NCBI GenBank assembly: GCA_022710975.1
Contig: JAKLGA010000001.1
Span: 1 to 64,000 of the forward strand
DNA length: 64,000 nt
Direction of reading: 5' to 3'
Source: Myxococcota bacterium
GTDB taxonomy: Bacteria > Myxococcota > B64-G9
In this document: positions 1 to 64,000 of the stretch, one piece after another
How positions within the stretch are numbered: position 1 is the first letter of the stretch
Layout: the number at the start of each line of letters is the position of its first letter
Notes under the pieces: model-generated
Database searches by the model: none
What the model was told of the DNA's origin: nothing
What the model saw: only the letters and a program-made list of their open reading frames with translations
Made by a program: the position numbers and the translations under genes

Positions 1-189
1 CTGGTCCACGTGGGTCACCGCCACCCGGTCCTGGATCTTCACCTCGGCCCGGTGGTACTTGATGGCCAGCGGCGGGATGCTGCCGTCGGTCGGCACCAGC
101 AGGCCGGTGGCCGAGGCCGGGCCGGCCGCCAACGCCAGACAACTGCTCACGATTCCGCCCAAGAGAAGCCGTCCTACCCTGGAATGCAT
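1..189 (-). CDS. VIT-domain secreted protein, N-terminal fragment (cut by window edge)
   Basis: The reverse strand reads open from an ATG at 189 to the window edge (63 codons). A GGAGG ribosome-binding site lies just upstream. The product starts with a signal peptide (LLLGGIVSSCLALAAGPASA) and continues LLVPTDGSIPPLAIKYHR then EVKIQDRVAVTHVDQ. That last stretch resembles the first strands of a VIT (vault/inter-alpha-trypsin) domain, which is usually followed by a von Willebrand A domain in secreted or surface proteins. Only the beginning is visible, so the VWA part is expected but not seen. It is divergent from the gene at 338. Confidence 0.7.
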   Translation of the reverse strand, partial: MHSRVGRLLLGGIVSSCLALAAGPASATGLLVPTDGSIPPLAIKYHRAEVKIQDRVAVTHVDQ

Positions 190-255
190 GTCGCTCTCCC
201 TCCTTGGATTGCGCCTCACCCCGGTTACCAACGCATCAGGCTCGCGGAAGATCTG

Positions 256-284
256 TTGATCCGTATCACGCACTGGGCTAACCA
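256..284 (+). promoter_or_regulatory. Candidate sigma-70 promoter for the 338-2184 gene pair
   Basis: TTGATC at 256-261 and TAACCA at 279-284 are separated by exactly 17 bp. They sit about 50 bp upstream of the start at 338, inside the 148-bp divergent intergenic region. Inferred from consensus only. Confidence 0.5.
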
Positions 285-337
285 GGAAGCATCCGGGTCG
301 TGACCCCGTCCAAGGGGCAGGCCCGAGGAGGAACCGC

Positions 338-1213
338 ATGGCGCCGCTCCGCTCCGCTGCCGCCCTCGCCCTCGCGCTCGTCTGCCTGGCCCCCCGGCCC
401 GCGCCGGCCCAGCCCGCCAGGCCGGCCGTGGAGCTCCGCTACCGGTTCCAGCCCGGGGGGGTCAGCGCCTACCGGCTCTCGGCGGAGCAGAAGCTCGAGG
501 TGGGCACCAGCCTGACGGCCGGCGAGACCCAGAAGTTCAGCAACCGCCTCACGGTGGACACCCGGCAGACGGTGCTCTCGGCCGGCCCCGAGGGGGCGGT
601 GGTCGAGTACGGGTTCGGCGCCCCCCGGGCCACCGCGACGCTGCAGGGGCTGGAGGTGCCCGTGGCCGGGCTGGACGACCTGCCGCGGCTGAAGTTCAAC
701 CTGCGCGTCAGCGAGCGCGGACAGGTGTCCGCGGTCGAGGCGCTGGTCGCCCCCGAGCTGTCCCCCGAGGTCCAGCGCCTGGCCGCGGAGCTGAAGAAGA
801 ACTTCATCCAGAACGCCATCGTCTTCCCCGAGCGAGCGCTGGCGCCGGGCGAGAGCTGGACCGAGGAGCGCTCGCTGCCCTCCGGGTTGCCCGGGACCGA
901 GGGGCTGAGCCTGGCGCTCAAGGCCACCTACACCCTGCGCGGGCTGGAGAAGGTCCAGGGCCGCGCCTGCGCCCGCATCGACAGCCAGGTGCTGATGGGC
1001 ATCAAGGGCCGGTTGGTGAAGAACGGGCTGCCGGTGGAGGCGGACCTCCAGGGCCGCGGCCAGGGCCAGGCCTGCTTCTCCCTGGAGGAGGGGCGCATGC
1101 TGCGCACCCAGGCCAGCCTGGGCATGGCGGGCACGCTCGAGGCCAGCCAGGCCGGGCAGTCGGCCGTGACCACCCTCAAGCTGGAGGCCAGCCTGACCCA
1201 GGAGCTCCGGTGA
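338..1213 (+). CDS. Secreted protein of unknown function (DUF6263-like)
   Basis: This encodes 291 residues from an ATG preceded by GAGGAGG. A signal peptide covers about residues 1-25, ending APAQPA. The mature part is mostly beta-rich, with an R-Y-x-F-x-P-G start and a later 'APGESW' motif. That layout is seen in DUF6263-type periplasmic proteins that measure or bind something through a lipocalin-like fold; this family link is tentative. The stop overlaps the GTG start of the next gene (GTGA), so the two are translationally coupled. I cannot assign a function. Confidence 0.75.
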   Translation: MAPLRSAAALALALVCLAPRPAPAQPARPAVELRYRFQPGGVSAYRLSAEQKLEVGTSLTAGETQKFSNRLTVDTRQTVLSAGPEGAVVEYGFGAPRATATLQGLEVPVAGLDDLPRLKFNLRVSERGQVSAVEALVAPELSPEVQRLAAELKKNFIQNAIVFPERALAPGESWTEERSLPSGLPGTEGLSLALKATYTLRGLEKVQGRACARIDSQVLMGIKGRLVKNGLPVEADLQGRGQGQACFSLEEGRMLRTQASLGMAGTLEASQAGQSAVTTLKLEASLTQELR

Positions 1214-2184
1214 GCCGCCTGACGACCAGCCTGTGGATCGCGGCGTGGCTCTGGGCCGCGGCCGCGCTCGCGGCGGCTCCCGCGCGCGCGCAGGACGCCG
1301 GGGCGTGGGTCCAGCCGGCGGCCGGGGAGCGGGCCAGCTACTGGCTGCGGCTCGAGCTGGTGCTGGACGTGGTCCCGCCCCGGCCGGAGCTGCCGCCGAT
1401 GGGCGCCGAGGGGCTCGAGCCCCGGGGCGGCGCCGAGCGCGGCCTGCCGGACTTCGTCGTCGAGGGCCAGCGCGTCCGCCGCACGCTCGAGGCGCGGCTG
1501 GAGCTCGTGGCCGACGCGCGCGGCCGACTGCTCGGGCGCCTGAGCGAGGCGCGGCTCGAGCAGAGCCTGGGCGCCAGCGAGCTCTACCCCGTGGGCGTCG
1601 AGCACCTGGGACGGGTGGGGCTGGTGCTCGACCTCGCGGCGGGCGCCCCGCGCGGCTCGGCCGGGCTGGAGCTGGCCTCGGCCACGGACGCCTCCACCTG
1701 GGGCCCGGTGGCCGATCTGGTGGAGGCCCTGCGCACCGCGCTCGCGCTGGCCTGGCCGGCCGCACCGCCGGACGGGGAGCGCGCGCCGGGCGGGAGCTGG
1801 CAGCTCGAGGGCAGCTACCTGGCCGCCCTGCAGGGGGTGGAGGGCCTGCGGGTCGGGGTGCGCGCGGAGCACCGGCTGGAGGCCGGGCCCGGGCCGCGGG
1901 AGGGGGCGCTCCTGCGCCAGCGGCTCCAGGTGGCGCACGAGGGCATGCTGGGCGGCACCCAGGAGCTCATCCAGCTCGTGGCGGACGGGGACGGCGAGGC
2001 CGAGCAGCGCCTGCAGCCGGGCGGCCCCTGGCCTACCCGGACCGCGCTCCGCCTGAGGCTCCACCTGCGCCAGCGCAGGCCCCACGGCCCGGACGCGGCC
2101 GCCGTGTTGCACGAGTGCGTGCAGGAGCTCCGCCTGACGCTCGAGGCGGCTCAGCTGCCCGGGCGCAGGGCCACCAGCAAGTGA
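1210..2184 (+). CDS. Secreted protein of unknown function, coupled to the preceding gene
   Basis: This encodes 324 residues from a GTG that overlaps the previous stop (GTGA). An N-terminal hydrophobic stretch (SLWIAAWLWAAAALAAAPARA) is a clear signal peptide. The rest is charged, alternating and probably beta-rich, and repeats the general pattern of the upstream protein (a 'PGGSW' turn in the middle). It may be a diverged paralogue. Its 3' end overlaps the convergent anti-sigma gene by 34 bp, which is unusual but both frames look genuinely coding. No recognised domain. Confidence 0.65.
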   Translation: MSRLTTSLWIAAWLWAAAALAAAPARAQDAGAWVQPAAGERASYWLRLELVLDVVPPRPELPPMGAEGLEPRGGAERGLPDFVVEGQRVRRTLEARLELVADARGRLLGRLSEARLEQSLGASELYPVGVEHLGRVGLVLDLAAGAPRGSAGLELASATDASTWGPVADLVEALRTALALAWPAAPPDGERAPGGSWQLEGSYLAALQGVEGLRVGVRAEHRLEAGPGPREGALLRQRLQVAHEGMLGGTQELIQLVADGDGEAEQRLQPGGPWPTRTALRLRLHLRQRRPHGPDAAAVLHECVQELRLTLEAAQLPGRRATSK

Positions 2185-2804
2185 ACCAGGCCGTCCGGCC
2201 CGACCCGGGGCGCCTCCCGGGTCAGGCCCGCGACGGCGCCGGCCGCCCGCCGGAACTCGGCCCAGCGGGCCGCGGGCAGCTCGAGATCCACCTCCAGGGA
2301 CGCCCCGCCGAGCGCGCTCCCGGGCGGGACCAGGCGCCCGTCCGCGCGCACCGCGCCGCCCACCGCCCAGCTCGCCTCGGCCAGCGTCTGGAGCGCCGCG
2401 GGCTGGGCGAGCTGCAGCACGGGCGGCGGGGCCTCCTCCACCAGCAGCGCGATCTGCTTCTGCATCAGCAGCACCAGCACCAGCAGGGCGCCCACCGCGG
2501 CCAGCACCACCGCCAGCGCCATGGTCGAGCTGAAGTTCATCCCGGCCGGGCCCTGGCGCCGCCGGCGGCGGGCGGCCAGCAGCCCGGCCTGCGCGGCCCG
2601 CCGCCGGAGCCGGCTGGCGAACTGGGGCGGCGCCTCCACCCTGGGCAGCCCGCGCACCGCCCGCAGCGTGCGCTCGAGCAGCGCCAGGCTGTCGCGGCAC
2701 TCCGCGCAGGTCGCCAGGTGGGCCTCCAGCCCGGCCTTCAGCTCGGGCGGGAGGCTCTCCTCGAGCAGCTCGGACAGGTGCAACTGGGCGGTATCGTGCT
2801 CCAT
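2151..2804 (-). CDS. Anti-sigma factor with zf-HC2 zinc finger and one membrane helix
   Basis: This encodes 217 residues. The N-terminal domain carries the ZAS signature HLATCAECRDSL (H-x3-C-x2-C, residues about 31-42), which binds the cognate ECF sigma factor. A basic linker is followed by one transmembrane helix (MALAVVLAAVGALLVLVLLM, about residues 90-110) and a periplasmic domain of about 100 residues that may act as sensor. Translation from the ATG at 2804 starts 9 nt after the sigma-factor stop. A GTG at 2816 would overlap that stop and is an alternative. Its position directly after the sigma gene supports the pairing. Confidence 0.88.
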   Translation of the reverse strand: MEHDTAQLHLSELLEESLPPELKAGLEAHLATCAECRDSLALLERTLRAVRGLPRVEAPPQFASRLRRRAAQAGLLAARRRRRQGPAGMNFSSTMALAVVLAAVGALLVLVLLMQKQIALLVEEAPPPVLQLAQPAALQTLAEASWAVGGAVRADGRLVPPGSALGGASLEVDLELPAARWAEFRRAAGAVAGLTREAPRVGPDGLVHLLVALRPGS

Positions 2805-2812
2805 GGCCACGC

Positions 2813-3421
2813 TCACGTATCTTTGAGATGGGGCGCCATGCGGCGCGCCAGCTCCATGCGCGCGCGGTGCAACCTGCTCTTCACCGTGCCCTCGGCCAGG
2901 CCGGTGATGTCCTGGATCTCCTCGTAGGTGAGCTGCTCGAGGTCCCGCAGCACGACCAGCTCGCGGTGGTCCTCGCTCATCCCGGCCAACTCCTGCAAGA
3001 CGCGGCTCTCGAGCTCGCGGCCCTCGATGGCGCGATCGGGGCGCTGGAGGCGGCTGCCGGCCACCGGATCGGCCAGCGACTCGCCGGCCAGGTCGGCCTG
3101 GCGGGTGTCCTCCAGCGGTTGCTGGCGCTCGTGCGCCCGGCGGCGCAGGAACTTCAGCCGGTTGAGGCAGTGGTTGCGGGTGATGCGGTAGATCCAGGTC
3201 GACAGCAGGCTCTCCTCGCGGAAGGTCTGGATGTTCCTGAAGACGCTGATGAAGACCTCCTGGGCCAGGTCCTCGGCCTCGGCCCGGTCGGCCAGCATGC
3301 GCAGGCACAGGCCGTAGACCCGGTGCTGGTGCAGCCGCACCAGCAGCTCGAACGCGGCCTCCTCGCCGCGCTTGAGCGCGGACACGAGCCGGCGATCCTC
3401 TTCTCGGAGCTCCTCGGTCAC
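2813..3421 (-). CDS. ECF-family RNA polymerase sigma factor
   Basis: This encodes about 202 residues from the GTG at 3421. Region 2 contains LVSALKRGEEAAFELLVRLH and the core-binding DLAQEVFISVFRN. Region 4 contains the helix-turn-helix LTYEEIQDITGLAEGTVKSR followed by LHRARMELARRM. The size and two-domain layout are those of an extracytoplasmic-function sigma. The frame stays open to a TTG at 3460. I prefer 3421 because a candidate ECF promoter at 3472-3497 would leave the TTG practically leaderless, but neither start has a good Shine-Dalgarno. It forms an operon with the anti-sigma gene downstream. Confidence 0.9.
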   Translation of the reverse strand: MTEELREEDRRLVSALKRGEEAAFELLVRLHQHRVYGLCLRMLADRAEAEDLAQEVFISVFRNIQTFREESLLSTWIYRITRNHCLNRLKFLRRRAHERQQPLEDTRQADLAGESLADPVAGSRLQRPDRAIEGRELESRVLQELAGMSEDHRELVVLRDLEQLTYEEIQDITGLAEGTVKSRLHRARMELARRMAPHLKDT

Positions 3422-3471
3422 GGTGGCTGCATGGTACGTTTCCAGGGTCTGCTCCGTCAAACTTGTCGGTT

Positions 3472-3497
3472 GGACGCCGGGGGCACGGCCTGGTTCC
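3472..3497 (-). promoter_or_regulatory. Candidate autoregulatory ECF promoter
   Basis: On the reverse strand GGAACC (3497-3492) is followed after 15 bp by CGTCC (3476-3472). That is the usual GGAAC...CGTC form recognised by ECF sigma factors, and it lies immediately upstream of the sigma/anti-sigma operon. Positive autoregulation is inferred. Confidence 0.5.
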
Positions 3498-3589
3498 CGG
3501 CGCGCGGGAACGCGGCCGTGGGCCCCCGCGTTCAGCTGACGGGCCCGGAGGCGCGCCGATGGAGCCGGACCAGGACCGCGGATGGCCGC

Positions 3590-3618
3590 TTGACACCTCC
3601 AGGGGTGGCCCTTAACAT
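3590..3618 (+). promoter_or_regulatory. Sigma-70 type promoter of the S41 peptidase gene
   Basis: A perfect -35 TTGACA (3590-3595), a 17-bp spacer and TAACAT (3613-3618). The start codon at 3664 is about 45 bp downstream, with an AGGGAG ribosome-binding site between. Confidence 0.7.
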
Positions 3619-3663
3619 CCGCTGGTCGGGGCGGGTTTCGCTCGGCGTGACAGGGAGATAGAT

Positions 3664-6600
3664 ATGCGACGCTTTTCGCGGTTGGCGTGGTGGTTGGGGG
3701 GCGTCCTGGCGCTGGGCGCGGGAGCGGCGGGGGCGGCCGAGGGCAAGGGCGCCCAGCCGTCCTACGATCTGTCCCGCATGGAGGCCTTCAGCTGGACCAT
3801 CCTGCAGCTCAAGCAGGACTACGTGGATCCGACCCGGGTGGACCCGGAGAAGATGCTCCGGCGCACCCTCGAGGCCATCGAGCGCAACGTGGCCGAGGTC
3901 GAGATCCGCATCGAGGGCGGCGAGGCCGTGGTCCAGGTCGGCCCGCGCAAGGCCACCTTCAAGGTCGGCCAGCCCACCACGGTCTGGGAGCTGAACTACA
4001 ACCTGCAGCCGATCTTCCGCTTCATCGCCGAGAACCTGGAGCCCACGACCGACGCCAAGGACGTGGAGTACACGGCCATCAACGGCCTGCTGACCACCCT
4101 CGACCCGCACTCGAACCTGCTGCCGCCCGAGCTGTTCCGCGAGATGCAGCTCAAGACCACCGGCGAGTTCGGCGGCCTGGGCATCCGCATCTCTGTCCGC
4201 AAGGGCGCCCTGACCGTCATCTCCCCGCTGCCCGACTCGCCGGCCGCCCGCCTGGGGCTGAAATCCGGCGATCAGATCGTGCGCATCGAGGACCAGTCCA
4301 CGGTCAACATGCCCCTGGACGAGGCGGTCAACCTGCTGCGGGGGCCGGCCGGCTCCCCGGTCACCATCTGGGTCAAGCGCCAGGGCTGGACCGAGGCGCA
4401 CAAGTACGTGATCAACCGCGAGGTGATCCGGGTGCGCAGCATCGAGTCCCGCCTGCTGGCCGGCCAGGTGGGCTACATCCAGATCGTGGACTTCTCGCGC
4501 CACACGGGCGGCGACTTCCTGCGCCACCTGTCGGACCTGAAGAGCGAGGCCAAGGGGCTGCGCGGGCTGATCGTGGATCTGCGCAACAACGCCGGCGGCC
4601 TGCTCAAGGCGGCCGTGCAGGTGGCCGACCTGCTGCTCGACCGCGGCATCATCGTGGCCACGGTGGCCTACGGCGAGGACTCCACACCGGAGGACCGGGT
4701 GCAGAAGAGCCGCGAGGAGCAGCGCGCCAAGGAGGGCGACTCGGAGGTGGAGCTGCCCATCGTGGTGCTGGTCAACGACGGCAGCGCCTCGGCCTCCGAG
4801 ATCCTGGCCGGCGCGCTGAAGAACCTGGACCGCGCGGTGCTGGTCGGCGAGCAGACCTTCGGCAAGGGCACCGTGCAGATCCTCAACGAGCGCGTGCCGC
4901 CCTCGATCGAGGGCGCCTGCCTGAAGCTGACGGTGGCCGAGTACCTGATCCCGGGCGACGTGAGCATCCAGGAGGTCGGCGTGACCCCGGACGTGGCCCT
5001 GGTGCCCACGCTGCTGGAGGAGGACGGGGTGCGCATGCACGTGAAGCCCGTCAGCTTCCGCGAGGAGAACATCCCGGCCCACCTGAAGAAGCAGGCCGAC
5101 AAGGTGGCGCTGAAGCCGGCCTTCGAGATCCCCTTCCTGGACGATCCGCCCCCGAAGCTGGCCCCGGACGAGGAGCCGCCGCTCGAGGAGCCGGGCTTCA
5201 AGGAGGACTTCACCGTGCGCTTCGCCAAGGAGCTGCTGCTGCGGGTGAAGTCCCCGCGCGGCAGCGCCATGCTGGACGAGGCCGCCGCCTACCTGGCCGA
5301 GGTGAGCCAGGCCGAGCAGAAGAAGATGGTGGAGGCGCTGGCCAAGCTCAAGGTGGACTGGTCGGCCGGGGGCGGGGAGGGCGCCGCCGGGAGCGCCGGC
5401 TTCAAGCTGGGCGGCGAGGGCGTGGGCGGCGAGGGCCAGGCCCTGGCCGACAAGACCGTGCAGATGGAGCTCAGCGTGCGCAACACCGGCAGCGCCCCGT
5501 TCTACCGGCTGCGGGCCGAGTCGCGCTGCGAGAACCCGCTCTTCGACCGGCGCGAGTTCCTGTTCGGCCGGCTCGACCCCGGCCAGGAGCGCACCTGGAA
5601 GGTGCCGGTCAAGGTGCCGCTGGGCGTGTCCACCCGCACCGACGACCTGCGCTTCGACTTCTTCGCCGAGGGCAGCCCGGCGCCGGCCCGCATGGAGACG
5701 CTGGTGCGGACCCAGGGCGTGCCCAAGCCCTCCTTCGGCTACACCTACGCGGTGCGCGAGCGCGAGGGCAACGGCGACGGGCTGCTGCAGGCCGGGGAGA
5801 AGGCCGAGCTCGGCTTCACCGTCACCAACCTGGGCGAGGGCCTGGCCAAGGACGCGCGCGTCATGCTGCGCAACGAGTCGGGCAAGGATCTCTTCCTGGA
5901 GGCCGGCAGCGGCCGGGCCACCTTCGGCGAGCTCCCGCCCGGCGAGTCCCGCAGCCACGCCTTCTCCTTCCACGTCCCGGCCGAGGCCACCAGCGCGAGC
6001 CTGACCGTGGAGGTGGACATGTGGGACGCGGTGCTGGGCACGAACCACGTGGCGCGCCTCGAGCTGCCGCTCCTGCCGCCGGGCCTGGCCTCCAGCCCCG
6101 AGCCGGGCCGGGTGAAGGCGGCCGCGGACGGCGTCGAGGTGCGCGCGACCCCCGACGCCCAGGCGCCCGCGGTGGCCCGCCTGCGCAAGGGCGCGGTGCT
6201 GCAGGCCGATCGCCGGGCCGGGGACTGGCGCCGGGTGCAGCTCCCGGGCAAGGACGCCGGCAGCGGCTGGGTGCGCGCGGCCGAGCTGGCCAAGGCCGGC
6301 GCCAAGGCCCGGCTGGCGGGCCCGGAGGGGCTGCGGCCCTTCAGCCAGAGCACCCCGCCGGACATCCGGCTGGAGGCCCTGCCCGCCTACCTCGAGAGCG
6401 GCGACCGGGTGGTGCTGCGCGGGGTGATCGTCGACGAGGACCACGATCTGCGCGACGTGGCCGTGTGGGTGGGCTCGAAGAAGGTGTACCTGAAGCCCGG
6501 CTCCGAGTCGCGCGACCCGCGCCGCATGACCCTCGAGGTGCCGCTCACCCTCGAGCCGGGGCCCAACTTCGTGTCGGTCATCGCCCGCGAGGGCAGCCGC

Positions 6601-6699
6601 TACTCGTCCCAGCGCACCGTGGTGGTCACCCGCCCGGGCGGCCTGGACAGGCCCAAGAGCGCCGAGGACGAGGAGGACCCGTCCGCGCTGATGGAGTGA
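3664..6699 (+). CDS. Large S41-family (Ctp-type) serine peptidase with PDZ and SH3-like parts
   Basis: This encodes 1011 residues, more than twice the usual 400-450 of C-terminal processing peptidases. Order: signal peptide (1-25); N-terminal helical region; PDZ domain (about 165-255, with GGLGIRISVRKGALTVISP); S41 catalytic core. By alignment with E. coli Tsp, the catalytic serine is S376 in NDGSASASE and the general-base lysine is K401 in TFGKGT, 25 residues later as expected. After residue 500 come two beta-rich domains (about 590-815), an SH3-like segment (about 820-880, VRATPDAQAPAVARLRKG) and a final beta-domain. This layout recalls the myxobacterial 'MXAN_5808 family' serine peptidases. 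It is probably periplasmic and acts on envelope proteins; substrates are unknown. Confidence 0.9.
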   Translation: MRRFSRLAWWLGGVLALGAGAAGAAEGKGAQPSYDLSRMEAFSWTILQLKQDYVDPTRVDPEKMLRRTLEAIERNVAEVEIRIEGGEAVVQVGPRKATFKVGQPTTVWELNYNLQPIFRFIAENLEPTTDAKDVEYTAINGLLTTLDPHSNLLPPELFREMQLKTTGEFGGLGIRISVRKGALTVISPLPDSPAARLGLKSGDQIVRIEDQSTVNMPLDEAVNLLRGPAGSPVTIWVKRQGWTEAHKYVINREVIRVRSIESRLLAGQVGYIQIVDFSRHTGGDFLRHLSDLKSEAKGLRGLIVDLRNNAGGLLKAAVQVADLLLDRGIIVATVAYGEDSTPEDRVQKSREEQRAKEGDSEVELPIVVLVNDGSASASEILAGALKNLDRAVLVGEQTFGKGTVQILNERVPPSIEGACLKLTVAEYLIPGDVSIQEVGVTPDVALVPTLLEEDGVRMHVKPVSFREENIPAHLKKQADKVALKPAFEIPFLDDPPPKLAPDEEPPLEEPGFKEDFTVRFAKELLLRVKSPRGSAMLDEAAAYLAEVSQAEQKKMVEALAKLKVDWSAGGGEGAAGSAGFKLGGEGVGGEGQALADKTVQMELSVRNTGSAPFYRLRAESRCENPLFDRREFLFGRLDPGQERTWKVPVKVPLGVSTRTDDLRFDFFAEGSPAPARMETLVRTQGVPKPSFGYTYAVREREGNGDGLLQAGEKAELGFTVTNLGEGLAKDARVMLRNESGKDLFLEAGSGRATFGELPPGESRSHAFSFHVPAEATSASLTVEVDMWDAVLGTNHVARLELPLLPPGLASSPEPGRVKAAADGVEVRATPDAQAPAVARLRKGAVLQADRRAGDWRRVQLPGKDAGSGWVRAAELAKAGAKARLAGPEGLRPFSQSTPPDIRLEALPAYLESGDRVVLRGVIVDEDHDLRDVAVWVGSKKVYLKPGSESRDPRRMTLEVPLTLEPGPNFVSVIAREGSRYSSQRTVVVTRPGGLDRPKSAEDEEDPSALME

Positions 6700-6720
6700 C
6701 GGCCCCGCCCCCGATCGCAA

Positions 6721-6824
6721 CCAGACACCAGACACCAGGCACGGTGACGCCCTTGAACGGCCTGCTTCGTGCACCGTGCATGGTGCATCGTCCCTCGAAG
6801 CACCAAGCACTCAGCACCAAGCAC
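6721..6824 (-). repeat. Degenerate heptanucleotide array 3' of the aminotransferase gene
   Basis: Two blocks with strict 7-bp periodicity lie between convergent genes. In the sense of the minus-strand aminotransferase, 6824-6769 reads as eight heptads (GTGCTTG, GTGCTGA, GTGCTTG, GTGCTTC, GAGGGAC, GATGCAC, CATGCAC, GGTGCAC). The stretch 6741-6721 adds GTGCCTG, GTGTCTG and a GTCTG-type unit. It shares the GTGYNNG form with arrays at 22347, 37207 and 44865. Function unknown. Confidence 0.75.
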
Positions 6825-6829
6825 GATCC

Positions 6830-8020
6830 TCAACGCTTCGAGGTCGCCTCCTGGAAGGCCGCGCGCAGCGGCTCCAGGGCGCCCTCCACCTCGGCCATGC
6901 TGACGGAGTAGGACAGGCGCATGTGGCCGGTGCGGGCGAAGCCGCAGCCGGGCACGGCCAGCACCCGGTGCTTCTGGAGAATCCGGATGAAGGCCTGGTC
7001 GTCGGGGATGGGGGTCTGGGGGTACACGTAGAAGGCCCCCTGCGGCCGGGTGAACCGGTAGCCGATGTCCGCCAGGCCGGCGCACAGCCGGTCGCGCAGC
7101 GCCTGGTAGACGCCGATGTCCACCGCCGCGCTCTGCGTCTCCGCGGCCACCCGCTGGAAGAGCGCCGGCGCGTTCACGTAGCCGAGCGTGCGGTTGACGA
7201 AGGTGAGCGCGTCCGTGAGCTCGCGCCGATCCCGGTGCCGCGGGGAGATGGCCGCGTAGCCGATGCGCTCGCCGGCCAGGCCGAGGTCCTTGGAGTGCGA
7301 GGTCAGCAGCACCGTGTCCGGGTACGCGGCGAAGGGGTTGGGCGCCCTGGCCCCGTCGTACACCAGCTTGCGGTAGGGGTCGTCGGACAGCAGGGTGATC
7401 GTGTGGCCGGTCTTCTGCTCCCACGCCGCGAGCAGCGCGCCCAGCTCGGTCAGGCGCGCGGCGCTGTACATGCGGCCGGTGGGGTTGTTGGGCGAGTTGA
7501 TCAAGACCGCCTTGGTGCGCGGCCCGAACTGGGCCTCGAGGGAGGCCAGGTCGAGATCGAAGTCCGCGGCGCTCTCGGCCACCCGCAGCTCGCCGCCGTG
7601 GTTGTCCACGTAGAAGCGGTACTCGGGGAAGAAGGGCGCCACCACCACCACCTGATCGCCGGGATCGAGCAGCGACTTCAGCGCGATGTTCAGCGCCCCG
7701 GCCGCGCCGGTGGTCATGACGAGATCCGCGGCCTCGAAGGGCTCGGCGAACTCGTCCCGCAGGTAGGCGGCGATGCGCTCGCGGACCTCTGGGAAACCGG
7801 CGTTGGACATGTAGCGGTGCAGCCCCGGCTGGGGCTTCTCCAGCAGGCGGCGGATGGAGGCGTGCACCTGGGGCGGGGGCTCCAGGATGGGGTTGCCCAG
7901 GCTGAAGTCGAACACGTTCTCGGCCCCGAACTCCCGCCGCATCCGCACCCCCTCCTCGAACATCTTGCGGATGAAGGAGGCGTTCGTCATGAACTTCTGG
8001 ATCTTGGCGGAGATGGCCAT
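6830..8020 (-). CDS. Pyridoxal-phosphate aminotransferase, class I/II (aspartate/alanine type)
   Basis: This encodes 396 residues from the ATG at 8020 (MAISAKIQKFM); a longer upstream frame lacks support. Fold-type I landmarks are all present: TTGAAGALN at the cofactor phosphate site, the INSPNNPTGR loop, DDPYRKLVYD, and the Schiff-base lysine in SHSKDLGLAGERIGY. The C-terminal substrate-binding arginine is in MRLSYS. It belongs to the aspartate/alanine aminotransferase group, transferring amino groups between an amino acid and 2-oxoglutarate in the cytosol; exact substrate cannot be read off. It is divergent from metH, with 145 bp between them. Confidence 0.92.
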   Translation of the reverse strand: MAISAKIQKFMTNASFIRKMFEEGVRMRREFGAENVFDFSLGNPILEPPPQVHASIRRLLEKPQPGLHRYMSNAGFPEVRERIAAYLRDEFAEPFEAADLVMTTGAAGALNIALKSLLDPGDQVVVVAPFFPEYRFYVDNHGGELRVAESAADFDLDLASLEAQFGPRTKAVLINSPNNPTGRMYSAARLTELGALLAAWEQKTGHTITLLSDDPYRKLVYDGARAPNPFAAYPDTVLLTSHSKDLGLAGERIGYAAISPRHRDRRELTDALTFVNRTLGYVNAPALFQRVAAETQSAAVDIGVYQALRDRLCAGLADIGYRFTRPQGAFYVYPQTPIPDDQAFIRILQKHRVLAVPGCGFARTGHMRLSYSVSMAEVEGALEPLRAAFQEATSKR

Positions 8021-8117
8021 CCTTGCCTGTCCTTTCGCGTGTCGCGCACGCCTGGTTCCCTCATAGCCTCCGGCCGCAGGCGAGTCAACCCGGGCGAGGC
8101 CAGGGCGCGACCGCGCG

Positions 8118-8146
8118 TTGCCGGCGCCGGAATTCGGTGCTAGCTT
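8118..8146 (+). promoter_or_regulatory. Candidate promoter of the metH operon
   Basis: TTGCCG (8118-8123), 17 bp, TAGCTT (8141-8146), 20 bp before the metH ATG. The spacer contains no recognisable operator. No B12-box or other cobalamin riboswitch element is seen in the 145-bp gap. Confidence 0.45.
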
Positions 8147-8165
8147 GCCGCCTCGAGGAGGCGAG

Positions 8166-11100
8166 ATGGCCGATCTCCTGGCCCTGGCCCGCGAGCGGGT
8201 GCTGCTGCTCGACGGCGCCATGGGCACCGCCATCCAGGACCTGAGGCTCCCGGCCGAGGCCTTCGGCGCCCACGCGGGCTGCCTCGAGGCCCTGGTGCTG
8301 ACGGCCCCGGAGCGCGTGGCCGGGATCCACCGGGCCTACCTGGAGGCGGGCGCGGACCTCGTCGAGACCGACACCTTCGGCGCCAGCCCGCAGGTGCTGG
8401 GTGAGTTCGGCCTGGCCGGGCGCTGCGAGGAGCTGAACGAGGCCGCCGCTCGGCTGGCCCGCGTCGAGGCCGCGCGCCTGTCCTCGCCCGGCCGCCCGCG
8501 CTTCGTGGCCGGCTCCGTCGGCCCGGGCACCCGGCTCCCCAGCCTGGGGCAGGGCTCGTACGCCGAGCTGCGGGCGGGTTTCCGCCGGCAGATCGAGGGG
8601 CTGCTCGCGGGCGGGGTCGACCTCCTGCTCATCGAGACGGTCCAGGATCTGCTGCAGGCCCGGGCCGCCCTGGGCGCGGCCCGGGACGCCATGGCGGCCT
8701 CGCGGCGCGTGCCGTTGTGGGTGTCGGTGACGGTCGAGCCGGGCGGCAGCCTGCTGACCGGCTCGGACCTGGGCGCGGTGGTGGCGGTGCTGGAGCCGCT
8801 GGGGGTCGACGTGCTGGGGCTGAACTGCGGCACGGGCCCCGTGCCCATGCGCCCCCACCTCGAGGCGCTGGCGCGGACCTGGCCGGGGCTGCTGGGCGTC
8901 TACCCGAACGCCGGCCTGCCGCGGGCCTGCGCCGGCGGGGTGCGCTACCCCGAGGGGCCCGAGGAGCTGGCCGCCGCGCTGGCGAGCTTCCTCGACAGCC
9001 TGCCGCTCTCCTTCGTGGGCGGCTGCTGCGGCACCACGCCCGCGCACATCCGGCGGCTGGCCGAGCTGCTGGGCGGCCGCGCGCCCCGTCCGCGGCCCGC
9101 GCCCGAGCCGCGGCCGCAGCTCGCCAGCCTGTTCTCGGCCGTGCCCATCGCCCAGCAGCCCCCGCCGCTCTACATCGGCGAGCGGGCCAACGCCACCGGC
9201 TCGCGCGCCTTCCGCGACGCGCTGCTCGGCGGGGATCACCGGGCCGCCTTCGAGCTGCTCGACGCGCAGGCCGAGCAGGGCAGCCACGCGGCCGATCTGT
9301 CGGTGGCCTTCGCCGGGCAGGACGAGCCCCGGCACATGCGGGCGCTGGTGGAGCTGGCCGCGCGCGGCTGCCGGCTGCCGCTGGTCATCGACTCGAACAG
9401 CGTCGACGCCATCCAGCTCGCCCTGGAGCTCTACCCCGGCCGGGCGGCGGTGAACTCGGTCAACCTGGAGGACGGCGGCGCGCGCGCCGACCGGCTCGGG
9501 CCGCTGGCCCGCGAGCACGGCGCGGCGCTCATCTGCGGGTGCATCGACGAGCAGGGCATGGCCATGACCGCCAGGCGGAAGCTGGAGGTGGCCGAGCGCC
9601 TGGTGGAGCGCTGTGTGGGCCGCTACGGGCTGCGGCCCGGCGACCTGCTGGTCGATCCGCTCACCTTCACCGTGGGCTCGGGCGACGCCTCCCTGCGCGC
9701 GGCGGCCCAGGAGACCCTGGAGGGCCTGCGCCTCATCCGCGCGCGCCTGCCCGGGGTGCACACCCTGCTGGGGATCTCCAACGTCTCGTTCGGGCTGTCG
9801 GCCCGCAGCCGGCCGGTGCTGAACTCGGTGTTCCTCGAGGCCGCCCTGCGGGCCGGGTTGACGGCCGCCATCCTCGACCCCCGCCACATCCTGCCGCTGC
9901 CGTCCCTCCCGCCCGAGGAGGTCCGCCTGGCCGAGGCCCTGCTCCTCGACCGGCGCGACGGGGGGCGCGAGCCGCTGCAGGCCTTCGTCGAGCACTTCGC
10001 CGGCCGGCCGGCCGCGCCCGCGGCCGCGGAGGCCGCCGAGCTCGGCCCGCGCGAGGCGGTCTTCCAGGGCGTGCTGCACGGGCGCGGCTCCCAGGTGCTG
10101 GCCCGGCTACCGGCCCTGCTCGGGGAGCTCCCGGCCGGGGCGGTGCTGGACGAGGTGCTGCTGCCCGCCATGCGGAGGGTGGGGGAGCTGTTCGGCGCGG
10201 GCGAGCTGCAGCTGCCCTTCGTGCTGAAGAGCGCCGAGGCCATGAAGCTCGCGGTGGACGCGCTCCGCCCCAGGCTGGGGGCGGGCCGGCGCTCCGCGGA
10301 CCGGCCCCGCAGGCTGCTGCTGGCCACGGTGCGCGGGGACGTGCACGACATCGGCAAGAACCTGGTGGACATCATCCTGTCCAACAACGGCGTCGAGGTG
10401 CTGGATCTCGGCATCAAGGTGCCGGTCGAGACCATCGTGCGGCAGGCCCGCGAGCACGCCGTGGACGCGGTGGGCATGAGCGGGCTGCTGGTCAGCTCGG
10501 CCCTGGTGATGGCCGAGAACCTGCGGGCCATGAGCGATCAGGGCCTGCGCCTGCCGGTGCTGGTGGGCGGCGCCGCGCTGACGCCCGGGTTCGTGCGCGA
10601 CGTGCTGGCCCCCGCCTACCCGGGGGGCGAGGTCATCTACTGCGCGGACGCGTTCGACGGGCTGCGCGCCATGCAGCGCCTGGACGCCGGGGGGCCGCCG
10701 CCCGCGCCCGGCCCGGCGGTCGGCGCGGGGGAGCTGCCGCGCGACGCCTACCCGCCCGGGCCGCTCGCGCTGCAGGAGGTGACGCCGCCCCGGCCGCCCT
10801 TCCTGGGCAGCCGGGTGGTCGAGGACATCCGCCTGCAGGACGTGCTCGCCTACCTCAACCCGGTGGCCCTGGTGCGCGGCCGCTGGGGGTACCGGCGCGG
10901 CGGGCTCACGCGGGCGGAGTACGAGCAGGTGCTGGAGCGCGAGGTGCGGCCCCGCCAGGCGGCCCTGCTCGAGCTGGTCGCGCGGGAGGAGCTCTTCCGC
11001 CCGCGCCTGGTGTATGGCTTCTTCGAGGCGCGCGGCCAGGGCGAGCGGGTGCGGATCGCCGACGGCGGGCGGGAGCACGTGCTCGAGTTCCCGCGCCGGC

Positions 11101-11555
11101 GCCGCGAGCCGCGCCTGTGCCTGGCCGACTTCGTGCGCCCCGACGGCGACGTGCTCGGCCTGTTCGCGGTCAGCCTGGGCGACGAGGCCGTGCGCCGCGG
11201 GCGCCAGGTGCTGGCGCGCGACGGCTACCTGGATTACTTCCTGCTGCACGGGCTGGCGGTCGAGGCGACCGAGGCCCTGGCCGAGCTGGCCCACGCCCGG
11301 CTGCGCCAGGAGCTGGGCATCGGGGAGCCGCGCCCGCTCGGCTGGCAGGAGCTTGTCACCCAGCGCTACCGCGGCAGCCGCTACGGCTTCGGCTACCCGG
11401 CCGCGCCCGATCTCTCGGCCCACCGGCTGGTGTTCGAGCTGCTGCGGCCCGAGCGCATCGGGCTCGCGCTGGCCGAGGGCTTCCAGCTCGTGCCCGAGTA
11501 CGCTACCGTGGCCCTGGTGCTGCACCACCCCCAGGCCAAGTACTTCGCGACGTAG
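8166..11555 (+). CDS. metH: Cobalamin-dependent methionine synthase
   Basis: This encodes 1129 residues from the ATG after GAGGAGGCG. It transfers the methyl group of 5-methyltetrahydrofolate to homocysteine through methylcobalamin. The four modules are in the standard order. The homocysteine domain (1-300) has zinc ligands C221 and C287/C288 (GLNCGTG, GGCCGTT). The pterin-binding domain (about 320-610) has IGERANATGS. The B12 module (about 620-850) has D725-x-H727-x-x-G730 in DVHDIGKNL, where the histidine coordinates cobalt. The C-terminal reactivation domain (about 870-1129) includes RGRWGYR. The length is slightly below E. coli MetH (1227). It heads a methionine/folate operon with the next two genes. 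Confidence 0.95.
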   Translation: MADLLALARERVLLLDGAMGTAIQDLRLPAEAFGAHAGCLEALVLTAPERVAGIHRAYLEAGADLVETDTFGASPQVLGEFGLAGRCEELNEAAARLARVEAARLSSPGRPRFVAGSVGPGTRLPSLGQGSYAELRAGFRRQIEGLLAGGVDLLLIETVQDLLQARAALGAARDAMAASRRVPLWVSVTVEPGGSLLTGSDLGAVVAVLEPLGVDVLGLNCGTGPVPMRPHLEALARTWPGLLGVYPNAGLPRACAGGVRYPEGPEELAAALASFLDSLPLSFVGGCCGTTPAHIRRLAELLGGRAPRPRPAPEPRPQLASLFSAVPIAQQPPPLYIGERANATGSRAFRDALLGGDHRAAFELLDAQAEQGSHAADLSVAFAGQDEPRHMRALVELAARGCRLPLVIDSNSVDAIQLALELYPGRAAVNSVNLEDGGARADRLGPLAREHGAALICGCIDEQGMAMTARRKLEVAERLVERCVGRYGLRPGDLLVDPLTFTVGSGDASLRAAAQETLEGLRLIRARLPGVHTLLGISNVSFGLSARSRPVLNSVFLEAALRAGLTAAILDPRHILPLPSLPPEEVRLAEALLLDRRDGGREPLQAFVEHFAGRPAAPAAAEAAELGPREAVFQGVLHGRGSQVLARLPALLGELPAGAVLDEVLLPAMRRVGELFGAGELQLPFVLKSAEAMKLAVDALRPRLGAGRRSADRPRRLLLATVRGDVHDIGKNLVDIILSNNGVEVLDLGIKVPVETIVRQAREHAVDAVGMSGLLVSSALVMAENLRAMSDQGLRLPVLVGGAALTPGFVRDVLAPAYPGGEVIYCADAFDGLRAMQRLDAGGPPPAPGPAVGAGELPRDAYPPGPLALQEVTPPRPPFLGSRVVEDIRLQDVLAYLNPVALVRGRWGYRRGGLTRAEYEQVLEREVRPRQAALLELVAREELFRPRLVYGFFEARGQGERVRIADGGREHVLEFPRRRREPRLCLADFVRPDGDVLGLFAVSLGDEAVRRGRQVLARDGYLDYFLLHGLAVEATEALAELAHARLRQELGIGEPRPLGWQELVTQRYRGSRYGFGYPAAPDLSAHRLVFELLRPERIGLALAEGFQLVPEYATVALVLHHPQAKYFAT

Positions 11556-11569
11556 GGGCGGGAGGGAGC

Positions 11570-13402
11570 ATGGCGAGGAAGAGCCTGCGCGAGCTCGTCG
11601 AGGAGCGCGTGGTCCTGTTCGACGGGGCCATGGGCACCGAGCTCTACCAGCGCCACCAGTTCGTCAACGTGTGCTACGACCACCTGTGCGTCAGCGACCC
11701 GGAGCTGGTGCGGGCGGTCCACCAGGCCCATCGCCAGGCCGGCGCGGACGTGCTGACCACCAACACCTTCGGCGCCAACCGCAAGAAGCTGGAGGCCTTC
11801 CTGCTGGGCGATCAGGTGCGGGAGGTGAACCGCGCCGCGGCGTGCCTGGCCCGCGAGGTGGCCGGCGAGGAGCTGCTGGTGGCCGGCAGCGTCGGCCCGC
11901 TGGGGGTGCCCGTGGGGATCGGCGGCGTGCCCGAGGCCGAGGCCGAGGCCATGTACGCCGACGCCATCCAGGGGTTGCGGGAGGGCGGGGCGGACTTCGC
12001 CATCCTCGAGACCTTCGGGCGGCGGGAGGATCTGCTGGCCGCGGCCCGGGCCGCGACCCGGGTCGGGCTCGACTACCTGCCCTCCATCGCGGTGGACGAG
12101 CGCGGGCTGTCGCGCTTCGGCGAGACCATCGACGGCCTGTTCGCGCCCTTCCCGGCCGACCTGCCCGCCCCGCTCATGCTGGGCTTCAACTGCGGCGTGG
12201 GCCCGGCCGAGTGGCTGGAGCTGCTCGAGCGGCGCCTGCCCGGTCTGCCGTTCCCGGTGCTGGTGCAGCCCAACGCCGGCTTCCCCAAGCGGGTGGCCGA
12301 CCGCATGATCTACATGACCAGCCCCGAGTACTTCATGACCTACGCGCTGCACTTCGTGCAGCTCGGGGCGCGGGCGGTGGGCGGCTGCTGCGGCACCGGG
12401 CCGGACCACATCCGCGCGCTGGCGGCCGGGGTGAAGTCGCTGCACAGGCGCCGGGTTGAGATCGCGCCGGCCGCGGCCGCGGGCGTGGAGCTCAGCGAGC
12501 CGCACCCGCTCGAGCTCCGCTCGCGGCTGGCCTGGAAGCTCGCGCACGGGCAGTGGGTGACCCTGGTCGAGCTGGTGCCGCCGCTCGGCTACGACATGGC
12601 GCCCACCGTGGAGCGCGCCCGGCTGTGCGCCGTCCAGGGGGTGGACGCCATCAACGTGCCCGACGGGCCGCGGGCCTCCTCGCGGGTCAGCCCGCTCATC
12701 GCCGCTAGCCTCATCCAGGCGCAGGCCGGGGTGGAGGTGGTGCTGCACCTGTGCTGCCGCGATCGCAACATCCTGGGCATGCAGGCCGATCTCCTGGGCT
12801 GCGCCGCGGCCGGCATCCACAACGTGCTCATCATCACCGGCGATCCACCCAAGGTGGGCGACTACCCCTTCGCCACCGCGGTCTTCGACCTCGACTCGAT
12901 CGGCTTCACCCGCATCGCCGACCGGCTGAACCGCGGGGTGGACATCGGCGGCCACCCGGTCAAGCCGCCCACCCGCTTCCTCAAGGCCGTGGGCGTCGAC
13001 CCGTCCCACCTCGAGCAGGAGCGCGAGCTGGACCGCCTGGCCCGGAAGCGCGAGGCCGGCGCCGAGCTCGCCATCACCCAGCCGGTGTTCGACGCCGAGG
13101 TGCTGCTGCGCTTCGCGGAGCGCGCCCGGCCGCTCGGGCTGCCGCTGCTGGCCGGGATCTGGCCGCTGGCCAGCGCCCGCAACGCGGAGTTCCTGAACAA
13201 CGAGGTGCCCGGGGTCAAGGTGCCGGCGCGCGTGCTCGCGCGCATGGCCGCCGCCTCGGCCCGCGGCAAGGAGGCGGCCCGGGACGAGGGCGTGGCCATC
13301 GCCAGGGAGCTCCGCGACCAGGTGCGCCCGGCGGTGGCGGGCGTCCAGGTGAGCGCGCCGTTCGGCCACGTGGCCACCGCGCTCCAGGTGATCGCGCCAT
13401 GA
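11570..13402 (+). CDS. Homocysteine S-methyltransferase / methylenetetrahydrofolate reductase fusion
   Basis: This encodes 610 residues. Residues 1-290 form a second homocysteine methyltransferase barrel with zinc ligands C208 (GFNCGVG) and C273/C274 (GGCCGTG). Residues about 320-610 are an FAD-type 5,10-methylenetetrahydrofolate reductase with ITGDPPKVGDYP and AELAITQPVFDAEVL. The same fusion exists in Bacillus (YitJ type). The reductase half makes the methyl donor used by MetH encoded immediately upstream. The extra homocysteine domain may serve another methyl donor or act in methyl-group salvage. The stop overlaps the start of the rubredoxin gene (ATGA). Confidence 0.93.
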   Translation: MARKSLRELVEERVVLFDGAMGTELYQRHQFVNVCYDHLCVSDPELVRAVHQAHRQAGADVLTTNTFGANRKKLEAFLLGDQVREVNRAAACLAREVAGEELLVAGSVGPLGVPVGIGGVPEAEAEAMYADAIQGLREGGADFAILETFGRREDLLAAARAATRVGLDYLPSIAVDERGLSRFGETIDGLFAPFPADLPAPLMLGFNCGVGPAEWLELLERRLPGLPFPVLVQPNAGFPKRVADRMIYMTSPEYFMTYALHFVQLGARAVGGCCGTGPDHIRALAAGVKSLHRRRVEIAPAAAAGVELSEPHPLELRSRLAWKLAHGQWVTLVELVPPLGYDMAPTVERARLCAVQGVDAINVPDGPRASSRVSPLIAASLIQAQAGVEVVLHLCCRDRNILGMQADLLGCAAAGIHNVLIITGDPPKVGDYPFATAVFDLDSIGFTRIADRLNRGVDIGGHPVKPPTRFLKAVGVDPSHLEQERELDRLARKREAGAELAITQPVFDAEVLLRFAERARPLGLPLLAGIWPLASARNAEFLNNEVPGVKVPARVLARMAAASARGKEAARDEGVAIARELRDQVRPAVAGVQVSAPFGHVATALQVIAP

Positions 13403-13614
13403 AGGCGGACGCCGTGCCGCCCCCGGTCCCGGGGCCCGCGCTCGGAGAGGAGCAGGACGGGCGCTGGGTGTGCGTGAGCTGCGGTTTCATCTACGATCCG
13501 CGGCGCGGGGATCCGGCCCGGGGGTTCCCGGCCGGGACCGCCTTCGAGGCGCTCCCGGAGGGTTGGGTGTGCCCGCTGTGCTACTCATCCAAGGCGGCCT
13601 TCGACCGCTACTGA
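13399..13614 (+). CDS. Rubredoxin
   Basis: This encodes 71 residues. The ATG at 13399 overlaps the reductase stop (ATGA), indicating translational coupling. The iron-sulfur site is a complete Cys4 set: C25 and C28 (WVCVSCGF), then C58 and C61 (WVCPLCY). The rubredoxin core IYDPRRGDPARGFPAGTAFE lies between them. A proline-rich N-terminal extension of about 20 residues is longer than in classical 52-54-residue rubredoxins. It is a small cytosolic one-electron carrier. Its coupling to the methylenetetrahydrofolate reductase suggests it supplies electrons to that enzyme or to MetH reactivation; this is inference. Confidence 0.93.
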   Translation: MKADAVPPPVPGPALGEEQDGRWVCVSCGFIYDPRRGDPARGFPAGTAFEALPEGWVCPLCYSSKAAFDRY

Positions 13615-13627
13615 CAGGGAGGCTACG

Positions 13628-14494
13628 ATGAGATCGGTTTCCAGGTCGCGCGGGCTGGTGCTGGCGCTGGCGGTCGCGTGGGTGGCCCCGTCCGCGGCGC
13701 TGGCCGCCGAGGCGGGCGCGGAGCCCGAGCCGGCGGCGGACGAGCAGGCCGCGCCCGCCCCGGCCGCGGGGCTGTGCGTGGAGCTGGGCTTCAAGTCGGC
13801 CTACATGTTCCGCGGCTCCAACCTGTTCTCCCTCGACGAGGTGGGCGCCCAGCGGCCGGTGGTCAACCCGCTGGTGAGCTGGGCGATCGGCGACACCGGC
13901 CTGAGCCTCACCTACCTCGGCGCCTTCCAGCTCAGCGACGAGGGCCGGGGCGCCAACCGCGACGGCGCCCTGGATCTCGAGCAGGATCTCATCCTGGGCT
14001 ACAGCCTCGCCCTGCCCGCTGGCTTCTCGTTCCAGGCGGCGTTCACCTGGCTGGTGTGGCCGTTCGCCGACCAGGAGGTCATGGGCACGGGCATGCCCTC
14101 GGTGATCGAGCCGCTGGTGGGGATCACCTGGTCCGGGCCGCTGGACGTGGGCCTGCGGGTGTCCTACTTCCACGGGGTGCCGGACAGCCTCGACTTCCTG
14201 CGCTACGCCTACGTGAACCCCTGGCTGGCGAAGCGCCTGCAGCTCTCGCCGGACGTGGCCCTGCTGGCCGGCCTGGGGTTCGGGATCAAGGCCTGGGTCA
14301 ACGGGGACACGAACAACATGTGCGACGTGCAGGTGAGCCTCGAGGTGCCCATCAACCTGCCCCACGGCTTCTACCTCAGGCCGGGGGTGTACTTCTCCTG
14401 GACCAACCTGGACGACCCCGAGGACGGCCCCGCCTTCAGCTTCCGCGACGAGGTCTCGGCCTGGGGCGGCCTGGCCCTGGGGGTGGTCCTGTAG
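13628..14494 (+). CDS. Predicted outer-membrane beta-barrel (Gcw_chp/TIGR02001-like)
   Basis: This encodes 288 residues with a GGGAGG ribosome-binding site. The signal peptide (LVLALAVAWVAPSAALA) is followed by an acidic, alanine-proline linker. The barrel then opens with FKSAYMFRGSNLFS, the S-x-Y-x-F-R-G signature of this outer-membrane family. Alternating amphipathic strands run to the C-terminus, which ends in hydrophobic LALGVVL. The family is known only as conserved outer-membrane proteins, with no clear function. It lies 13 bp after the rubredoxin gene, but its product shares no obvious pathway with the methionine genes. Confidence 0.75.
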   Translation: MRSVSRSRGLVLALAVAWVAPSAALAAEAGAEPEPAADEQAAPAPAAGLCVELGFKSAYMFRGSNLFSLDEVGAQRPVVNPLVSWAIGDTGLSLTYLGAFQLSDEGRGANRDGALDLEQDLILGYSLALPAGFSFQAAFTWLVWPFADQEVMGTGMPSVIEPLVGITWSGPLDVGLRVSYFHGVPDSLDFLRYAYVNPWLAKRLQLSPDVALLAGLGFGIKAWVNGDTNNMCDVQVSLEVPINLPHGFYLRPGVYFSWTNLDDPEDGPAFSFRDEVSAWGGLALGVVL

Positions 14495-14506
14495 CGCGCC
14501 GGGCGC

Positions 14507-15490
14507 TCACTCCCCGTAGCCGAAGACGATCCCGGGCGTGGTGTCGGAGAAGGCCATGGGCACCGAGCGCAGGCGCTCGAGCGGGTCGACCGCGCGGCCG
14601 TCCACGAACACGGCGAAGTGCAGGTGCGGGCCGGTGGTCCGGCCCGTGTCGCCCAGCAGCCCCAGCACGTCGCCCTGGCCGAGGTCCTGGTCCACCTCGA
14701 CCATGATGAGCGCCAGGTGGGCGTAGACCGTGTGGCTGCCGTCGGCGTGCTTGAGCCGCACCACCCGCCCGCCCGAGCCGCCCCAGCCGGCCTTGACCAC
14801 CGTGCCCGCGGCCACGGCGTACACCGGCTCGTGGGGCGGCGCGGCCAGATCGATGCCGGCGTGGAAGCGCACCCGCAGGGGCTGGAGCGGGTCGCGCCGG
14901 TTGCCGTAGCCCGAGGTGATCACCCCGTGCGAGATGGGCCAGGCCAGGCCGTCCTCCTCGCTGGGGCCCTTCAACCGGGTCGAGGCCGCGGCGAGGGTGC
15001 GCATGGCCCACACCTTGCGGTCGATGCGCAGCACCAGCCCGCCCACCACGGTCGCCAACTCGGCCGGCGGCCCGTCCTCGCGCCGCAGCTCGCGGTCGAT
15101 CTCGTACTCGGCCGCCACCCGCGCGCGCACCAGCGGGGCCAGCGCCAGGCGCTCCGGGGCCTGGGACAGGTAGGCGTCCACGGTCTCCAGGAAGGGTGGC
15201 CAGGCCGAGTCCAGGGCCGGCCCGGTCAGCCGCCGCTGGCGCTGGAACTGGGAGATGGCCTCCTCGACCTCCTCGAGGCTCGGCGGGGCCAGGCCGTCCC
15301 CGTCGGCCGCCCGCGCGCGCTCGTCGGGGCTCCGGGGCGGCTCGGCGCGGTGGTCCTGCCAGCTCGCCCAGCCGGCCTGCTGGGAGACCCGGTGGCGTGA
15401 CAGACCGGGCGTCGGATCGCGGTCCAGCCGCAGCCTCGGCGCGCAGCCGAGCTGGAGCAGGGCGACCAGGAAAATGCAGGCCCGGCGCAT
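14507..15490 (-). CDS. M23 family metallopeptidase lipoprotein (LytM/peptidoglycan endopeptidase type)
   Basis: This encodes 327 residues from the ATG at 15490. The lipobox is LLQLGC (Cys20), so the protein is lipid-anchored. Residues about 190-310 are the M23 domain. The zinc/catalytic motifs are complete: HAGIDLAAP (H-x3-D) and HLHFAVFVDG (H-x-H), plus the usual GPHLHF context. It probably cleaves peptidoglycan cross-links in the periplasm. The helical N-terminal half (about 30-190) is unassigned and may be a docking segment. It is convergent with the barrel gene and divergent from the large lipoprotein gene. Confidence 0.9.
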   Translation of the reverse strand: MRRACIFLVALLQLGCAPRLRLDRDPTPGLSRHRVSQQAGWASWQDHRAEPPRSPDERARAADGDGLAPPSLEEVEEAISQFQRQRRLTGPALDSAWPPFLETVDAYLSQAPERLALAPLVRARVAAEYEIDRELRREDGPPAELATVVGGLVLRIDRKVWAMRTLAAASTRLKGPSEEDGLAWPISHGVITSGYGNRRDPLQPLRVRFHAGIDLAAPPHEPVYAVAAGTVVKAGWGGSGGRVVRLKHADGSHTVYAHLALIMVEVDQDLGQGDVLGLLGDTGRTTGPHLHFAVFVDGRAVDPLERLRSVPMAFSDTTPGIVFGYGE

Positions 15491-15587
15491 GGTTCGATGA
15501 TAGCCAGGCCTCCCCACGAGGGCAACTTCTGGCGGGACGGGCCGATCGGGCGGGGTCTGTGACGAGCTGGCGCGCGTTCGCTCCCTC

Positions 15588-15616
15588 TTGCCAGCAAGGG
15601 AAACCTCGTGCTAGGT
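15588..15616 (+). promoter_or_regulatory. Candidate promoter of the first ASH/VWA lipoprotein gene
   Basis: TTGCCA (15588-15593), 17 bp, CTAGGT (15611-15616). It is followed by an 84-bp leader and a GGAGG site before the ATG at 15700. Confidence 0.4.
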
Positions 15617-15699
15617 GTCTCTTGCACCGGTTCGATGTGCGCCAGTGGCGCAGGGCGGCCTACCTTTCCTTGGAGCTCGCGGGACGGAGGAGCGAAGGC

Positions 15700-18600
15700 A
15701 TGAACCCGAGGCAGATCCGCTTGGCGATCGTGGCCCTGGCCCTGCTGCCCATCGCCCTGGGCTGCGAGTGCGGCGGCTCCGAGTTCGTTCCCCAGTCCGG
15801 CAACATCGGGCGCTACCACGTGTCCACGGGCACCACGCCCCCGCCGCTCGACCAGTACGCCGAGGCGCAGCCGGGCGTGGACCCGGATCGGGCCGAGGTG
15901 GCCGTGGACTTCGGCTCGGTGGACGTGGACACCCAGGCCATGCGCTACCTCTTCTTCCGCAACACGGGCACGGCCGATCTGCTGGTCGGCGCGGTGAGCT
16001 TCGAGCAGGGCGCGGATCCCGCCTTCGCCGTGGCCTGCCTGCAGGACGGCAGCTTCGTGGCCGGCTGCCCGTACTCCGACTCCGCCCCGCTGGCCATCCC
16101 GGCCGGCGGCGATCTGGTCATCCAGGCGGCCTTCGCCCCGCAGGAGGTGCGCGCCCACGCGGCCGCGTTCGTGATCGTGTCCACCGCCGCCGACTTCTCC
16201 GAGGTGCGCGTGTCGCTCACCGGCGCCGGGGTGACGCCCGAGATCCAGGTGTGCATCAGCGACTGCGTCGGCGACCAGGGGGCCGCGGGCTGCAGCGGGG
16301 CGACCGACCTGTGCAACGACGTGGCCCCGGGCGACCTGCGGGTGGACTTCGGCGACGGCGTGACCGGCCAGACCTCCACCCGCCGGGTGGTGGTGAAGAA
16401 CCTCGGCAACCAGAGCCTGGTGGTCAGCTTGATCCAGCTCTCCGGCGGCGACGCCAGCCAGTTCGCCTGGACGGCCGCGGGCGATGCCCTGCCCGGGACC
16501 CTGGCCGCCGGCCAGGAGGTCGAGCTCAGCGTCACCTACACCCCGACCACCGGTGGCGAGCACGCCTCGGAGCTCCAGATCCTGTCGAACGACGTGAACG
16601 AGGGCGAGCTGCGCGTGGATCTCGCCGGCCGCGGGCTGGCCCCCCGGGTGTGCCCGGAGCCGCTGACCGTGGACTTCGGCACCGTGCCCGTGGGCGAGAG
16701 CCGTGAGGGCTCCTTCCTGCTGACCAACTGCGGCCTGCTCGAGCTGTCGGTCTCGAGCATCGCGCTGACCGCCGACTCGAGCGCCGACTTCTCCATGGTG
16801 AGCCCGACCGACTTCCCGCTCGTGCTCCAGCCCGGCGAGTCGGCCACGGTGACCGCGGCCTACACCCCCACCGACCGGGGCTCGGACCTGGGCGGGGCGG
16901 CCATCTTCTCCAACGACCCGGCCTCCGATCCGGCCACCGGGCTGACCGGCGTGGTGGCGCTCCGGGGCAACGGCCTGGTGCTGGAGTGCGACATCCTGGC
17001 CGTGCCCAGCCCGCTCAACTTCGGCGGCGTGGTGCAGCAGCAGTCGGACGTCCAGCTCCTGGTGCTGTCCAACGTGGGCAACCACCAGTGCACCTTCCTG
17101 GGGGCCGAGATCACCCAGAACTCGGCCGAGGGCGAGTTCGGCGTGCTGTCCGCGCCGCCCTCGGGCACGGTCTTCCAGCCGGGCGACACCCTGCAGCTCG
17201 AGGTGAGCTACGCGCCGACCGCGCTGGGGCTCGACGCGGGCGTGCTGACGCTGACCGGCACGGACAAGGACGGCCCGACCATCGACGTGCCGCTGGTCGG
17301 CGAGGGGGTGGCCACCGCGGTGTGCGAGCTGTCGGTCACCCCGGCCTCGCTGCGCTTCGGCACCACCAAGCTGAACAACACCCGCGCCCTGTACATCACC
17401 CTGGAGAACAGCGGCAACGCGCCCTGCCAGATCTCGGGCTACGAGATGACCCACGGCATCCTGTTCCCCTACGAGTTCACCGTCACCGGCGCGCCGCCCA
17501 CGCCGTTCAACGTGGCCCGCCGGGGCCAGGCCGGCTCGCGCGTGGACCTCGAGATCACCTTCGCCCCGAGCCAGCTCGGCCTGCACGCGGCCGCCTTCTG
17601 GGTGACCAGCAACGATCCCGACCTGCAGCAGTCCGGCTCCAACCCGTTCGACCAGTTCTCCTGCACCTGGCCCGCGCCGCCCGAGCCCGGCCAGGCCTGC
17701 GTGCCCATCTCGGGCAGCGCGGCCGAGTCGAACATCGAGGTGGTGCCGAGCGAGCTGGACTTCGGCGTGGTGACGCTGGGCTGCAACTCGCCCGAGCTGC
17801 GGGTGACCGTCTACAACCTGGGCACCATCGATCTGAACGTGGCCGACATCTACCTCGAGGACCCGGCCGACCCCAACTTCGAGATCCGCCAGGCCCCGGC
17901 CACCCCGTACGCGCTGCCCGGCGGGCAGAGCTTCGAGGTGCGCCTGCGCTACCACCCGCAGGACATGAGCGTGCACCGCAACTCGCTGTACATCGTGTCC
18001 GACGCCTCCAACGAGGACATGCTGATCGTGCCGCTGTTCGGGCGCGGCACGAACATCTCGGACCAGACCGACGTGTTCCACCAGCCGACCGAGGTGAAGT
18101 CGGACGTGCTGTTCGTGGTGGACAACTCGGGCTCCATGGGCTGGGCCCAGACCGAGCTGGCGAACAACTTCGCCTCGTTCATCGCCTACGCCACCAGCCT
18201 GGAGGTCGACTACCACATCGGGGTCATCACCACCGAGGTGAACGATGCCGAGACCGGCCAGGGCGACCCGGACCGCGACATCTTCCCGGGGGTGCTGGTG
18301 CAGGCGCCGGGCCGGCCCAAGATCATCACCAACCAGACCCCGGAGCTGAACGCGGCCTTCACCGACAACGTGAACGTGGGCACCTGCTGCTCGGACGAGC
18401 AGGAGGCCGGCCTGCAGGCCGCGCACATGGCGCTCAGCGAGCCGCTGGTGAGCGATCCGGCCGCCAACGACGGCTTCGTGCGCGAGGACGCCAAGCTGTA
18501 CCTGATCATGCTCAGCGACGAGCAGGACCAGTCCCGCGGCGAGCCCGACTTCTACGTGGACTTCTTCCAGTCGATCAAGGGATTCCGCAACACCGCCTGG

Positions 18601-18993
18601 ATGAAGATGTCGGCCATCGTGGGCGACGCGCCCGACGGCTGCCCGGCCGGCGCGGCCGAGCCCACCGCGGGCTCCGGCAGCCGCTACATCGAGGTGGCCA
18701 ACCGCACCGGCGGCATCTTCGAGAGCATCTGCACCTCGAACTGGGCCCAGTCGCTGCAGAACCTGGGCATCGACGCCTTCGCCGCCATCCAGGAGTTCCC
18801 GCTCTCCCGGCCGGCGGATCCGGGCTCGATCAGCGTCACCGTGGACGGGGTGGCAGTCCCGCCCTGCGGCACGCCCGGCTGCTCCGACGGGTACACCTAC
18901 TACCCGGACTCCAACACGATCTTCTTCGGCGACGGCATCGTGCCGGAGAAGGGCGACCGCATCGAGATCCACTACACCGCCGCATGCCTCTAG
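15700..18993 (+). CDS. Large lipoprotein with repeated ASH (choice-of-anchor D) domains and a C-terminal VWA domain
   Basis: This encodes 1097 residues from the ATG after GGACGGAGG. Lipobox IALGC gives a lipid-anchored Cys about residue 21. Residues about 60-790 are a chain of roughly seven Ig-like ASH/choice-of-anchor D repeats, recognisable by recurrent V-D-F-G-x-V and 'NxG' strands (e.g. PLTVDFGTVPVGES, PSELDFGVVTLGC). Many paired cysteines suggest disulfides. A von Willebrand A-like domain follows (about 800-1030) with the MIDAS motif D808-N-S-G-S812. The end is a small beta-domain with IEIHYTAACL. It is probably a surface adhesin or structural lipoprotein. It shares most of its architecture with the next gene. 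Confidence 0.88.
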   Translation: MNPRQIRLAIVALALLPIALGCECGGSEFVPQSGNIGRYHVSTGTTPPPLDQYAEAQPGVDPDRAEVAVDFGSVDVDTQAMRYLFFRNTGTADLLVGAVSFEQGADPAFAVACLQDGSFVAGCPYSDSAPLAIPAGGDLVIQAAFAPQEVRAHAAAFVIVSTAADFSEVRVSLTGAGVTPEIQVCISDCVGDQGAAGCSGATDLCNDVAPGDLRVDFGDGVTGQTSTRRVVVKNLGNQSLVVSLIQLSGGDASQFAWTAAGDALPGTLAAGQEVELSVTYTPTTGGEHASELQILSNDVNEGELRVDLAGRGLAPRVCPEPLTVDFGTVPVGESREGSFLLTNCGLLELSVSSIALTADSSADFSMVSPTDFPLVLQPGESATVTAAYTPTDRGSDLGGAAIFSNDPASDPATGLTGVVALRGNGLVLECDILAVPSPLNFGGVVQQQSDVQLLVLSNVGNHQCTFLGAEITQNSAEGEFGVLSAPPSGTVFQPGDTLQLEVSYAPTALGLDAGVLTLTGTDKDGPTIDVPLVGEGVATAVCELSVTPASLRFGTTKLNNTRALYITLENSGNAPCQISGYEMTHGILFPYEFTVTGAPPTPFNVARRGQAGSRVDLEITFAPSQLGLHAAAFWVTSNDPDLQQSGSNPFDQFSCTWPAPPEPGQACVPISGSAAESNIEVVPSELDFGVVTLGCNSPELRVTVYNLGTIDLNVADIYLEDPADPNFEIRQAPATPYALPGGQSFEVRLRYHPQDMSVHRNSLYIVSDASNEDMLIVPLFGRGTNISDQTDVFHQPTEVKSDVLFVVDNSGSMGWAQTELANNFASFIAYATSLEVDYHIGVITTEVNDAETGQGDPDRDIFPGVLVQAPGRPKIITNQTPELNAAFTDNVNVGTCCSDEQEAGLQAAHMALSEPLVSDPAANDGFVREDAKLYLIMLSDEQDQSRGEPDFYVDFFQSIKGFRNTAWMKMSAIVGDAPDGCPAGAAEPTAGSGSRYIEVANRTGGIFESICTSNWAQSLQNLGIDAFAAIQEFPLSRPADPGSISVTVDGVAVPPCGTPGCSDGYTYYPDSNTIFFGDGIVPEKGDRIEIHYTAACL

Positions 18994-19005
18994 GCCCCCC
19001 CCCGG

Positions 19006-19035
19006 TTGCGGCCCCCGGAAATCCGGGTGTAGGCT
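19006..19035 (+). promoter_or_regulatory. Candidate promoter with palindromic spacer between the two ASH/VWA genes
   Basis: TTGCGG (19006-19011), 18 bp, TAGGCT (19030-19035). The spacer contains the inverted repeat CCCGG-AAAT-CCGGG. It could be an operator, or a weak stem-loop closing the upstream gene. Confidence 0.4.
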
Positions 19036-19065
19036 CGGACAGACGGTCCCGACGAGGAGGTCCCC

Positions 19066-22000
19066 ATGCTGCGGAAGGCGAGCGTGCTGTGGCTGGCCGG
19101 GTTCGTGCTGCTGCTCGGCACCCTGGCCTGCGAGTGCGACGGCGGCGGCAACCTGACCGACATCTGGCCGAAGCTGGAGAAGCACTTCGTCGGCCAGGAG
19201 GACGTGACGCCCGCGCTCGAGCAGTACGTCGACGTGCCCGGGTCCGAGACCATCGCCCTCGACTTCGGGCTGACGGACGTGGACATCGCCAACTCGCGCT
19301 ACCTGTTCCTGCGCAACACCGGCAACGGCGATCTGCACATGGCCGGGCTCACCCTGGCCGACGGCTCGAGCGGCGACTTCGCCCCGGCCTGCCTGGAGGG
19401 CGGACAGTTCCGTCTGGGCTGCCCCTACGACGACACGCACACCCTGGTGGTCCCGGCCGGGCAGGACCTGGTGTTGCGGGTGACCTACGCCCCGCGCGAC
19501 GTGGGCGCGGACGCGGGCTCCTTCGTCATCCACACCGACGCCCACGACCACCCGGCGCTGACCGTGACGCTGGCGGGCGAGGGCGTCACCCCGGAGGTCC
19601 AGGTGTGCGTCAGCGACTGCACCGGCGATCAGGCCGGGGCGGGCTGCGCCGGCGCCGGGCTCGTGTGCAACGACGCCCTGGCCCCGGCCAACCTGGAGGT
19701 GGACTTCGGCGACACGGACATGAGCACCGCGGTGGGGCGCGACATGCTCATCCGCAACCTGGGCGATCGCCCGCTCTCGGTGAGCGGCCTGGTGTTCATC
19801 TCCGGGGCCCACAGCCAGTTCAGCCTGGAGGTCACCGGCGGGCAGGCGCTGCCCGGCGTGCTCCCGGCCGGCCAGGAGGCCGTGGTGCACCTGGTGTTCG
19901 ACCCCGGCCTGGGCGGCGAGCACCAGACCACCCTCCAGGTGCAGTCGAACGACGTCAACGAGCGCGAGATCAACCTGGTGCTGTCGGGCCGCGGGCTCGC
20001 GCCGCGCGTGTGCCCGGAGCCCATGGCGCTCGACTTCGGCAACGTGCCCACGGGCCAGTCCCTGGAGCAGTCCTTCGTCATCACCAACTGCGGCCTGCTC
20101 GAGCTGCAGCTCGAGGGGCTGTCGCTCGCGGCCAGCACGAGCGCCGACTTCAGCCTGACCGGCAACCCGGCCCCCACCGCGCTCGCCGTCGGGGCGCAGG
20201 CCACCGTGACCGTGCGCTACTGGCCGCAGGCCCAGGGCTCGGACCGGGGCGGGGTGGAGATCTTCTCCAACGATCCGGCCTCCGATCCCGTGAGCCACCT
20301 GACGGGCGCGGTCAGCCTGGTGGGTCAGAGCGTCCCGCGCCAGTGCCAGATCCAGGCCACGCCCTTCGCGGTCACCTTCGGCGGGGTGGTGCAGCAGCAG
20401 AGCGCCACCGTGAACCTGGTGATCTCCAACCAGGGCTCGGACCTGTGCACCCTGCAGAGCGTGGAGATCTCCGCGAACACGGCCAGCGGCGAGTTCGCCC
20501 TGGACCAGGTCCCGCCGGCCGGCAGCGAGCTCCAGCCGGGCGACTCCCTGGTCGCGGTGGTGCGCTACAGCCCGGTCGACCTGGGGGTGGACACGGGCAC
20601 GCTCAGCATCTTCGGCAACGACGCGGACGGCAACGAGGTGCGGGTGGACCTCAACGGCGAGGGCATCCAGGCCGCGGTGTGCGATCTGGAGGTGAACCCC
20701 GACAGCCTGAACTTCGGCACGGTCAAGGTGAACACCACCGCGACGCAGGTGGTGCAGCTCACCAACGTCGGCCAGGCGCAGTGCAGCATCACCCAGCTCG
20801 AGCTCAAGCAGAGCGCGATGTTCCCGGGCAACTTCACCATCACCGCCGGGCCCAGCGCGCCCTTCGTGCTGAACCGGCGCGGCCAGCCCAACTCCCAGGC
20901 CAGCGTCGAGATCACCTACGCCCCGGACACGGTGTCGCAGGACGAGGTGCTCAAGCAGTCGGCGGCGCTCAGGATCACCTGCGACGATCCCGACCTGCAG
21001 CTCCAGGGCGGCAGCATGTGGGACGTTTGGGCCTGCCTGCCCCCGCCCACCCTGGGCCAGGCCTGCGTGCCGGTCTCGGGCATGTCGGTCGAGTCGGCCA
21101 TCGAGGTGGTGCCCAGCGAGCTCGACTTCGGCGTGGTCGAGGTGGGCTGCAACTCGCCCGAGCTGCACGTGACGGTCTACAACCTGGGCACCGAGGCGCT
21201 GAACATCCAGGACATGTACCTGGAGACCCAGCCCGATCCCAACTTCGAGATCCGCCAGGCCCCGGCCCTGCCCTACAACCTGGCCGGCGGCGGCTCCTTC
21301 CAGGTGCGGCTGCGCTACCACCCCCAGGAGGACCGCGCCCACCGCAACAACCTGATCATCACCTCCGACGCCTCCAACGCCCAGATGCTGGCCGTGCCGC
21401 TGTTCGGCCGCGGCACGCTGCTGTCGCACCAGACCGACGTGTTCCACCAGCCGACCGAGGTGAAGTCGGACGTGCTGTTCGTGATCGACAACTCGGGCTC
21501 CATGGGCTGGGCGCAGCAGGCCCTGGCGGACAACTTCGCCTCGTTCATCTCCTACGCCACCAGCCTGCAGGTCGACTACCACATCGGGGTCATCACCACC
21601 GAGGTGAACTCGTCCGAGACGAACATGGGCGACCCGCCCCGCGACATCATCCCGGGCGTCCTGGTGCAGGCCCCCAGCCGGCCCAAGATCATCACCAACC
21701 AGACCCCCAACCTGAACGCTGCCTTCAGCGACAACGCCAACGTGGGCGACTGCTGCTCGGACGAGCAGGAGTCGGGCCTGCAGGCGGCCCACATGGCGCT
21801 GTCGGAGCCCCTGGTGAGCGACCCGACCGCCAACGACGGCTTCCTGCGCGAGGACGCCAAGCTGTACCTGATCATGCTCAGCGACGAGCAGGACCAGTCG
21901 CGCGGCGACCCCGACTTCTACGTGGACTTCTTCCTGTCCATCAAGGGCTACCGCAACACGGACATGATGAAGATGTCGGCCATCGTGGGCGACGCGCCGG

Positions 22001-22341
22001 ACGGCTGCGCGAACGCCGTCTCGGGCAGCCGCTACATCGACGTGGCCAACCGCACCGGCGGCATCTTCGAGTCGATCTGCACCGCGAACTGGGCCCAGTC
22101 GCTGCAGAACCTGGGCATCGACGCCTTCGCCGCCATCCGCGAGTTCCCCCTGTCGCGGCCGGCGGACGCCGGCACGCTCACGGTCACCGTGGACGGCGTG
22201 GCCGTCCCGGCCTGCGGCACGCCCGGCTGCACCGACGGCTACACCTACTACCCGGACACCAACAGCATCTTCTTCGGCGACAACCGGGTGCCAGGCCGCG
22301 GCGCGCGCATCGAGGTCGACTACGAGGCGGTCTGCCTCTGA
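19066..22341 (+). CDS. Second ASH/VWA lipoprotein, tandem paralogue of the preceding gene
   Basis: This encodes 1091 residues. Lipobox LGTLAC places the lipidated Cys about residue 23. The same order is kept: ASH-type repeats to about residue 790, then a VWA-like domain with MIDAS D808-N-S-G-S812 at the same position as in the paralogue, then a short beta-tail. Long blocks in the VWA part are almost identical between the two (e.g. SDEQDQSRG, NRTGGIFESIC, NLGIDAFAAI). The N-terminal repeats are more diverged. This indicates an old tandem duplication with stronger constraint or gene conversion in the C-terminal half. The role is likely surface adhesion or complex scaffolding. Confidence 0.88.
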   Translation: MLRKASVLWLAGFVLLLGTLACECDGGGNLTDIWPKLEKHFVGQEDVTPALEQYVDVPGSETIALDFGLTDVDIANSRYLFLRNTGNGDLHMAGLTLADGSSGDFAPACLEGGQFRLGCPYDDTHTLVVPAGQDLVLRVTYAPRDVGADAGSFVIHTDAHDHPALTVTLAGEGVTPEVQVCVSDCTGDQAGAGCAGAGLVCNDALAPANLEVDFGDTDMSTAVGRDMLIRNLGDRPLSVSGLVFISGAHSQFSLEVTGGQALPGVLPAGQEAVVHLVFDPGLGGEHQTTLQVQSNDVNEREINLVLSGRGLAPRVCPEPMALDFGNVPTGQSLEQSFVITNCGLLELQLEGLSLAASTSADFSLTGNPAPTALAVGAQATVTVRYWPQAQGSDRGGVEIFSNDPASDPVSHLTGAVSLVGQSVPRQCQIQATPFAVTFGGVVQQQSATVNLVISNQGSDLCTLQSVEISANTASGEFALDQVPPAGSELQPGDSLVAVVRYSPVDLGVDTGTLSIFGNDADGNEVRVDLNGEGIQAAVCDLEVNPDSLNFGTVKVNTTATQVVQLTNVGQAQCSITQLELKQSAMFPGNFTITAGPSAPFVLNRRGQPNSQASVEITYAPDTVSQDEVLKQSAALRITCDDPDLQLQGGSMWDVWACLPPPTLGQACVPVSGMSVESAIEVVPSELDFGVVEVGCNSPELHVTVYNLGTEALNIQDMYLETQPDPNFEIRQAPALPYNLAGGGSFQVRLRYHPQEDRAHRNNLIITSDASNAQMLAVPLFGRGTLLSHQTDVFHQPTEVKSDVLFVIDNSGSMGWAQQALADNFASFISYATSLQVDYHIGVITTEVNSSETNMGDPPRDIIPGVLVQAPSRPKIITNQTPNLNAAFSDNANVGDCCSDEQESGLQAAHMALSEPLVSDPTANDGFLREDAKLYLIMLSDEQDQSRGDPDFYVDFFLSIKGYRNTDMMKMSAIVGDAPDGCANAVSGSRYIDVANRTGGIFESICTANWAQSLQNLGIDAFAAIREFPLSRPADAGTLTVTVDGVAVPACGTPGCTDGYTYYPDTNSIFFGDNRVPGRGARIEVDYEAVCL

Positions 22342-22346
22342 GAGAT

Positions 22347-22402
22347 CGTGCGGCGTGCTGCGTGCGGCGTGCCCGGTTCCGGGCTCCAACTTCCAGGTTC
22401 CT
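22347..22402 (+). repeat. Degenerate heptanucleotide array after the second ASH/VWA gene
   Basis: Eight contiguous heptads follow 5 bp after the stop: CGTGCGG, CGTGCTG, CGTGCGG, CGTGCCC, GGTTCCG, GGCTCCA, ACTTCCA, GGTTCCT. The 7-bp period is kept while the unit changes from a GTGC type to a TTCC type. It lies in the sense orientation of the upstream gene, like the arrays at 6721, 37207 and 44865. Confidence 0.7.
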
Positions 22403-22427
22403 TCCCACCAAGACTGCGGGGAGTGAA

Positions 22428-24086
22428 ATGCGCGAAAGATCTGGCTGGTGCGGGGTGTGGATCCTGATCATGCTCTCTCCGCTCTTCGTGGCGGCCTCGT
22501 GTGAGCGCGGGGCGGCCACGCAGGATCCCGGGCCCGTCGCGCCCGTGGCCGCTCCCGCGGCGGAGCCGGTGGGTGAGCCCTTCCCGGCCCAGGTGGCCGG
22601 GCAGTTCTACCCCGCGCGACCCGAGGCGCTGCGGGCCATGATCGCCGGCCACCTGGCCGAGGCGGACAAGACCGCGGGGGTGAAGGTGCCCGCGGGCGCG
22701 GACATCCTGGGCGTGGTCGTGCCACACGCCGGCTACCCCTACTCCGGGCCGGTGGCCGCGCACGCCTTCGCCGCCCTCCGCGGGCGCGAGCTGCGGCGGG
22801 TGGTGGTGCTGGGGCCGGCGCACCGGCGGCGCTTCCCCGTGCCCGCGCTGCTCGACGCCCCGGCCTACCAGACGCCGCTGGGGCCCATCCCCATCGACCG
22901 GGACGGGGTGCGCGCGCTGGCGGCCTCCGGCACCGCCCAGGTCGCGCCCGACAGGTTCCTGGAGGAGCACGCCCTGGAGGTGGAGCTGCCCTTCCTGCAG
23001 GTGGCGCTCGGCGACTTCCAGCTCGTGCCGGTGATGGTGAGCGAGCCTGATCGGCCCGCGATGCAGCGGCTGGCCGCGGCCATCCAGGCGGCCTTCCCCG
23101 GCCGGGACACCCTGGTGGTGGCCTCCACCGACCTGTCCCACGACTACCCCTACGAGGTGGCGGTCGCCATGGACGCGCTGGCCATGCGCCTGGTGACGGC
23201 GCTCGACGCCGACGGGCTGGTGGCCGGCGATGGCCGTTTCCGCCGCGCGGGCGAGGCCATCCGGGTGGGGCAGGACGGCGCGCCCGAGCCCGCGGCGTGC
23301 CAGCTCTGCGGGCTGGGCCCGGTGCTGGCGCTGGTCGAGCTGGCCCGGCTCCACCCGGGCGCCGCGGGGGTGCTGCTCGACCGGCGCACCTCCGGGGACG
23401 TCGTGGGTGACACCCGCTCGCGCATCGTGGGCTACGGGGCGGTGGCCATCCAGCTCGCCAGCCCGCGCCCGGCCCCGACCGGGGTGAAGGCGCAGGGGCC
23501 CGGAACGACCGGCGACTTCCTGTCGGCCGAGGAGAAGGCCGCGCTGCTCGGCGTCGCGCGCCAGGCGCTCGAGCGCCACTTCGCCACCGGCTCGGTCGAT
23601 CTGCCCGTGCCCGCGAGCGAGAAGCTGCGCGCGCCCGGGGCCGCCTTCGTCACCCTGAAGAAGCACGGCGAGCTCCGGGGCTGCATCGGCCACATGGAGC
23701 CGACCTCTCCGCTATGGGAGATGATCCGCGATCGCGCGCTCGACGCGGCCCTGAACGACAACCGCTTCCCGCAGGTGACCCGGGCGGAGCTGGCGGAGCT
23801 CCGCATCGAGATCTCGGTGCTGTCCCCGCGCGTCCCGGTCAAGTCCCCGGAGGCGGACATCGTCATCGGCCGGGACGGGGTGTGGCTCGAGCTCGGGCCC
23901 CACCGCGGGGTGTTCCTGCCCCAGGTGCCGGTCGAGCAGGGCTGGGACACGGTCCCGGTCTACCTGGACAACCTGTGCCGCAAGGCGCACGTCCCGGAGC
24001 GCGGCTGCTGGCGCCGGCCCGAGGCGGTGCTGCAGCGCTTCAGCGCGCTGGTGTTCGGGGAGGAGGAGGCTACAGGGCCGCGGTGA
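22428..24086 (+). CDS. Lipoprotein fusion of MEMO1-like and AMMECR1 domains
   Basis: This encodes 552 residues from the ATG after GGGGAG. The N-terminus (MRERSGWCGVWILIMLS, then VAASC) carries a lipobox, so the protein is predicted to be lipid-anchored outside the cytoplasm. Residues about 45-350 match the MEMO1/AmmeMemoRadiSam B fold. H100 (PHAGYPYSG), H132 (GPAHRRR), H238 (STDLSHDYP) and C291 (ACQLCGLG) follow nearly the spacing of the human MEMO1 set H49, H81, H192, C244. Residues about 365-552 match AMMECR1/AmmeMemoRadiSam A, with LRGCIG at 416-421. The usual radical-SAM partner is absent from this window. Its 3' end overlaps the convergent fadL-like gene by 17 bp. Confidence 0.88.
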   Translation: MRERSGWCGVWILIMLSPLFVAASCERGAATQDPGPVAPVAAPAAEPVGEPFPAQVAGQFYPARPEALRAMIAGHLAEADKTAGVKVPAGADILGVVVPHAGYPYSGPVAAHAFAALRGRELRRVVVLGPAHRRRFPVPALLDAPAYQTPLGPIPIDRDGVRALAASGTAQVAPDRFLEEHALEVELPFLQVALGDFQLVPVMVSEPDRPAMQRLAAAIQAAFPGRDTLVVASTDLSHDYPYEVAVAMDALAMRLVTALDADGLVAGDGRFRRAGEAIRVGQDGAPEPAACQLCGLGPVLALVELARLHPGAAGVLLDRRTSGDVVGDTRSRIVGYGAVAIQLASPRPAPTGVKAQGPGTTGDFLSAEEKAALLGVARQALERHFATGSVDLPVPASEKLRAPGAAFVTLKKHGELRGCIGHMEPTSPLWEMIRDRALDAALNDNRFPQVTRAELAELRIEISVLSPRVPVKSPEADIVIGRDGVWLELGPHRGVFLPQVPVEQGWDTVPVYLDNLCRKAHVPERGCWRRPEAVLQRFSALVFGEEEATGPR

Positions 24087-25488
24087 AGGTCAGGCCGAGC
24101 AGGTGGCTGATGGTGGAGAACTTGCCGTTCGCCCGGCCCTCGTAGTTGAGGCCGTCCCCGCCGCTGCCCACCTCGTTCTGCTTCTCGCCGCTCCAGAAGG
24201 CCAGCATGTAGCCGATGTCCAGCTTACCCCAGGACCAGTGGTAGCCGGTGCCCACGGTGATGAGCTGGCGCTGGCCGTCGGGCAGCGAGGGGTCGTAGGT
24301 GTCGTCCGGCACCGGCGAGGAGACCGTGCCCCAGCCGACGCGCAGCGGCCACACGTCGAACAGGGTGTACTCGAGGCCGAGCGAGAACTGCCAGGACAGA
24401 CCCCAGTTCTTCTCGATCGTCGTGTTGAGGCTCTCGGAGCAGGTCCCGTCGCTCGGCTTGGTGCAGGCGAACTCGATCGACAGCGAGTCGTACGAGCTGA
24501 AGTCCGCCAGGTAGAAGTCGGCCGCCACGATCAGGTTCTCCACCCCCAGGAAGGCCACCCCCACGTTGAAGTTGAAGGGCAGGTCGACGGTCACGCTGCC
24601 GGTGGTCGAGTCCGGGATCCGGGTCAGGCCCTGGTCGGCGAGCTGCTGGCGGGCCTGCAGGCCGGTCTGGTTGAAGACGAAGTTGGCGGTGCCCTCGAAG
24701 GGCAGGCCCATGCTGGCGTCCCCGTTGAAGCCGCCGCGCAGGGACAGGCCGAGGCCGAGGATGCCGGGCCACTCGCCGTACAGCGCCACGTTCCAGCCGT
24801 GGCTGGTGCCGCTGCCGGTCAGGCGCATCTCGCCCCAGGGATCCTCGCCGACCACGGCCGGGTACAGGTAGTGCACGCCGGACAGATCGATGCGCTTGGA
24901 CAGGCGCGCCGTGCCGTAGATGAAGGTGTAGCCCGCGGCCAGCGAGAGCTTGAAGCTGTCCTTGAACCCGGCCAGCTTGGCGAGGTCGACCGCCAGCGCC
25001 AGGTTGGGGAGGAAGGTCTGGATCTCGGTCTCGGTGCCGATGAAGCGGCCGTCCCAGTCGCCCGGCCAGTAGGTGCCCAGGCCGAAGGCGTTGGTCATGC
25101 CGAAGCCCAGGTGGAAGCCCGACTCGAAGATGTTCCAGGTGGCGTACAGGTGGATCGGGTTGAAGCCCTTGACCTTGGCGTCCACGTCGTTCGTGCCGTC
25201 GTTGACCACGGTCCCGTACGGGCTGCGGGCGGGCAGCTCGTTGCCGGCCTCGTAGCTGGTGAAGGGCAGGATGCCGGTCACCCCGAGCTGGAGCTGCACG
25301 CCCGGCAGCTCGGTGATGGCCGCGGGGTTGTAGAACATGGCCGACGGATCGTCGGCCACGCCCGTGCGCGCGCCGCACATGCCCGTGCCGGACGCGTTGT
25401 GCTCGTAGATGTAGAAGCCGCCGGCCAGGGCCGACGGGGCCAGGGCCAGGCAGGCCGCCAGGGCCAGGAGCGAGAGCTTGCGGTTCAT
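24070..25488 (-). CDS. FadL/OmpP1/TodX-family outer-membrane transporter
   Basis: This encodes 472 residues with GAGGAGG upstream. After the signal peptide (LALAACLALAPSALA) the mature N-terminus GGFYIYEHNASGTGMCGA begins like the hatch of FadL proteins. DDPSAMFYNPAAITELPGV is the strongly conserved 'xNPAA' motif. The remainder is a 14-strand barrel ending in SHLLGLTFTAAL. Relatives take up long-chain fatty acids or hydrocarbons across the outer membrane. An intrinsic terminator lies just 22 bp before its start, so expression depends on read-through or an internal start (see terminator at 25510). Confidence 0.92.
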   Translation of the reverse strand: MNRKLSLLALAACLALAPSALAGGFYIYEHNASGTGMCGARTGVADDPSAMFYNPAAITELPGVQLQLGVTGILPFTSYEAGNELPARSPYGTVVNDGTNDVDAKVKGFNPIHLYATWNIFESGFHLGFGMTNAFGLGTYWPGDWDGRFIGTETEIQTFLPNLALAVDLAKLAGFKDSFKLSLAAGYTFIYGTARLSKRIDLSGVHYLYPAVVGEDPWGEMRLTGSGTSHGWNVALYGEWPGILGLGLSLRGGFNGDASMGLPFEGTANFVFNQTGLQARQQLADQGLTRIPDSTTGSVTVDLPFNFNVGVAFLGVENLIVAADFYLADFSSYDSLSIEFACTKPSDGTCSESLNTTIEKNWGLSWQFSLGLEYTLFDVWPLRVGWGTVSSPVPDDTYDPSLPDGQRQLITVGTGYHWSWGKLDIGYMLAFWSGEKQNEVGSGGDGLNYEGRANGKFSTISHLLGLTFTAAL

Positions 25489-25509
25489 GGGCGCCTCCTC
25501 GTGGATACG

Positions 25510-25543
25510 AAAAGCGCGCCGGACGGTTCAAGGTCCGGCGCGC
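25510..25543 (-). terminator. Intrinsic terminator between the Cys-rich lipoprotein and fadL-like genes
   Basis: On the reverse strand GCGCGCCGGAC (25543-25533) and GTCCGGCGCGC (25524-25514) form a perfect 11-bp stem with an 8-nt loop, followed by TTTTC. A second small stem (CACCC/GGGTG) precedes it. Very strong by eye. Confidence 0.85.
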
Positions 25544-25573
25544 AGCGGGCGATCACCCAGCCGGGTGACGGAC

Positions 25574-26419
25574 TCACTCGGCGATCATCATCGACATGTA
25601 GCAGTAGTTCGGCACGGCCGCGACCTGGGACTCGCCCCAGGTCACGCCGGCCTTCTCGGGCTTGGCGGTGACCAGGGCCAGCGGGCCCGGGATCAGGAAC
25701 ATGCCGGTCGCGCTGGTCATGGTGCCGGTGAAGTCGGTGAAGGTCGCGTTCGGGTAGTAGATGGTGGTGAAGTCCGTGCCGTCGGCCTTCTTGACCACCG
25801 CGTCGGCGATCGGGGCGTGGGCGGCGTCCATCACGAAGCCGAGCACGAAGCCGTCCGCCGCGGCGAAGCCCGGGAGCTGGCTCAGCCCGGTCACCATGCT
25901 GTTGGGCACCGCGAACACGGTGGCGCCCTCCACGCACACCTTCTCCTCCGGGAGGCTCCAGGCCTTGACGCCGGTGCCGGTGGGGAAGTAGGTGCCGGCC
26001 GCGCCGTCGAAGCCGGCGTCGTCCGCCAGCACCACCAGGCCGAGCGCGACGTTGGTCGCGTCGAAGCAGTCGGTGGCGAAGGTGCCGTTGGCGGCCGAGG
26101 TGGTGGTGGTCAGCGGGGTGGTGTTGGTGCCGGTGATGAAGCCCATGGGGGCCACCGGGCCGAGGTCCGCGACGATGCCCTGCTGGGTGGTCACGTCGAC
26201 GACCGCGCCGCTCACGTGAACCTGCTGGTTCGTGCAGCACGCGGCGGCTTCCTCGCACAGGTCGGTGGTGGTGTTGCACACCAGCGCGCCGGTGCAGGTG
26301 TCGCCGGCCAGGCAGGCGCAGCCGAGCGCGCCGGCCGTGCACTCCTCGCCGTCGTCGCCGCAGCCGAACGCCAGGCCAGCCAGGGAGAGCGCCAGGACCA
26401 CGATGAGCAGCTTCTTCAT
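25574..26419 (-). CDS. Cysteine-rich lipoprotein with a regulatory-like beta domain, function unknown
   Basis: This encodes 281 residues. Lipobox LAFGC (Cys20) marks a lipoprotein. A compact disulfide-rich stretch follows (residues about 20-65, with CTAG, CACLAGDTC, LVC, LCEEAAACC). Residues about 70-260 are threonine-rich beta structure resembling a carboxypeptidase-regulatory-like/CNA-B fold (AVVDVTTQQGI). It has its own promoter (26514-26542) and terminator (25510-25543), so it may be a highly expressed single unit. No enzymatic motif is seen. Confidence 0.75.
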   Translation of the reverse strand: MKKLLIVVLALSLAGLAFGCGDDGEECTAGALGCACLAGDTCTGALVCNTTTDLCEEAAACCTNQQVHVSGAVVDVTTQQGIVADLGPVAPMGFITGTNTTPLTTTTSAANGTFATDCFDATNVALGLVVLADDAGFDGAAGTYFPTGTGVKAWSLPEEKVCVEGATVFAVPNSMVTGLSQLPGFAAADGFVLGFVMDAAHAPIADAVVKKADGTDFTTIYYPNATFTDFTGTMTSATGMFLIPGPLALVTAKPEKAGVTWGESQVAAVPNYCYMSMMIAE

Positions 26420-26513
26420 TTTCGAGCCTCCTTCGAACAGCGGTTTGGGAATCTACCCCCAAGGAGCGAGCCCCCTCCGGGCCGGCTCGTCCAGGGATTT
26501 CCAGGGCGCCCCA

Positions 26514-26542
26514 AGACTAAGGACTTCCCGGGTCGCTGTCAA
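26514..26542 (-). promoter_or_regulatory. Sigma-70 promoter of the Cys-rich lipoprotein gene
   Basis: On the reverse strand TTGACA (26542-26537), a 17-bp spacer, TAGTCT (26519-26514). The predicted transcript has a leader of about 85-90 nt before the ATG at 26419. No stem-loop regulator was recognised in the leader. Confidence 0.6.
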
Positions 26543-26597
26543 TTCCTTTGATTCGTCTTTGTTTCCAGCGGGCTGGACCCGAGGCTCGACACCCGCG

Positions 26598-28910
26598 TCA
26601 ACCCGGGAGGCGCGGCAACAGGATGTCGAAACGGGTGCCGACGCCCGGGGTGCTCGTCAGGCGCACCTCGCCGCCCGACTGCTTGACGATGCCGTAGACC
26701 GTGGACAGGCCGAGGCCGGTCCCGCCGCGCTCGGCCTTGGTGGTGAAGAAGGGCTCGAAGGCGTGGGCCTGGGTGCCCTCGCTCATGCCCTCGCCGTCGT
26801 CGAGCACCGAGAGCCGCACGAAGGAGCCCAGCGGGACGGCCCACATCAGGTGGGCCACGTCGGTCGCGTCGATGTCCACGGGCTCGGTCTCCAGGACCAC
26901 CGTCCCGCCCCGCGGCATGGCGTCCCGGGCGTTGAGCACCAGGTTGAGGACGACCTGCTCGAGCTGGGCCGGGTCCACCTCCACCCGGTCCGCGGGGGCG
27001 GCCAGGCGGAGCTCGAGCCGGATGTCGGCCCCCAGCAGGCGCCGCAGCATGCGCGCCATGCCCTCGACCACCTCGTCGAGCAGCAGCGGCTGCGGCTCCA
27101 GCGTCTGCTGCCGGCCGAAGGCCATGAGCTGGCGGGCGAGCGCCGAGCCGCGCCCGCAGGTCTGCTCGATCTCCTCCAGGGCCGGGGCGGCCGGGTGCCC
27201 GTCCTCGAGCCTCCGGCGGACCACCGCCCCCAGCCCCTGGATGGCGGTCAGTAAATTGTTGAAGTCGTGAGCCACGCCGCGGGCCAGCTCCCCGATGGCC
27301 GCCAGGCGCTCCTGCTGGCGCACCTGGCGCTGCAGGGTGCGCTCGGAGGTCACCTCCCGCAGCAGCAGGAGCTGGCCGCTGGGGCTGCCCGGCGGGGCCA
27401 CCGGCCGGGCCACCACCTCGAACAGCCGGAGCGGCGGGCCGGCGAGCTGCAGCTCCACCGGCGCGCTGGCGCCCGCGGCCAGCTCGGCCAGCGCCCCGGC
27501 CGCGGGGGCGCCGGGCAGCTCCAGGATCTGCTGGGCGTGCCGGTTGGCGACCTCTACGCGGCCGTCCCCGCCCAGCCAGATCACCCCGGCGGGCAGGTTG
27601 TCCAGCACCGCCCGCAGGCTGGTCCGCTCGGCCTCCAGCGCCTCCCGCAGGCGCGCCTGGTCGAGCGCCACGGCGAGCTGGTGGGCGAGCTCCAGCGCGG
27701 TGCGCTTGGCCTCGGAGTCGAAGGCCGCCGGGCGGGTGGCCGCGATGTTGAGCTGGCCGACGAGCTGCTCCTCGACCCGCAGCGGCACGGTCAAGAGCGA
27801 GCGCACCCCGCACGCGCCGAGCTCGGCCTGCAGCGGGGCCAGGCCCTGCGCCTGGGTGAGGTCGGTCAGGTAGACGAAGGGCAGCTCGGCCAGCTCCTCG
27901 GGGGAGGACAGCCGCGCGAGCGGGATCTCCTCGCCCGGCCCGGGCCCTCCGCGGAAGCCGGGCTCCACCGCCACGGCCACCACCCGCCCCACCCCGCGCC
28001 CCCGATCCACCAGGATGACCGAGGTGCGCTGGCTGCGCATCAGGCGCTGCAGGCGGGTCACGACCTCGCCGGCCAGGGTGGTGGTCGAGCGGGAGGAGAG
28101 GATGGCGCTGTCCAGCTCGTGCCTGGCCGCCAGGCGCTGCGAGAAGAGCTGGAGCGTCTGGAAGGCCTGCTTCTCGCCGGTCACGTCCAGGACCGTGCCC
28201 TCGATGTACAGCAGCTCGTCCGCGGCGCCGCGCACGCAGCGGGCGCTCTCACGCACGTACAGCAGGGCGTTGTCGCGCCGGATCCAGGCCGACTCCAGCC
28301 CGCGCGCCTCGCCCTCCCGCTCCAGGCGGCGGCGCAGTTCGCTCTGCGGGTAGGCCGGGTCGAAGGACTCGCGCTCCAGCCCGCCCGGGGGCCAGACCAG
28401 GTTGCCGTAGCCCAGCATGCGCCGGAGCGCGGGGTTCGCCAGCCCCAGGCGGCCCGCGGGCGTCATGTGGTAGATGCCCACCGGCGCGTGGTCCAGGAAG
28501 CCCCGCAGGCGGGCCTCGCTGTCGGCCAGCGCGGCCTCGGCCCGGTGGCGCTCGGTGATGTCCTGCATGTGGACGATCGCGGCCGGCTGGCCGTCGAAGG
28601 TGATGGCGGTGGCCCGCACCTCGACCCACAGCACCCGCCCGTCGCGGTGCAGCATGCGGGTCTCGTAGACCTCGCCCTCGCGCTGGCGGGCCAGGCGCGC
28701 CTGGCCGCGGGCCCGCACCGCCTCGCGATCCTCCGGGTGGACGATGGCCCAGGCGTCGAGCCCGGCCAGCTCCTCGCGGCCGTAGCCCACCAGCTCCTCG
28801 AAGGCCCGGTTGGCGTAGGCGATGCGGTCGTTCGCCAGCACGAACACCCCGGTCATGGCGTGCTCGACCAGGGCGCGGAGGTCGTCGGGGCTCGGTTCGC
28901 GCGGCGGCAT
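26598..28910 (-). CDS. Soluble PAS-PAS-GAF-PAS sensor histidine kinase
   Basis: This encodes 770 residues. The start at 28910 (MPPREPSPDD) has a GAGGGAG site; an ATG at 28934 does not. Domain order: PAS (about 8-125), PAS (about 135-245), GAF (about 265-430), PAS (about 440-530), then HisKA with phospho-accepting H548 (GVAHDFNNLL). A HATPase follows with the N-box NLVLNARDAM, G1 DDGEGM, F-box FEPFFTTK and G2 GGTGLGLS. No transmembrane helix and no receiver domain are visible, so it is a cytosolic orphan kinase sensing an intracellular ligand. The partner regulator is not in the window. Confidence 0.93.
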   Translation of the reverse strand: MPPREPSPDDLRALVEHAMTGVFVLANDRIAYANRAFEELVGYGREELAGLDAWAIVHPEDREAVRARGQARLARQREGEVYETRMLHRDGRVLWVEVRATAITFDGQPAAIVHMQDITERHRAEAALADSEARLRGFLDHAPVGIYHMTPAGRLGLANPALRRMLGYGNLVWPPGGLERESFDPAYPQSELRRRLEREGEARGLESAWIRRDNALLYVRESARCVRGAADELLYIEGTVLDVTGEKQAFQTLQLFSQRLAARHELDSAILSSRSTTTLAGEVVTRLQRLMRSQRTSVILVDRGRGVGRVVAVAVEPGFRGGPGPGEEIPLARLSSPEELAELPFVYLTDLTQAQGLAPLQAELGACGVRSLLTVPLRVEEQLVGQLNIAATRPAAFDSEAKRTALELAHQLAVALDQARLREALEAERTSLRAVLDNLPAGVIWLGGDGRVEVANRHAQQILELPGAPAAGALAELAAGASAPVELQLAGPPLRLFEVVARPVAPPGSPSGQLLLLREVTSERTLQRQVRQQERLAAIGELARGVAHDFNNLLTAIQGLGAVVRRRLEDGHPAAPALEEIEQTCGRGSALARQLMAFGRQQTLEPQPLLLDEVVEGMARMLRRLLGADIRLELRLAAPADRVEVDPAQLEQVVLNLVLNARDAMPRGGTVVLETEPVDIDATDVAHLMWAVPLGSFVRLSVLDDGEGMSEGTQAHAFEPFFTTKAERGGTGLGLSTVYGIVKQSGGEVRLTSTPGVGTRFDILLPRLPG

Positions 28911-28980
28911 GGCTCCCTCGTCCGCGGGGATCATGGCCCGTCCGCGCGCAGCGGTCAACCGCGGGCGCGGGCGCGCCGGC

Positions 28981-29009
28981 TTGCGAACACCGCGCGGCTC
29001 TGGCATGGT
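28981..29009 (+). promoter_or_regulatory. Candidate promoter of the 29.0-32.2 kb gene set
   Basis: TTGCGA (28981-28986), 17 bp, CATGGT (29004-29009), 24 bp before the ATG at 29033. It resembles the promoter at 58406 (TTGCCC-N17-TATGGT). Confidence 0.4.
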
Positions 29010-29032
29010 GCCAGGTGAAAGGGGGCAGTGCC

Positions 29033-29449
29033 ATGCGGACCTCCATCGTCGTCGTGTGCGCGCTCGGGCTGGGCGTACTCCTGGGCGGGTGCCCCAAGCG
29101 CGATCTGCCGCCCGACTCGGCCTACGATCCGGAGCTGCTCGAGTACGCCCGCCAGGTGGCCGCGGACAAGGACCGCCCGGTGGACGGCGATCAGCCCGGG
29201 CCGGCCGCGGCCGAGCAGGCCGAGTGCAACCGGGAGACCGGCGGCTGCGCCGAGGGCTTCCTGTGCTTCGACTCCTGGTACTGCAAGCTGGGCACCGACC
29301 AGTGCTCGGCCGCGGGCGACAAGCGCTGCCACAAGCTCTGCTCCACCGACGCGGACTGCCCGGAGGACATGCCCAGGTGCGCGGCCCAGGCCATGTTCAA
29401 CGGCTCCGCCGAGGGCACCGAGGAGCGCTTCTGTGTGTCCGGGGACTGA
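29033..29449 (+). CDS. Small Cys-rich lipoprotein, function unknown
   Basis: This encodes 138 residues from the ATG after AAAGGGGGC. Lipobox VLLGGC gives a lipid-anchored Cys about residue 20. The mature part has about ten cysteines in an EGF- or Dickkopf-like spacing (ECNRETGGCAEGFLCF, KRCHKLCSTDADCPED). This pattern is common in myxobacterial secreted lipoproteins. Its 3' end overlaps the next gene's proposed start by 17 bp, suggesting they are co-transcribed. No function can be assigned. Confidence 0.7.
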   Translation: MRTSIVVVCALGLGVLLGGCPKRDLPPDSAYDPELLEYARQVAADKDRPVDGDQPGPAAAEQAECNRETGGCAEGFLCFDSWYCKLGTDQCSAAGDKRCHKLCSTDADCPEDMPRCAAQAMFNGSAEGTEERFCVSGD

Positions 29450-30824
29450 GCCGCTCGAACTGCCCGAACATCTGGAGGGGTTGCTCGGCCTGCGGGTGGC
29501 GTGCGCCTGCGGCCGGACCCACGAGGTGACCCTCCAGGCCGCGCCGGTCGGGCCGGGGGTCGTGGCGGAGCTGCCCGGGCTCGCGCGCCGGGCCGCCGGG
29601 GCCGGCCGGCGCGTGGTGGTGGTGCAGGACCGGGTGACCCGGGCGGTGCTGGGGGAGCGCGTGGCGCGGCTGCTCGCCGCCGACGGCCAGCGCGTCGAGA
29701 CCTGCCTGGTGCCGGACGGTGCGGGCGGCCGGCCCCACGCCGACGAGGGCGCGCTCGCGGTGGTGGAGGCCAGCCTGGCCGCGGCCGACCTGGCCGTGGC
29801 CGTCGGCGCGGGCACGCTCAACGACCTCACCAAGCTCGCCAGCCACAGGCGCGGCGTCCCCTACCTGTGCGTGGCCACGGCCCCGTCCATGAACGGCTAC
29901 ACCTCGGGGCTGGCGGCCATGTCGCTCGGCGGGCTCAAGCGGACCGTGCCCTGCGTCCAGCCCTTTGCCGTGGTGGCCGACCTCGACGTGCTCGGGCAGG
30001 CGCCCGCGGCGCTCGTGGCGGCCGGGCTGGGCGATCTGGAGTCCAAGCCCACGGCCACGGCCGACCACCGCCTGGCCGCCTGGGTGCGCGGGGAGCACCA
30101 CTGCCCGGCCCCCGAGCGGGTGGTGCTCGCGGCCGAGGCGCGCGTGGCGGAGTCCGCCGCCGGGCTGCCGCGGCGCGACCCGGAGGCGATGCGTCGGCTG
30201 ACCGAGGCGCTGCTGCTCTCTGGCCTGTCCATGAAGCTGGCGGGCTCGTCCAGCCCGGCCTCGGGCGGCGAGCACCTGATGAGCCACCTGTGGGACATGG
30301 AGGCCGCGGCCGAGGGCCGGGTGGAGGGCTGGCACGGCGCCCAGGTGGGGGTGGCCACGCTGATCACCGCAAGCCTGTACGAGCGGCTCGGCCGCCTGTG
30401 CCCGGGCGAGCTCGATCGGGCCTGGCTGCGCTCGGGCGGGCTCAGCCGGGAGGCCTGGCGGGAGCGGCTGCGGGCCGAGCACGGCCCGCGCGCGGCCGAG
30501 GTGGAGGCCGAGTTCCTGCCCAAGCTGCGGACGGGCGTGGAGCGCGAGGCGGAGCTCGGGCGCGTCCTGGACGGCTGGGACGAGCTGTGGGGCGCGCTGG
30601 CCCCGGCGCTGCGGCCCGCCCGGCTCACCCGCGCGGTGCTCGAGGCCGGCGGCGCGCCCGTGACGGCGCGGGCCGTGGGGCTCACGCCCGGGCACCTGCG
30701 GCGGGCGCTCCTCGTGGCGCGGCAGATCCGCGGCCGCTACACGGTCCTGGACCTGGCCGAGGAGCTGGGGGTGCTGCCCGGAGCGGCCGAGGAGGTGCTG
30801 GCCGCCTCCTCGACCCTGGGGTGA
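29433..30824 (+). CDS. sn-glycerol-1-phosphate dehydrogenase family protein (AraM/EgsA type)
   Basis: This encodes about 463 residues from the GTG at 29433, which has GAGGAG 7 nt upstream inside the preceding gene. The Rossmann-like N-terminal half contains AVGAGTLNDLTKLA, and the active-site entry has ATAPSMNGYTSG, both hallmarks of G1P dehydrogenases. Metal ligands are expected in AAGLGDLESK (Asp), SGGEHLMSHLWD (His) and GWHGAQVG (His). Family members reduce dihydroxyacetone phosphate to sn-glycerol-1-phosphate, the backbone of archaeal ether lipids and of prenylglyceryl phosphates in Bacillus. The C-terminal helical part is somewhat longer than in AraM (about 390 residues). The DedA and phosphatidylserine synthase neighbours suggest a membrane-lipid role. 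Confidence 0.85.
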   Translation: MCPGTEPLELPEHLEGLLGLRVACACGRTHEVTLQAAPVGPGVVAELPGLARRAAGAGRRVVVVQDRVTRAVLGERVARLLAADGQRVETCLVPDGAGGRPHADEGALAVVEASLAAADLAVAVGAGTLNDLTKLASHRRGVPYLCVATAPSMNGYTSGLAAMSLGGLKRTVPCVQPFAVVADLDVLGQAPAALVAAGLGDLESKPTATADHRLAAWVRGEHHCPAPERVVLAAEARVAESAAGLPRRDPEAMRRLTEALLLSGLSMKLAGSSSPASGGEHLMSHLWDMEAAAEGRVEGWHGAQVGVATLITASLYERLGRLCPGELDRAWLRSGGLSREAWRERLRAEHGPRAAEVEAEFLPKLRTGVEREAELGRVLDGWDELWGALAPALRPARLTRAVLEAGGAPVTARAVGLTPGHLRRALLVARQIRGRYTVLDLAEELGVLPGAAEEVLAASSTLG

Positions 30825-30833
30825 GGGGCGGGC

Positions 30834-31496
30834 ATGGAAGACGCCGGCCTGCTGTCCCAGGCGCTCGCCTTCATCGAGGCCCAGCACGCGGGCCTCGGGC
30901 CGCTCATCCTGTTCGGCGCCTCGCTCATCGAGTACGTGTTCCCGCCCTTCCCCGGCGACGCCATCACGCTCTTCGGCACCTACCTGGTCCTGAAGGGGCT
31001 GTGGAGCTTCTGGTTCGCGCTCGCGCTCACCACGGCCGGCTCGCTGGCGGGCGCCGCCCTGGGGTTCCTGTTCGGCCGCTGGCTGGGCAAGCGCCTCGAT
31101 CGCCTGCCCCGGGAGGCCGAGCTGAAACGCTGGACGCCGCTCACCCGGGAGAAGTACGAGCTCCTGGCCGGACGCTTCCGCAAGCACGGCGCGGTGTACA
31201 TCGCCATCAACCGCTTCCTGCCGGGCATCCGCGCCTTCTTCTTCGTGGCGGCCGGGGCGTCCGGCATGGGCTTCGGCGCGGTCATGCTGTTCGCCGGGCT
31301 GTCGGCCGTGGCCTGGAACGCGGCGCTGCTGGGGGTGGGCACGCTGATCGGCGCCTCGTTCGCCAGGTTGCGGTCGGTGTTCACTTCCTATACGACCGTG
31401 GTGTGGATCCTGCTGGGCCTCGGGCTGGCCGCGGCGGGGGTGTGGTTCCTGCTGCGGCGCCGCCGGCGGCCGGCGGGAGAGGGGACGAAGCCATGA
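30834..31496 (+). CDS. DedA/VTT-family membrane protein
   Basis: This encodes 220 residues, a polytopic inner-membrane protein. The DedA signatures are present: IEYVFPPFPGDAITLFG (the E-x-x-x-P-x-P-G-D/E re-entrant loop) and INRFLPGIRAFFFVAAG. The C-terminus is a basic tail (LLRRRRRP). DedA proteins flip or recycle polyprenyl phosphate or phospholipid head groups. The gene follows the dehydrogenase by 9 bp, and its stop overlaps the next start (ATGA), so at least these two are coupled with the kinase gene. Confidence 0.88.
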   Translation: MEDAGLLSQALAFIEAQHAGLGPLILFGASLIEYVFPPFPGDAITLFGTYLVLKGLWSFWFALALTTAGSLAGAALGFLFGRWLGKRLDRLPREAELKRWTPLTREKYELLAGRFRKHGAVYIAINRFLPGIRAFFFVAAGASGMGFGAVMLFAGLSAVAWNAALLGVGTLIGASFARLRSVFTSYTTVVWILLGLGLAAAGVWFLLRRRRRPAGEGTKP

Positions 31497-32233
31497 GCGA
31501 ACCGGGTGCGGCCGAGGCGCGGGCCCGCGAGCGGGCGCAGTTCATCGCCACCGTGAGCCACGATCTCAAGACGCCGCTGAACGCGGTGGTGGGCTTCACC
31601 AGCGTGCTGCTGCTCGATCTCCAGGGCACCGAGGCGGGCAAGAAGCTCGGCCTGGTGTACGACAGCGCCCGGCTGATGCTCGAGCGCATCAACGCCCTGG
31701 TGGAGCTGCACCGGCTGGAGGCCGGGGTGCTGGCGCCCCAGCCCGACTGGCTGTTCCCCGGGGAGCTCCTGCTACAGGCCGCGGAGGAGGCCCGCGCCGC
31801 GGCCGAGGGCAAGGGGCTCGCGCTCGCGGCGGAGCCGCGCGGCGGGCCCGCGCGGCTGCGGACCGATCTGCGCCTGGTGCAGCGGGCGCTGCGGGAGCTC
31901 GTCTCGAACGCGGTGCGCTTCTCGCGGCAGGGCGAGATCCGGCTCGGGCTCGGGCTCGAGGCGGGCGGGCGCCCGGGCGCGCGGCGGGTGCGCTTCTGGG
32001 TCCACGACCCGGGCGTGGGGATGAAGCCCGCGCAGCTCGCGGAGCTGCGCGCGGCCTTCGAGCCCGCGCAGGCTCCCCTGGCCTGGCCCTTCCAGGGCCT
32101 GGGGCTGGGGCTGGCGCTCGCCCGCCAGGCCGCCCGCGCGCTGGGCGGCTGGCTGGAGGTGGAGGCCCCGCCCGAGCACGGCTGCCGCTTCTCCCTGGTG
32201 CTGGAGCTGGACGAGGCGGATCTGGAGAGCTGA
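31493..32233 (+). CDS. Minimal cytosolic histidine kinase, coupled to DedA
   Basis: This encodes 246 residues. The ATG overlaps the dedA stop. The protein is just a HisKA domain (H23 in TVSHDLKTPLNAVVGF) and a HATPase domain (N-box ELVSNAVRFS, DPGVGM, G2 GLGLGLALA). There is no sensor domain, membrane helix or receiver. Translational coupling to the DedA protein suggests the input may come from that membrane partner or an associated lipid signal; this is inference. The output regulator is not seen here. Confidence 0.88.
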   Translation: MSEPGAAEARARERAQFIATVSHDLKTPLNAVVGFTSVLLLDLQGTEAGKKLGLVYDSARLMLERINALVELHRLEAGVLAPQPDWLFPGELLLQAAEEARAAAEGKGLALAAEPRGGPARLRTDLRLVQRALRELVSNAVRFSRQGEIRLGLGLEAGGRPGARRVRFWVHDPGVGMKPAQLAELRAAFEPAQAPLAWPFQGLGLGLALARQAARALGGWLEVEAPPEHGCRFSLVLELDEADLES

Positions 32234-32245
32234 GCCCGGCCTCGT

Positions 32246-33037
32246 TCAGGCAGGGCGCCGGGGGCCCTGGTCCGGGCCGGGGGCGTGGCGGGCGAGCCGC
32301 ACCAGGCGCCGGGCCTGGCGCACGCCCTCCTCGAGCAGGCCGAACGCCGCGAAGCCACCCAGCGCCCCGACCAGCAGGTAGGTGAACACCTGCTGCCAGA
32401 CCGCCACCAGGATGAGCCCGGCCATGCCCGCGAGCAGCGGCATGGTCCAGCGGCTGGCCTTCAGCTTCTTGAAGGTCCGGTAGCGCACGTTGGAGACCAT
32501 CAGCACAGAGAGCAGCAGCACCACGGCGATGATGCCGGGCTGATCCACCAGCACCACCCCGCCCTGGCCGTGGTGGACCATGACCAGGGACACCAGGACG
32601 GCGGCCGCCAGGGGGATGGGCATGCCCACGAAGTGCCTGGGCGGCGCGGTCTGGCGCATGGCCAGCACGTTGAAGCGCGCGAGCCGCAAGGCGCCGCAGG
32701 TGGCGAAGACGAAGGACACGAGCAGCCCGGCCCAGCCGTAGGGCGCCAGCGCCCACTTGTACACCAGCACCGCCGGGGCCACGCCGAAGGTGATCACGTC
32801 CGCCAGGGAGTCGAGCTGCAGGCCGAAGTCGCTCTGGGTGCGCGTCAGGCGCGCCACCCGCCCATCGGCCGCGTCGAACAGCACGCCGAACAGGATGGCC
32901 ACGGCCGCGTAGTAGAAGCGCTCCGGATCGTTCGGCTCGGTGGCGGTCAGGATGGCGAACAGGCCGCACAGGACGCTGGAGACCGTGAACAGGTTCGGCA
33001 GCACGAACAGGAGCGCACGCGTCTTCTTCATGCCCAT
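32246..33037 (-). CDS. pssA: CDP-diacylglycerol-serine O-phosphatidyltransferase (phosphatidylserine synthase)
   Basis: This encodes 263 residues from the ATG at 33037, chosen because AAGGGAG lies 6 nt upstream. The complete CDP-alcohol phosphotransferase signature D-G-x2-A-R-x8-G-x3-D-x3-D is present (DGRVAR, then GLQLDSLAD). Hydrophobic segments account for about eight membrane helices, and the N-terminus LLFVLPNLFTVSSVLCGL is typical of type II PssA. It makes phosphatidylserine, the precursor of phosphatidylethanolamine, at the inner membrane. It converges on the kinase gene with a 12-bp gap. Confidence 0.9.
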   Translation of the reverse strand: MGMKKTRALLFVLPNLFTVSSVLCGLFAILTATEPNDPERFYYAAVAILFGVLFDAADGRVARLTRTQSDFGLQLDSLADVITFGVAPAVLVYKWALAPYGWAGLLVSFVFATCGALRLARFNVLAMRQTAPPRHFVGMPIPLAAAVLVSLVMVHHGQGGVVLVDQPGIIAVVLLLSVLMVSNVRYRTFKKLKASRWTMPLLAGMAGLILVAVWQQVFTYLLVGALGGFAAFGLLEEGVRQARRLVRLARHAPGPDQGPRRPA

Positions 33038-33242
33038 GCCCAGCTCCCTTCGGTCGGCCAAGCATGCAAGAAATACTCCGGAATTGCCATGCAAATCGGA
33101 GCGCTGCCGGAATCCGACGCCATCCCGGGAGGTTCGCGCGCCCCCCGGCGAGCGCTTGCCCCTGCCGGGATTGCCGCGTTGCGCAAGGCGCTGCGCACCA
33201 CGGCCCTGCCAGGCGCGCAGGCGGATTCCCGGCGCGTCTCGC

Positions 33243-34610
33243 TCAGCGGGTCACCAGCAGGACCAGGGACACGTCCTCGGATGGCTGGGTGTGGCCGGTC
33301 GAGTTGTAGGCGCAGCCGCGCTGGCCCCAGGTGCAGCCGGAGCAGTACTCGACCCCGTCCACCACCTCCCCGGCGCCCGGCCGGCAGGTGTTCACGTACT
33401 CCTGGCCCGACGACAGGGCGAACTCGAGCCCGATCTCGACCTCCGCGCCCGCGGGCGCCGAGGCGCTCACGTCCAGGCGCGCAGGCGCCACCACGGCGCC
33501 GGGGCACCAGCCCTGGCGAGGGTACTGCCAGGTGCCGGCCTGGGGCGAGACCGGGTTGTCGGCGCAGTCCGCGCGCCAGGTCGACACGGGGTAGCGGTCG
33601 GCGCCCACCCGCAGCACCGGCTGCAGGTCGCAGAACTCGGCGCAGTTCAGCGCGTTGCCCTGGCCGTGGCCGGTGGCCAGCAGCCGCGCCTCCACGCGGG
33701 TGGCGTCGGCCGGGATGCGGACGCTCCGCGGCGGGAGCTGCGCCGCGACCGGGTTCCCGGGATCGCCCAGCGCCACGTAGGTGCGGGCGTAGATGGGGAT
33801 CAGCTCGAGCTGCGGCGCCGCGACCGGGCTGGGGATGTGCAGCAGGCGCGCGCTCACCCGCCAGCCGTGCCCCTGGGAGGAGTCGGGCCCCACCCAGGTG
33901 TCGACGCTCGAGCGCAGCGCGACCGCGCCGCGCAGTCGGCTGGCCAACTCGCTGACGTCCAGCAGGGCGCACAGCCCCGTGCGGTAGGGGGTGATGTAGC
34001 GGGCGAGCTCGATCTCGGGCTCGCCGTCCGGGGGGACCAGGCCGAGGGAGGCCGTGCGGTCCCAGTAGTCGCACTGCCCGTCGGCCGGACACCCGAGCTC
34101 GAGCAGCAGCCCCACCTGCCCGAAGCAGCCCTGCGCGGGCAGCTCGGCGCTGGCCTCCACCGTGCGCCGGTCCTCGGCGCCGAAGTACTGGTCGACCTGG
34201 TCGAACAGGGTGGTCTGGGTGAGCCGGGTGGCCACCGGGCCGAGCCCGACGCAGGGGAACCAGGGCGCCTGGGCGCCGAAGTCGAAGGCCGGGCTCGGCG
34301 CGCAGGCCTCGGGCAGCTCGCAGCCGGTGGCGCGCTCCCCGTCCCCGTCGAGCCAGCCGTCCTGGCAGGCCGTGCGCTGGCAGGCCGCGTCCAGGCAGGC
34401 GACGATCTCGTGCGCGCCGGCTTCGCACAGCGGCGTGTCGGGCTCGTCGGTGGTCCCGTCGCAGTCGTTGTCGAGCCCGTCGCAGGCCTCCTGCCCGCCG
34501 TTCGTCTCCAGGCAGGCCGGGCCCGCGGGCGTCCCGCCGCAGCCGGTCAGGCCGGCCAGCAGGGCGAGCAGGCTCGCGCAGCGTACGGCGGTCAGGCGTG
34601 CGGTCCGCAT
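33243..34610 (-). CDS. PNGase F-like (peptide-N-glycosidase) lipoprotein with MopE-type metal motif
   Basis: This encodes 455 residues with AGGAGA upstream. Lipobox GLTGC (Cys24). Residues about 40-60 carry the MopE-like calcium/copper motif EACDGLDNDCDGTTDEPD. The rest matches the two-lobe peptide-N-glycosidase F fold. The N-lobe has CPADGQCDYWDR and ELARYITPYRTG. The C-lobe has ATGHGQGNALNCAEFC, STWRADCADNP and GTWQYPRQGWCPG. Enzymes of this family remove N-linked glycans from glycoproteins; the conserved D/E catalytic context is intact by eye. Surface-anchored deglycosylation could serve predation or scavenging of eukaryotic glycoproteins. Confidence 0.85.
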   Translation of the reverse strand: MRTARLTAVRCASLLALLAGLTGCGGTPAGPACLETNGGQEACDGLDNDCDGTTDEPDTPLCEAGAHEIVACLDAACQRTACQDGWLDGDGERATGCELPEACAPSPAFDFGAQAPWFPCVGLGPVATRLTQTTLFDQVDQYFGAEDRRTVEASAELPAQGCFGQVGLLLELGCPADGQCDYWDRTASLGLVPPDGEPEIELARYITPYRTGLCALLDVSELASRLRGAVALRSSVDTWVGPDSSQGHGWRVSARLLHIPSPVAAPQLELIPIYARTYVALGDPGNPVAAQLPPRSVRIPADATRVEARLLATGHGQGNALNCAEFCDLQPVLRVGADRYPVSTWRADCADNPVSPQAGTWQYPRQGWCPGAVVAPARLDVSASAPAGAEVEIGLEFALSSGQEYVNTCRPGAGEVVDGVEYCSGCTWGQRGCAYNSTGHTQPSEDVSLVLLVTR

Positions 34611-34710
34611 GGCGTCTCTCCTGGCTCGAGCCTAGCCCCGCGGGCCGCGCGGCGCCAGAGCCACGCCGTGGAGCTTGTGTTCGGCTGCCGCGCGAGGGAC
34701 AACACCGGGC

Positions 34711-36522
34711 ATGGAGGACGGGCACACCCCGATCGAGGCGCTCTACCGGGAGCGGGTCGAGGCCTTCGAGCGGGAGGCGGCGCGGCACGAGCGGCGCTCG
34801 CGCCGGCTGGCCAACCTCCGGCTGCTCGTCTTCCTGCTGGGCGCGGGTGGCCTCGCCGCCGGGCTGTGGGAGCTCTCGACGCCCGACTGGCGCTGGCTCG
34901 GGCCCGGGCTCGCCTGCCTGCTCGGGTTCGTCGTCCTGCTCGGGCTGCACGCCTCCGTCCACGCCGGGCTCGAGCGCGCCCGGGCGCTCACCGCGCTCAA
35001 CCGCGAGGCGCTCGGGCGCATGGCCCGCGACTGGGACGCCGTGCCGCTGCCAGCCCCGCCCGTGGCCCCGCCCCCCTCGGGGCTCGCGGACGATCTGGAT
35101 CTGTTCGGGCGGGGCTCGCTCTACCACCTGACCTGCGCGGCCCACAGCCCCCAGGCCCGCCGGCTCCTGGCGGGCTGGCTGCTCGCGCCGCAGGCCCCGT
35201 CGCTGGAGGAGCTGCGCGCCCGGCAGGCGGCCGTGGAGCGCCTGGCGCCCGAGGTCGAGGCGCGCCAGCGCCTGCTGCTGGCCACGCGCGGGCTGGCCGG
35301 CGCCGAGGAGCCGCGGGCGCTGCTCGCCTGGGCCGAGGGCCCGGCCTGGCTCGCGGCCCGGCCCTGGCTGACCTGGACCTGCCGGGCGCTCAGCGCGGCG
35401 ATGGTCCTGGCCATCGCGCTCCAGGCCACGGGCCTGCTGCCGCTGCCCCTGTGGATGCCGCTGGTCGTGCTGAACGCGGTGCTGTCGGTGGTCTTCCTGG
35501 CGCCGGTCAACCGCGTGTTCGCCGCCTGCGCGGGCTCGGCCCGGGCCTTCGACGGCTACGCCGAGGCGCTCGGGCGGCTCGGGGACGAGGCGCCCGCGGC
35601 GGCCCGCGAGCTGCGGCGGCTGGAGCGGCTGCTCGGCCTGGCCGAGGTGCGCCTGGCCAGCCTGGTGCACTTCCCGCTGCAGGCCCTGGTGCTGTGGGAC
35701 TTCCACGTGCTCGGGCTGCTCGAGGGCTGGCAGCTCCGGGCGGGGCCGGCGGTGCGCGGCTGGCTCGAGGCGCTCGGGCGGCGCGAGGCGCTCGGCGCCC
35801 TGGCCGCGCTCAGGCACGAGCAGGCCGGCTGGTGCCTGCCCGAGCTCTCGCCCGGGGCGGAGCGCCTGACGGCCACGGCGCTCGGCCACCCGCTGCTCCC
35901 GCCCGCCCGGGCCGTGCGCAACGACGTGGAGCTGGGCCCGTCGGGCCGGTTGCTCCTGGTGACCGGTTCGAACATGTCGGGCAAGAGCACGCTGCTGCGC
36001 GCGCTCGGGGTGAACGCGCTGCTGGCCATGGCGGGCGGGCCCGCCTGCGCCCACAGGCTCGCGCTCCCGCCCGTGCGGCTCGCCACCAGCATCCGCCCGC
36101 GGGACTCGCTGGCGGCCGGGGAGTCCCTGTTCCTGGCCGAGCTGCGGCGGCTGAAGGCCGTGGTGGACGCCGCCGGGGCCGCGGACCCGGCGCCCGGCGC
36201 CGCGCGGCTGCTCTACCTGCTGGACGAGATCCTGCTGGGCACCAACGTGCGCGAGCGGCAACTCGCGGTGCAGGCCGTGCTCAGGCACCTGCTCGGCCGG
36301 CCCGCGCTGGGGGCGCTGGCCACCCACGATCTCAGCCTGGCGGAGGCCGAGGGGCTGTCCGCGGCCGTCGTGCCGGTGCACTTCCGCGAGCGGCTGGAGG
36401 AGGCCCCCGCGGGCGAGGCGCCGCGCATGAGCTTCGACTACGTGCTGCGGCCCGGCTTGACCCCGACCACCAACGCGCTGGCCCTGCTCAGGCTGGTGGG
36501 GCTGCCCGGCCCGGAGGCGTAG
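34711..36522 (+). CDS. Membrane-anchored MutS-like ATPase
   Basis: This encodes 603 residues from the ATG at 34711. The C-terminal 200 residues are a MutS-type ABC ATPase: Walker A TGSNMSGKSTLL, Walker B LLYLLDEILLGTN, and ALATHDLSLA in the D/H-loop. The MutS mismatch-recognition and connector domains are missing. Instead there are two N-terminal transmembrane helices (about 35-80) and another hydrophobic pair (about 225-275). A helical lever region lies between them. This is the architecture of the 'MutS-like membrane protein' family rather than classical mismatch repair; its role is unknown. No SD is obvious. Confidence 0.88.
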   Translation: MEDGHTPIEALYRERVEAFEREAARHERRSRRLANLRLLVFLLGAGGLAAGLWELSTPDWRWLGPGLACLLGFVVLLGLHASVHAGLERARALTALNREALGRMARDWDAVPLPAPPVAPPPSGLADDLDLFGRGSLYHLTCAAHSPQARRLLAGWLLAPQAPSLEELRARQAAVERLAPEVEARQRLLLATRGLAGAEEPRALLAWAEGPAWLAARPWLTWTCRALSAAMVLAIALQATGLLPLPLWMPLVVLNAVLSVVFLAPVNRVFAACAGSARAFDGYAEALGRLGDEAPAAARELRRLERLLGLAEVRLASLVHFPLQALVLWDFHVLGLLEGWQLRAGPAVRGWLEALGRREALGALAALRHEQAGWCLPELSPGAERLTATALGHPLLPPARAVRNDVELGPSGRLLLVTGSNMSGKSTLLRALGVNALLAMAGGPACAHRLALPPVRLATSIRPRDSLAAGESLFLAELRRLKAVVDAAGAADPAPGAARLLYLLDEILLGTNVRERQLAVQAVLRHLLGRPALGALATHDLSLAEAEGLSAAVVPVHFRERLEEAPAGEAPRMSFDYVLRPGLTPTTNALALLRLVGLPGPEA

Positions 36523-36543
36523 GGGCGCCGCCGGTCGCGCCCC
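36522..36543. terminator. Possible bidirectional stem-loop between convergent genes
   Basis: GGGGCG (36522-36527) pairs with CGCCCC (36538-36543) across a 10-nt loop in the 24-bp gap between two convergent genes. No T-run follows on either strand, so intrinsic termination is uncertain. Confidence 0.3.
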
Positions 36544-36546
36544 GGC

Positions 36547-37182
36547 TCACAGCCCCTCGATGGTCATGGCCCCGGTCTGCTTGTCGAGGCGGACGGCGAA
36601 CTCCACCGGGTCGTCCTGGCACCGGTTGGTGCAGTAGGAGTGCGTCCCGCGCAGCTCGATCCGGTAGGCGCCCGCGTCGTCCTGGACCGACCCCGGGCAC
36701 AGGCGCGCCTCGAGGTGCCAGTAGGTCTGGACGAGCTGCGACTCGACCAGGAAGCGGGCCAGGTCCGCGTGGCTGAGCCCCGCGGGCAACTTCTTCAGCG
36801 TGCCCAGGCTGGCCTGCGCGCCCTTGCCCAGGCGGGTGGCGTCCGGCCGCTCGAGGTCGCCGAAGTAGGCCGCCTCCACGTGCACCCGGCGGGCCTTGCG
36901 GTCGATGGCCAGCAGCGGCTTGCCTCCGGACACGTACCGGCTGAGGTGCTTGGGCACCTCGAAGTCCGGCCGCAGGGGGACGGCCTGGATGTGCTTGCCG
37001 GCCGACTCCTCCTCCGCGCTCGAGGTGTAGCCCTGCCAGGGGCTGTCCCCGCGCGAGATGACCCACGCCTGCTCGCAGTTGGCTGCCACGGCTTGCTCCT
37101 TGGGCTCCGGCGGCGCGCCGGCGCTCGCGCCCGAGGCGACGAGCGCGGCGGCCAGCCAGACGGCGGTGAGGTGCGTTCGCAT
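36547..37182 (-). CDS. Secreted protein of unknown function
   Basis: This encodes 211 residues with a strong AGGAGG site. A signal peptide spans residues 1-22 (WLAAALVASGASA). The mature protein has a KPLLAIDRKARRVHVEAAY beta-hairpin, a helical middle and a cysteine-containing end (LCPGSVQ, HSYCTNRC). I do not recognise a family. It lies 3' of the POR/diaphorase operon terminator, separated by the heptanucleotide array, so it needs its own promoter. A TAATGA near 37190 could be a -10, which would place the -35 within the repeat. Confidence 0.7.
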   Translation of the reverse strand: MRTHLTAVWLAAALVASGASAGAPPEPKEQAVAANCEQAWVISRGDSPWQGYTSSAEEESAGKHIQAVPLRPDFEVPKHLSRYVSGGKPLLAIDRKARRVHVEAAYFGDLERPDATRLGKGAQASLGTLKKLPAGLSHADLARFLVESQLVQTYWHLEARLCPGSVQDDAGAYRIELRGTHSYCTNRCQDDPVEFAVRLDKQTGAMTIEGL

Positions 37183-37205
37183 GTCCGTCCTCCTACCACC
37201 TCATT

Positions 37206-37256
<51 letters not shown>

Positions 37257-37257
37257 G

Positions 37258-37281
37258 AAAAAGCCCTCCCGGAGGAGGGCT
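37258..37281 (-). terminator. Intrinsic terminator of the POR/diaphorase operon
   Basis: On the reverse strand AGCCCTCC (37281-37274) and GGAGGGCT (37269-37262) form a perfect 8-bp stem with a 4-nt loop. It is followed by five T residues and then the TGTCTGG array. It lies 24 bp after the last stop codon of the operon. Confidence 0.9.
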
Positions 37282-37305
37282 TCGAAACACTCACGGCATC
37301 CCGGG

Positions 37306-38058
37306 CTACCGACAGTCGTTGCACACCTTGAAGTCCGACAGCTTCATGCCCACGCGCTTGCCGAGAGTCATGAGCTGGAAGGTGGGGGCGAAGGGCCGGC
37401 CGCACTTCTCGCACTTCTGCAGCGGCAGGTCGCGGTGCCACTTCTCGATGGTGCGGATCTCCGGGGTCTCCCGCAGGCCGATGCAGTGGGTCGGGCAGAC
37501 CTCGACGCAGGCGCCGCAGCCGATGCAGGCCTCGGCGGCCTCGTCATAGGGGGCGACCATGTCCTTGTGCGAGCCCCGGCCGGAGAAGGCGATGGCGTTG
37601 GCGCCCACCACCTCGGTGCACACCCGGGCGCACAGGCCGCACAGGATGCACTTGTTGTCCTTGGCCTCCTCGGACACCTTGTAGGGCGTCGAGTGCACGC
37701 CGTACTCGGCGGCCAGCGCGCGGACCTCCGGGGAGGCCGGGGCCTTGGCCAGCAGGAGCTGGAAGACGATCTTCCGGTTCTGCTGCACCGCGGGGGTGTC
37801 CAGGCGGACCTGCAGGCCGGCGGTGACCGGGAAGTTGCAGGAGGTGGTGATGCGGCTCTTGCGGCCCTTCTGCACCTCGACCAGGCACAGGCGGCAGGCG
37901 CCGTAGGTGCTGACCGCCTCGTGGAAGCACAGGGAGGGGACCTCGAAGCCGAGGCGCCGCAGCGCGCCGAGCAGGCTCTCGTGGTGGAAGCCCTCGCAGG
38001 CCCGGCCGTCCACCTGGAAGGTGATCTTGGCGCCCTTGGGCGTGTCTTCGTGGCTCAT
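37306..38058 (-). CDS. HoxU-like iron-sulfur subunit of an NAD(P)-linked oxidoreductase
   Basis: This encodes 250 residues. Residues 10-90 are a plant-type [2Fe-2S] ferredoxin (LCFHE, YGACRLCLVE, ITTSCNFP). The His/Cys-rich [4Fe-4S] box usual for HoxU/NuoG is missing, replaced by a plain helix (FQLLLAKAPASPEVRAL). Two [4Fe-4S] ferredoxin clusters follow: CILCGLCARVC and CIGCGACVEVCP. A distinctive C-terminal tail has two CxxC pairs (KCEKCGRPF and VCNDC), like a zinc ribbon. It relays electrons between the NuoF-like flavoprotein and a partner. It is the last gene of the operon and is followed by a terminator. Confidence 0.88.
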   Translation of the reverse strand: MSHEDTPKGAKITFQVDGRACEGFHHESLLGALRRLGFEVPSLCFHEAVSTYGACRLCLVEVQKGRKSRITTSCNFPVTAGLQVRLDTPAVQQNRKIVFQLLLAKAPASPEVRALAAEYGVHSTPYKVSEEAKDNKCILCGLCARVCTEVVGANAIAFSGRGSHKDMVAPYDEAAEACIGCGACVEVCPTHCIGLRETPEIRTIEKWHRDLPLQKCEKCGRPFAPTFQLMTLGKRVGMKLSDFKVCNDCR

Positions 38059-38068
38059 GGTGAGCTCC

Positions 38069-39955
38069 TCACTCCACGCTTACGGCGTCGAAGTTGCAGA
38101 CGTCGTTGCACACGCCGCACTTGATGCACTTCGACTGGTCGATGGTGTGGAGCTTCTTCTTCTCGCCGGAGATGCAGCTCTGCGGGCACTTCTTGGCGCA
38201 GATGGTGCAGCCGGTGCACTTGTCGTTGATGCTGAAGGTGATCAGCGCCTTGCACACCTTGGCCGGGCAGCGCTTGTCCCTGATGTGCCGCTCGTACTCC
38301 TCGCGGAAGTAGCGGATGGTCGAGCGCAGGGGGTTCGGGGCGGTCTGGCCGAGCGCGCACAGGGACGCGTCCGCCACCGTGTTGCCCAGCTCCTCGAGCA
38401 GCTCGAGATCGCCCGCCTTGCCCTGGCCGGCGCAGATGCGATCGACGATCACGCACAGCTGCACCAGGCCCTCGCGGCAGGTCACGCACTTGCCGCAGCT
38501 CTCCTCCGCCAGGAAGTGCAGGAAGTAGCGGGCCACGTCCACCATGCAGGTGGACTCGTCCATGACGATCATGCCGCCCGAGCCCATCATCGAGCCGGCC
38601 TCGGACAGCTTGTCGAAGTCGACCGTCATGTCGAGCAGGCTGTCGGGCAGGCAGCCGCCCGAGGGGCCGCCGGTCTGGACGGCCTTGAACTTCTTGCCGC
38701 CGATGATGCCGCCGCCGATCTTGAAGATGATGTCGCGCAGGCTGGCGCCCATCGGCACCTCGACCAGGCCGGTGTTGTTCACCTTGCCCACCAGGGCGAA
38801 GATCTTGGTGCCCTTCGAGCCGCCCCAGGGGTTGTCCTTCACGTCCCCGGTGCCGATGCCGGTGAACCACTCGAGCCCGCGCTCCAGGATCAGCGGCACG
38901 TTGGCCCAGGTCTCCACGTTGTTGAGGTTGGTGGGCTTGTCGTACAGGCCCTGCTCCACGGTGTGGATGTGCTTGGCGCGCGGCTCGCCCACGTCGCCCT
39001 CGATGGAGGCCATCAGGGCGGTGGACTCGCCGCACACGAAGGCGCCGCCACCCTTGTTGACCTTGATGTCGAAGCTGAAGCCCGTGCCCAGGATGTCCTT
39101 GCCCAGCAGGCCGTACTCGCGCGCCTGCTGCAGGGCGATGCCCACGCGCTCGACCGCCAGCGGGTACTCGTTGCGGATGTAGATGTAGCCGCGCGGGTCG
39201 CCCGGGTGGCCGATGGCGAAGGCCCCGATGATCATGCCCTCGAGCACCAGGTGCGGGTTGCCCTCCATCACCGCCCGGTCCATGAACGCGCCCGGGTCGC
39301 CCTCGTCGGCGTTGCAGATGATGTAGCGCACGCCATCGGCGCTGGGCGCCTTGCGGCAGCTCTCCCACTTCACCCCGGCGGGGAACCCGCCGCCGCCCCG
39401 GCCGCGCAGGCCCGAGTCCTTGATCAGCTTGACCAGGGCCTCGGGCGTGTGCTTGCTCAGCGCCTTGGCCAGCGACTGGTAGCCGCCCAGCGCGATGTAG
39501 TCGTCGAGGCTGGTCGGATCGAGGCGGCTGTTGTTGGCCAGCAGCACCCGCATCTGGTGCTTGTAGAAGGGGACGTCGTCCTCGTGCGGGCAGGGCTTGC
39601 CGTCCGCGTCCTTGAAGAGTAGGGACTCGACCAGCTCGTCCTTGAGCAGGGTCCGCTCGATGATCTGCGGCACGTCCTCCACCTTGACGCGCTGGTAGAA
39701 GATGCCGGCCGGGTGGATGACCACCAGCGGGCCGCGCTCGCAGTAGCCGTGGCAGCCGGTCAGCTTGATGTCGATCTTCTGCTCGAGGCCGCGGCGCCGG
39801 AGCTCCTCGCGGAACGCCGTGTTCAGCTTCATGGAGCCGTAGGCGGTGCAGCCGGAGGTGCAGATGGCGACGGTCTTGCGCTTGGGATCGCGGGCCGCCA
39901 GCAGCTTCTTCCGGTAGACTTCCAGATCCGACACGCTCTTGATTCGGTTGGCCAT
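38069..39955 (-). CDS. NuoF/HndC/HydB-like flavoprotein (NAD(P)H and FMN binding) with extra ferredoxin domain
   Basis: This encodes 628 residues. The N-terminal 130 residues are a thioredoxin-like [2Fe-2S] domain (ICTSGCTAYGS and TGCHGYCERGP). Next is the NuoF core with the glycine-rich FMN/NADH loop GLRGRGGGGFPAGVKWE, then ADEGDPGAFMDR and CGESTALM. The NuoF [4Fe-4S] site is ESCGKCVTCREG. A C-terminal dicluster ferredoxin (CTGCTICAKKCP and CIKCGVCNDVCN) is added, as in electron-bifurcating hydrogenases (HydB) and NADP-reducing hydrogenase HndC. No hydrogenase catalytic subunit is encoded in the operon. It sits 4 bp after the NuoE-like gene. Confidence 0.93.
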   Translation of the reverse strand: MANRIKSVSDLEVYRKKLLAARDPKRKTVAICTSGCTAYGSMKLNTAFREELRRRGLEQKIDIKLTGCHGYCERGPLVVIHPAGIFYQRVKVEDVPQIIERTLLKDELVESLLFKDADGKPCPHEDDVPFYKHQMRVLLANNSRLDPTSLDDYIALGGYQSLAKALSKHTPEALVKLIKDSGLRGRGGGGFPAGVKWESCRKAPSADGVRYIICNADEGDPGAFMDRAVMEGNPHLVLEGMIIGAFAIGHPGDPRGYIYIRNEYPLAVERVGIALQQAREYGLLGKDILGTGFSFDIKVNKGGGAFVCGESTALMASIEGDVGEPRAKHIHTVEQGLYDKPTNLNNVETWANVPLILERGLEWFTGIGTGDVKDNPWGGSKGTKIFALVGKVNNTGLVEVPMGASLRDIIFKIGGGIIGGKKFKAVQTGGPSGGCLPDSLLDMTVDFDKLSEAGSMMGSGGMIVMDESTCMVDVARYFLHFLAEESCGKCVTCREGLVQLCVIVDRICAGQGKAGDLELLEELGNTVADASLCALGQTAPNPLRSTIRYFREEYERHIRDKRCPAKVCKALITFSINDKCTGCTICAKKCPQSCISGEKKKLHTIDQSKCIKCGVCNDVCNFDAVSVE

Positions 39956-39959
39956 GGCG

Positions 39960-40418
39960 CTATTCCTGCTTGATCGGCTTGAGGACCCGATCCATCTTGC
40001 CTGCGTTCATGTTGCCGTGGTACTCGCCGTCCACGATGACCAGCGGGCCGAGGGCGCACGCGCCGACGCAGTTGACCGTCTCCAGGGTGAGCTTCATGTC
40101 GGCGGTGGTGTTGCCGGCCAGCACGTCGAACTCGCGCTGGATGTGATCCACCAGCCTGGGCGCGCCGCGCACGTGGCAGGCCGTGCCCATGCACACCGTG
40201 CACAGGTGCTTCCCGCGCGGCTTGAGCGAGAACGCGGCGAAGAAGGTGGCCAGGGCGTAGACGCGGGCCAGCGGCAGGTTCATCTCCGCGGCCAGCGCCT
40301 TCAGCGTCTCCTTGGGCAGCCAGCGCTCCTCCTTCTGGATGTCCATCAGGATGGCCAGCAGGTTGGCCGGATCGCGGTCGTGCTTCTCGATGATGCTCTT
40401 CAGCTTGGCGTCGTCCAT
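39960..40418 (-). CDS. NuoE/HndA-like [2Fe-2S] subunit
   Basis: This encodes 152 residues. A helical N-terminus (IIEKHDRDPANLLAILMDIQ) precedes a thioredoxin-like [2Fe-2S] domain. The four cysteines are present in LCTVCMGTACHVRGAP (spacing C-x2-C-x4-C with the first or second as ligand) and VNCVGACALGP. This is the 24-kDa subunit type that partners NuoF-like proteins in NADH dehydrogenases and bifurcating enzymes. It is 12 bp downstream of porB and 4 bp upstream of the flavoprotein gene. Confidence 0.92.
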   Translation of the reverse strand: MDDAKLKSIIEKHDRDPANLLAILMDIQKEERWLPKETLKALAAEMNLPLARVYALATFFAAFSLKPRGKHLCTVCMGTACHVRGAPRLVDHIQREFDVLAGNTTADMKLTLETVNCVGACALGPLVIVDGEYHGNMNAGKMDRVLKPIKQE

Positions 40419-40430
40419 GGGGGACCTCCC

Positions 40431-41360
40431 TCAGAGCACCAGGCCCTCGCGGCGCTCGAGCTTGCGGTACTCCTCCTCCACGCGCTTCTCGATCTCGGCG
40501 ACGGTGGCGTCGTCCAGGTGGCGGAAGCGGCCCTGGGGCTGGATGTACTCCTTGAGCGGCGAGAGCTTGGGGGTGGGCACGGTGATGTGGAGCTTGCCGT
40601 TCTCGACCTCGTACAGCGGGAAGACGCCGGTGCGGGAGGCCAGGCGGCCGATGGCGATGGCCAGCTCGGGCGCCATGCGCCAGCCGGTCGGGCAGCAGGC
40701 GTACACGTGCAGGTAGGCCGGGCCGTTGGCGGCCTGGGCCTTCCTCACCTTGGAGGCCAGGTCGAAGGGGAAGCTCGGGTTGACGGTCGCCACGTAGGGC
40801 ACGTTGTGCGCGGCGATGACCATCGGCATGTTCTTCTTCCAGGTCGACTGGCCGACGCTCAGGCTGCCCGCGGGCGAGGTGGTGGTGGAGGCCCCGAAGG
40901 GCGTGGAGCTCGAGCGCTGGATGCCGGTGTTCATGTAGGCTTCGTTGTCGTAGCACACGTAGATCATCTTGTGGCCGCGCTCCATGGCGCCGGACAGGGC
41001 CTGCAGGCCGATGTCGGCCGTGGCGCCGTCACCGCCCATGCCCACCACGGTGATCTTGCGCTTCGGCAGCTTGCCCTTCTTGACCAGGATCTTCAGCCCG
41101 GCCTCGACGCCGGAGGCGACCGCCGCGGCGTTCTCGAAGGCCACGTGCAGCCAGGGCACGGTCCAGGCCGTGTCCGGGTAGGAGGAGGAGATGATCTCCA
41201 TGCAGCCGGTGGCCGAGGCCACGATGGTGTTGCGCCCGAGCACGCCGTGGATCATGCGCACGGCCAGCGCCTCGGCGCAGCCCTGGCAGGCGCGGTGACC
41301 GGAGGCGAAGCGGTTTTCGGTGGGCCACAGCCGGGCCGCGAAGACGTTCAGCGACTCCAT
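40431..41360 (-). CDS. porB: Pyruvate (2-oxoacid):ferredoxin oxidoreductase beta subunit
   Basis: This encodes 309 residues. It binds thiamine diphosphate: the GDGATADIG motif starts the cofactor site and continues to YDNEAYMNTGIQRSSSTP, wording typical of pyruvate-specific PorB. Cysteines in ACQGCAEAL and ATGCME, with a third in YACCPTGW, are the ligands of the proximal [4Fe-4S] cluster. It catalyses CoA-dependent oxidative decarboxylation of pyruvate to acetyl-CoA, or the reverse. It lies 3 bp after porA with GAGGGAG as ribosome-binding site. Confidence 0.95.
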   Translation of the reverse strand: MESLNVFAARLWPTENRFASGHRACQGCAEALAVRMIHGVLGRNTIVASATGCMEIISSSYPDTAWTVPWLHVAFENAAAVASGVEAGLKILVKKGKLPKRKITVVGMGGDGATADIGLQALSGAMERGHKMIYVCYDNEAYMNTGIQRSSSTPFGASTTTSPAGSLSVGQSTWKKNMPMVIAAHNVPYVATVNPSFPFDLASKVRKAQAANGPAYLHVYACCPTGWRMAPELAIAIGRLASRTGVFPLYEVENGKLHITVPTPKLSPLKEYIQPQGRFRHLDDATVAEIEKRVEEEYRKLERREGLVL

Positions 41361-41363
41361 GGC

Positions 41364-42539
41364 TCACTCCCTCAGCCCGACGAGGACCGGGGCCGGCACC
41401 TTGCCGCTGCGCTTGGCCTCGAACAGGGCGTCGAACATCTTGTCGAAGTCGGTCACGGTCACGTCGCGGCCACCCAGGCCGGCCACGAACTCGACCACCA
41501 GGGGGTGGTCCTTGCGGCCGTACAGCGCGCCCTTGACCTCGCAGGCCACCGGGCCCACCGGGCCGCCGAAGGAGATGCAGCGATCGATCACCCCCAGCAC
41601 GGGGATCCGGCCGAGGGCCCGGAAGAGGTCCTCGAAGGGGAAGGGACGCCACAGGCGCAGCCGGACCAGACCCACCTTGTCGCCCTTGGCGCGGCGCTGG
41701 TCCACGGCCGTCATGGCCGTCTCGCCGATGGCGCCCATGGTCAGCAGCAGCACGTCCGCGTCGTCGCCCCGGTAGGTCTCGACGGGCTTGTACTGGCGCT
41801 TGAAGACCTTGGCGAACTCCCCCAGGGTCTCGACGATGGGCTGGTAGGCCTGGGTGAGCAGGTGCTGCTGGACCTGCTTGGCCTCGGTGAAGATGTCGGG
41901 GATGCCCACGGGCCCCATGCTGATGGGGTTGTCGATGTCCAGGCGCTGCAGCGGCTTGAACGGCGGCAGGAAGGCCTTGACCATCTCCCGGTCCGGCATG
42001 AACAGCGGCTCCACCATGTGGGAGACGATGAAGCCGTCGAAGTTGACCATGATCGGCAGGGACACGCGCGGATCCTCGGCCAGGCGGAAGGCCCAGATGG
42101 TGAGGTCGACGGCCTCCTGGCCGTTCTCGCAGAAGATCTGCACCCAGCCCACGTCGCGCTCGACCATCACGTCGGAGTGGTCGTTCCAGATGTTGATGGG
42201 GCCGGAGATGGCCCGGTTGGCCACCGACATCACGATCGGCAGCCGCAGGGCCGAGGCGATGTACAGGATCTCGTGCATGAGCGCCAGGCCCTGGGAGCTG
42301 GTCGCGGTGAAGGTGCGCGCCCCGGCCGCGGAGGTGCCGCAGCACACGCTCATGGCCGAGTGCTCGCTCTCCACCGGGACGAAGGCCGCGTCCAGGTGGC
42401 CGTCGGCGACCATCTCGGACAGGTGCTCGACGATGTGGGTCTGCGGGGTGATCGGGTAGGCGGCCACCACGTCGGCGTCGCAGAGGCCCACGGCCTCGGC
42501 GATGGCGATGGAGGCCTCGATGCCGATGCGCTTTTCCAT
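41364..42539 (-). CDS. porA: Pyruvate (2-oxoacid):ferredoxin oxidoreductase alpha subunit
   Basis: This encodes 391 residues from the ATG at 42539, which overlaps the porD stop by one base (TGATG). The N-terminus has the substrate/TPP-interface motif VVAAYPITPQTHIVEHLSE and PVESEHSAMSVCCG, followed by TATSSQGLALMHE, all characteristic of PorA. A C-terminal CoA/domain II region (ADVLLLTMGAIGETA) completes the protein. It forms the catalytic core with PorB. Confidence 0.95.
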   Translation of the reverse strand: MEKRIGIEASIAIAEAVGLCDADVVAAYPITPQTHIVEHLSEMVADGHLDAAFVPVESEHSAMSVCCGTSAAGARTFTATSSQGLALMHEILYIASALRLPIVMSVANRAISGPINIWNDHSDVMVERDVGWVQIFCENGQEAVDLTIWAFRLAEDPRVSLPIMVNFDGFIVSHMVEPLFMPDREMVKAFLPPFKPLQRLDIDNPISMGPVGIPDIFTEAKQVQQHLLTQAYQPIVETLGEFAKVFKRQYKPVETYRGDDADVLLLTMGAIGETAMTAVDQRRAKGDKVGLVRLRLWRPFPFEDLFRALGRIPVLGVIDRCISFGGPVGPVACEVKGALYGRKDHPLVVEFVAGLGGRDVTVTDFDKMFDALFEAKRSGKVPAPVLVGLRE

Positions 42540-42832
42540 CACTCCACCTCGTCCTGCATGCGGATGCAGCCGGTGGGGCACTCGTGCGGGCAGATGCCGC
42601 AGCCCTTGCAGTAGTCCAGGTCGGCCGTCGGGTAGCCGTCGGCCTGGAACTGGATGCAGCCCTCCGGGCAGAAGATGACGCACACGCCGCACTTCACGCA
42701 GTGCTCGTTCGTCCACACCGGCCGGGCCGAGCGCCAGTCGCCGGTCTTGGTGGCGCGGGAGCTGCCGGGGCAGGTGACCGCCGTGCCCACGGCCAGCTCG
42801 GTCCACTTGGGGCGCGCGTTCTGGTAGGCCAC
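42539..42832 (-). CDS. porD: Pyruvate:ferredoxin oxidoreductase delta subunit (dicluster ferredoxin)
   Basis: This encodes 97 residues. The two [4Fe-4S] motifs CVKCGVCVIFCPEGC and CKGCGICPHECPTGC occupy the C-terminal 55 residues. The N-terminal KWTELAVGTAVTCPGSS is the conserved PorD lead. It shuttles electrons from the PorAB active site to the acceptor. Located between porG and porA. Confidence 0.95.
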   Translation of the reverse strand: MAYQNARPKWTELAVGTAVTCPGSSRATKTGDWRSARPVWTNEHCVKCGVCVIFCPEGCIQFQADGYPTADLDYCKGCGICPHECPTGCIRMQDEVE

Positions 42833-42869
42833 GCTCGCAACCTCCTTGTCGTCTTCCGGGGCCGGCGCG

Positions 42870-43427
42870 TCAGACCGCGTCCTGGACCACGCACTCTTGC
42901 TGAGCGCGGCGGAAGGCGGCGATGTTCTTGGCCGCCAGGCGGCCGAAACGTTCCTCGAGGCGTTTCTCGATGCTCTCGGGCTTGACCAGCGGGAGCGCCG
43001 CCACGAGCGCGCCCAGCATGGTGGTGTTGGTGATGACCCGGCCGATCACCTCGCGGGCCACCTTGTTGGCGTCGATCACGCCCAGGCGGGACTTGAAGCC
43101 GAACAGCTTGCGCAGCTCAGCGATGCTCTTGGTGCTGTTGATGATCATGAGCCCGTCGGCCCGCAGGCCGTCGTCCACCTTGACCAGGCCGGGCAACGAG
43201 GGATCGAGCACCAGCACCACGCTGGGCGTGCGGACCGCGGTGCGGTCCCGGATGGGCTGATCGGACACCCGGGCGAACGCCCGCACCGGGGCGCCGCGGC
43301 GCTCGGGTCCGAAGGAGGGGAAGGAGCGGGCGTCCTTGCCCTCGTCGATGGCGGCCAGGGCGAGCAGCTCGGCCGAGGTCACCGCCCCCTGGCCGCCGCG
43401 TCCGTGGAAGGTGATTTCATGCATCAT
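42870..43427 (-). CDS. porG: Pyruvate:ferredoxin oxidoreductase gamma subunit
   Basis: This encodes 185 residues from tandem ATG codons at 43427/43424. GGAGG is 4 or 7 nt upstream respectively; the second is the better spaced. The CoA-binding subunit signature FHGRGGQGAVTSAELLALA is at the N-terminus, followed by FPSFGPERRGAPVRAFAR. The frame is open upstream to 43508, which would run through the promoter, so the short start is preferred. First gene of the seven-gene operon. Confidence 0.94.
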   Translation of the reverse strand: MMHEITFHGRGGQGAVTSAELLALAAIDEGKDARSFPSFGPERRGAPVRAFARVSDQPIRDRTAVRTPSVVLVLDPSLPGLVKVDDGLRADGLMIINSTKSIAELRKLFGFKSRLGVIDANKVAREVIGRVITNTTMLGALVAALPLVKPESIEKRLEERFGRLAAKNIAAFRRAQQECVVQDAV

Positions 43428-43479
43428 GAGGCCTCCGGGAGTCATGGACAGAAGCGGGAATCGGGCCAATGCCGCCCGG

Positions 43480-43508
43480 TTTGTACTGCCCGGAAACGCC
43501 CCTGTCAA
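43480..43508 (-). promoter_or_regulatory. Sigma-70 promoter of the porGDAB-diaphorase operon
   Basis: On the reverse strand TTGACA (43508-43503), 17 bp, TACAAA (43485-43480). The expected transcript begins near 43473, about 45 nt before porG. It is back-to-back with the mglB promoter. Confidence 0.7.
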
Positions 43509-43581
43509 CCAAAATCCCCGGCCGGCGCGGAGGCAGCGAACACCTTTTCGGCGCAGGGGAAGTCGGGCGCGGACAAATGGC

Positions 43582-43611
43582 TTGACACCCCTGAAACCGG
43601 GGTACTATAGT
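43582..43611 (+). promoter_or_regulatory. Sigma-70 promoter of mglBA, with palindrome in the spacer
   Basis: TTGACA (43582-43587), 18 bp, TATAGT (43606-43611), the best -10 in the window. The spacer contains the inverted repeat ACCCC-N7-GGGGT (43587-43603), a possible operator. A leader of about 105 nt precedes mglB. Confidence 0.75.
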
Positions 43612-43721
43612 GCGCTCGCCGTCGGCGTCGGCTCGCCTCCAAGCGGCGCAGTTCGAGCCGTGCACCGCCTGGAGTTGCACCTGGTCGGGCTTCGCCGGCA
43701 GGGTGGATTCGGGAGGGTCGG

Positions 43722-44204
43722 ATGGTCAGTCCCCAGATGGTGATGTACGAGGAGGAGTTCAACCAGATCAGCGCGATCTGTGATCGCCTGTGCCGTGAAG
43801 CGAACTCCAAGGTGGTCTTCCTGGTCGACAAGAACGGCCAGCTGATCGCCAGCGCCGGCGAGACCGAGAACCTGGACACCACCTCGCTCGCCTCGCTGAC
43901 CGCAGGCAACATCGCGGCCACCGGCGGCCTGGCCAAGCTGATCGGCGAGCGGGAGTTCTCGATCCTGTTCCACGAGGGCGAGAAGGACAACCTCCACATC
44001 TCCATCGTGGCGGGCCGGGTCATCCTGGTGGTGATCTTCGACGCGCGTTCCTCCCTGGGCCTGGTGCGCCTGCGGGTGAAGAAGTCCACCCTGGAGTTGA
44101 CAGGGATCTTCGAGAGGCTCCTTAAGAAGATCGAGGATCCGGCCGCGGGCTCCCCGTTCGCCGAAATCACGGACGAGGACATCGACAACCTGTTCAGCGA
44201 TTGA
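43722..44204 (+). CDS. mglB: MglB, roadblock/LC7-domain GTPase-activating protein of MglA
   Basis: This encodes 160 residues (159 in M. xanthus) with GGGAGG upstream. The roadblock fold has [38 protein letters not shown] and [19 protein letters not shown]. The C-terminal tail [18 protein letters not shown] is nearly that of the M. xanthus protein. MglB dimers stimulate GTP hydrolysis by MglA and set the rear pole in gliding cells. The gene overlaps nothing but sits 20 bp before mglA. Confidence 0.96.
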
Positions 44205-44224
44205 GCGCAGCCGAGGTCGCCGAC

Positions 44225-44812
44225 ATGTCCTTCATCAACTACTCCTCGCGCGAGATCAACTGCAAGATCGTCTACTACGGGCCCGGCCTGTGCGGGAAGA
44301 CGACCAACTTGCAGTACATCTATGCCAAGACCAACCCCGAGGCGAAGGGCAAGATGATCTCCCTCGCCACCGAGACCGAGCGCACGCTGTTCTTCGACTT
44401 CCTGCCGCTCAGCCTCGGCGAGATCCGGGGCTTCAAGACTCGCTTCCACCTGTACACCGTGCCCGGCCAGGTGTTCTACGACGCCAGCCGGAAGCTCATC
44501 CTGAAGGGCGTGGACGGCGTGGTGTTCGTGGCCGACTCCCAGATCGAGCGCATGGAAGCCAACCTCGAGAGCATGGAGAACCTCAAGGTCAACCTGCAGG
44601 AGCAGGGCTACGACCTGAAGCAGATCCCATACGTGGTCCAGTACAACAAGCGCGACCTGCCGAACGCGGCCACCGTCGAGGAGCTGTCCCGCCTGCTCAA
44701 CGCGGAGCGGGTGCCCGAGTTCCAGTCCATCGCCGCCACCGGCTGGGGCGTGTTCGACACCCTCAAGGCCATCGCCAAGCTCGTGCTGCAGGAGCTCAAG
44801 AAGGGCCGCTGA
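44225..44812 (+). CDS. mglA: MglA, Ras-like polarity GTPase
   Basis: This encodes 195 residues, exactly the length of M. xanthus MglA, from the ATG at 44225. The P-loop is [10 protein letters not shown] (G19 to N28), keeping the unusual Gly at the Ras position 12 equivalent. The switch region is in [18 protein letters not shown] (D-x-x-G replaced by TVPG, as in MglA). The base-specificity motif is YNKRDLPN (N141-K142-x-D144). In myxobacteria, MglA-GTP defines the leading pole and recruits the Agl/Glt gliding machinery. Such a machinery is encoded right downstream here. Confidence 0.97.
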
Positions 44813-44839
44813 GCCGTATCCGCTGCTGTGTCTTCCCGG

Positions 44840-44863
44840 GCCTCCCCACCAGGGAGGCTTTTC
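44840..44863 (+). terminator. Intrinsic terminator of mglBA
   Basis: GCCTCCC (44840-44846) and GGGAGGC (44852-44858) form a perfect 7-bp stem with a 5-nt loop, then TTTTC. It is immediately followed by a GTATCTG/GTGTCTG heptad array. Confidence 0.88.
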
Positions 44864-44864
44864 T

Positions 44865-44899
44865 GTATCTGGTGTCTGGTATCGTGTGTCGGGTTGGAT
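44865..44899 (+). repeat. Degenerate heptanucleotide array after the mglBA terminator
   Basis: Five heptads in sense orientation: GTATCTG, GTGTCTG, GTATCGT, GTGTCGG, GTTGGAT. It begins one or two bases after the terminator T-run, the same arrangement as at 37207-37281. Confidence 0.7.
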
Positions 44900-45009
44900 A
44901 GGACGATGCAGGCAGATGTCCGGAGGGTGTGACACTCATCATTGTAGATTTCCGGGGGGCGTTGGTAGAGAATCCCACGAGTTCCGGGCGGCCCGCGCCC
45001 GGGTTTGAG

Positions 45010-45038
45010 TTGACAGTCCGGCCGGGCCGGGCTAGAGC
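45010..45038 (+). promoter_or_regulatory. Sigma-70 promoter of the Agl/Glt-like locus
   Basis: TTGACA (45010-45015), 17 bp, TAGAGC (45033-45038). Predicted start of transcription is near 45045, inside the palindromes at 45041-45061. Confidence 0.65.
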
Positions 45039-45040
45039 TT

Positions 45041-45061
45041 TTGCCGGCAATGTCCGGACAT
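45041..45061. promoter_or_regulatory. Two abutting perfect palindromes at the predicted transcription start
   Basis: TTGCCGGCAA (45041-45050) is followed directly by TGTCCGGACA (45051-45060), extendable to the 12-bp ATGTCCGGACAT at 45050-45061. Their placement just 3' of the -10 makes them candidate operator half-sites for a dimeric repressor. Confidence 0.5.
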
Positions 45062-45125
45062 GCGGCGCGAACGGCGGGGCCTCGATGGGACCTGTCGGTC
45101 ACCGGAGCGCCGGCCTGGAGGGCCC

Positions 45126-45950
45126 ATGGCCAAGGTGTCTGTGCTGATGCGCTGGGCGAGCCTGTGCGCGCTGGGGTGCGTGGCCCTCGGGGCTGGCCTC
45201 GCGTGGGGCCAGGAGGAGGGGGCGGGCGCGGAACCCGCCGCCGGGGGAGAGACCGCGGCCGATCCGGCCGCCGGGACGCCCGCCCCGGCCCCCGCCCCGG
45301 GGGAGCCGGCCGCGGCCGTGCCCGCGCCCGACGACGGTCCGGCCGCCGCGGCCCCGGGCACGGCCGACGACGCCTACGAGCTGAAGCTGCGCGGGCTCGA
45401 GGAGCGGGTCAACGAGCTCAAGGAGAAGATCTTCCGCACCAAGGCACGCATCATGCAACTCCAGGAGACGGTGGTGAACAAGTCCATCGGAGCGGGCACG
45501 CGCGCCGTGCTGGTGCACGTGAACGAGATGGGCGGCGCCTTCAAGCTGGCCTCGGTGCAGTACGCCCTCGACACCCAGCCGGTGTTCAAGAAGGTGGACG
45601 TGGAGGGCGATCTGGACGGGCTCAAGGAGAAGGAGATCTTCAACTCCAACCTGGTCCCGGGCAACCACAACATCGCCGTGCAGATGGTCTTCCAGGGCCA
45701 GGGCTTCGGCTTCTTCTCCTACGTCAAGGGCTACAAGTTCAAGGTGACCTCCAGCTACACCTTCTCCGCGGAGGAGGGCAAGATCATCACCGTGCGCATC
45801 GTGGCCTTCGAGCGCGGCGGGATCACCACCAAGCTCGAGGAGCGGCCCGCGGTGCGCTACGACATCGAGATCGAGAAGCTGACCCCCGAGCGGGCCAAGA
45901 CGCTGCAGGAGAAGACCGAGGAGACCGCCGGAGGTGAGGACAAGGAGTGA
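45126..45950 (+). CDS. Secreted coiled-coil/beta protein at the head of the Agl/Glt-like operon
   Basis: This encodes 274 residues from the ATG at 45126 with GGAGGG upstream. The signal peptide (ASLCALGCVALGAGLAWG) is followed by a long Ala/Pro/Glu-rich linker (about 30-80). This composition explains why relatives are sometimes mis-named dihydrolipoamide acetyltransferase. A short coiled coil (LRGLEERVNELKEKIFRTKA) and a beta domain (about 125-255, VPGNHNIAVQMVFQGQGFG) come next. The C-terminal beta part looks like a PEGA-like or carbohydrate-binding fold, tentatively. The stop overlaps the next start (GTGA). Periplasmic, function unknown. Confidence 0.75.
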   Translation: MAKVSVLMRWASLCALGCVALGAGLAWGQEEGAGAEPAAGGETAADPAAGTPAPAPAPGEPAAAVPAPDDGPAAAAPGTADDAYELKLRGLEERVNELKEKIFRTKARIMQLQETVVNKSIGAGTRAVLVHVNEMGGAFKLASVQYALDTQPVFKKVDVEGDLDGLKEKEIFNSNLVPGNHNIAVQMVFQGQGFGFFSYVKGYKFKVTSSYTFSAEEGKIITVRIVAFERGGITTKLEERPAVRYDIEIEKLTPERAKTLQEKTEETAGGEDKE

Positions 45951-48331
45951 GCCCGCGCACCCGCGACCTCCCCGCGCTCGCGCCCGCCACGCTGGTGTGC
46001 GCGGCACTCGTCTGCCTGCTGGCGCCCGCCCTCGCGGCGGCCGCCGATCTGGATGAGGCGCTGGAGCGCGCCGAGCGGCAGATCTCGCTGCTCGAGGGCA
46101 AGGCGGCCCTGGTCGGCCACGAGCTGCAGCGCGGGACGAGCCGGCGCACGAGCGTCGAGGTGTTCGAGTCGCGGCTGAACGACGGCCAGGCGCTGATGCT
46201 GCTGAAGGACCACGTGCAGGCCTCGCTGATCTTCCTGGAGCTGGTGGACAACCCGGACAACGTCGACCAGCCCGGCTGGGCCGATGCCCTGTACAACCTG
46301 GGCGAGGCGCTGTTCTTCAACAAGAACTTCCTCGACGCGCGCACCTACTTCAGGCGGGTGCTCGAGGAGTCGAGCGGCAAGAGCTACCGGCGCCTGGCGC
46401 TGGTGCGCCTGATGCAGATCGCGCTGCGCACCATGGACTTCGAGAGCCTGGACGGGTACCGCGAGCGCCTGCGGCGGGAGGCCGAGGGGATCTCGCCCGA
46501 GGGCGAGTACCTGTGGGGCCGCACGCTGATGGCGCGCGGACGGCTGGACGAGGCCATGCAGGCCTTCGCCGCCGTGGCCTTGGGCCAGCCCTTCCACATG
46601 CAGGCGCTCTACCTGACCGGGGTGTGCCTCATCCGCCAGGGCAAGCAGGCAGAGGCCCTCGAGATCTACAAGCGGCTGGTGCAGATCGCGCCGCGCGACG
46701 TCACCCAGCGCGAGTTGGTCGAGCTCAGCCACCTGGCGCGCGGCCGGCTGCTGCACGACCTCGGGCGGCCCATCGAGGCGCTGGACGCCTACCAGGCCAT
46801 CGAGCACACCTCGATCTACTTCGACGACGCGCTGCTGGAGACCTGCTGGACCTTCGTGCAGCTCGCCGAGCAGGCCAAGAAGCCCAGGCAGCGCAACCGC
46901 TGGCTCCTGGAGGCCTACCGCACGGTGGAGCTGCTCGAGCTGTCCACCCAGGACGCCGCGCTGCTGCCGCGGGCCAACCTCATGAAGGCCCACCTGCAGG
47001 AGAAGATGGGCAAGTTCGAGGAGGCCTCGGAGATCTTCGAGAAGATCTCGACCACCTACGCCGAGGTGAAGAAGGCCCTGGACGCCCAGGTCGCCAGCCA
47101 CGAGGACCCGGTGCGCTACTTCAACGAGGTGGCCGGCAAGAACCTGGAGTCCTTCGACCTCTCGAGCTACCTGCCGCCGCTGGCGGTGCGCTGGATGAGC
47201 CGCAACGACGAGATGGCCGCCGCGCTGGGCGTGATGCGCGATCTCGACGTCGGCCGCCGCTACGTGCAGGAGTCCCGCGCGCTGCTGAAGTCCCTGGACG
47301 AGCTGCTGGCCAACCAGGCGGATCGGGTCAACCTGTTCACCGTCCTGCGCGAGGGCGCCAAGCGCCTGGTCGAGGTGGAGAACGCCCGCACGCTGCTGGA
47401 GCGGAACCTGTCCCAGGTGGAGCAGGAGATCATCGAGGCCCACGTGTCCGTGGAGGAGCGCCAGGCGCTGAGGGAGGCGCGCGAGGCGCGCGAGGCCCTG
47501 GAGTCCAAGCTGGACGGCCTGCCCACCACGCGCAAGGCCATGGAGAGCCGCGAGGCCCGCATCCGCGCCCGGATCGAGGAGCTGGAGGTGGCGGTCTTCC
47601 AGTCGGGCATCCACCTCAAGGGCATGAAGGCCCAGCTCTCGGCCATGGAGGAGTGGCTCCGGCAGAACGAGCGGGAGTTCCGCGGGCGCGAGGAGGCGGT
47701 GCGCGACTTCCGCGAGGAGATCCGCCGCGGCTGGGCCATGGCCAACCAGCTCCAGGGCGAGCTGGACGGCCTGGCCGCCCAGCTCCAGGGCGAGCTGGTG
47801 CGCGCGGGCCTGGACGCCGGGGCGCTGTCCCAGGAGGAGGCGCTGCGCAAGCAGTTCGACGAGACCTGCGCGCGCGAGCGCCGGCTGGCCGAGCAGATCC
47901 ACGGGCGGCTGGGCAAGGAGGGCGCGGCCCAGATCGAGCGGGTGCAGGCCATCCGCCTGCGCGCGGAGAAGCTGCGCCGGGACGGCATCCAGCTGCGCCG
48001 CGACCTGGACGGGCGGGTGGGGGTCGAGGCCGAACGCCTGCGCGCCCAGGCCGACCGGGAGCGCAAGAACCTCGACACCTTCGCCGCCGCCCTGGACCGG
48101 CTGGAGGCCGAGTCCCAGGGGCTGGCCGGCGAGGTGGCCTTCCGCGCCCTGGAAGAGGTGCGCCACAAGTTCTACCAGATCGTGCTCGAGGCCGACGTGG
48201 GCGTGCTGGACGTGGCCTGGGGCCGCAAGCAGCGCGTGACCGACGACATCGCCGAGCTGAACAAGAAGCAGTCCGCGGAGCGCAAGCGGCTGTACGACGA
48301 GTTCAAGGGCGTCCTGGGCGAGGTGGACTGA
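45947..48331 (+). CDS. Periplasmic TPR and coiled-coil protein (Glt-associated)
   Basis: This encodes 794 residues from a GTG overlapping the previous stop. A signal peptide (about 1-33) is followed by tetratricopeptide-type helices (about 75-390; e.g. ALYNLGEALFFNKNFLDARTYF, MQALYLTGVCLIRQGKQAEALE). Long heptad coiled coil fills about 440-790 (ERQALREAREAREALESKL, KQRVTDDIAELNKKQSAER). It resembles periplasmic TPR components of the myxobacterial Glt system in layout, but I cannot match it to one named protein. It is likely a stalk or scaffold spanning the periplasm. Confidence 0.8.
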   Translation: MSPRTRDLPALAPATLVCAALVCLLAPALAAAADLDEALERAERQISLLEGKAALVGHELQRGTSRRTSVEVFESRLNDGQALMLLKDHVQASLIFLELVDNPDNVDQPGWADALYNLGEALFFNKNFLDARTYFRRVLEESSGKSYRRLALVRLMQIALRTMDFESLDGYRERLRREAEGISPEGEYLWGRTLMARGRLDEAMQAFAAVALGQPFHMQALYLTGVCLIRQGKQAEALEIYKRLVQIAPRDVTQRELVELSHLARGRLLHDLGRPIEALDAYQAIEHTSIYFDDALLETCWTFVQLAEQAKKPRQRNRWLLEAYRTVELLELSTQDAALLPRANLMKAHLQEKMGKFEEASEIFEKISTTYAEVKKALDAQVASHEDPVRYFNEVAGKNLESFDLSSYLPPLAVRWMSRNDEMAAALGVMRDLDVGRRYVQESRALLKSLDELLANQADRVNLFTVLREGAKRLVEVENARTLLERNLSQVEQEIIEAHVSVEERQALREAREAREALESKLDGLPTTRKAMESREARIRARIEELEVAVFQSGIHLKGMKAQLSAMEEWLRQNEREFRGREEAVRDFREEIRRGWAMANQLQGELDGLAAQLQGELVRAGLDAGALSQEEALRKQFDETCARERRLAEQIHGRLGKEGAAQIERVQAIRLRAEKLRRDGIQLRRDLDGRVGVEAERLRAQADRERKNLDTFAAALDRLEAESQGLAGEVAFRALEEVRHKFYQIVLEADVGVLDVAWGRKQRVTDDIAELNKKQSAERKRLYDEFKGVLGEVD

Positions 48332-48334
48332 ACC

Positions 48335-51300
48335 GTGCGCACCCTCGGGCTCCACCTGCTGTTCGGCTGTTCGCTCGCCTGCCTGGGCGCGTGGCTGCCG
48401 CTCGTCGCCGGGGCGGAGGAGCCTGCTCCGGCCGCCGCGACGGAGCCGGCCGCTGCCCCGGCTGCGCCCGAGGCTGCCGCGCCCGGCGCGCCGACGGGCG
48501 ACGAGGAGCGCGAGCTGCAGGAGATGCTGTCCATCGTCGAGGACTTCAACGAGCAGTCCACGGCCTTCAAGAAGGAGATCCAGCTCATCATCGAGCGGAA
48601 GTACGACGAGCAGCGCGAGGCGGCCGTGTCCACCTACACCCGCGTGATCGTCGAGCTCGAGGGCCAGGAGATCGTGCGCCGGGACGAGGCCATCGAGGTG
48701 TTCGAGCGCTTCCTGGCCAAGTACCCGGTCGATCCTTCCTACACCCCGGGCGCGCTGTGGCGCCTGGCGGAGCTGCACTACGAGCGCAGCGCGCGCGAGC
48801 TGGCCCTGGCCGAGACCGAGTTCGAGAAGCAGTTCCAGGCCTTCACCCGCGGCGAGCTGAAGAAGGAGCCGCTGCCGCCCACGCCGCACTTCGAGCGCAC
48901 CGTGGCGCTGCTGCAGCAGCTGCTGCGCGACTTCCCGACCTACAAGCTCAACGACGGCGCCCAGTACCTGCTGGCCTACTGCCTGCAGGAGCAGGGCGAG
49001 GCCGAGGAGTCCGAGAAGGCCTGGCTGTCCTTCGCCGCGCGCTACCCCCAGAGCAAGCTGCTGCCCGAGGTGTACACCCGCCTGGGCGAGCTGTACTTCG
49101 ACGATCCGGACAAGCAGGAGCTGGCCATCGAGGCCTACCGCAAGGTGCTGGCCTACCCGCAGAGCCGCATGTTCGACAAGGCCCTCTACAAGCTGGCCTG
49201 GGCCTACTACAAGGTCGACCGCTTCCAGGAGGCGGTGGAGCGCTTCGACGAGCTGATCGCCTGGGCCGATCAGGAGGTCGAGGAGGAGACGCTCAGCCGC
49301 AAGGAGCTGCGCAAGGAGGCCATGCTGTACCTGGCCATCTCCTTCGCCGACGACGAGTGGCCGGGGGCGGGCGTGGAGAACGCCAAGGCCTTCTTCGCCT
49401 CCCGGGGCGGGCGCAAGTACGACGGGGAGTTCTTCCGCCAGCTGGCCGAGGTGTACTTCGTCGACGCCCGCTACGATCTCAACGTGAAGGCGGTGCGCGA
49501 GGCCATCGAGCGCTACCCGCTGCACGCCGACAACCCCAAGCTGATGGCCGCGATGATCGACAGCTACGGCCGGCTGCACCTGCAGGACGAGGCCACCGCC
49601 GCCCAGGAGGAGATGGTCAAGCGCTTCGGCCCGGGCTCGGCCTGGTGGCAGGCCAACCAGGACAAGCCCGAGGTGATCGGCGAGGCCGACCAGCTCGCCC
49701 AGGACGCGCTGTACCGCGCGGCCGTCTTCCACCACCTGCAGGCCCAGAAGCTGTCCGCCGAGGAGCAGCCGGAGGAGAAGCGCCGGCAGTACGCCATGGC
49801 GGCCGACGGCTACCGCGGCTTCCTGGAGCGCTTCCCGCAGGCCCGCGACGTGTACGAGCTGACCTACTACCTGGCCGACTGCTACTACTACTCGCTCCAG
49901 TTCGGCCCGGCCGCCGAGGCCTACGCGCGGGTGCGGGACTCCAGCGCGGGCACCAAGTTCCTGGCCGAGTCCGCCAACGCGGTGGTGCTCTCCTACCTGA
50001 ACCTGATCAAGGCCGAGGAGGAGGCGGGCCGCCTCGCGCCGCTCACCATCTACACCAGCGCCAACCGCCCCAAGGAGCTGGCGGTCACGCCCCGCGACAT
50101 CCCGGAGCTCCGCGGCAAGCTGGTCGAGGCCTGCGACACCTACGTGGCCCGCCTGCCTGCGGACGAGCAGGTGGACGATCTGGCCTTCCGCGCGGCCAAC
50201 GTGTTCTACGCCTTCGACCACCTGGACGAGGCCCGCGAGCGGTTGGCGCGCATCGTGGCCAGCACCAGGAAGGACGCCCTGGCCACCTCGTCGATCAACC
50301 TGATCATCGAGAGCTACCTGTTCACCCAGGACTGGCCGCAGGTCGAGACCTGGAGCCGCAAGCTGGCCTCGCTCACCCGCGACCCGCAGATGAAGAAGAG
50401 CCTGAAGGCCTACGAGCTCGGCGCCCGGTTCAAGAAGGCGGCCGGGTTCATGCAGGAGGGCACGAAGCTGCTGGAGGGCGACAAGCCCGAGGAGGCCAAC
50501 AAGCAGCTCGAGGCCGCGGCCCAGGAGTTCGTGCGGCTGGTGGACGACGACCCCCGGGGCGAGGTGTCCGACAAGGCGCTGAACAACGCGGCGCTGTGCT
50601 ACACCCGGGCCAGCCGGCCCATGGCCGCGGGCGAGATCTACGAGCGCATCGTGCGCGAGTACCCCAGGAGCGACTTCGCCGACAAGGCCCTGTTCCTCAT
50701 GGCCACCAGCGCCGAGGCCAGCTACCAGTACGATCGGGCCATCGACAACTTCCTCAAGCTGGTGGACGCCTACCCCGACTCGGAGCACCGGGCGGACGCG
50801 CTGTACAACGCCGCCGTGGCCCTGGAGGGCGACCAGCAGTACCGCCGCGCGGCCCAGGCCTACGAGCGTTACGCCAAGCTGTTCAAGGACCGGCCGGACG
50901 CCTCAGAGAACTTCTTCCGCGGGGGGCAGATGCTCGAGCGGCAGAAGGACTGGCGCGAGGTGATCGCCATCTACCAGCGCTACATGCAGGCCTACCGGAA
51001 CGACGCGGCCTCCGGCGAGCGGCTGGTGGAAGCCCAGATGAAGATCGCCGAGGCCCAGGAGGCCCTGGGCGATCACCGCAAGGCGCTGCAGACCTACGCC
51101 GCGGTGATTAAGATGTTCCTGTCGGCCAAGCTGCCCGGCGGCGGCCGGGCGGCCGAGGCCGCGGCCAAGGCCCACTTCCTCACGGTGGAGGAGGCGCTCA
51201 AGGGCTTCGAGAAGATCACCTTCGCCGTGGCGCCCCGCTTGCTGGAGAAGACGCTGAAGAACAAGGCCGAGACGCTGAAGAAGCTGGAGGACCGCTACAA

Positions 51301-51694
51301 GGCGACCTTCAACTTCAAGCGCGTGCAGTGGACGCTGGCGGCCTACTTCCGCCTGGGCTACCTGTACGAGAACTTCGCCGACGTGCTGGTCAACTCCCCG
51401 TGCCCGGCCGGGCTCAACGAGGAGGAGTGCGATCTCTACAAGGGCAAGCTCGAGGACCTGGCCGAGCAGCCCATCAAGAAGGCCGTCACGGCCTACGTGG
51501 AGACCATGGCCAAGGCCAAGGAGTTCAAGGTGGCCAACGCCTGGACGCAGATGGCGCTCGAGAGCCTGAACCGCTTCGAGCCGCTGCAGTACCCGCTGCA
51601 GAAGCGGCCCGAGGCGGATCTGGTCATGGATCGGCATGGCGCCGAACCGCTGATCCAGGTGGTGGACAGCGGCGTCAAACCCGAGGGCAAGTAG
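48335..51694 (+). CDS. Large periplasmic TPR protein (AgmU/GltD-like)
   Basis: This encodes 1119 residues, close to the 1218 of M. xanthus AgmU/GltD. The GTG start follows the previous stop by 3 bp. A signal peptide (LLFGCSLACLGAWLPLVAGA) is followed by a long array of TPR-like helical pairs through nearly the whole chain (e.g. DGAQYLLAYCLQEQGEAEESE, LYKLAWAYYKVDRFQEAVERF, ALYNAAVALEGDQQYRRAAQAY). AgmU in M. xanthus travels with the gliding complex and spans periplasm to outer membrane. Assignment here rests on size, TPR content, and the neighbouring AglT- and AglRQS-like genes. Confidence 0.8.
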   Translation: MRTLGLHLLFGCSLACLGAWLPLVAGAEEPAPAAATEPAAAPAAPEAAAPGAPTGDEERELQEMLSIVEDFNEQSTAFKKEIQLIIERKYDEQREAAVSTYTRVIVELEGQEIVRRDEAIEVFERFLAKYPVDPSYTPGALWRLAELHYERSARELALAETEFEKQFQAFTRGELKKEPLPPTPHFERTVALLQQLLRDFPTYKLNDGAQYLLAYCLQEQGEAEESEKAWLSFAARYPQSKLLPEVYTRLGELYFDDPDKQELAIEAYRKVLAYPQSRMFDKALYKLAWAYYKVDRFQEAVERFDELIAWADQEVEEETLSRKELRKEAMLYLAISFADDEWPGAGVENAKAFFASRGGRKYDGEFFRQLAEVYFVDARYDLNVKAVREAIERYPLHADNPKLMAAMIDSYGRLHLQDEATAAQEEMVKRFGPGSAWWQANQDKPEVIGEADQLAQDALYRAAVFHHLQAQKLSAEEQPEEKRRQYAMAADGYRGFLERFPQARDVYELTYYLADCYYYSLQFGPAAEAYARVRDSSAGTKFLAESANAVVLSYLNLIKAEEEAGRLAPLTIYTSANRPKELAVTPRDIPELRGKLVEACDTYVARLPADEQVDDLAFRAANVFYAFDHLDEARERLARIVASTRKDALATSSINLIIESYLFTQDWPQVETWSRKLASLTRDPQMKKSLKAYELGARFKKAAGFMQEGTKLLEGDKPEEANKQLEAAAQEFVRLVDDDPRGEVSDKALNNAALCYTRASRPMAAGEIYERIVREYPRSDFADKALFLMATSAEASYQYDRAIDNFLKLVDAYPDSEHRADALYNAAVALEGDQQYRRAAQAYERYAKLFKDRPDASENFFRGGQMLERQKDWREVIAIYQRYMQAYRNDAASGERLVEAQMKIAEAQEALGDHRKALQTYAAVIKMFLSAKLPGGGRAAEAAAKAHFLTVEEALKGFEKITFAVAPRLLEKTLKNKAETLKKLEDRYKATFNFKRVQWTLAAYFRLGYLYENFADVLVNSPCPAGLNEEECDLYKGKLEDLAEQPIKKAVTAYVETMAKAKEFKVANAWTQMALESLNRFEPLQYPLQKRPEADLVMDRHGAEPLIQVVDSGVKPEGK

Positions 51695-51710
51695 CCAGAG
51701 GAGCTCGAGG

Positions 51711-53453
51711 GTGCGCGCAGACAGACGAACCGGCGGAGGCCTGCGGAGCCTGGGGCCCTGGTGCGCGGCGTGCGTGCTGGCCGCCGTGGCCGGCTGCGCC
51801 TCGGCCCCGGAGCCCAAGCCCGAGCCGGCGCCTCCGCCGGCGGACCAGGCGGACAAACCCTCCGAGCCGGACAAGCCCCCAGAGCCGCCGCCCCCGCCGG
51901 GGGAGGAGGCGGCCGCCGGGACCAAGCTGGACGAGGCGACCCCGCCCCCGGACGAGCTCAGCCTGAGCGAGGACACCTCCCGCCTGCTGGCCGCGGCGGC
52001 GCAGGCCGCCGACGGCGATCCGGCCGCCGCGCTGCGCCTGGTCGAGCAGGCCGCGGAGGGCAACCCGAAGTGCTACCCGTGCCAGTACAACCGGGGCGTG
52101 CTGCTCGAGCGGCAGGGCCGCTGGGACGACGCGGCGCTGGCCTACCGCAAGGCGCTGCAGATCCACGCCGCGCACCTGGCCTCGGTGATCAACCTGTCCA
52201 ACCTCCAGCTCCGCCTGCGCCGGCCGGCGGAGGCCCAGGCCACCATCACCGCGGCCGTCAAGGCGGCGCCCAAGGACCCGGGCCTGCGCAACCAGCTCGC
52301 CGCGGTCCTGCTCGGCCTGGGCAAGAACGAGGAGGCCGCCGAGCAGTCCAAGTGGGTGCTCAAGCTCGACGAGCGCAACTCGGAGGCCATGCTGCTGCTC
52401 GCCCGCAGCTATCACGCCCGCGGCAAGCACGAGCTGGCCGAGCGCATCCTGACCAAGGCCCAGGAGGTCGACAAGGCCAACCCGCGCATCCACAACCTGC
52501 TCGGCTTCGTGTACTCGGCCATGGAGAACCCCACCGCCGCCATGGCGTCCTTCAAGCGGGCCGTGGAGCTCGATCCGTCGCTGGCGGAGGCCCGCAACAA
52601 CCTGGGTGTGCTCTACAGCCGGGCCAACGACCCCACCTCCGCCGTCGAGCAGCTGCGCGCCGCGGTGGCCATCGACCCGTACTTCGTCGAGGCCTACCTG
52701 AACCTGGGCAACGCGCTGCGCGGGGACAAGCTGTTCAAGGAGGCCGCGGAGGCCTACCGCAAGGTTCAGGAGCTCGATCCCGGCCACCTCGGGGTGCTGT
52801 TCAACCTGGGCCTGCTCTACCTCGATGACGAGGTGCCCGACCTCGAGAAGTCCAAGCGCTATGGGCTGGCCGAGGAGCACCTGGCGCGCTTCGAGCGGGC
52901 GGGCGGCAAGCACCCCAAGCTGGCGAGCTACCTGGAAGAGGCGCGCAAGAAGAAGGAGCGTGCCCTGCAGTCCGAGGAGCGCGAGCGCAAGCGCAAGGCC
53001 GACGAGGAGGCCGCCGCAGCCAAGAAGGCCGCCGAGGAGGCTGCCGCCAAGAAGGCCGCCGAGGAGGCTGCCGCCAAGAAGGCCGCCGAGGAGGCTGCCG
53101 CCAAGAAGGCCGCAGACGAGGCCGCGGCCAGGCAGGCCGCGGACGAGGCCGCTGCCAAGAAGGCCGCGGACGAGGCCGCTGCCAGGAAGGCCGCAGACGA
53201 GGCCGCTGCCAGGAAGGCCGCAGACGAGGCCGCTGCCAGGAAGGCCGCGGACGAGGCCGCTGCCAGGAAGGCCGCAGACGAGGCCGCTGCCAGGAAGAAG
53301 GCCGCCGAGGAGGCCGCCAGGAAGAAGGCCGCGGACGAGGCTGCCGCCAAGAAGGCCAGCGGGACGGGCGGCGTGGGGCAGAAGCTCGGCGGTGGCAAGG
53401 ACGACGACGAGGGGACGCCGGCCGGGGAGAAGCTCGGCGGAGACGAGAAGTGA
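51711..53453 (+). CDS. TPR lipoprotein (AglT/GltE-like) with repetitive C-terminal helix
   Basis: This encodes 580 residues from a GTG with GAGGAG upstream. Lipobox VAGC (Cys about 26) makes it a lipoprotein, like AglT/GltE of the gliding machine. A Pro/Glu linker leads to about eight TPR units (residues 80-400; e.g. NRGVLLERQGRWDDAALAY, LNLGNALRGDKLFKEAAEAY). From about 420 to 550 the chain is a highly charged helix made of 9-residue repeats (KAADEAAAR type) encoded by 27-bp DNA repeats. It ends in a short glycine-rich tail. The repetitive helix is an odd addition, likely a long rod or TolA-like spacer. Confidence 0.85.
   Translation: MRADRRTGGGLRSLGPWCAACVLAAVAGCASAPEPKPEPAPPPADQADKPSEPDKPPEPPPPPGEEAAAGTKLDEATPPPDELSLSEDTSRLLAAAAQAADGDPAAALRLVEQAAEGNPKCYPCQYNRGVLLERQGRWDDAALAYRKALQIHAAHLASVINLSNLQLRLRRPAEAQATITAAVKAAPKDPGLRNQLAAVLLGLGKNEEAAEQSKWVLKLDERNSEAMLLLARSYHARGKHELAERILTKAQEVDKANPRIHNLLGFVYSAMENPTAAMASFKRAVELDPSLAEARNNLGVLYSRANDPTSAVEQLRAAVAIDPYFVEAYLNLGNALRGDKLFKEAAEAYRKVQELDPGHLGVLFNLGLLYLDDEVPDLEKSKRYGLAEEHLARFERAGGKHPKLASYLEEARKKKERALQSEERERKRKADEEAAAAKKAAEEAAAKKAAEEAAAKKAAEEAAAKKAADEAAARQAADEAAAKKAADEAAARKAADEAAARKAADEAAARKAADEAAARKAADEAAARKKAAEEAARKKAADEAAAKKASGTGGVGQKLGGGKDDDEGTPAGEKLGGDEK
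53028..53354 (+). repeat. In-frame 27-bp tandem repeats encoding an Ala/Lys/Glu helix
   Basis: Twelve units start every 27 bp from 53028 (one unit is 30 bp, at 53271). Units differ mainly at synonymous sites, and the 9-residue register is kept. Copy-number change would lengthen or shorten the helix without a frameshift. Confidence 0.9.
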
Positions 53454-53460
53454 GGGGCAC

Positions 53461-53489
53461 TTGATCGCCGCGGGCACTTCCAATACGAT
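53461..53489 (+). promoter_or_regulatory. Internal promoter before the AglRQS-like genes
   Basis: TTGATC (53461-53466), 17 bp, TACGAT (53484-53489). Transcription would start about 53496, giving the downstream genes independent expression from the TPR genes. Confidence 0.55.
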
Positions 53490-53531
53490 GCCATGCACGA
53501 AGGGCCACGGGCATCCCTGGAGGGCAAGCAC

Positions 53532-53801
53532 TTGAGCGACCACGTGTTGAAGCTCCTGGCCGTGACGATCGCGCTGCTCCTGGCGTATCTGCCGGGCGGG
53601 GCGGTCCAGGCCAAGGACAAGAAGATGGTCCGCCAGGTGGTGATCGATGAGGTGACCCGGGTCGAGGGCAAGATCCAGAAGCCCGAGGTGTGGTACCTGC
53701 TGCCGCGTTCGAACCTGAACTTCGAGGGCCTCAGGCTGGAGAGCAACCTGGTGCCGAAGATCGAAGAAGCGACCAAGAAGAACCTGTTCCTGGTGGAGTG
53801 A
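53532..53801 (+). CDS. Small secreted protein, AglRQS-like neighbour
   Basis: This encodes 89 residues from the TTG at 53532, which has GGAGGG 7 nt upstream. The in-frame ATG at 53493 overlaps the predicted transcription start of the promoter at 53461 and would add a non-signal-like lead, so I reject it. With the TTG start the N-terminus is a standard signal peptide (LLAVTIALLLAYLPGGAVQA, cleaved before KDKK). The mature 65 residues (EVTRVEGKIQKPEVWYLLPR) are unassigned but look like a small periplasmic domain. Position next to the proton channel suggests an accessory role. Confidence 0.75.
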   Translation: MSDHVLKLLAVTIALLLAYLPGGAVQAKDKKMVRQVVIDEVTRVEGKIQKPEVWYLLPRSNLNFEGLRLESNLVPKIEEATKKNLFLVE

Positions 53802-53842
53802 GCCCCGCGGAAGCCGCGGAACGTCCCATCGAGGGAGTGAAC

Positions 53843-54610
53843 ATGACCAAGCGAATCCCGTTCTGGACCCAGGCCGCGCTGATGGCGCTCTTGCTCGCAC
53901 CGGCCGGGGCCTGGGCCGCAGAGCCCGCCGCCGCCAACGGCGAGGGGCTGATGAGCACCATCGCCTACTTCTTCGAGGCGGGCGGAATCTTCATCTACAT
54001 CAACTGCGCCATGCTGTGCTGGGGCCTGGCCATCATCATCGAGCGGATGTTCTTCATCTTCTTCCGTTACAACGTGAACGCCGAGGCGTTCATGGCGCAG
54101 GTGCAGAAGCTGGTCATGGCCAACAACATCGAGCGGGCCATCAAGCTGTGCAACGCGGCGCCGTCCGCCGCGCTCCCGCGCGTGGTGAAGGCCGGCCTGA
54201 CCCGCGCCAACCGCGGCGAGGTGGAGATCCAGAACGCGGTCGAGGAGGCCACTCTGGAGATCGTGCCCATCCTCCAGAAGCGCACCCCGAACCTGGCCCA
54301 GATCGCCAACCTGGCCACCCTGTTCGGACTGCTGGGCACCATCACCGGCCTGATCCGGGCCTTCGCCTCCCTGGGCGCGGTCAGCCCGGAGCTGAAGGCG
54401 GCCATCCTCTCCAAGGGCATCTCCGAGGCCATGTACAACACGGCCATGGGCCTGGGCATCGCCATCATCTGCATGCTGGGCCACCTGTTCCTGACCAACA
54501 TGACCAAGAAGATCGTCGACGAGATCGATCAGTACTCGGTGAAACTCGAGAACCTGTTGATTTCCCGGGGGAAGGGGCTGCCTGTCCGGTCCGACGGGAC
54601 TCCCGAGTGA
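53843..54610 (+). CDS. TolQ/ExbB/MotA-type proton channel subunit (AglR-like)
   Basis: This encodes 255 residues from the ATG after GAGGGAG. A signal-like first segment (AALMALLLAPAGAWA) precedes three more transmembrane helices: IFIYINCAMLCWGLAIIIE, LATLFGLLGTITGLIRAF with the conserved channel-lining Thr and Gly residues, and AMGLGIAIICMLGHLFL. A cytoplasmic domain lies between helices 1 and 2 (RANRGEVEIQNAVEEATLEI). TolQ-family proteins form a proton-driven motor pentamer with TolR-type partners; AglR does so in gliding. The two TolR-like genes follow directly. Confidence 0.93.
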   Translation: MTKRIPFWTQAALMALLLAPAGAWAAEPAAANGEGLMSTIAYFFEAGGIFIYINCAMLCWGLAIIIERMFFIFFRYNVNAEAFMAQVQKLVMANNIERAIKLCNAAPSAALPRVVKAGLTRANRGEVEIQNAVEEATLEIVPILQKRTPNLAQIANLATLFGLLGTITGLIRAFASLGAVSPELKAAILSKGISEAMYNTAMGLGIAIICMLGHLFLTNMTKKIVDEIDQYSVKLENLLISRGKGLPVRSDGTPE

Positions 54611-54672
54611 GCGTGGAACCCACGCTCTGCGAGGTTGTCGGATGACCGTGCGGATGATCGGTGGGTGAGGTC

Positions 54673-55278
54673 ATGGCGCGTAAACCTTCGGGCCGCTCGA
54701 ACTCGATGTCCAAGCCCGTGGACCTCAACCTCATCCCCTACCTGGATGTGGTCGTCAACATCATCATGTTCATGCTGTTCACCTCGACCGGGCTGATCCA
54801 GATCGGGGTGATCAACGTCAACGCGCCGCGCTACCAGGACCCCCTGGACGGCAGCGGCTCGGACAAGCAGGACGACAAAGAGGAGAAGAAGGACCTCAAC
54901 CTGACGGTGGGCATCACCTACAAGGGCTTCTACATCGCCGCCGTCGGCGGCGTGCTGCCGGGGCAGGAGCCGCCGGTCGAGGGCGCCGAGCCGGCCGCCC
55001 AGGACAAGGAGCCCACCATCCGGCTGCTGGGCAACGATCCGGCCTGCGCCAGCGCCATGGCCCGCAACGTGCCGCCGCCGGCCGCGTGCTACGACTACAA
55101 GCACCTGACGCTGAAGATGATCGACATCAAGAACGCGTTCCCCCAGGAAACCAAGGTGATCATCTTCGCTCAGCCCGACGTGCCCTACGAGGTGCTGGTC
55201 AAGGTCATGGACGCGACCCGCCAGCAGGCCGACCGAGCGCTGTTCTACGACGTCATCCTGAGCCCGGAGATCAGCTGA
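54673..55278 (+). CDS. First TolR/ExbD-like motor subunit (AglQ/AglS-like)
   Basis: This encodes 201 residues from the ATG at 54673; a GTG at 54661 is possible but lacks a ribosome-binding site. The single N-terminal membrane helix contains the proton-binding aspartate D25 (LIPYLDVVVNIIMFMLF). The periplasmic part (about 50-200) has an extended insert (PGQEPPVEGAEPAAQDKEP) and ends in FYDVILSPEIS. The stop overlaps the next start (TGATG). Confidence 0.9.
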   Translation: MARKPSGRSNSMSKPVDLNLIPYLDVVVNIIMFMLFTSTGLIQIGVINVNAPRYQDPLDGSGSDKQDDKEEKKDLNLTVGITYKGFYIAAVGGVLPGQEPPVEGAEPAAQDKEPTIRLLGNDPACASAMARNVPPPAACYDYKHLTLKMIDIKNAFPQETKVIIFAQPDVPYEVLVKVMDATRQQADRALFYDVILSPEIS

Positions 55279-55919
55279 TGGACCCGGTCATCCTCCCAGG
55301 TGCCCCCGCCGGCCAGCCCGGCCTCCCGCAGGCCGAGGCGGCCCCGGCAGAGTTCTCGGCGGCGGAGATGGAGCGGCGCCGGCTGCGCAGGGCGGCCAAG
55401 GCGGCCAAGCACCGGGCCAAGCGGCATGAGTACGAGGCCCCCGAGATCAACATCGTGGCGATGATGGACATGATGACCATCATCCTGGTCTACCTGCTCA
55501 AGGGCTACGCCTCGGATCCGGTCCAGATCACGCCGTCCCAGGACACGCAGCTGCCCATGTCCAGCACGCAGCTCAGCCCCCAGGAGGCCGTCCAGGTGGC
55601 CATCACCTCGAAGGTCATCCTGGTCAACGACAAGACGGTGGCGCGGGTGCGCGACGGGCGGGTGGCGGCGGAGGCCAAGAAGGACAACAACCCGGCCCAG
55701 ATGATGGTGCCCCCGTTGTTCGAGGCCCTGCGGGCCGAGGGCGATCGGCAGAAGCTCTTCGCCCGGTACAACAAGAGCAAGTCCGAGCTGCAGTTCAAGG
55801 GACTGCTGACGGTGATCGCAGACAAGCGGGTACCGTTCCGCTTGCTGACGGAGGTGCTCTACACGGCCGGCCAGGCCGAGTACGGCCAGTACAAGTTCGC
55901 GGTGATCAAGAAGGAATGA
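55278..55919 (+). CDS. Second TolR/ExbD-like motor subunit (AglQ/AglS-like)
   Basis: This encodes 213 residues. A 50-residue cytoplasmic N-terminus rich in Ala/Arg (ERRRLRRAAKAAKHRAKRHE) precedes the transmembrane helix with the key aspartate D64 (INIVAMMDMMTIILVYLL). The periplasmic domain ends in TEVLYTAGQAEYGQYKFAV. One TolQ with two TolR proteins is exactly the AglR-AglQ-AglS composition of the M. xanthus gliding motor. Confidence 0.9.
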   Translation: MDPVILPGAPAGQPGLPQAEAAPAEFSAAEMERRRLRRAAKAAKHRAKRHEYEAPEINIVAMMDMMTIILVYLLKGYASDPVQITPSQDTQLPMSSTQLSPQEAVQVAITSKVILVNDKTVARVRDGRVAAEAKKDNNPAQMMVPPLFEALRAEGDRQKLFARYNKSKSELQFKGLLTVIADKRVPFRLLTEVLYTAGQAEYGQYKFAVIKKE

Positions 55920-55944
55920 TGCTCCTCGACCCGGGAGCGAGGCC

Positions 55945-57309
55945 ATGAGCGAGACGAACCGAGCCAAGATCCTCCGCGTCGGAGTGGTCCAGGGCGGCAA
56001 GATCATCGAGGAGAAGCTCGTCCGCAAGCGGGCCTCGATCACCGTGGGCAGCTCGACCAAGAACACGCTGATCCTGACCGCCGCCGGCGTGCCCAGGAGC
56101 CTGTCCCTGTTCGAGGTCAAGGGCAGCGACTACTACCTCTGCTTCAGCGATCAGATCCAGGGCCGGGTGTCCGTGGGCGACCAGGCCGCCTCGGATCTGC
56201 AGTCTCTCAAGGCCCAGAAGCTCGTGCGCCAGGTGGGGGACACCTTCCAGCTCAGGCTGACCGAGTCCCACCGCGGCCGGGTCGAGCTGGGGGAAGTGAT
56301 CATCCTGTTCCAGTTCGTGACGCCCCCGCCCGAGCCCGCGCGTCCCCAGCTGCCCGCGTCGGTCAAGGGCTATTGGATGCGCAACATCGACTGGCCCTAC
56401 ACCTCCACCCTGGCCGCGCTGTTCGCCTGCCTGGCGGTGCTGTCCATCTGGTCGAAGTACGTCCCGCTGCCCTCGGAGGATCTGGCCCTGGAGGACATCC
56501 CGGACCGGTTCGCCAAGATGGTCATGCCGGACAAGGAGATGGACCTGCCCGCGGACGACGGCGCCGGCGACAAGGAAGAACCCGAGCCGACGGAGGACAA
56601 GGCGGAGAAGGACGAGCCCGACAAGACCCCCGCCGAGGGCGACGAGGCGGCCAGGGCGGCCGCGGCCGCCCGCAAGCGGGCCGACATGGAGAAGAAGGTC
56701 TCGGGCCGCGGGCTGCTGAAGATCCTGGGCGCCAAGGGGCCCAGCGGGTTCGGGGCCGGCAGCGCCGTGGCCGATGTGTTCGGCGAGGGCTCGGGAGACA
56801 GCGGCGATGGGGCCTTCGATGGCATCGGCGGCATCGACGTGGCCACCACGGCCGGCGAGAAGGGCATCCGCGGCGGGGGAGACGGCGGCGAGGCGGCCAC
56901 GATCGCGGACATGGGGACGCGGGGCGTGGTGGACGGCGCCGGCACGGGCACCAAGGCCAAGGCGGAGGCCCGCGTCGTGGCCAAGGTCTCCTCGGCCGCC
57001 CTCGAGGACTTCGACTCGGACTCCCGCAGCCGGGAGGACATCAAGAAGGTGGTGCAGCGGCGCGTGGGCGGCATCAAGAGCTGCTACGAGGCGCGGCTGA
57101 AGCGCAACCCGGAGCTGAAGGGCAAGGTGGTGGTGAAGTTCGTCATCCACCCCGGAGGCAAGGTGCTCGAGGCCGACGTGATCGAGAACACCACCGGCGA
57201 CTCCGATCTGGCCGCGTGCATCGCCGCCAAGGTCAAGTCCATCCGCTTCCCGGCCGCCGAGGGCGGCGAGACGGTCGTCACCTACCCGTTCATCCTGGCG
57301 CCCGTCTGA
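55945..57309 (+). CDS. GltG/PglI-like transmembrane protein with FHA-like N-terminus and TonB-type C-terminus
   Basis: This encodes 454 residues. The cytoplasmic N-terminus (1-135) is beta-rich and FHA-like (KRASITVGSSTKNTLIL). A single transmembrane helix sits about 150-172 (YTSTLAALFACLAVLSIW). A charged linker (KEEPEPTEDKAEKDEPDK) and a glycine-rich stretch (about 260-345) lead to a periplasmic 'AgmX/PglI C-terminal' TonB-like domain. That domain has RREDIKKVV-type helix SREDIKKVVQRRVGGIKS, CYEARLKRNPELKGKVVVKF and DSDLAACIAAKVKSIRFP. In the gliding system this protein links the inner-membrane motor to periplasmic parts. Fits directly after the AglRQS-like genes. Confidence 0.88.
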   Translation: MSETNRAKILRVGVVQGGKIIEEKLVRKRASITVGSSTKNTLILTAAGVPRSLSLFEVKGSDYYLCFSDQIQGRVSVGDQAASDLQSLKAQKLVRQVGDTFQLRLTESHRGRVELGEVIILFQFVTPPPEPARPQLPASVKGYWMRNIDWPYTSTLAALFACLAVLSIWSKYVPLPSEDLALEDIPDRFAKMVMPDKEMDLPADDGAGDKEEPEPTEDKAEKDEPDKTPAEGDEAARAAAAARKRADMEKKVSGRGLLKILGAKGPSGFGAGSAVADVFGEGSGDSGDGAFDGIGGIDVATTAGEKGIRGGGDGGEAATIADMGTRGVVDGAGTGTKAKAEARVVAKVSSAALEDFDSDSRSREDIKKVVQRRVGGIKSCYEARLKRNPELKGKVVVKFVIHPGGKVLEADVIENTTGDSDLAACIAAKVKSIRFPAAEGGETVVTYPFILAPV

Positions 57310-57365
57310 GCCGGCGAGTTCCGGGGCCGGGGGGGCGGGCCGCATCCGCGGAACGAGGTGATCGT

Positions 57366-58379
57366 ATGAAGGCGCTGTGGCTGCGCGAAGTGCAGGCGAT
57401 CCTGGCCAGCCGGGAGTTCGGCGGCTGGTGGCAGGGGCTGGTGGCCCTCGCCCAGCGGCTGGAGGAGATCCGCGCCCGGCGCGAGGAGCTCCTGTCGCAG
57501 ATCAACCTGTCCGAGTTCCGCGCGGAGTTCACCCAGAAGAACGCCATCGACACGCTCTACCTGGCCGGGGAGCTCGAGGACTCGGCGGCGCAGCTCCTGG
57601 CCGAATCGGCCGAGCTGGAGAACAAGGCCTACGAGGCCGTGGCGAACTTCGAGAGCCAGCGCATCGCGGTCAGCGACCTGTACTCGCAGATGGACGCCAG
57701 CGAGCACAACCTGCTCTCCACCCAGGCCGGAGCCGAGGAGCTGCGGCGCTCCCTGGCGGAGGCCGGGGAGGCCGAGCGGCGCAAGGAGCTGCAGCACCAG
57801 CTCCACCGCAAGGAGGAGACGGCGGCCGAGCTCGAGCGGCGCTTCCGGGAGGCGCAGACGACCTACGAGCGGGAGAACGCCCGCAAGATGCGCCTGTGGG
57901 AGGAGGTCGAGCAGCTCTGGGCGCGCAGCCTGGACATCAACCTGAGCGTGGCCGAGCGCCGCTCCAAGGGCCGGCGGGCGCGCAAGGGCGCCGAGCGGCT
58001 GTTCAAGGAGGCCGAGCGTCAGAAGCAGCTGGCCGAGGGGCTCCAGCGCGAGGGCGAGGAGGCCCGCCGGGTGGCCGAGGAGGCCGAGCGTAACATCGCG
58101 CAGACTCGCCTGACCGCCCGCAAGCTGTTCGGCTGCCTGGTGGGGGAGGAGTTCCTGTACTGGCCGCGCCGGGAGAACAGCAAGGAAGTCTACTGCGTGC
58201 CCATCAGCGACCAGTCCGAGGGCTACAACCTCGAGGTCAAGGGCCGCACCATCTACCTGGTGGGCCGCCAGCGGGGGGTCGAGTTCATCGAGCTGCTGCC
58301 CCCTGGGGACACGCCCCTCGAGGACGAGGACCCGCGCGTCGACGACTTCTTCGGCCGGGGCGGCTCGGACCCCGGCTGA
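57366..58379 (+). CDS. Cytoplasmic coiled-coil protein of unknown function
   Basis: This encodes 337 residues from the ATG after GAGGTGATCG. No signal peptide is seen. Nearly the first 240 residues form heptad coiled coil (e.g. EELRRSLAEAGEAERRKELQ, AERQKQLAEGLQREGEEAR). The C-terminal 90 residues are globular with a CLVGEEFLYWPRRENSKEV beta-region and a GRQRGVEFIELLPPG end. It could be a cytosolic partner of the FHA-like domain of the GltG-like protein; this is only inferred from gene order. Confidence 0.7.
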   Translation: MKALWLREVQAILASREFGGWWQGLVALAQRLEEIRARREELLSQINLSEFRAEFTQKNAIDTLYLAGELEDSAAQLLAESAELENKAYEAVANFESQRIAVSDLYSQMDASEHNLLSTQAGAEELRRSLAEAGEAERRKELQHQLHRKEETAAELERRFREAQTTYERENARKMRLWEEVEQLWARSLDINLSVAERRSKGRRARKGAERLFKEAERQKQLAEGLQREGEEARRVAEEAERNIAQTRLTARKLFGCLVGEEFLYWPRRENSKEVYCVPISDQSEGYNLEVKGRTIYLVGRQRGVEFIELLPPGDTPLEDEDPRVDDFFGRGGSDPG

Positions 58380-58405
58380 GGAGCGCCCCGCCGCCCGCGA
58401 CCGGC

Positions 58406-58434
58406 TTGCCCGGCCTGCCCTGGCGTGCTATGGT
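58406..58434 (+). promoter_or_regulatory. Promoter of the cyclic-nucleotide-binding protein gene
   Basis: TTGCCC (58406-58411), 17 bp, TATGGT (58429-58434), with an extended TGC before the -10. The start codon is 37 bp further on. Confidence 0.55.
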
Positions 58435-58470
58435 CGCGCCGAAATCCGTCCGCAAGCGCGAGGTGGGTCG

Positions 58471-58917
58471 ATGAACAAGGCCGAGGTGCTCCAGAACTCG
58501 CGTCTCTTCGCGGGGTTGCTGCCCGAGGAGTCGGAGATGCTGGCCGACCTGTGCCAGGCCAAGCGCCTGCCGGCCGGGGAGGTGGTCTTCGAGCAGGACG
58601 AGCCGGGCGACTCGCTGTGCCTCCTGGTCGAGGGCGAGGTCGACATCATCCGCAAGCGGACCGACGGCAGCGGCCGGGTGATCGCCTCCCTGAGCGCGCC
58701 AGACTTCTTCGGCGAGATGTCGCTGGTCGACAAGGAGCCGCGCTCCGCCACCGTGCGCGCGCGCACCGAGACCTCCCTGCTGTGCCTGAGCAACAAGAAC
58801 CTCCAGTCGTTCGCCCGGGTGTACAAGAACGCCTTCACCCTGGTGGTGATCAACATCTCCCGGGTGCTGAGCGCCCGGCTGCGCGAGACCAACGAGAAAC
58901 TGGCGTCCAAGCTGTAA
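58471..58917 (+). CDS. Stand-alone cyclic-nucleotide-binding domain protein
   Basis: This encodes 148 residues, the size of one cNMP-binding domain and nothing else. The phosphate-binding cassette reads FFGEMSLVDKEPRSATVRA, with the Arg-Ser-Ala that contacts the cyclic phosphate. The roll begins VVFEQDEPGDSLCLLVEGEV. No helix-turn-helix or kinase domain follows, so it is not a CRP-type regulator. It might be a signalling adaptor for the neighbouring complex. It has its own promoter at 58406. Confidence 0.88.
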   Translation: MNKAEVLQNSRLFAGLLPEESEMLADLCQAKRLPAGEVVFEQDEPGDSLCLLVEGEVDIIRKRTDGSGRVIASLSAPDFFGEMSLVDKEPRSATVRARTETSLLCLSNKNLQSFARVYKNAFTLVVINISRVLSARLRETNEKLASKL

Positions 58918-58957
58918 CCGACCTCCCCGGAGGCCCTGGGGCGGGTGGAGCCACGGC

Positions 58958-61900
58958 ATGCGTTGCTGGGTCTTGACCATCGTGCTCGGCTGTCTCCCGG
59001 CCGTCCTCGGGACCGGCGCGGCTCGCGCCGCGACCAAGCTGGATGGCTTTCCGGCCAAGCTGGAGGGCATCGCGGACGCCGCCTCTCCGCTGGCGGTGGA
59101 TCTCGACGGGGACGGACGGCTCGAGCTCGTGGCCGCCAGCCGCGTGCAGGTGGCGGCGTTCGAGGCGGATGGCAGCCCGGTGCGGGGCTTCCCGGTCACC
59201 CTGCCCAAGGGGCAGGGGGTGGCCACGGGGCTGTGCGCAGGCGCCTGGGGTGGAGCGCGGCCCGCGCTGCTGTGGGGCACCCCCGACGGCGGGCTGATGG
59301 CCCTGGAGGGCGACGGCCGCCCGCGGGCCGGCTTCCCGGTGGACGTCGGCCGCGCGGCCGGGGCGCCCAGCCTGGCCGACGTGGACGGCGACGGCCGGCT
59401 GGAGGCGCTGGTGGGCGGCGCCGACGGCCGGCTGCACGCCCTGACCGCGGAGGGCAAGGAGCTGCCCGGTTTCCCCGTCCAGGTGGGGGCGCCGGTCTCG
59501 ACCGCGGTGAGCGCGGGGCGCTTCGCGCCCGGCGGCGAGCTGCTGCTGTTCTTCGGGGACGAGCAGGGGCGTCTGCACGCCCGGCGCCGGAGCGGGACCG
59601 AGGCGGCGGGCTTCCCCTACGACGCGCGCAACGCCATCACCTCCCAGCCGGTGCTCGGGGACATCGACGACGACGGCCGCTTCGAGCTGATCTTCGGCGC
59701 CGTGGACTACCACATCCACGCCGTGACGGCGGAGGGCAAGGCCGCGCCCGGTTTCCCGGTGAAGACCGGCTACCGCATCTACGCCGCCTGCGCCCTGGCC
59801 GACCTGGACGACGACGGGGTGGCCGAGGTGCTGGCCACCTCGGGCGACGGGCTGCTGTACGCCGTGGATGGCCGCGGCCGGCCGGCCAAGGGGTTCCCGG
59901 TGCGGGTGGGCAACCGGCCGCGCAGCGCCCCGGTGGTCGGCGATCTGGACGCCGACGGCCGGCCGGAGATCGCGGTCGGCTCGGATCAGGGCCGGCTGTA
60001 CCTGCTGCGGTCAGACGGCAAGGACTACCCGGGCTTCCCGGCCGCCCTCGGCGAGGCGGTGGACTCGGCGCCGCTCCTGGCCGTCCTCACTGGCGGAGAC
60101 CTCGAGCAGCTCGCCGTCCTCACCCACGACGGCACGCTGAACGTGTTCAAGTTCCTGCGCAAGGGCAAGGCGGCGCCGGCGGCCGTGTGGCCCTCGGAGG
60201 CCCGGGACGCGGCGCGCACGGGCCGCAGCGGGCCCAACCCGGCGCGCTACACCTCCCTGGCCGTCGAGCCGGAGCGGCCCACCACCCGGGACGCGCTGCG
60301 CGCGCGCTACCGCTTCTTCGACCTCGACGGCGACGCCGAGCCGGCCGGCCTCCTGCGCTGGTACCGCGACGGCACCCACGAGAAGGCCCTGGACGGGGCG
60401 CGCGAGGTCCCGGCCGAGCGGACCCGCAAGCACGAGCGCTGGCACTTCAGCCTGCAGGCCCGCGAGGGCGAGCGCGTCTTCCGGTGCCCGCCCGTGGAGA
60501 TCGCCAACACGCCCCCGGCGGCCCCGGAGGTGCAGCTCGCGCCCGAGCCCGCCCGGACCGAGGACGAGCTCGGCCTGAAGGTGGGGCGCGAGGCCGAGGA
60601 TCCGGACGGGGATCGCATCGCCTACCGCGTGACCTGGCTGCGGGATCGCGAGCCGGTGCCGGCGCTCAAGGGGATGACCGTCCCCGCCAGGCTCACCGCC
60701 AAGGGCCAGCGCTGGACCGCCGTGGTGACGCCCAGCGACGGGGAGGCCGACGGACCGCCCGCCCGCGCCTCGCTGCTCGTGGTCAACACGGCCCCGACCG
60801 CGCCCAGGGTGCGCCTGGTGCCCGGGGCGCCCGGCGTGACCCAGGCCGTGGAGCTGCGCGTGGAGCAGCCGGGCCGCGACGCGGACGGGGACCCCGTGCG
60901 CTACCTCACGCGCTGGAGCGCGGCCGGGCGCGAGCTCGCCCTGCCGGAGGACGCGCTGAGCCTGCCGCCCGGGTTCGCTCCCAAGCACACCGAGCTCAGC
61001 GTCCGCGTGACCGCCTTCGACGGCACCGACCGGGGCGGGCAATCCGTGGCGCAGGCGAAGGTCGAGAACACCCCTCCGGCCGCACCCGGGCTGGCCATCC
61101 ACCCGGCCAACCCCAGCCGGGCGGACGCCCTCGAGGCGCGCGTCACCAGGGAGGCGGCCGATCCGGATCGCGACCCGGTCGCGCTGCGCCTGGCCTGGTC
61201 GCGGCAGGGCAAGCCGCTGGCCGGCGCGCTCGCCGGCGCGGCCTACCTGCCCGCCGGCGAGGGGCGCCGGGGCGAGCGCTGGACGCTCGTGGCCACGCCC
61301 TGGGACGGAGAGGCCCTCGGCGCTCCGGCCCGGGCCGAGGTGGTCCTCGGGAACGCCCCCCCGCCTCGGCCGACGCTGCGGGCGGTGGACCCTCGGCCGC
61401 CGAGCGACGCGGATCTGGTCGTCGAGCTGGCGGCGCCCCTGGCTGACGCGGACGGCGACAGGCTGAGCCTCGAGGTGGCCTGGCTCGAGGACGGTCGGGA
61501 GGTGGCGCGCGGCCCGGAGCTGCGCTTGCCGGCCGCCCGCACGCGCAAGCACGCCCGGTACCTCGCCCGGGTCTCGGCCCGGGACGGGCAGGCGGCAGGT
61601 CCCCCGGCCGAGGTCGGCTTCGAGGTCCAGAACAGCCCGCCCGGCGCCTGCCAGGTGGCCATCGCGCCGGACGCTCCGCGCACCGGGGACGCGCTGCGCG
61701 CCAAGCTGGCCGCCGCCCCTGTCGATCGGGACGGAGACGCGGTGCAGCTCACCTACCGCTGGTCCCGGGACGGCCTGCCCATCCAGGCCGCCGGTCCGGG
61801 CGACGCGATCCCGGGCGAGCAGGTGCGGCGGGACCAGCGCTGGAGCGTGCGGGTCACGCCGACGGACGGCGAGGCCGCCGGCCTGCCCTGTGAGGCCTCG

Positions 61901-63634
61901 GTGCTGGTGGGCAATCGCCCCCCGTCCGCGCCGCGCGTGCGCCTGCTGCCCGAGCAGCCGCGCTCGGGCGACGACCTGGTCGTCGAGATCGTCCAGCCCG
62001 CCCTGGATCCCGAGGGGGATGCCGTCGGCTACCAGCTCGAGTGGCAGCGGGGCGGGGAGATCCGGCAGCTCGGCTCGGGCCACGCCTGGCGCCTGCCGGC
62101 CTCGGAGACGCGCAAGGCAGAGCGCTGGCGGGTGCGGGTGACCCCGCGCGACGCGTCCGCGGCCGGGCCGGCCGGGGAGGCGGAGTGCGTGATCGCCAAC
62201 AGCCCGCCCGCGGCCCCGCTGGCCAGGGCCGTGCAGCCCAGGCCGCACGCCGGCGAGGATCTGGTGGTGGCCCTCGAGCGGCCGGCCCGGGATCCGGACG
62301 GAGACCCGGTCTCGCTGGAGGTGGTGTGGTCCGAGGCGGGCCGCGAGCTGGCGCGAGGGCGCGAGCTGCTGCGGCTCCCGGCCACCAGGGTCCGCAAGCA
62401 CGGGCTGGTCACCGCGCGGCTCACGCCCTCGGACGGAGCGGCCGCCGGGCCGGCCGTGGAGGTGGGCTTCGAGGTCCAGAACAGCCCACCCGCCGCCTGC
62501 CAGGTGGCCATCGAGCCCGCCCAGCCCAGGACGGGCGACGGGCTCCGGGCGCGGGTGGCGGTTCGCCCGGCCGATCCCGACGGGGACGCGGTGGAGCTGC
62601 GCTACGCCTGGAGCCGGGATGGCCAGAGCCTGCCCGCAGCCGCCGGGTCCGGGGAGGCCGTGGCCGGCCAGGAGGTGCGCCGGGGCCAGCGCTGGGTGCT
62701 GCGCGCGGTGCCGTTCGACGGCGAGGTGGAGGGGCCCGCCTGCCAGGCCGAGGCCGTGGTGGTCAACCAGCCGCCGCTCCCGCCCCAACCCCAGCTCGCG
62801 CCGGCCGCCCCGCGCGCCACGGAGGCCCTGGTGCTGCGCTTCGCCGCGCCGCCCCGGGATCCGGACGGGGATCCCGTCCAGCTCACCACCCGCTGGAGCC
62901 TGGACGGTCAGCCCGTCCCGGGGGGCGTGGACCCGGGCGGCCTGCCAGCCGGCGTGCTGCGCAAGGGGCAGCGCTGGGCCGTGGAGGTCGTGGCCAGCGA
63001 CGGCGAGCTGGCCAGCCCCGTCGCGCGCGCCGAGGCCATGGTGGCGAACTCGCCCCCGGCCATCCCCGCGCTGGCCATCCGGCCGGAGTCGCCGACGTCG
63101 GCGGACGAGCTCGAGTGCGTGCTCCGCCAGGCCACCCCGGACCCGGACGGAGACGCCGCCGAGCACACCTTCGCCTGGTACCTGGTCACGGCGGAGCCCA
63201 GGGCCGCGCCGACCGGTGAGCCGCGGCTGCGCGGCGCCCGGCTGCCGGCCAGCGCCAGCGAGAAGGGCCAGCGCTGGGTGTGCGTGGGCGTGGCCACGGA
63301 CGGCGCGCTGGCAGGGGAGCCGGGCTGGGTCGGGGCGGGGATCGGCAACGCCCCGCCCGGACAGGCCGAGGTGGATCTCCAGCCCTCCAGCCCGGGGGAC
63401 GACGACGGGCTGCGCTGCGCTCTGGTGAAGCCGGCCGTCGATCCGGATGGGGACGCCTTGCGCTACAAGGTGCGCTGGACCAAGGACGGGGTGGTGCAGC
63501 CCTTCGCCGAGGAGACCGAGGTGGTGCCCGCCCGGCTGACCCGCTCCCGGGACATCTGGCAGTGCTCGCTCGTGGCGACCGATGGCCAGGCCGAAGGCCC
63601 GGCCACGTTCAGCCCGGAGGTCATCATCCGGTGA
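58958..63634 (+). CDS. Giant exoprotein: VCBS/FG-GAP beta-propeller plus twelve Ig-like repeats
   Basis: This encodes 1558 residues with a signal peptide (VLTIVLGCLPAVLGTGAARA). Residues about 25-410 are a beta-propeller made of FG-GAP/VCBS repeats with calcium-type D-x-D-G-D-G-R motifs (DLDGDGRLELVAA, DVDGDGRLEALVGG). From about 420 to the end are twelve Ig-like units of about 95 residues. Each opens with PPAAP/PRTGD, holds PDGDxV and W-x-x-DG, and ends RW-x-V-x-V-TP-x-DG and xNSPP. Repeat units are well diverged in DNA, so this is an old array. No C-terminal anchor is evident, suggesting secretion. Possible adhesin or substrate-binding surface partner of the Glt-like machine. Confidence 0.85.
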   Translation: MRCWVLTIVLGCLPAVLGTGAARAATKLDGFPAKLEGIADAASPLAVDLDGDGRLELVAASRVQVAAFEADGSPVRGFPVTLPKGQGVATGLCAGAWGGARPALLWGTPDGGLMALEGDGRPRAGFPVDVGRAAGAPSLADVDGDGRLEALVGGADGRLHALTAEGKELPGFPVQVGAPVSTAVSAGRFAPGGELLLFFGDEQGRLHARRRSGTEAAGFPYDARNAITSQPVLGDIDDDGRFELIFGAVDYHIHAVTAEGKAAPGFPVKTGYRIYAACALADLDDDGVAEVLATSGDGLLYAVDGRGRPAKGFPVRVGNRPRSAPVVGDLDADGRPEIAVGSDQGRLYLLRSDGKDYPGFPAALGEAVDSAPLLAVLTGGDLEQLAVLTHDGTLNVFKFLRKGKAAPAAVWPSEARDAARTGRSGPNPARYTSLAVEPERPTTRDALRARYRFFDLDGDAEPAGLLRWYRDGTHEKALDGAREVPAERTRKHERWHFSLQAREGERVFRCPPVEIANTPPAAPEVQLAPEPARTEDELGLKVGREAEDPDGDRIAYRVTWLRDREPVPALKGMTVPARLTAKGQRWTAVVTPSDGEADGPPARASLLVVNTAPTAPRVRLVPGAPGVTQAVELRVEQPGRDADGDPVRYLTRWSAAGRELALPEDALSLPPGFAPKHTELSVRVTAFDGTDRGGQSVAQAKVENTPPAAPGLAIHPANPSRADALEARVTREAADPDRDPVALRLAWSRQGKPLAGALAGAAYLPAGEGRRGERWTLVATPWDGEALGAPARAEVVLGNAPPPRPTLRAVDPRPPSDADLVVELAAPLADADGDRLSLEVAWLEDGREVARGPELRLPAARTRKHARYLARVSARDGQAAGPPAEVGFEVQNSPPGACQVAIAPDAPRTGDALRAKLAAAPVDRDGDAVQLTYRWSRDGLPIQAAGPGDAIPGEQVRRDQRWSVRVTPTDGEAAGLPCEASVLVGNRPPSAPRVRLLPEQPRSGDDLVVEIVQPALDPEGDAVGYQLEWQRGGEIRQLGSGHAWRLPASETRKAERWRVRVTPRDASAAGPAGEAECVIANSPPAAPLARAVQPRPHAGEDLVVALERPARDPDGDPVSLEVVWSEAGRELARGRELLRLPATRVRKHGLVTARLTPSDGAAAGPAVEVGFEVQNSPPAACQVAIEPAQPRTGDGLRARVAVRPADPDGDAVELRYAWSRDGQSLPAAAGSGEAVAGQEVRRGQRWVLRAVPFDGEVEGPACQAEAVVVNQPPLPPQPQLAPAAPRATEALVLRFAAPPRDPDGDPVQLTTRWSLDGQPVPGGVDPGGLPAGVLRKGQRWAVEVVASDGELASPVARAEAMVANSPPAIPALAIRPESPTSADELECVLRQATPDPDGDAAEHTFAWYLVTAEPRAAPTGEPRLRGARLPASASEKGQRWVCVGVATDGALAGEPGWVGAGIGNAPPGQAEVDLQPSSPGDDDGLRCALVKPAVDPDGDALRYKVRWTKDGVVQPFAEETEVVPARLTRSRDIWQCSLVATDGQAEGPATFSPEVIIR

Positions 63635-63722
63635 GCCGGCGAGGGGTTCCCGACCCCGTGATCCCGGTCACATACCCGGGGTGAAAAGGGTTGCAGAGAT
63701 ATTCAGGACGAAGTATTAGGAC

Positions 63723-63751
63723 TTTACGCGTCCGATGCTTTAGGCTAGGCT
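63723..63751 (+). promoter_or_regulatory. Candidate promoter of the partial gene at 63781
   Basis: TTTACG (63723-63728), 17 bp, TAGGCT (63746-63751), followed by a GGACGGAGGTG ribosome-binding site and the ATG at 63781. The preceding 87 bp (63635-63722) shows nothing else. Confidence 0.5.
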
Positions 63752-63780
63752 GGATTCGCCCGAGGGACGGAGGTGCGACG

Positions 63781-64000
63781 ATGCGCCAGATGATGACGAT
63801 GGTGCTGACCCTGGTCCTGGTGGCCCCGGCGGCCTGGGCCGCGGACGGGGCCAAGAAGGGCGAAGTGGACTTCGAGCAGGCCGCCAAGCTCGGGGACTCC
63901 CAGAAGCTCAGCCTGGCCACCGAGTACCTCTCCGAGATGCGTGATCTCCTGTCGTCCACCCTGGCCTTGCTCAAGGAGGCGCGCGAGGAGAAGGACGTCA
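63781..64000 (+). CDS. Secreted coiled-coil protein, N-terminal fragment (cut by window edge)
   Basis: The first 73 codons are visible, with GGAGGTG upstream. A signal peptide (MVLTLVLVAPAAWA) is followed by DGAKKGEVDFEQAAKLGDSQ and a helix with heptad pattern (LSLATEYLSEMRDLLSSTLA). It probably continues as a periplasmic helical protein. The product cannot be identified from this fragment. It has its own promoter, so it begins a new transcription unit after the giant exoprotein. Confidence 0.65.
   Translation, partial: MRQMMTMVLTLVLVAPAAWAADGAKKGEVDFEQAAKLGDSQKLSLATEYLSEMRDLLSSTLALLKEAREEKDV

What the first reader, a model, noticed from the sequence alone, without database searches (positions are those of the whole stretch)
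6721..44899. A dispersed family of degenerate heptanucleotide arrays placed 3' of genes
Four intergenic sites (6721-6824, 22347-22402, 37207-37255, 44865-44899) show strict 7-bp periodicity with units of the loose form GTGYNNG. All are in the sense orientation of the gene just upstream, and none is inside a gene. Units differ between and even within sites (TGTCTGG, GTGCTTG, CGTGCGG, GTTCCAG-like), yet the period never slips. Heptanucleotide STRR repeats are established in filamentous cyanobacteria; I know of no defined role or matching description in Myxococcota. They could be 3'-end RNA elements, protein-binding arrays or a slippage-driven selfish repeat. Role is inference; the periodicity is directly visible.
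Basis: partly seen in the sequence, partly recalled or inferred. Interest (0 to 1): 0.82.

Follow-up and report, generated by a model that had tools for sequence, protein, structure and literature searches.

The report
Paired seven-base repeats between genes
Short DNA stretches that repeat every seven bases, often as two mirrored copies facing each other, sit in gaps between genes in this bacterium and in unrelated ones; they keep the length of seven but not the sequence, which points to a copying habit of DNA rather than to a signal read by a protein.

Summary
The four arrays are real. In 1.144 Mb of this 7.13-Mb genome, period 7 alone among periods 5, 7, 8, 10, 11 and 13 forms intergenic arrays in number (10 strong sites, 0 coding; the others 0, 1, 0, 0, 0). 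Here they favour gaps between convergent genes. The claimed sense orientation fails: single arrays between co-directional genes run 4 sense to 4 antisense here, 24 to 23 in loci of other phyla. The missed feature is inverted pairing: 16 of 34 array-bearing gaps hold two facing arrays, always GT-rich arm first; site 1 is one, and seven elements centre on GGTTTAAACC. In another genome (bin582) 28 of 60 arrays have an inverted partner (controls 1 and 1), with units differing between sites. At site 1 the 130-bp gap (85 bp array) is 0-5 bp in four of seven relatives; two near-identical loci elsewhere differ by whole 7-bp units. Period and pairing persist, sequence does not. I favour fold-back copying plus slippage by whole units over a binding site or terminator; fold-back is inferred and the step of seven unexplained. 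Heptamer excess in bacteria is known, and inverted arrays were noted in Geobacter and Xanthomonas. New variant of a known kind.

The parts
6715..6742 (-). Site 1, inner part: half-array of GT-type heptads (GTGCCTG, GTGTCTG, GTGTCTG, GTTGCGA), 15 bp from the stop of the + gene
6768..6824 (-). Site 1, main part: inverted pair of GTGC-type heptads facing each other around TCGAGGGACGA; 5 bp from the stop of the - gene
   Evidence: (hairpin drawn, z -2.0, 11 of 200 shuffles fold as well)
3694..6699 (+). Gene left of site 1: S41 peptidase with PDZ domain
6830..8020 (-). Gene right of site 1: class I/II aminotransferase, convergent with the S41 gene; next gene 0-5 bp away in four of seven relatives
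22347..22372 (+). Site 2: CGTGCGG-CGTGCTG-CGTGCGG-CGTGC, 5 bp after the stop of the + gene
22373..22402 (+). Site 2 continuation: degenerate heptads of GGTTCCG type
   Evidence: read by eye
37206..37256 (-). Site 3: GTGTCTG x 7.3, perfect, single orientation, between two - genes (37306-38058 upstream, 36547-37182 downstream)
37258..37282 (-). Intrinsic-terminator-like hairpin with T-run directly upstream of site 3 on the - strand
44865..44892 (+). Site 4: GTATCTG-GTGTCTG-GTATCGT-GTGTCGG; below the lag-7 threshold used, found by unit profile
44840..44863 (+). Intrinsic-terminator-like hairpin GCCTCCC-CACCA-GGGAGGC with T-run, directly upstream of site 4
   Evidence: by eye; stem drawn in the fold

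Best explanation
These are neutral or nearly neutral, self-copying intergenic heptad arrays. Proposed course: an array is born in a gene junction when a DNA 3' end folds back and copies itself, giving two inverted arms (inferred from the pairing); arrays then gain and lose whole 7-bp units by slippage or unequal exchange (shown for one pair of near-identical loci); units drift by point mutation and re-amplify, so sequence changes while the period does not (shown by the variants); purifying selection removes them from genes, and in this genome they gather at convergent 3' junctions (distribution shown, cause inferred). Lone arrays are half-elements or arrays that never paired. Why the step is seven is not explained here; the published suggestion is a polymerase contact length. 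No sequence-specific protein and no role in RNA 3' ends is needed.
For: Period 7 stands out: own 1.144 Mb, strong sites 10 intergenic / 0 coding, against 0, 1, 0, 0, 0 intergenic at periods 5, 8, 10, 11, 13 (period 14, its double, 7); at the weaker threshold 11 intergenic and 4 coding, against 0.35 intergenic in a Markov-2 null. bin582, 200 kb: 52 intergenic and 7 in predicted genes at period 7; intergenic at periods 5, 6, 8, 9, 10, 11, 13: 0, 0, 4, 2, 0, 0, 3. Inverted partners: bin582 28 of 60 arrays against 1 reversed and 1 complement-only control, direct partners 8; other phyla, 219 arrays, 18 array-sides at score 14 or more against 0 and 2 (a pair can count from both sides). Sequence not kept: 39 consensus classes among 72 arrays of bin582, many one change apart. 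Gain of DNA: next gene 3, 0, 2 and 5 bp away in four relatives, 130 bp here, 85 bp of it array. Whole-unit change: L065 and L079, aligned flanks 95-99% identical, differ by one 7-bp unit in each of two neighbouring blocks. No covariation between arms of the 7 TTTAAA palindromes: 1.61 mismatches per paired unit against 1.68 +/- 0.19 re-paired (28 paired units, low power).
Against: The fold-back step was not seen. Slippage alone does not predict seven rather than five or six. CACCAGA x3 exceeds its reversed form 69 to 4 stretches in viral contigs and GTGGCTG x3 44 to 13, though GGTTCCA x3 is 9 to 13; plain slippage would not care about letter order. The fixed polarity of pairs in this genome (16 of 16 by the strict count; 17 of 18 by a laxer one) and the narrow alphabet GTRKCKR of the TTTAAA palindromes suggest copying between loci or descent from one element. 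In bin582 arrays also stand in 8 of 23 divergent gaps, so 'kept away from promoters' is not general. At the site-1 junction G002 has a 198-bp gap without array and two of seven relatives gave no second gene, so the tight state may not be ancestral.
Confidence: 0.5

Rival explanations
1. Selected 3'-end RNA elements: hairpins after the stop codon that end or protect transcripts, two-way at convergent genes.
For: Convergent gaps hold arrays more often, here (8 of 57) and in bin582 (13 of 24); one TTTAAA pair folds strongly (L232, z -6.6); in bin582 array blocks begin within 8 bp of a stop codon in 25 of 52 cases against 12.0 under uniform placement, and in gaps of 100 bp or more single arrays within 10 bp of a stop are 16 of 46 against 2.9 expected, of a start 3 of 54.
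Against: No strand bias of single arrays; arms do not covary; arrays directly after a detected terminator 1 of 44 here and 1 of 71 in bin582, and sites 3 and 4 follow a ready-made terminator; in this genome nearness to stops equals the uniform expectation (17 of 48 against 16.6); no array at the same junction in the four relatives with a 0-5 bp gap nor in G002; arrays in 8 of 23 divergent gaps of bin582.
Confidence: 0.19
2. Protein-binding arrays (a regulator or nucleoid protein reading tandem 7-bp sites), as proposed for the paired tandem repeats of Geobacter metallireducens.
For: Paired tandem sites on opposite strands resemble regulator sites; units of the TTTAAA palindromes here keep G, T and C at positions 1, 2 and 5 (59, 59 and 57 of 59 units).
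Against: In bin582 neighbouring sites use different units in the same architecture; in this genome GTGTCTG-, GTGC- and GTTCC-type units share it; 0 of 121 divergent gaps of the own sample hold an array; GTRKCKR x3 is absent from 190 of 194 other genomes of the phylum.
Confidence: 0.12
3. A mobile or template-copying element: a polymerase, reverse transcriptase or transposase that lays down heptads and moves between genomes.
Against: Units change within one array; no target duplications seen by eye in the palindromes; no common gene was sought; the reversed control profile also occurs in 10 of 195 Myxococcota and 9 of 296 genomes of the Paludibacter phylum (real profile 15 of 296 including the preselected one), so many heptads make arrays.
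Confidence: 0.11

Closest known systems
Long simple sequence repeats of prokaryotes with heptanucleotide excess (a 2007 survey, seen only as cited in passages of PMC4692102 and PMC4679880; the author name Mrazek for it is recalled)
   Same: Heptamers the most abundant long-unit class in most genomes, very uneven between genomes
   Different: The passages I saw do not mention inverted pairing or convergent-junction placement
Geobacter metallireducens class 1-4 sites, class 3 being heptanucleotides (PMC2700814, passages and supplement legends read)
   Same: Tandem short repeats described as mostly in pairs, on opposite strands at variable distance; class 3 has five tandem heptanucleotides
   Different: One fixed consensus per class (class 3 MTYCTGA), read as global-regulator sites; here units vary from site to site
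GGGAATC / GGGGATT repeats of Xanthomonas and Nostoc (PMC4692102, passages read)
   Same: Dispersed, degenerate, intergenic heptamer arrays; some inverted, an example at convergent genes; length and sequence vary between related species
   Different: G-quadruplex-forming GGG runs define them; GTGTCTG and the GTGC units of the window lack these
TAACTGA repeats of Beggiatoaceae, cyanobacteria and Bacteroidetes (PMC4679880, passages read)
   Same: Intergenic heptamer arrays, phylogenetically scattered
   Different: One fixed unit, in the main genome mostly just upstream of start codons, with one indirect repeat beside 169 direct sets
Cyanobacterial STRR sequences
   Same: Tandem heptanucleotides, as recalled
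   Different: Not compared here
Borg tandem repeats (PMC9879509, passages read)
   Same: Fast-evolving tandem repeats that vary in unit number
   Different: Perfect copies of longer units, about half inside genes

Membership tests
Prokaryotic long simple sequence repeats, heptamer class | Tandem units of 5-11 bp above chance, period 7 dominant | tested here: met
Prokaryotic long simple sequence repeats, heptamer class | Mainly outside genes when the unit is not a multiple of three | tested here: met
   (10 intergenic / 0 coding at the strong threshold, 11 / 4 at the weaker); but 3 of 8 distinct G155 loci shown lie in predicted genes
Geobacter metallireducens paired tandem-repeat sites | Pairs on opposite strands at variable distance | tested here: met
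Geobacter metallireducens paired tandem-repeat sites | Class 3 consensus MTYCTGA | tested here: not met
   units compared by eye
Intrinsic terminators | Stem-loop followed by a U-run | tested here: not met
   1 of 44 arrays here directly after a detected terminator; sites 3 and 4 lie after, not in, a terminator; no T-run after the stems of the palindromes, by eye
TAACTGA repeats | Unit TAACTGA | tested here: not met
   window units and own units differ
G-quadruplex heptamer repeats | GGG or GGGG in every unit | tested here: not met
   by eye
Cyanobacterial STRR | Specific STRR units | not tested
   unit lists not at hand
Rfam families | Match at the gathering score | tested here: not met
   none in the window
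Integron attC sites (considered because palindromes cluster in C17, C21 and C23) | Conserved core site and cassette genes | not tested
   GTTTAAAC does not fit the core GTTRRRY as recalled; no search made

The most novel reading that the evidence does not exclude
A sequence-free genomic element: bacteria in many phyla carry one and the same process that writes DNA in steps of seven bases and folds it into inverted pairs at gene junctions, so period and palindrome are inherited while letters are not. It would be a DNA-synthesis signature (fold-back plus a seven-base realignment step of a polymerase or a telomerase-like enzyme), and the dominance of heptamers in bacterial repeats would be its trace.
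Probability: 0.22. Interest if true: 0.8.

Novelty: new variant of a known kind. Interest (0 to 1): 0.5.

Why it matters
Why long-unit repeats in bacteria are mostly heptamers has been noted since a 2007 survey and has, in the passages I saw, only a suggestion for an answer. Showing that the arrays often come as inverted pairs, keep period but not sequence or strand, and change by whole units moves the question from 'what binds them' to 'what copying step makes them', and gives genomes (this one, bin582, the Paludibacter pair of loci) in which that can be tested. For annotation it warns against reading such arrays as regulator sites merely because they are repeated.

Tried and rejected
Sense-strand RNA element: rejected as a general account, no strand bias (one search counts arrays and does not set paired ones aside). 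Terminators: rejected as a general account. Selection for pairing arms: no covariation (7 palindromes, 28 paired units, low power). Stop-codon pinning: looked strong in the raw list but equals uniform expectation in this genome (17 of 48 against 16.6) and in G155 (2 of 7 against 1.9); only bin582 exceeds it. A universal GTRKCKR grammar: rejected, the reversed control profile is about as widespread. Universal unit preference: two of three units tested exceed their reversed form in viral contigs, the third does not. Avoidance of divergent gaps: holds in the own sample (0 of 121) but not in bin582 (8 of 23), and 3 of the 34 own gaps are divergent (all targeted); on re-reading I therefore lowered the main explanation from 0.52 to 0.50 and the RNA rival from 0.20 to 0.19. 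Protein downstream of site 3 (36547-37182): no match in 8 relatives, so site 3 could not be compared. Relatives G003 and G004 gave small contigs and 11 of 20 wider Myxococcota stretches asked for did not exist; neither set was analysed for arrays, so array density in other Myxococcota is known only through patterns. Flagellimonas (200 kb) has few arrays (7 intergenic; gaps with one: 3 of 85 co-directional, 1 of 30 divergent, 0 of 14 convergent) and 1 of 7 with an inverted partner, so pairing and convergent bias are not seen there.

Limits: gene positions come from a simple codon-bias caller written here (first run), not from curated annotation; for G155 and the relatives it used this genome's codon table. 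Array scores are +1 per lag-7 match and -1.5 per mismatch. Arrays holding N were dropped, and gaps holding N. Targeted own loci were fetched by GT-type patterns, so they say nothing about array frequency.
Full report
CHECK. The four sites are present. Tandem Repeats Finder reports period 7 at 6720-6742, 6763-6791, 6798-6824, 22347-22372 and 37206-37256 (it also lists five short period-7 rows elsewhere in the window, at 9365, 31462, 36186, 62530 and 63222); site 4 is missed by it but fits the unit profile. In a lag scan of the window the four lag-7 segments at the main threshold are all intergenic. The whole genome holds 18 overlapping matches to CACCAGACACCAGA with no reversed-control match, 26 to GTGYNNGGTGYNNGGTGY against 1 and 79 to GTRKCKR x3 against 0.

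IS PERIOD 7 SPECIAL? In 1.144 Mb of the own genome (886 predicted genes, 91 kb intergenic) strong arrays (score 13 or more) number 10 intergenic and 0 coding at period 7; intergenic counts at periods 5, 8, 10, 11 and 13 are 0, 1, 0, 0 and 0. Periods 6, 9, 12 and 15 are mostly coding, as expected of multiples of three. At score 11 there are 11 intergenic and 4 coding against 0.35 intergenic in a Markov-2 null. In 200 kb of bin582 (CP070698.1) there are 52 intergenic period-7 arrays at score 14 (7 more in predicted genes), against 0, 0, 4, 2, 0, 0, 3 at periods 5, 6, 8, 9, 10, 11, 13. Among 116 loci fetched from other genomes because they hold the ACCAGAC array, gaps without that array show period 7 in 43 cases, period 8 in 8 and periods 5, 6, 9, 10, 11 in 1-5 each; those genomes are preselected.

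WHERE. In the unbiased own sample 8 of 57 convergent, 5 of 357 co-directional and 0 of 121 divergent gaps hold an array at the looser threshold. bin582: 13 of 24, 21 of 84 and 8 of 23; Flagellimonas: 0 of 14, 3 of 85 and 1 of 30. In the other-genome loci the index arrays follow the baseline (46 co-directional, 14 convergent, 5 divergent gaps out of 352, 87 and 59). So convergent enrichment holds here and in bin582, and avoidance of divergent gaps holds only in the own sample. Distance to stop codons is what uniform placement gives here (17 of 48 gaps of 8 bp or less, expected 16.6); in bin582 it is 25 of 52 against 12.0.

ORIENTATION. The sense rule fails. Of 34 array-bearing gaps of this genome (unbiased plus targeted), single arrays in co-directional gaps are 4 sense and 4 antisense, with 1 unclassed. 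In other phyla it is 24 and 23. In convergent gaps either strand is sense to one of the genes, which explains most of the impression.

INVERTED PAIRS. Listing the sites showed arrays facing each other, for example GTGTCTGGTGTCTGGTATCGGGTGTCTGGTTTAAACCAGACACTAGACACCAGCCACCAGACAC (L232). GGTTTAAACC occurs at 7 places in 7.13 Mb, each at the centre of such a pair; its reversed control occurs nowhere. GTGC-type arrays pair around ATCGA- or TTCGA-like centres (by eye), among them site 1. Requiring two tandem units on each strand, 16 of 34 gaps hold a pair, all with the GT arm first; a laxer rule gives 18, of which 17 GT-first. Partner test: own targeted loci 16 array-sides at score 14 or more against 0 reversed and 2 complement-only; other phyla 18 against 0 and 2. 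In the unbiased own sample alone it is 2 against 0 and 0. In bin582 28 of 60 arrays have an inverted partner in the same gap against 1 and 1, and 8 a direct one; the arms can sit up to 718 bp apart. As a yardstick, the reverse complement of an array's unit is met in another, randomly drawn array-bearing gap at a rate of 9.8 per 60, because units recur. In Flagellimonas 1 of 7 arrays has a partner.

CHANGE OVER TIME. At site 1 the next gene (by my caller) is 3, 0, 2 and 5 bp away in G005, G003, G007 and G004; in G002 it is 198 bp away without array; G006 and G008 gave no second gene. By eye the facing frame ends in G003, G004, G005 and G006 resemble the S41 gene end; that of G007 does not clearly. 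Here the gap is 130 bp, 85 bp of it array. L065 (Paludibacter sp.) and L079 (a Bacteroidetes bin), aligned flanks 95-99% identical, differ by exactly one ACCAGAC unit and one GACTGGA unit in two neighbouring blocks. L104 and L113, 87% identical, differ in number and order of unit variants. Within the 7 TTTAAA palindromes units fit G-T-R-K-C-K-R; paired arms match no better than re-paired ones.

SPREAD. GTRKCKR x3 is in 5 of 195, notably G155 with 22 matches of mostly GTGGCTG units, three of whose eight distinct loci shown lie inside predicted genes. Reversed-profile controls occur in 10 of 195 Myxococcota and in 9 of 296 genomes of the Paludibacter phylum, where the real profile is in 15 of 296. 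So many heptads form arrays, and different genomes hold different ones. Still CACCAGA exceeds its reversed form 69 to 4 in viral contigs and GTGGCTG 44 to 13, while GGTTCCA does not (9 to 13). I cannot explain the unit preference.

MECHANISM. What is kept is the period and, in several genomes, inverted pairing; what is not kept is sequence, strand, and presence between relatives. That argues against a sequence-reading protein and a strand-specific RNA signal, and for a copying process limited by what selection tolerates. Change by whole units is directly supported by L065/L079; the fold-back origin of pairs is inferred; the step of seven is unexplained. PMC4692102 and PMC4679880 (passages read) report an earlier suggestion that seven bases is the stretch contacted by DNA polymerase.

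KNOWN KIND. Heptamer excess in bacterial repeats is published (as cited in PMC4692102 and PMC4679880; the 2007 survey itself was not read). Paired tandem repeats on opposite strands, with a tandem heptanucleotide class, are in the supplement legends of PMC2700814, read there as regulator sites. PMC4692102 mentions inverted heptamer repeats, one example at convergent genes. [quoted passage not shown] The listings of my searches for heptanucleotide or heptamer repeats with Myxococcus or Myxococcota and for inverted heptamer arrays at convergent genes showed no paper presenting this architecture as general; most subscription papers are outside that library.

Noticed in passing
L182 (G000:C24:145001-165000), 4041, 11214, 12838: A dispersed repeat of about 40 bp (caggcctcgaggggtaggggcaagaggcctcagtca and variants) precedes a GGAACNN heptad array three times; looks like a small repeated element carrying an array.
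   Followed up: no
L178 (G000:C21:10001-19685), 9504-9685: A TTTAAA palindrome stands beside AT-richer sequence that opens a frame resembling, by eye only, an insertion-sequence helix-turn-helix, right at the contig end.
   Followed up: no
bin582 stretch L336-L345 (joined), for example 160949 and 161695: Inverted heptad arrays stand near the two ends of gaps up to 785 bp, that one holding further arrays inside; possible nesting, or a missed gene bracketed by arms.
   Followed up: partly
window 53013-53357: A 345-bp array of 27-bp units inside an open frame; looks like an ordinary protein repeat.
   Followed up: no
L107, about 5265-5540 (bin Yes70-08): A 273-bp mosaic heptad array mixing CACCAGA, CACCGGA and CACCACT units.
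   Followed up: no
G000 contigs C17, C21, C23: All seven GGTTTAAACC-centred palindromes lie in three contigs, each group within about 8 kb, suggesting local spread or one split island.
   Followed up: partly

Follow-up and report, generated by a model that had tools for sequence, protein, structure and literature searches.

The gene studied here, which lies in a 64,000-nucleotide stretch of Myxococcota bacterium DNA (the window), encodes a Memo-AMMECR1 fusion with a predicted lipoprotein signal, and is probably one component of an exported AmmeMemoRadiSam system that stands beside the ordinary cytosolic one. The components of the exported system would be the lipoprotein itself, a PFL-activase-like radical SAM enzyme with a Tat signal (C13:66714-67724), and an MFS-fold transporter-like membrane protein carrying a spermidine-synthase-like (SpdS-like; SAM-type) domain in a loop predicted to be extracytoplasmic (MFS-SpdS, C13:62748-64976). 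Its composition is well supported, and we consider it very likely that such a three-component exported system exists; its SAM supply, electron donor, substrate and reaction are what we infer. We judge it about as likely as not that SAM-dependent radical chemistry occurs beyond the cytoplasm.

The ORF, read from the window sequence with an ATG start, codes for 552 residues plus stop (Table 1). Residues 54-265 match TIGR04336/PF01875 (Memo) with 219.5 bits against a cut-off of 26, and residues 372-543 match TIGR04335/PF01871 (AMMECR1) with 157.7 bits against a cut-off of 99, which bears out the fusion proposed in an earlier note on this DNA. The two domains also match human MEMO1 (3bcz, E 6e-15) and PH0010 (1vaj, E 3e-26), respectively. 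The N-terminus reads MRERSGWCGVWILIMLSPLFVAAS, followed by C25, and contains an n-region, an h-region and a lipobox Cys (MRERSGW...LFVAASC), so that lipidation is predicted. The lipoprotein export signal claimed in the same note also held up among homologues: a Cys at the position equivalent to Cys25 ends the signal peptide in 9/9 same-family genomes (LFVAASC, ITAASC, LFVSAC, LTGAC, LAAPSC, LMAPSC, LCAPSC, LVAASC and LMAASC), the remainder of the signal being variable, whereas the stand-alone Memo proteins of those genomes start directly at the domain and have no signal. Retention of this Cys argues against a downstream start of the fusion. The location of the fusion and of the radical SAM enzyme outside the cytoplasm is predicted from such signals.

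Table 1. Features of the Memo-AMMECR1 fusion gene in the window
Feature	Position	Strand	Basis
Shine-Dalgarno-like GGGGAG	22418..22423	+	Directly 5' of the ATG, read from sequence
Exported Memo-AMMECR1 fusion lipoprotein gene (predicted)	22428..24086	+	ORF and family models
Lipoprotein signal peptide, residues 1-24 (predicted)	22428..22499	+	Sequence; terminal Cys kept in nine same-family genomes
Lipobox Cys25 codon, predicted lipidated residue	22500..22502	+	Sequence and conservation
Memo (AmmeMemoRadiSam B) domain, residues about 54-341	22587..23450	+	TIGR04336, MEMO1 match, conservation
AMMECR1 (AmmeMemoRadiSam A) domain, residues 372-543	23541..24056	+	TIGR04335, PH0010 match, conservation

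An alignment of 40 exported fusions shows that H100, H132, D235 and H238 are invariant (40/40). Its conserved Memo-domain cysteine is C294 (39/40), and C291 is variable. H100, H132 and C294 are equivalent to H49, H81 and C244 of MEMO1, with D235 and H238 close by; in the human protein, H49, H81 and C244 bind Fe or Cu (PMC11081632). Of the metal-type residues first named from the single sequence, the three histidines thus stand and C291 does not, and the alignment supports a metal site of MEMO1 type in the fusion. The AMMECR1 domain carries an LRGCIG-type loop (R417 G418 C419 I420 G421) and E503.

No fixed partner gene of the fusion was found within the window, where its neighbors are a large repeat protein upstream and a convergent opposite-strand gene downstream. 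Directly upstream are two large tandem paralogous ORFs (15196-22341, plus strand), whose repeats resemble choice-of-anchor domains and which have a C-terminal part in common. The 3' end of the fusion gene overlaps the convergent minus-strand ORF (24070-25488) by 17 bases (24070-24086).

A TIGR04337 profile search over the 7.13 Mb genome revealed two radical SAM genes, with 362.8 and 359.7 bits against a cut-off of 220. One (L003, on C3) is signal-less and starts shortly before the first Cys motif; the other (L004, on C13) carries a Tat signal at its N-terminus, which begins MRRRDFLALGAG. Stand-alone signal-less genes for Memo (L002, on C23) and AMMECR1 (L005, C1:723641) are also present, and the occurrence of signal-less and exported members of the same three families suggests one set per compartment. 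The earlier description of the fusion as lacking a radical SAM partner therefore applies only to its immediate neighborhood and is wrong for the genome. Its argument that a location outside the cytoplasm would leave such a partner inactive is not supported either, since a Tat-signalled TIGR04337 enzyme is encoded here and, in most of the lineages examined, exported Memo occurs together with a Tat-signalled radical SAM enzyme. Metal handling or redox chemistry without a radical SAM enzyme is thus no longer the first reading, and the two genes led us to reject the fusion as an orphan protein. The trio is dispersed in this genome, with the fusion on C1 and the Tat-signalled enzyme on C13, but its genes are adjacent in others, e.g. 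L059, L060, G060 and G157. In L060 (Geobacter sp. OR-1), MFS-SpdS spans 1228-3516, the Tat-signalled enzyme 4799-5896 and the fusion 5890-7332. Between the MFS-SpdS and radical SAM genes on C13 sits a gene for a Ser/Thr kinase-like protein with an extra C-terminal domain (C13:65216-66712; L004 3-1499; homologues L330 and L334), which two same-family genomes also keep close to the MFS-SpdS gene.

The signal of the C13 enzyme consists of an RRxF motif and a following hydrophobic stretch, MRRRDFLALGAGLCACSAL. The N-termini of 28 Tat-type radical SAM enzymes align on RRxF, and in alignment A1 R3 and R4 are invariant and F6 is conserved at 90% or more. TIGR01409, a curated Tat signal HMM, matches 15/28 of these proteins vs. 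0/28 signal-less controls, and PF10518 matches 6/28; TIGR01409 gives no match to the C13 enzyme itself, in which the RR-F motif is clear. Signals were labeled by an automatic rule followed by correction by eye, which added DRR/ERR Tat signals (L012, L016, L060, L094, L156 and L172), signals with net-neutral n-regions (L007, L014, L032 and L034) and one behind a non-ATG start (L273), and removed a call that arose from a false upstream start (L208). Three members of the exported clade (L013, L042 and L105) appear to have no recognizable signal, their upstream frames having been checked as well. In four WOR-3 genomes (L109, L155, L173 and L175), exported-clade enzymes carry a Sec-like instead of a Tat signal, which would be difficult to reconcile with a folded Fe-S protein and may reflect an absence of Tat.

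Some lineages have a signal-less radical SAM enzyme beside the exported fusion, with a small signal- or TM-containing protein in front. These "split" enzymes (L010, L011, L043, L045, L046, L063 and L065) form one subclade of the radical SAM tree and have only 2-9 residues ahead of the first Cys. A small ORF of about 65-110 aa with a TM or signal segment lies at their 5' end, sometimes overlapping the radical SAM start. The LxLHxGxYW-type C-terminal end of this ORF resembles the EARYYEKL segment of other radical SAM enzymes, and the two products may form a heterodimer or reflect a frameshift. A second type of Tat-signalled radical SAM enzyme, with a different N-terminal segment (RWxPAYEKLExExxLAxxxEQAYAxFExC), occurs in the second phylum examined (L393, L394 and L413).

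In the exported radical SAM enzymes, the CxxxCxxC motif (C119/C123/C126), the N- and C-terminal Cys, TYxEP, DxK and His286 are invariant, and the cluster Cys, both flanking Cys sets and the SAM-site residues are as strictly kept as in the cytosolic enzymes. An AF2 model of the C13 enzyme has a pLDDT of 93.7, with low confidence for the N-terminal residues up to about 28, and its best PDB match is the PFL-activating enzyme with AdoMet (3cb8, E 2.9e-15). Motif and fold place the protein in the radical SAM superfamily as a PFL-activase-like member. Six exported enzymes (L036, L076, L029, L038, L277 and L416) have an additional CxxCH, resembling a haem c site, inserted after the signal and ahead of the enzyme proper, and an ORF recognized by eye as CcsA-like (cytochrome c biogenesis) is directly upstream of L036. 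The insert is a possible haem-c electron entry, which, if real, would itself require a location outside.

A search over 85,000 species for the fusion returned 80 loci. Across these loci and in whole-genome searches, fusions nearly all carry a lipoprotein or Sec signal, whereas stand-alone Memo and AMMECR1 proteins start at the domain. TIGR04337 matches were present in all 50 genomes examined, 48 of them over the cut-off; about two thirds of the 50 have a radical SAM enzyme with a Tat signal, or a Sec-like one in the four WOR-3 genomes, often beside the fusion, and most contain a second, signal-less enzyme too. The window's phylum was sampled evenly and counted after correction of signals by eye: exported Memo and the Tat-signalled enzyme occur together in 16 genomes, exported Memo alone in 1 and neither in 31, while no genome has the enzyme without exported Memo (16/17 with exported Memo vs. 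0/31 without). In a tree of 150 radical SAM enzymes, 45 exported and 11 split enzymes fall in one clade of 61 rows with support 90, and all 89 rows outside it are signal-less. The trait is thus old and stable, but since the exported enzymes are essentially one clade, the co-occurrences share ancestry and Fisher values overstate their independence.

Clustering of neighboring genes identified a membrane protein of ~700-800 residues beside 18 of about 60 fusion loci, with two TM bundles around a Spermine_synth domain. The copy in this genome matches the resulting profile with 491 bits and lies 1.7 kb from the Tat-signalled radical SAM gene. Full-length matches occur in 16/18 exported genomes of the window's phylum vs. 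0/48 others, and in 40/46 further fusion genomes from many phyla. In the second phylum, MFS-SpdS is present in 42/118 genomes; among the 80 of these 118 that were examined for the Tat-signalled enzyme, it was found in 37/42 with MFS-SpdS and 0/38 without. The MFS-SpdS gene lies within 2.5 kb of a system component in 45/95 genomes, and in G186 and G223, where MFS-SpdS is present and a Tat-signalled enzyme absent, the Memo N-termini show no signal. MFS-SpdS is absent from Thermoflexus genomes, whose fusion has no signal (cytosolic), and 7/8 second-phylum fusions in genomes without MFS-SpdS likewise lack one, indicating that this protein goes with export rather than with fusion. These seven signal-less proteins, together with unfused Memo or AMMECR1 that can carry signals (G063 and loci of the second phylum), led us to reject fusion as the key trait.

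With the N-terminus inside, the consensus loops of MFS-SpdS have a K+R of 13.2 for inner loops vs. 2.9 for outer loops, a distribution that places the SpdS-like domain outside in the predicted topology. An AF2 model (pLDDT 90) has the SpeE fold of polyamine aminopropyltransferases in its soluble domain (1uir, Z 28.6) and an MFS fold in its membrane part (SV2A, Z 26, and OCTN2, Z 25, in Foldseek's own list). The corresponding TM7-TM8 loop of SV2A bears a luminal domain. The copy in this genome scores 49.6 bits against NF037959 (fused MFS/spermidine synthase; cut-off 40). No clear acidic residue of GxG(D/E)G, which selects decarboxylated SAM, was seen in 26 aligned sequences, and MFS-SpdS is therefore not filed as a spermidine synthase. 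The glycine motif is degenerate in the window's own lineage (ALFLAEAPLG in this genome) and in Aegiribacteria, which makes SAM binding by these copies doubtful; the copies of L036 and L060 come from lineages in which it is not degenerate. The MFS-SpdS proteins of L338, L341, L342 and L343 are lengthened at the C-terminus by about 250-450 aa that include further TM segments.

We tentatively propose, with a little less than even confidence, that the Tat-exported radical SAM enzyme acts on the lipoprotein-anchored Memo-AMMECR1, that SAM is delivered by MFS-SpdS as a dedicated transporter with an extracytoplasmic SpdS-like domain, and that the system is ancient. Given its Tat signal, the enzyme would fold around its [4Fe-4S] cluster inside the cell, leave folded via Tat, and meet the lipoprotein at the outer face of the inner membrane. 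To our knowledge, no free SAM pool has been established outside the cytoplasm; the membrane protein may bring SAM or a related adenosyl compound to this face, where the enzyme would reduce and cleave it. The radical could then be used on the anchored Memo-AMMECR1, or on a substrate held between the metal site and the AMMECR1 loop.

Supply of SAM from outside could be dispensed with if the Tat-exported enzyme, being a holo-protein of the kind that Tat exports, took up its cluster and a single SAM before leaving the cytoplasm and worked once, in transit or just after export. MFS-SpdS would then have another task, for instance the methylation of an exported partner: NHMT, a fungal 7TM methyltransferase with a SpdS-like domain, acts on secreted proteins and, like MFS-SpdS, is missing the acidic GxG(D/E)G residue (PMC10349129). 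We consider this unlikely: a stoichiometric enzyme is costly, and the degenerate glycine motif of the window's own lineage makes methylation doubtful too. The SAM problem would also be avoided by an exported enzyme that performs no radical chemistry and offers its [4Fe-4S] fold as an electron carrier or scaffold for redox or metal chemistry of Memo-AMMECR1. The CxxCH inserts of a few exported enzymes and the CcsA-like ORF are in keeping with such a role, but the SAM-site residues and both flanking Cys sets are invariant as in the cytosolic copies, and we give this reading a low probability.

An orphan metal/copper or redox lipoprotein working without a radical SAM enzyme, as first suggested, would fit the intact MEMO1-type metal site (PMC11081632) and the lack of a radical SAM gene beside the fusion in the window. 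It is improbable in view of the Tat-signalled enzyme in the same genome and in 16/17 genomes of the phylum with exported Memo, as well as the direct linkage in many others (e.g. the four named above). That the signals are start-site artefacts of a wholly cytosolic system is very improbable: GC-rich DNA does yield long spurious upstream frames, as in the one false call, but RRxF signals and the lipobox Cys are conserved in register across phyla, are absent from paralogues of the same genomes, and are recognized by an independent HMM.

MEMO1 and AMMECR1 are conserved from bacteria to humans, and a compartment duplicate with its own radical SAM enzyme and a tightly linked extra component narrows the possible function of the trio, the exported set being a separable genetic system. 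AMMECR1 also ranks first among anaerobe-indicator Pfams in one recent study (PMC13386939). Radical SAM chemistry is assumed to stay within the cytoplasm, where SAM is present; an exported enzyme of this kind, if true, would overturn that view and open the transport of SAM out of the bacterial cytoplasm to direct tests. Neither an exported or periplasmic radical SAM enzyme nor the trio with MFS-SpdS is described in the literature searched, outside which most subscription papers lie.

Comparison with known systems shows what is shared and what is particular to the exported set. All three families of AmmeMemoRadiSam (TIGR04335/04336/04337), a cytosolic three-gene system, are represented here over their cut-offs, and its ordinary signal-less set is found in this genome as well. 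In contrast to that set, Memo and AMMECR1 are here fused and predicted to be lipoprotein-anchored, the radical SAM enzyme has a Tat signal, MFS-SpdS is additional, and the usual cytosolic location gives way to a predicted external one. Because the trio is not adjacent in this genome, the assignment to AmmeMemoRadiSam is kept on family membership and co-occurrence. The equivalents of H49/H81/C244 and D189/H192 of human MEMO1 (3bcz and 7kq8; LigB-type extradiol dioxygenase fold) are conserved in the window protein, which differs in being bacterial, fused to AMMECR1 and, by its signal, exported.

The PFL-activating enzyme (3cb8) is the closest solved relative of the exported radical SAM enzyme in both fold and sequence, aligning over the CxxxCxxC and SAM-binding regions. 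The exported enzyme adds an N-terminal CxxCxxxC...C, a C-terminal CxxC...CxxC and the Tat signal, and has no known glycyl-radical partner. A membrane bundle and a SpdS-like domain are common to MFS-SpdS, NF037959 and NHMT, and the acidic GxG(D/E)G residue is lacking in NHMT and MFS-SpdS alike. NHMT (7TM-SpdS) uses SAM to methylate the N-terminal His of secreted fungal LPMOs (PMC10349129). MFS-SpdS differs from NF037959 and NHMT in having 7 TM segments before the domain and a second bundle after it, in a fold like that of the MFS proteins SV2A and OCTN2, and in the predicted placement of its domain outside and its tie to exported AmmeMemoRadiSam genes.
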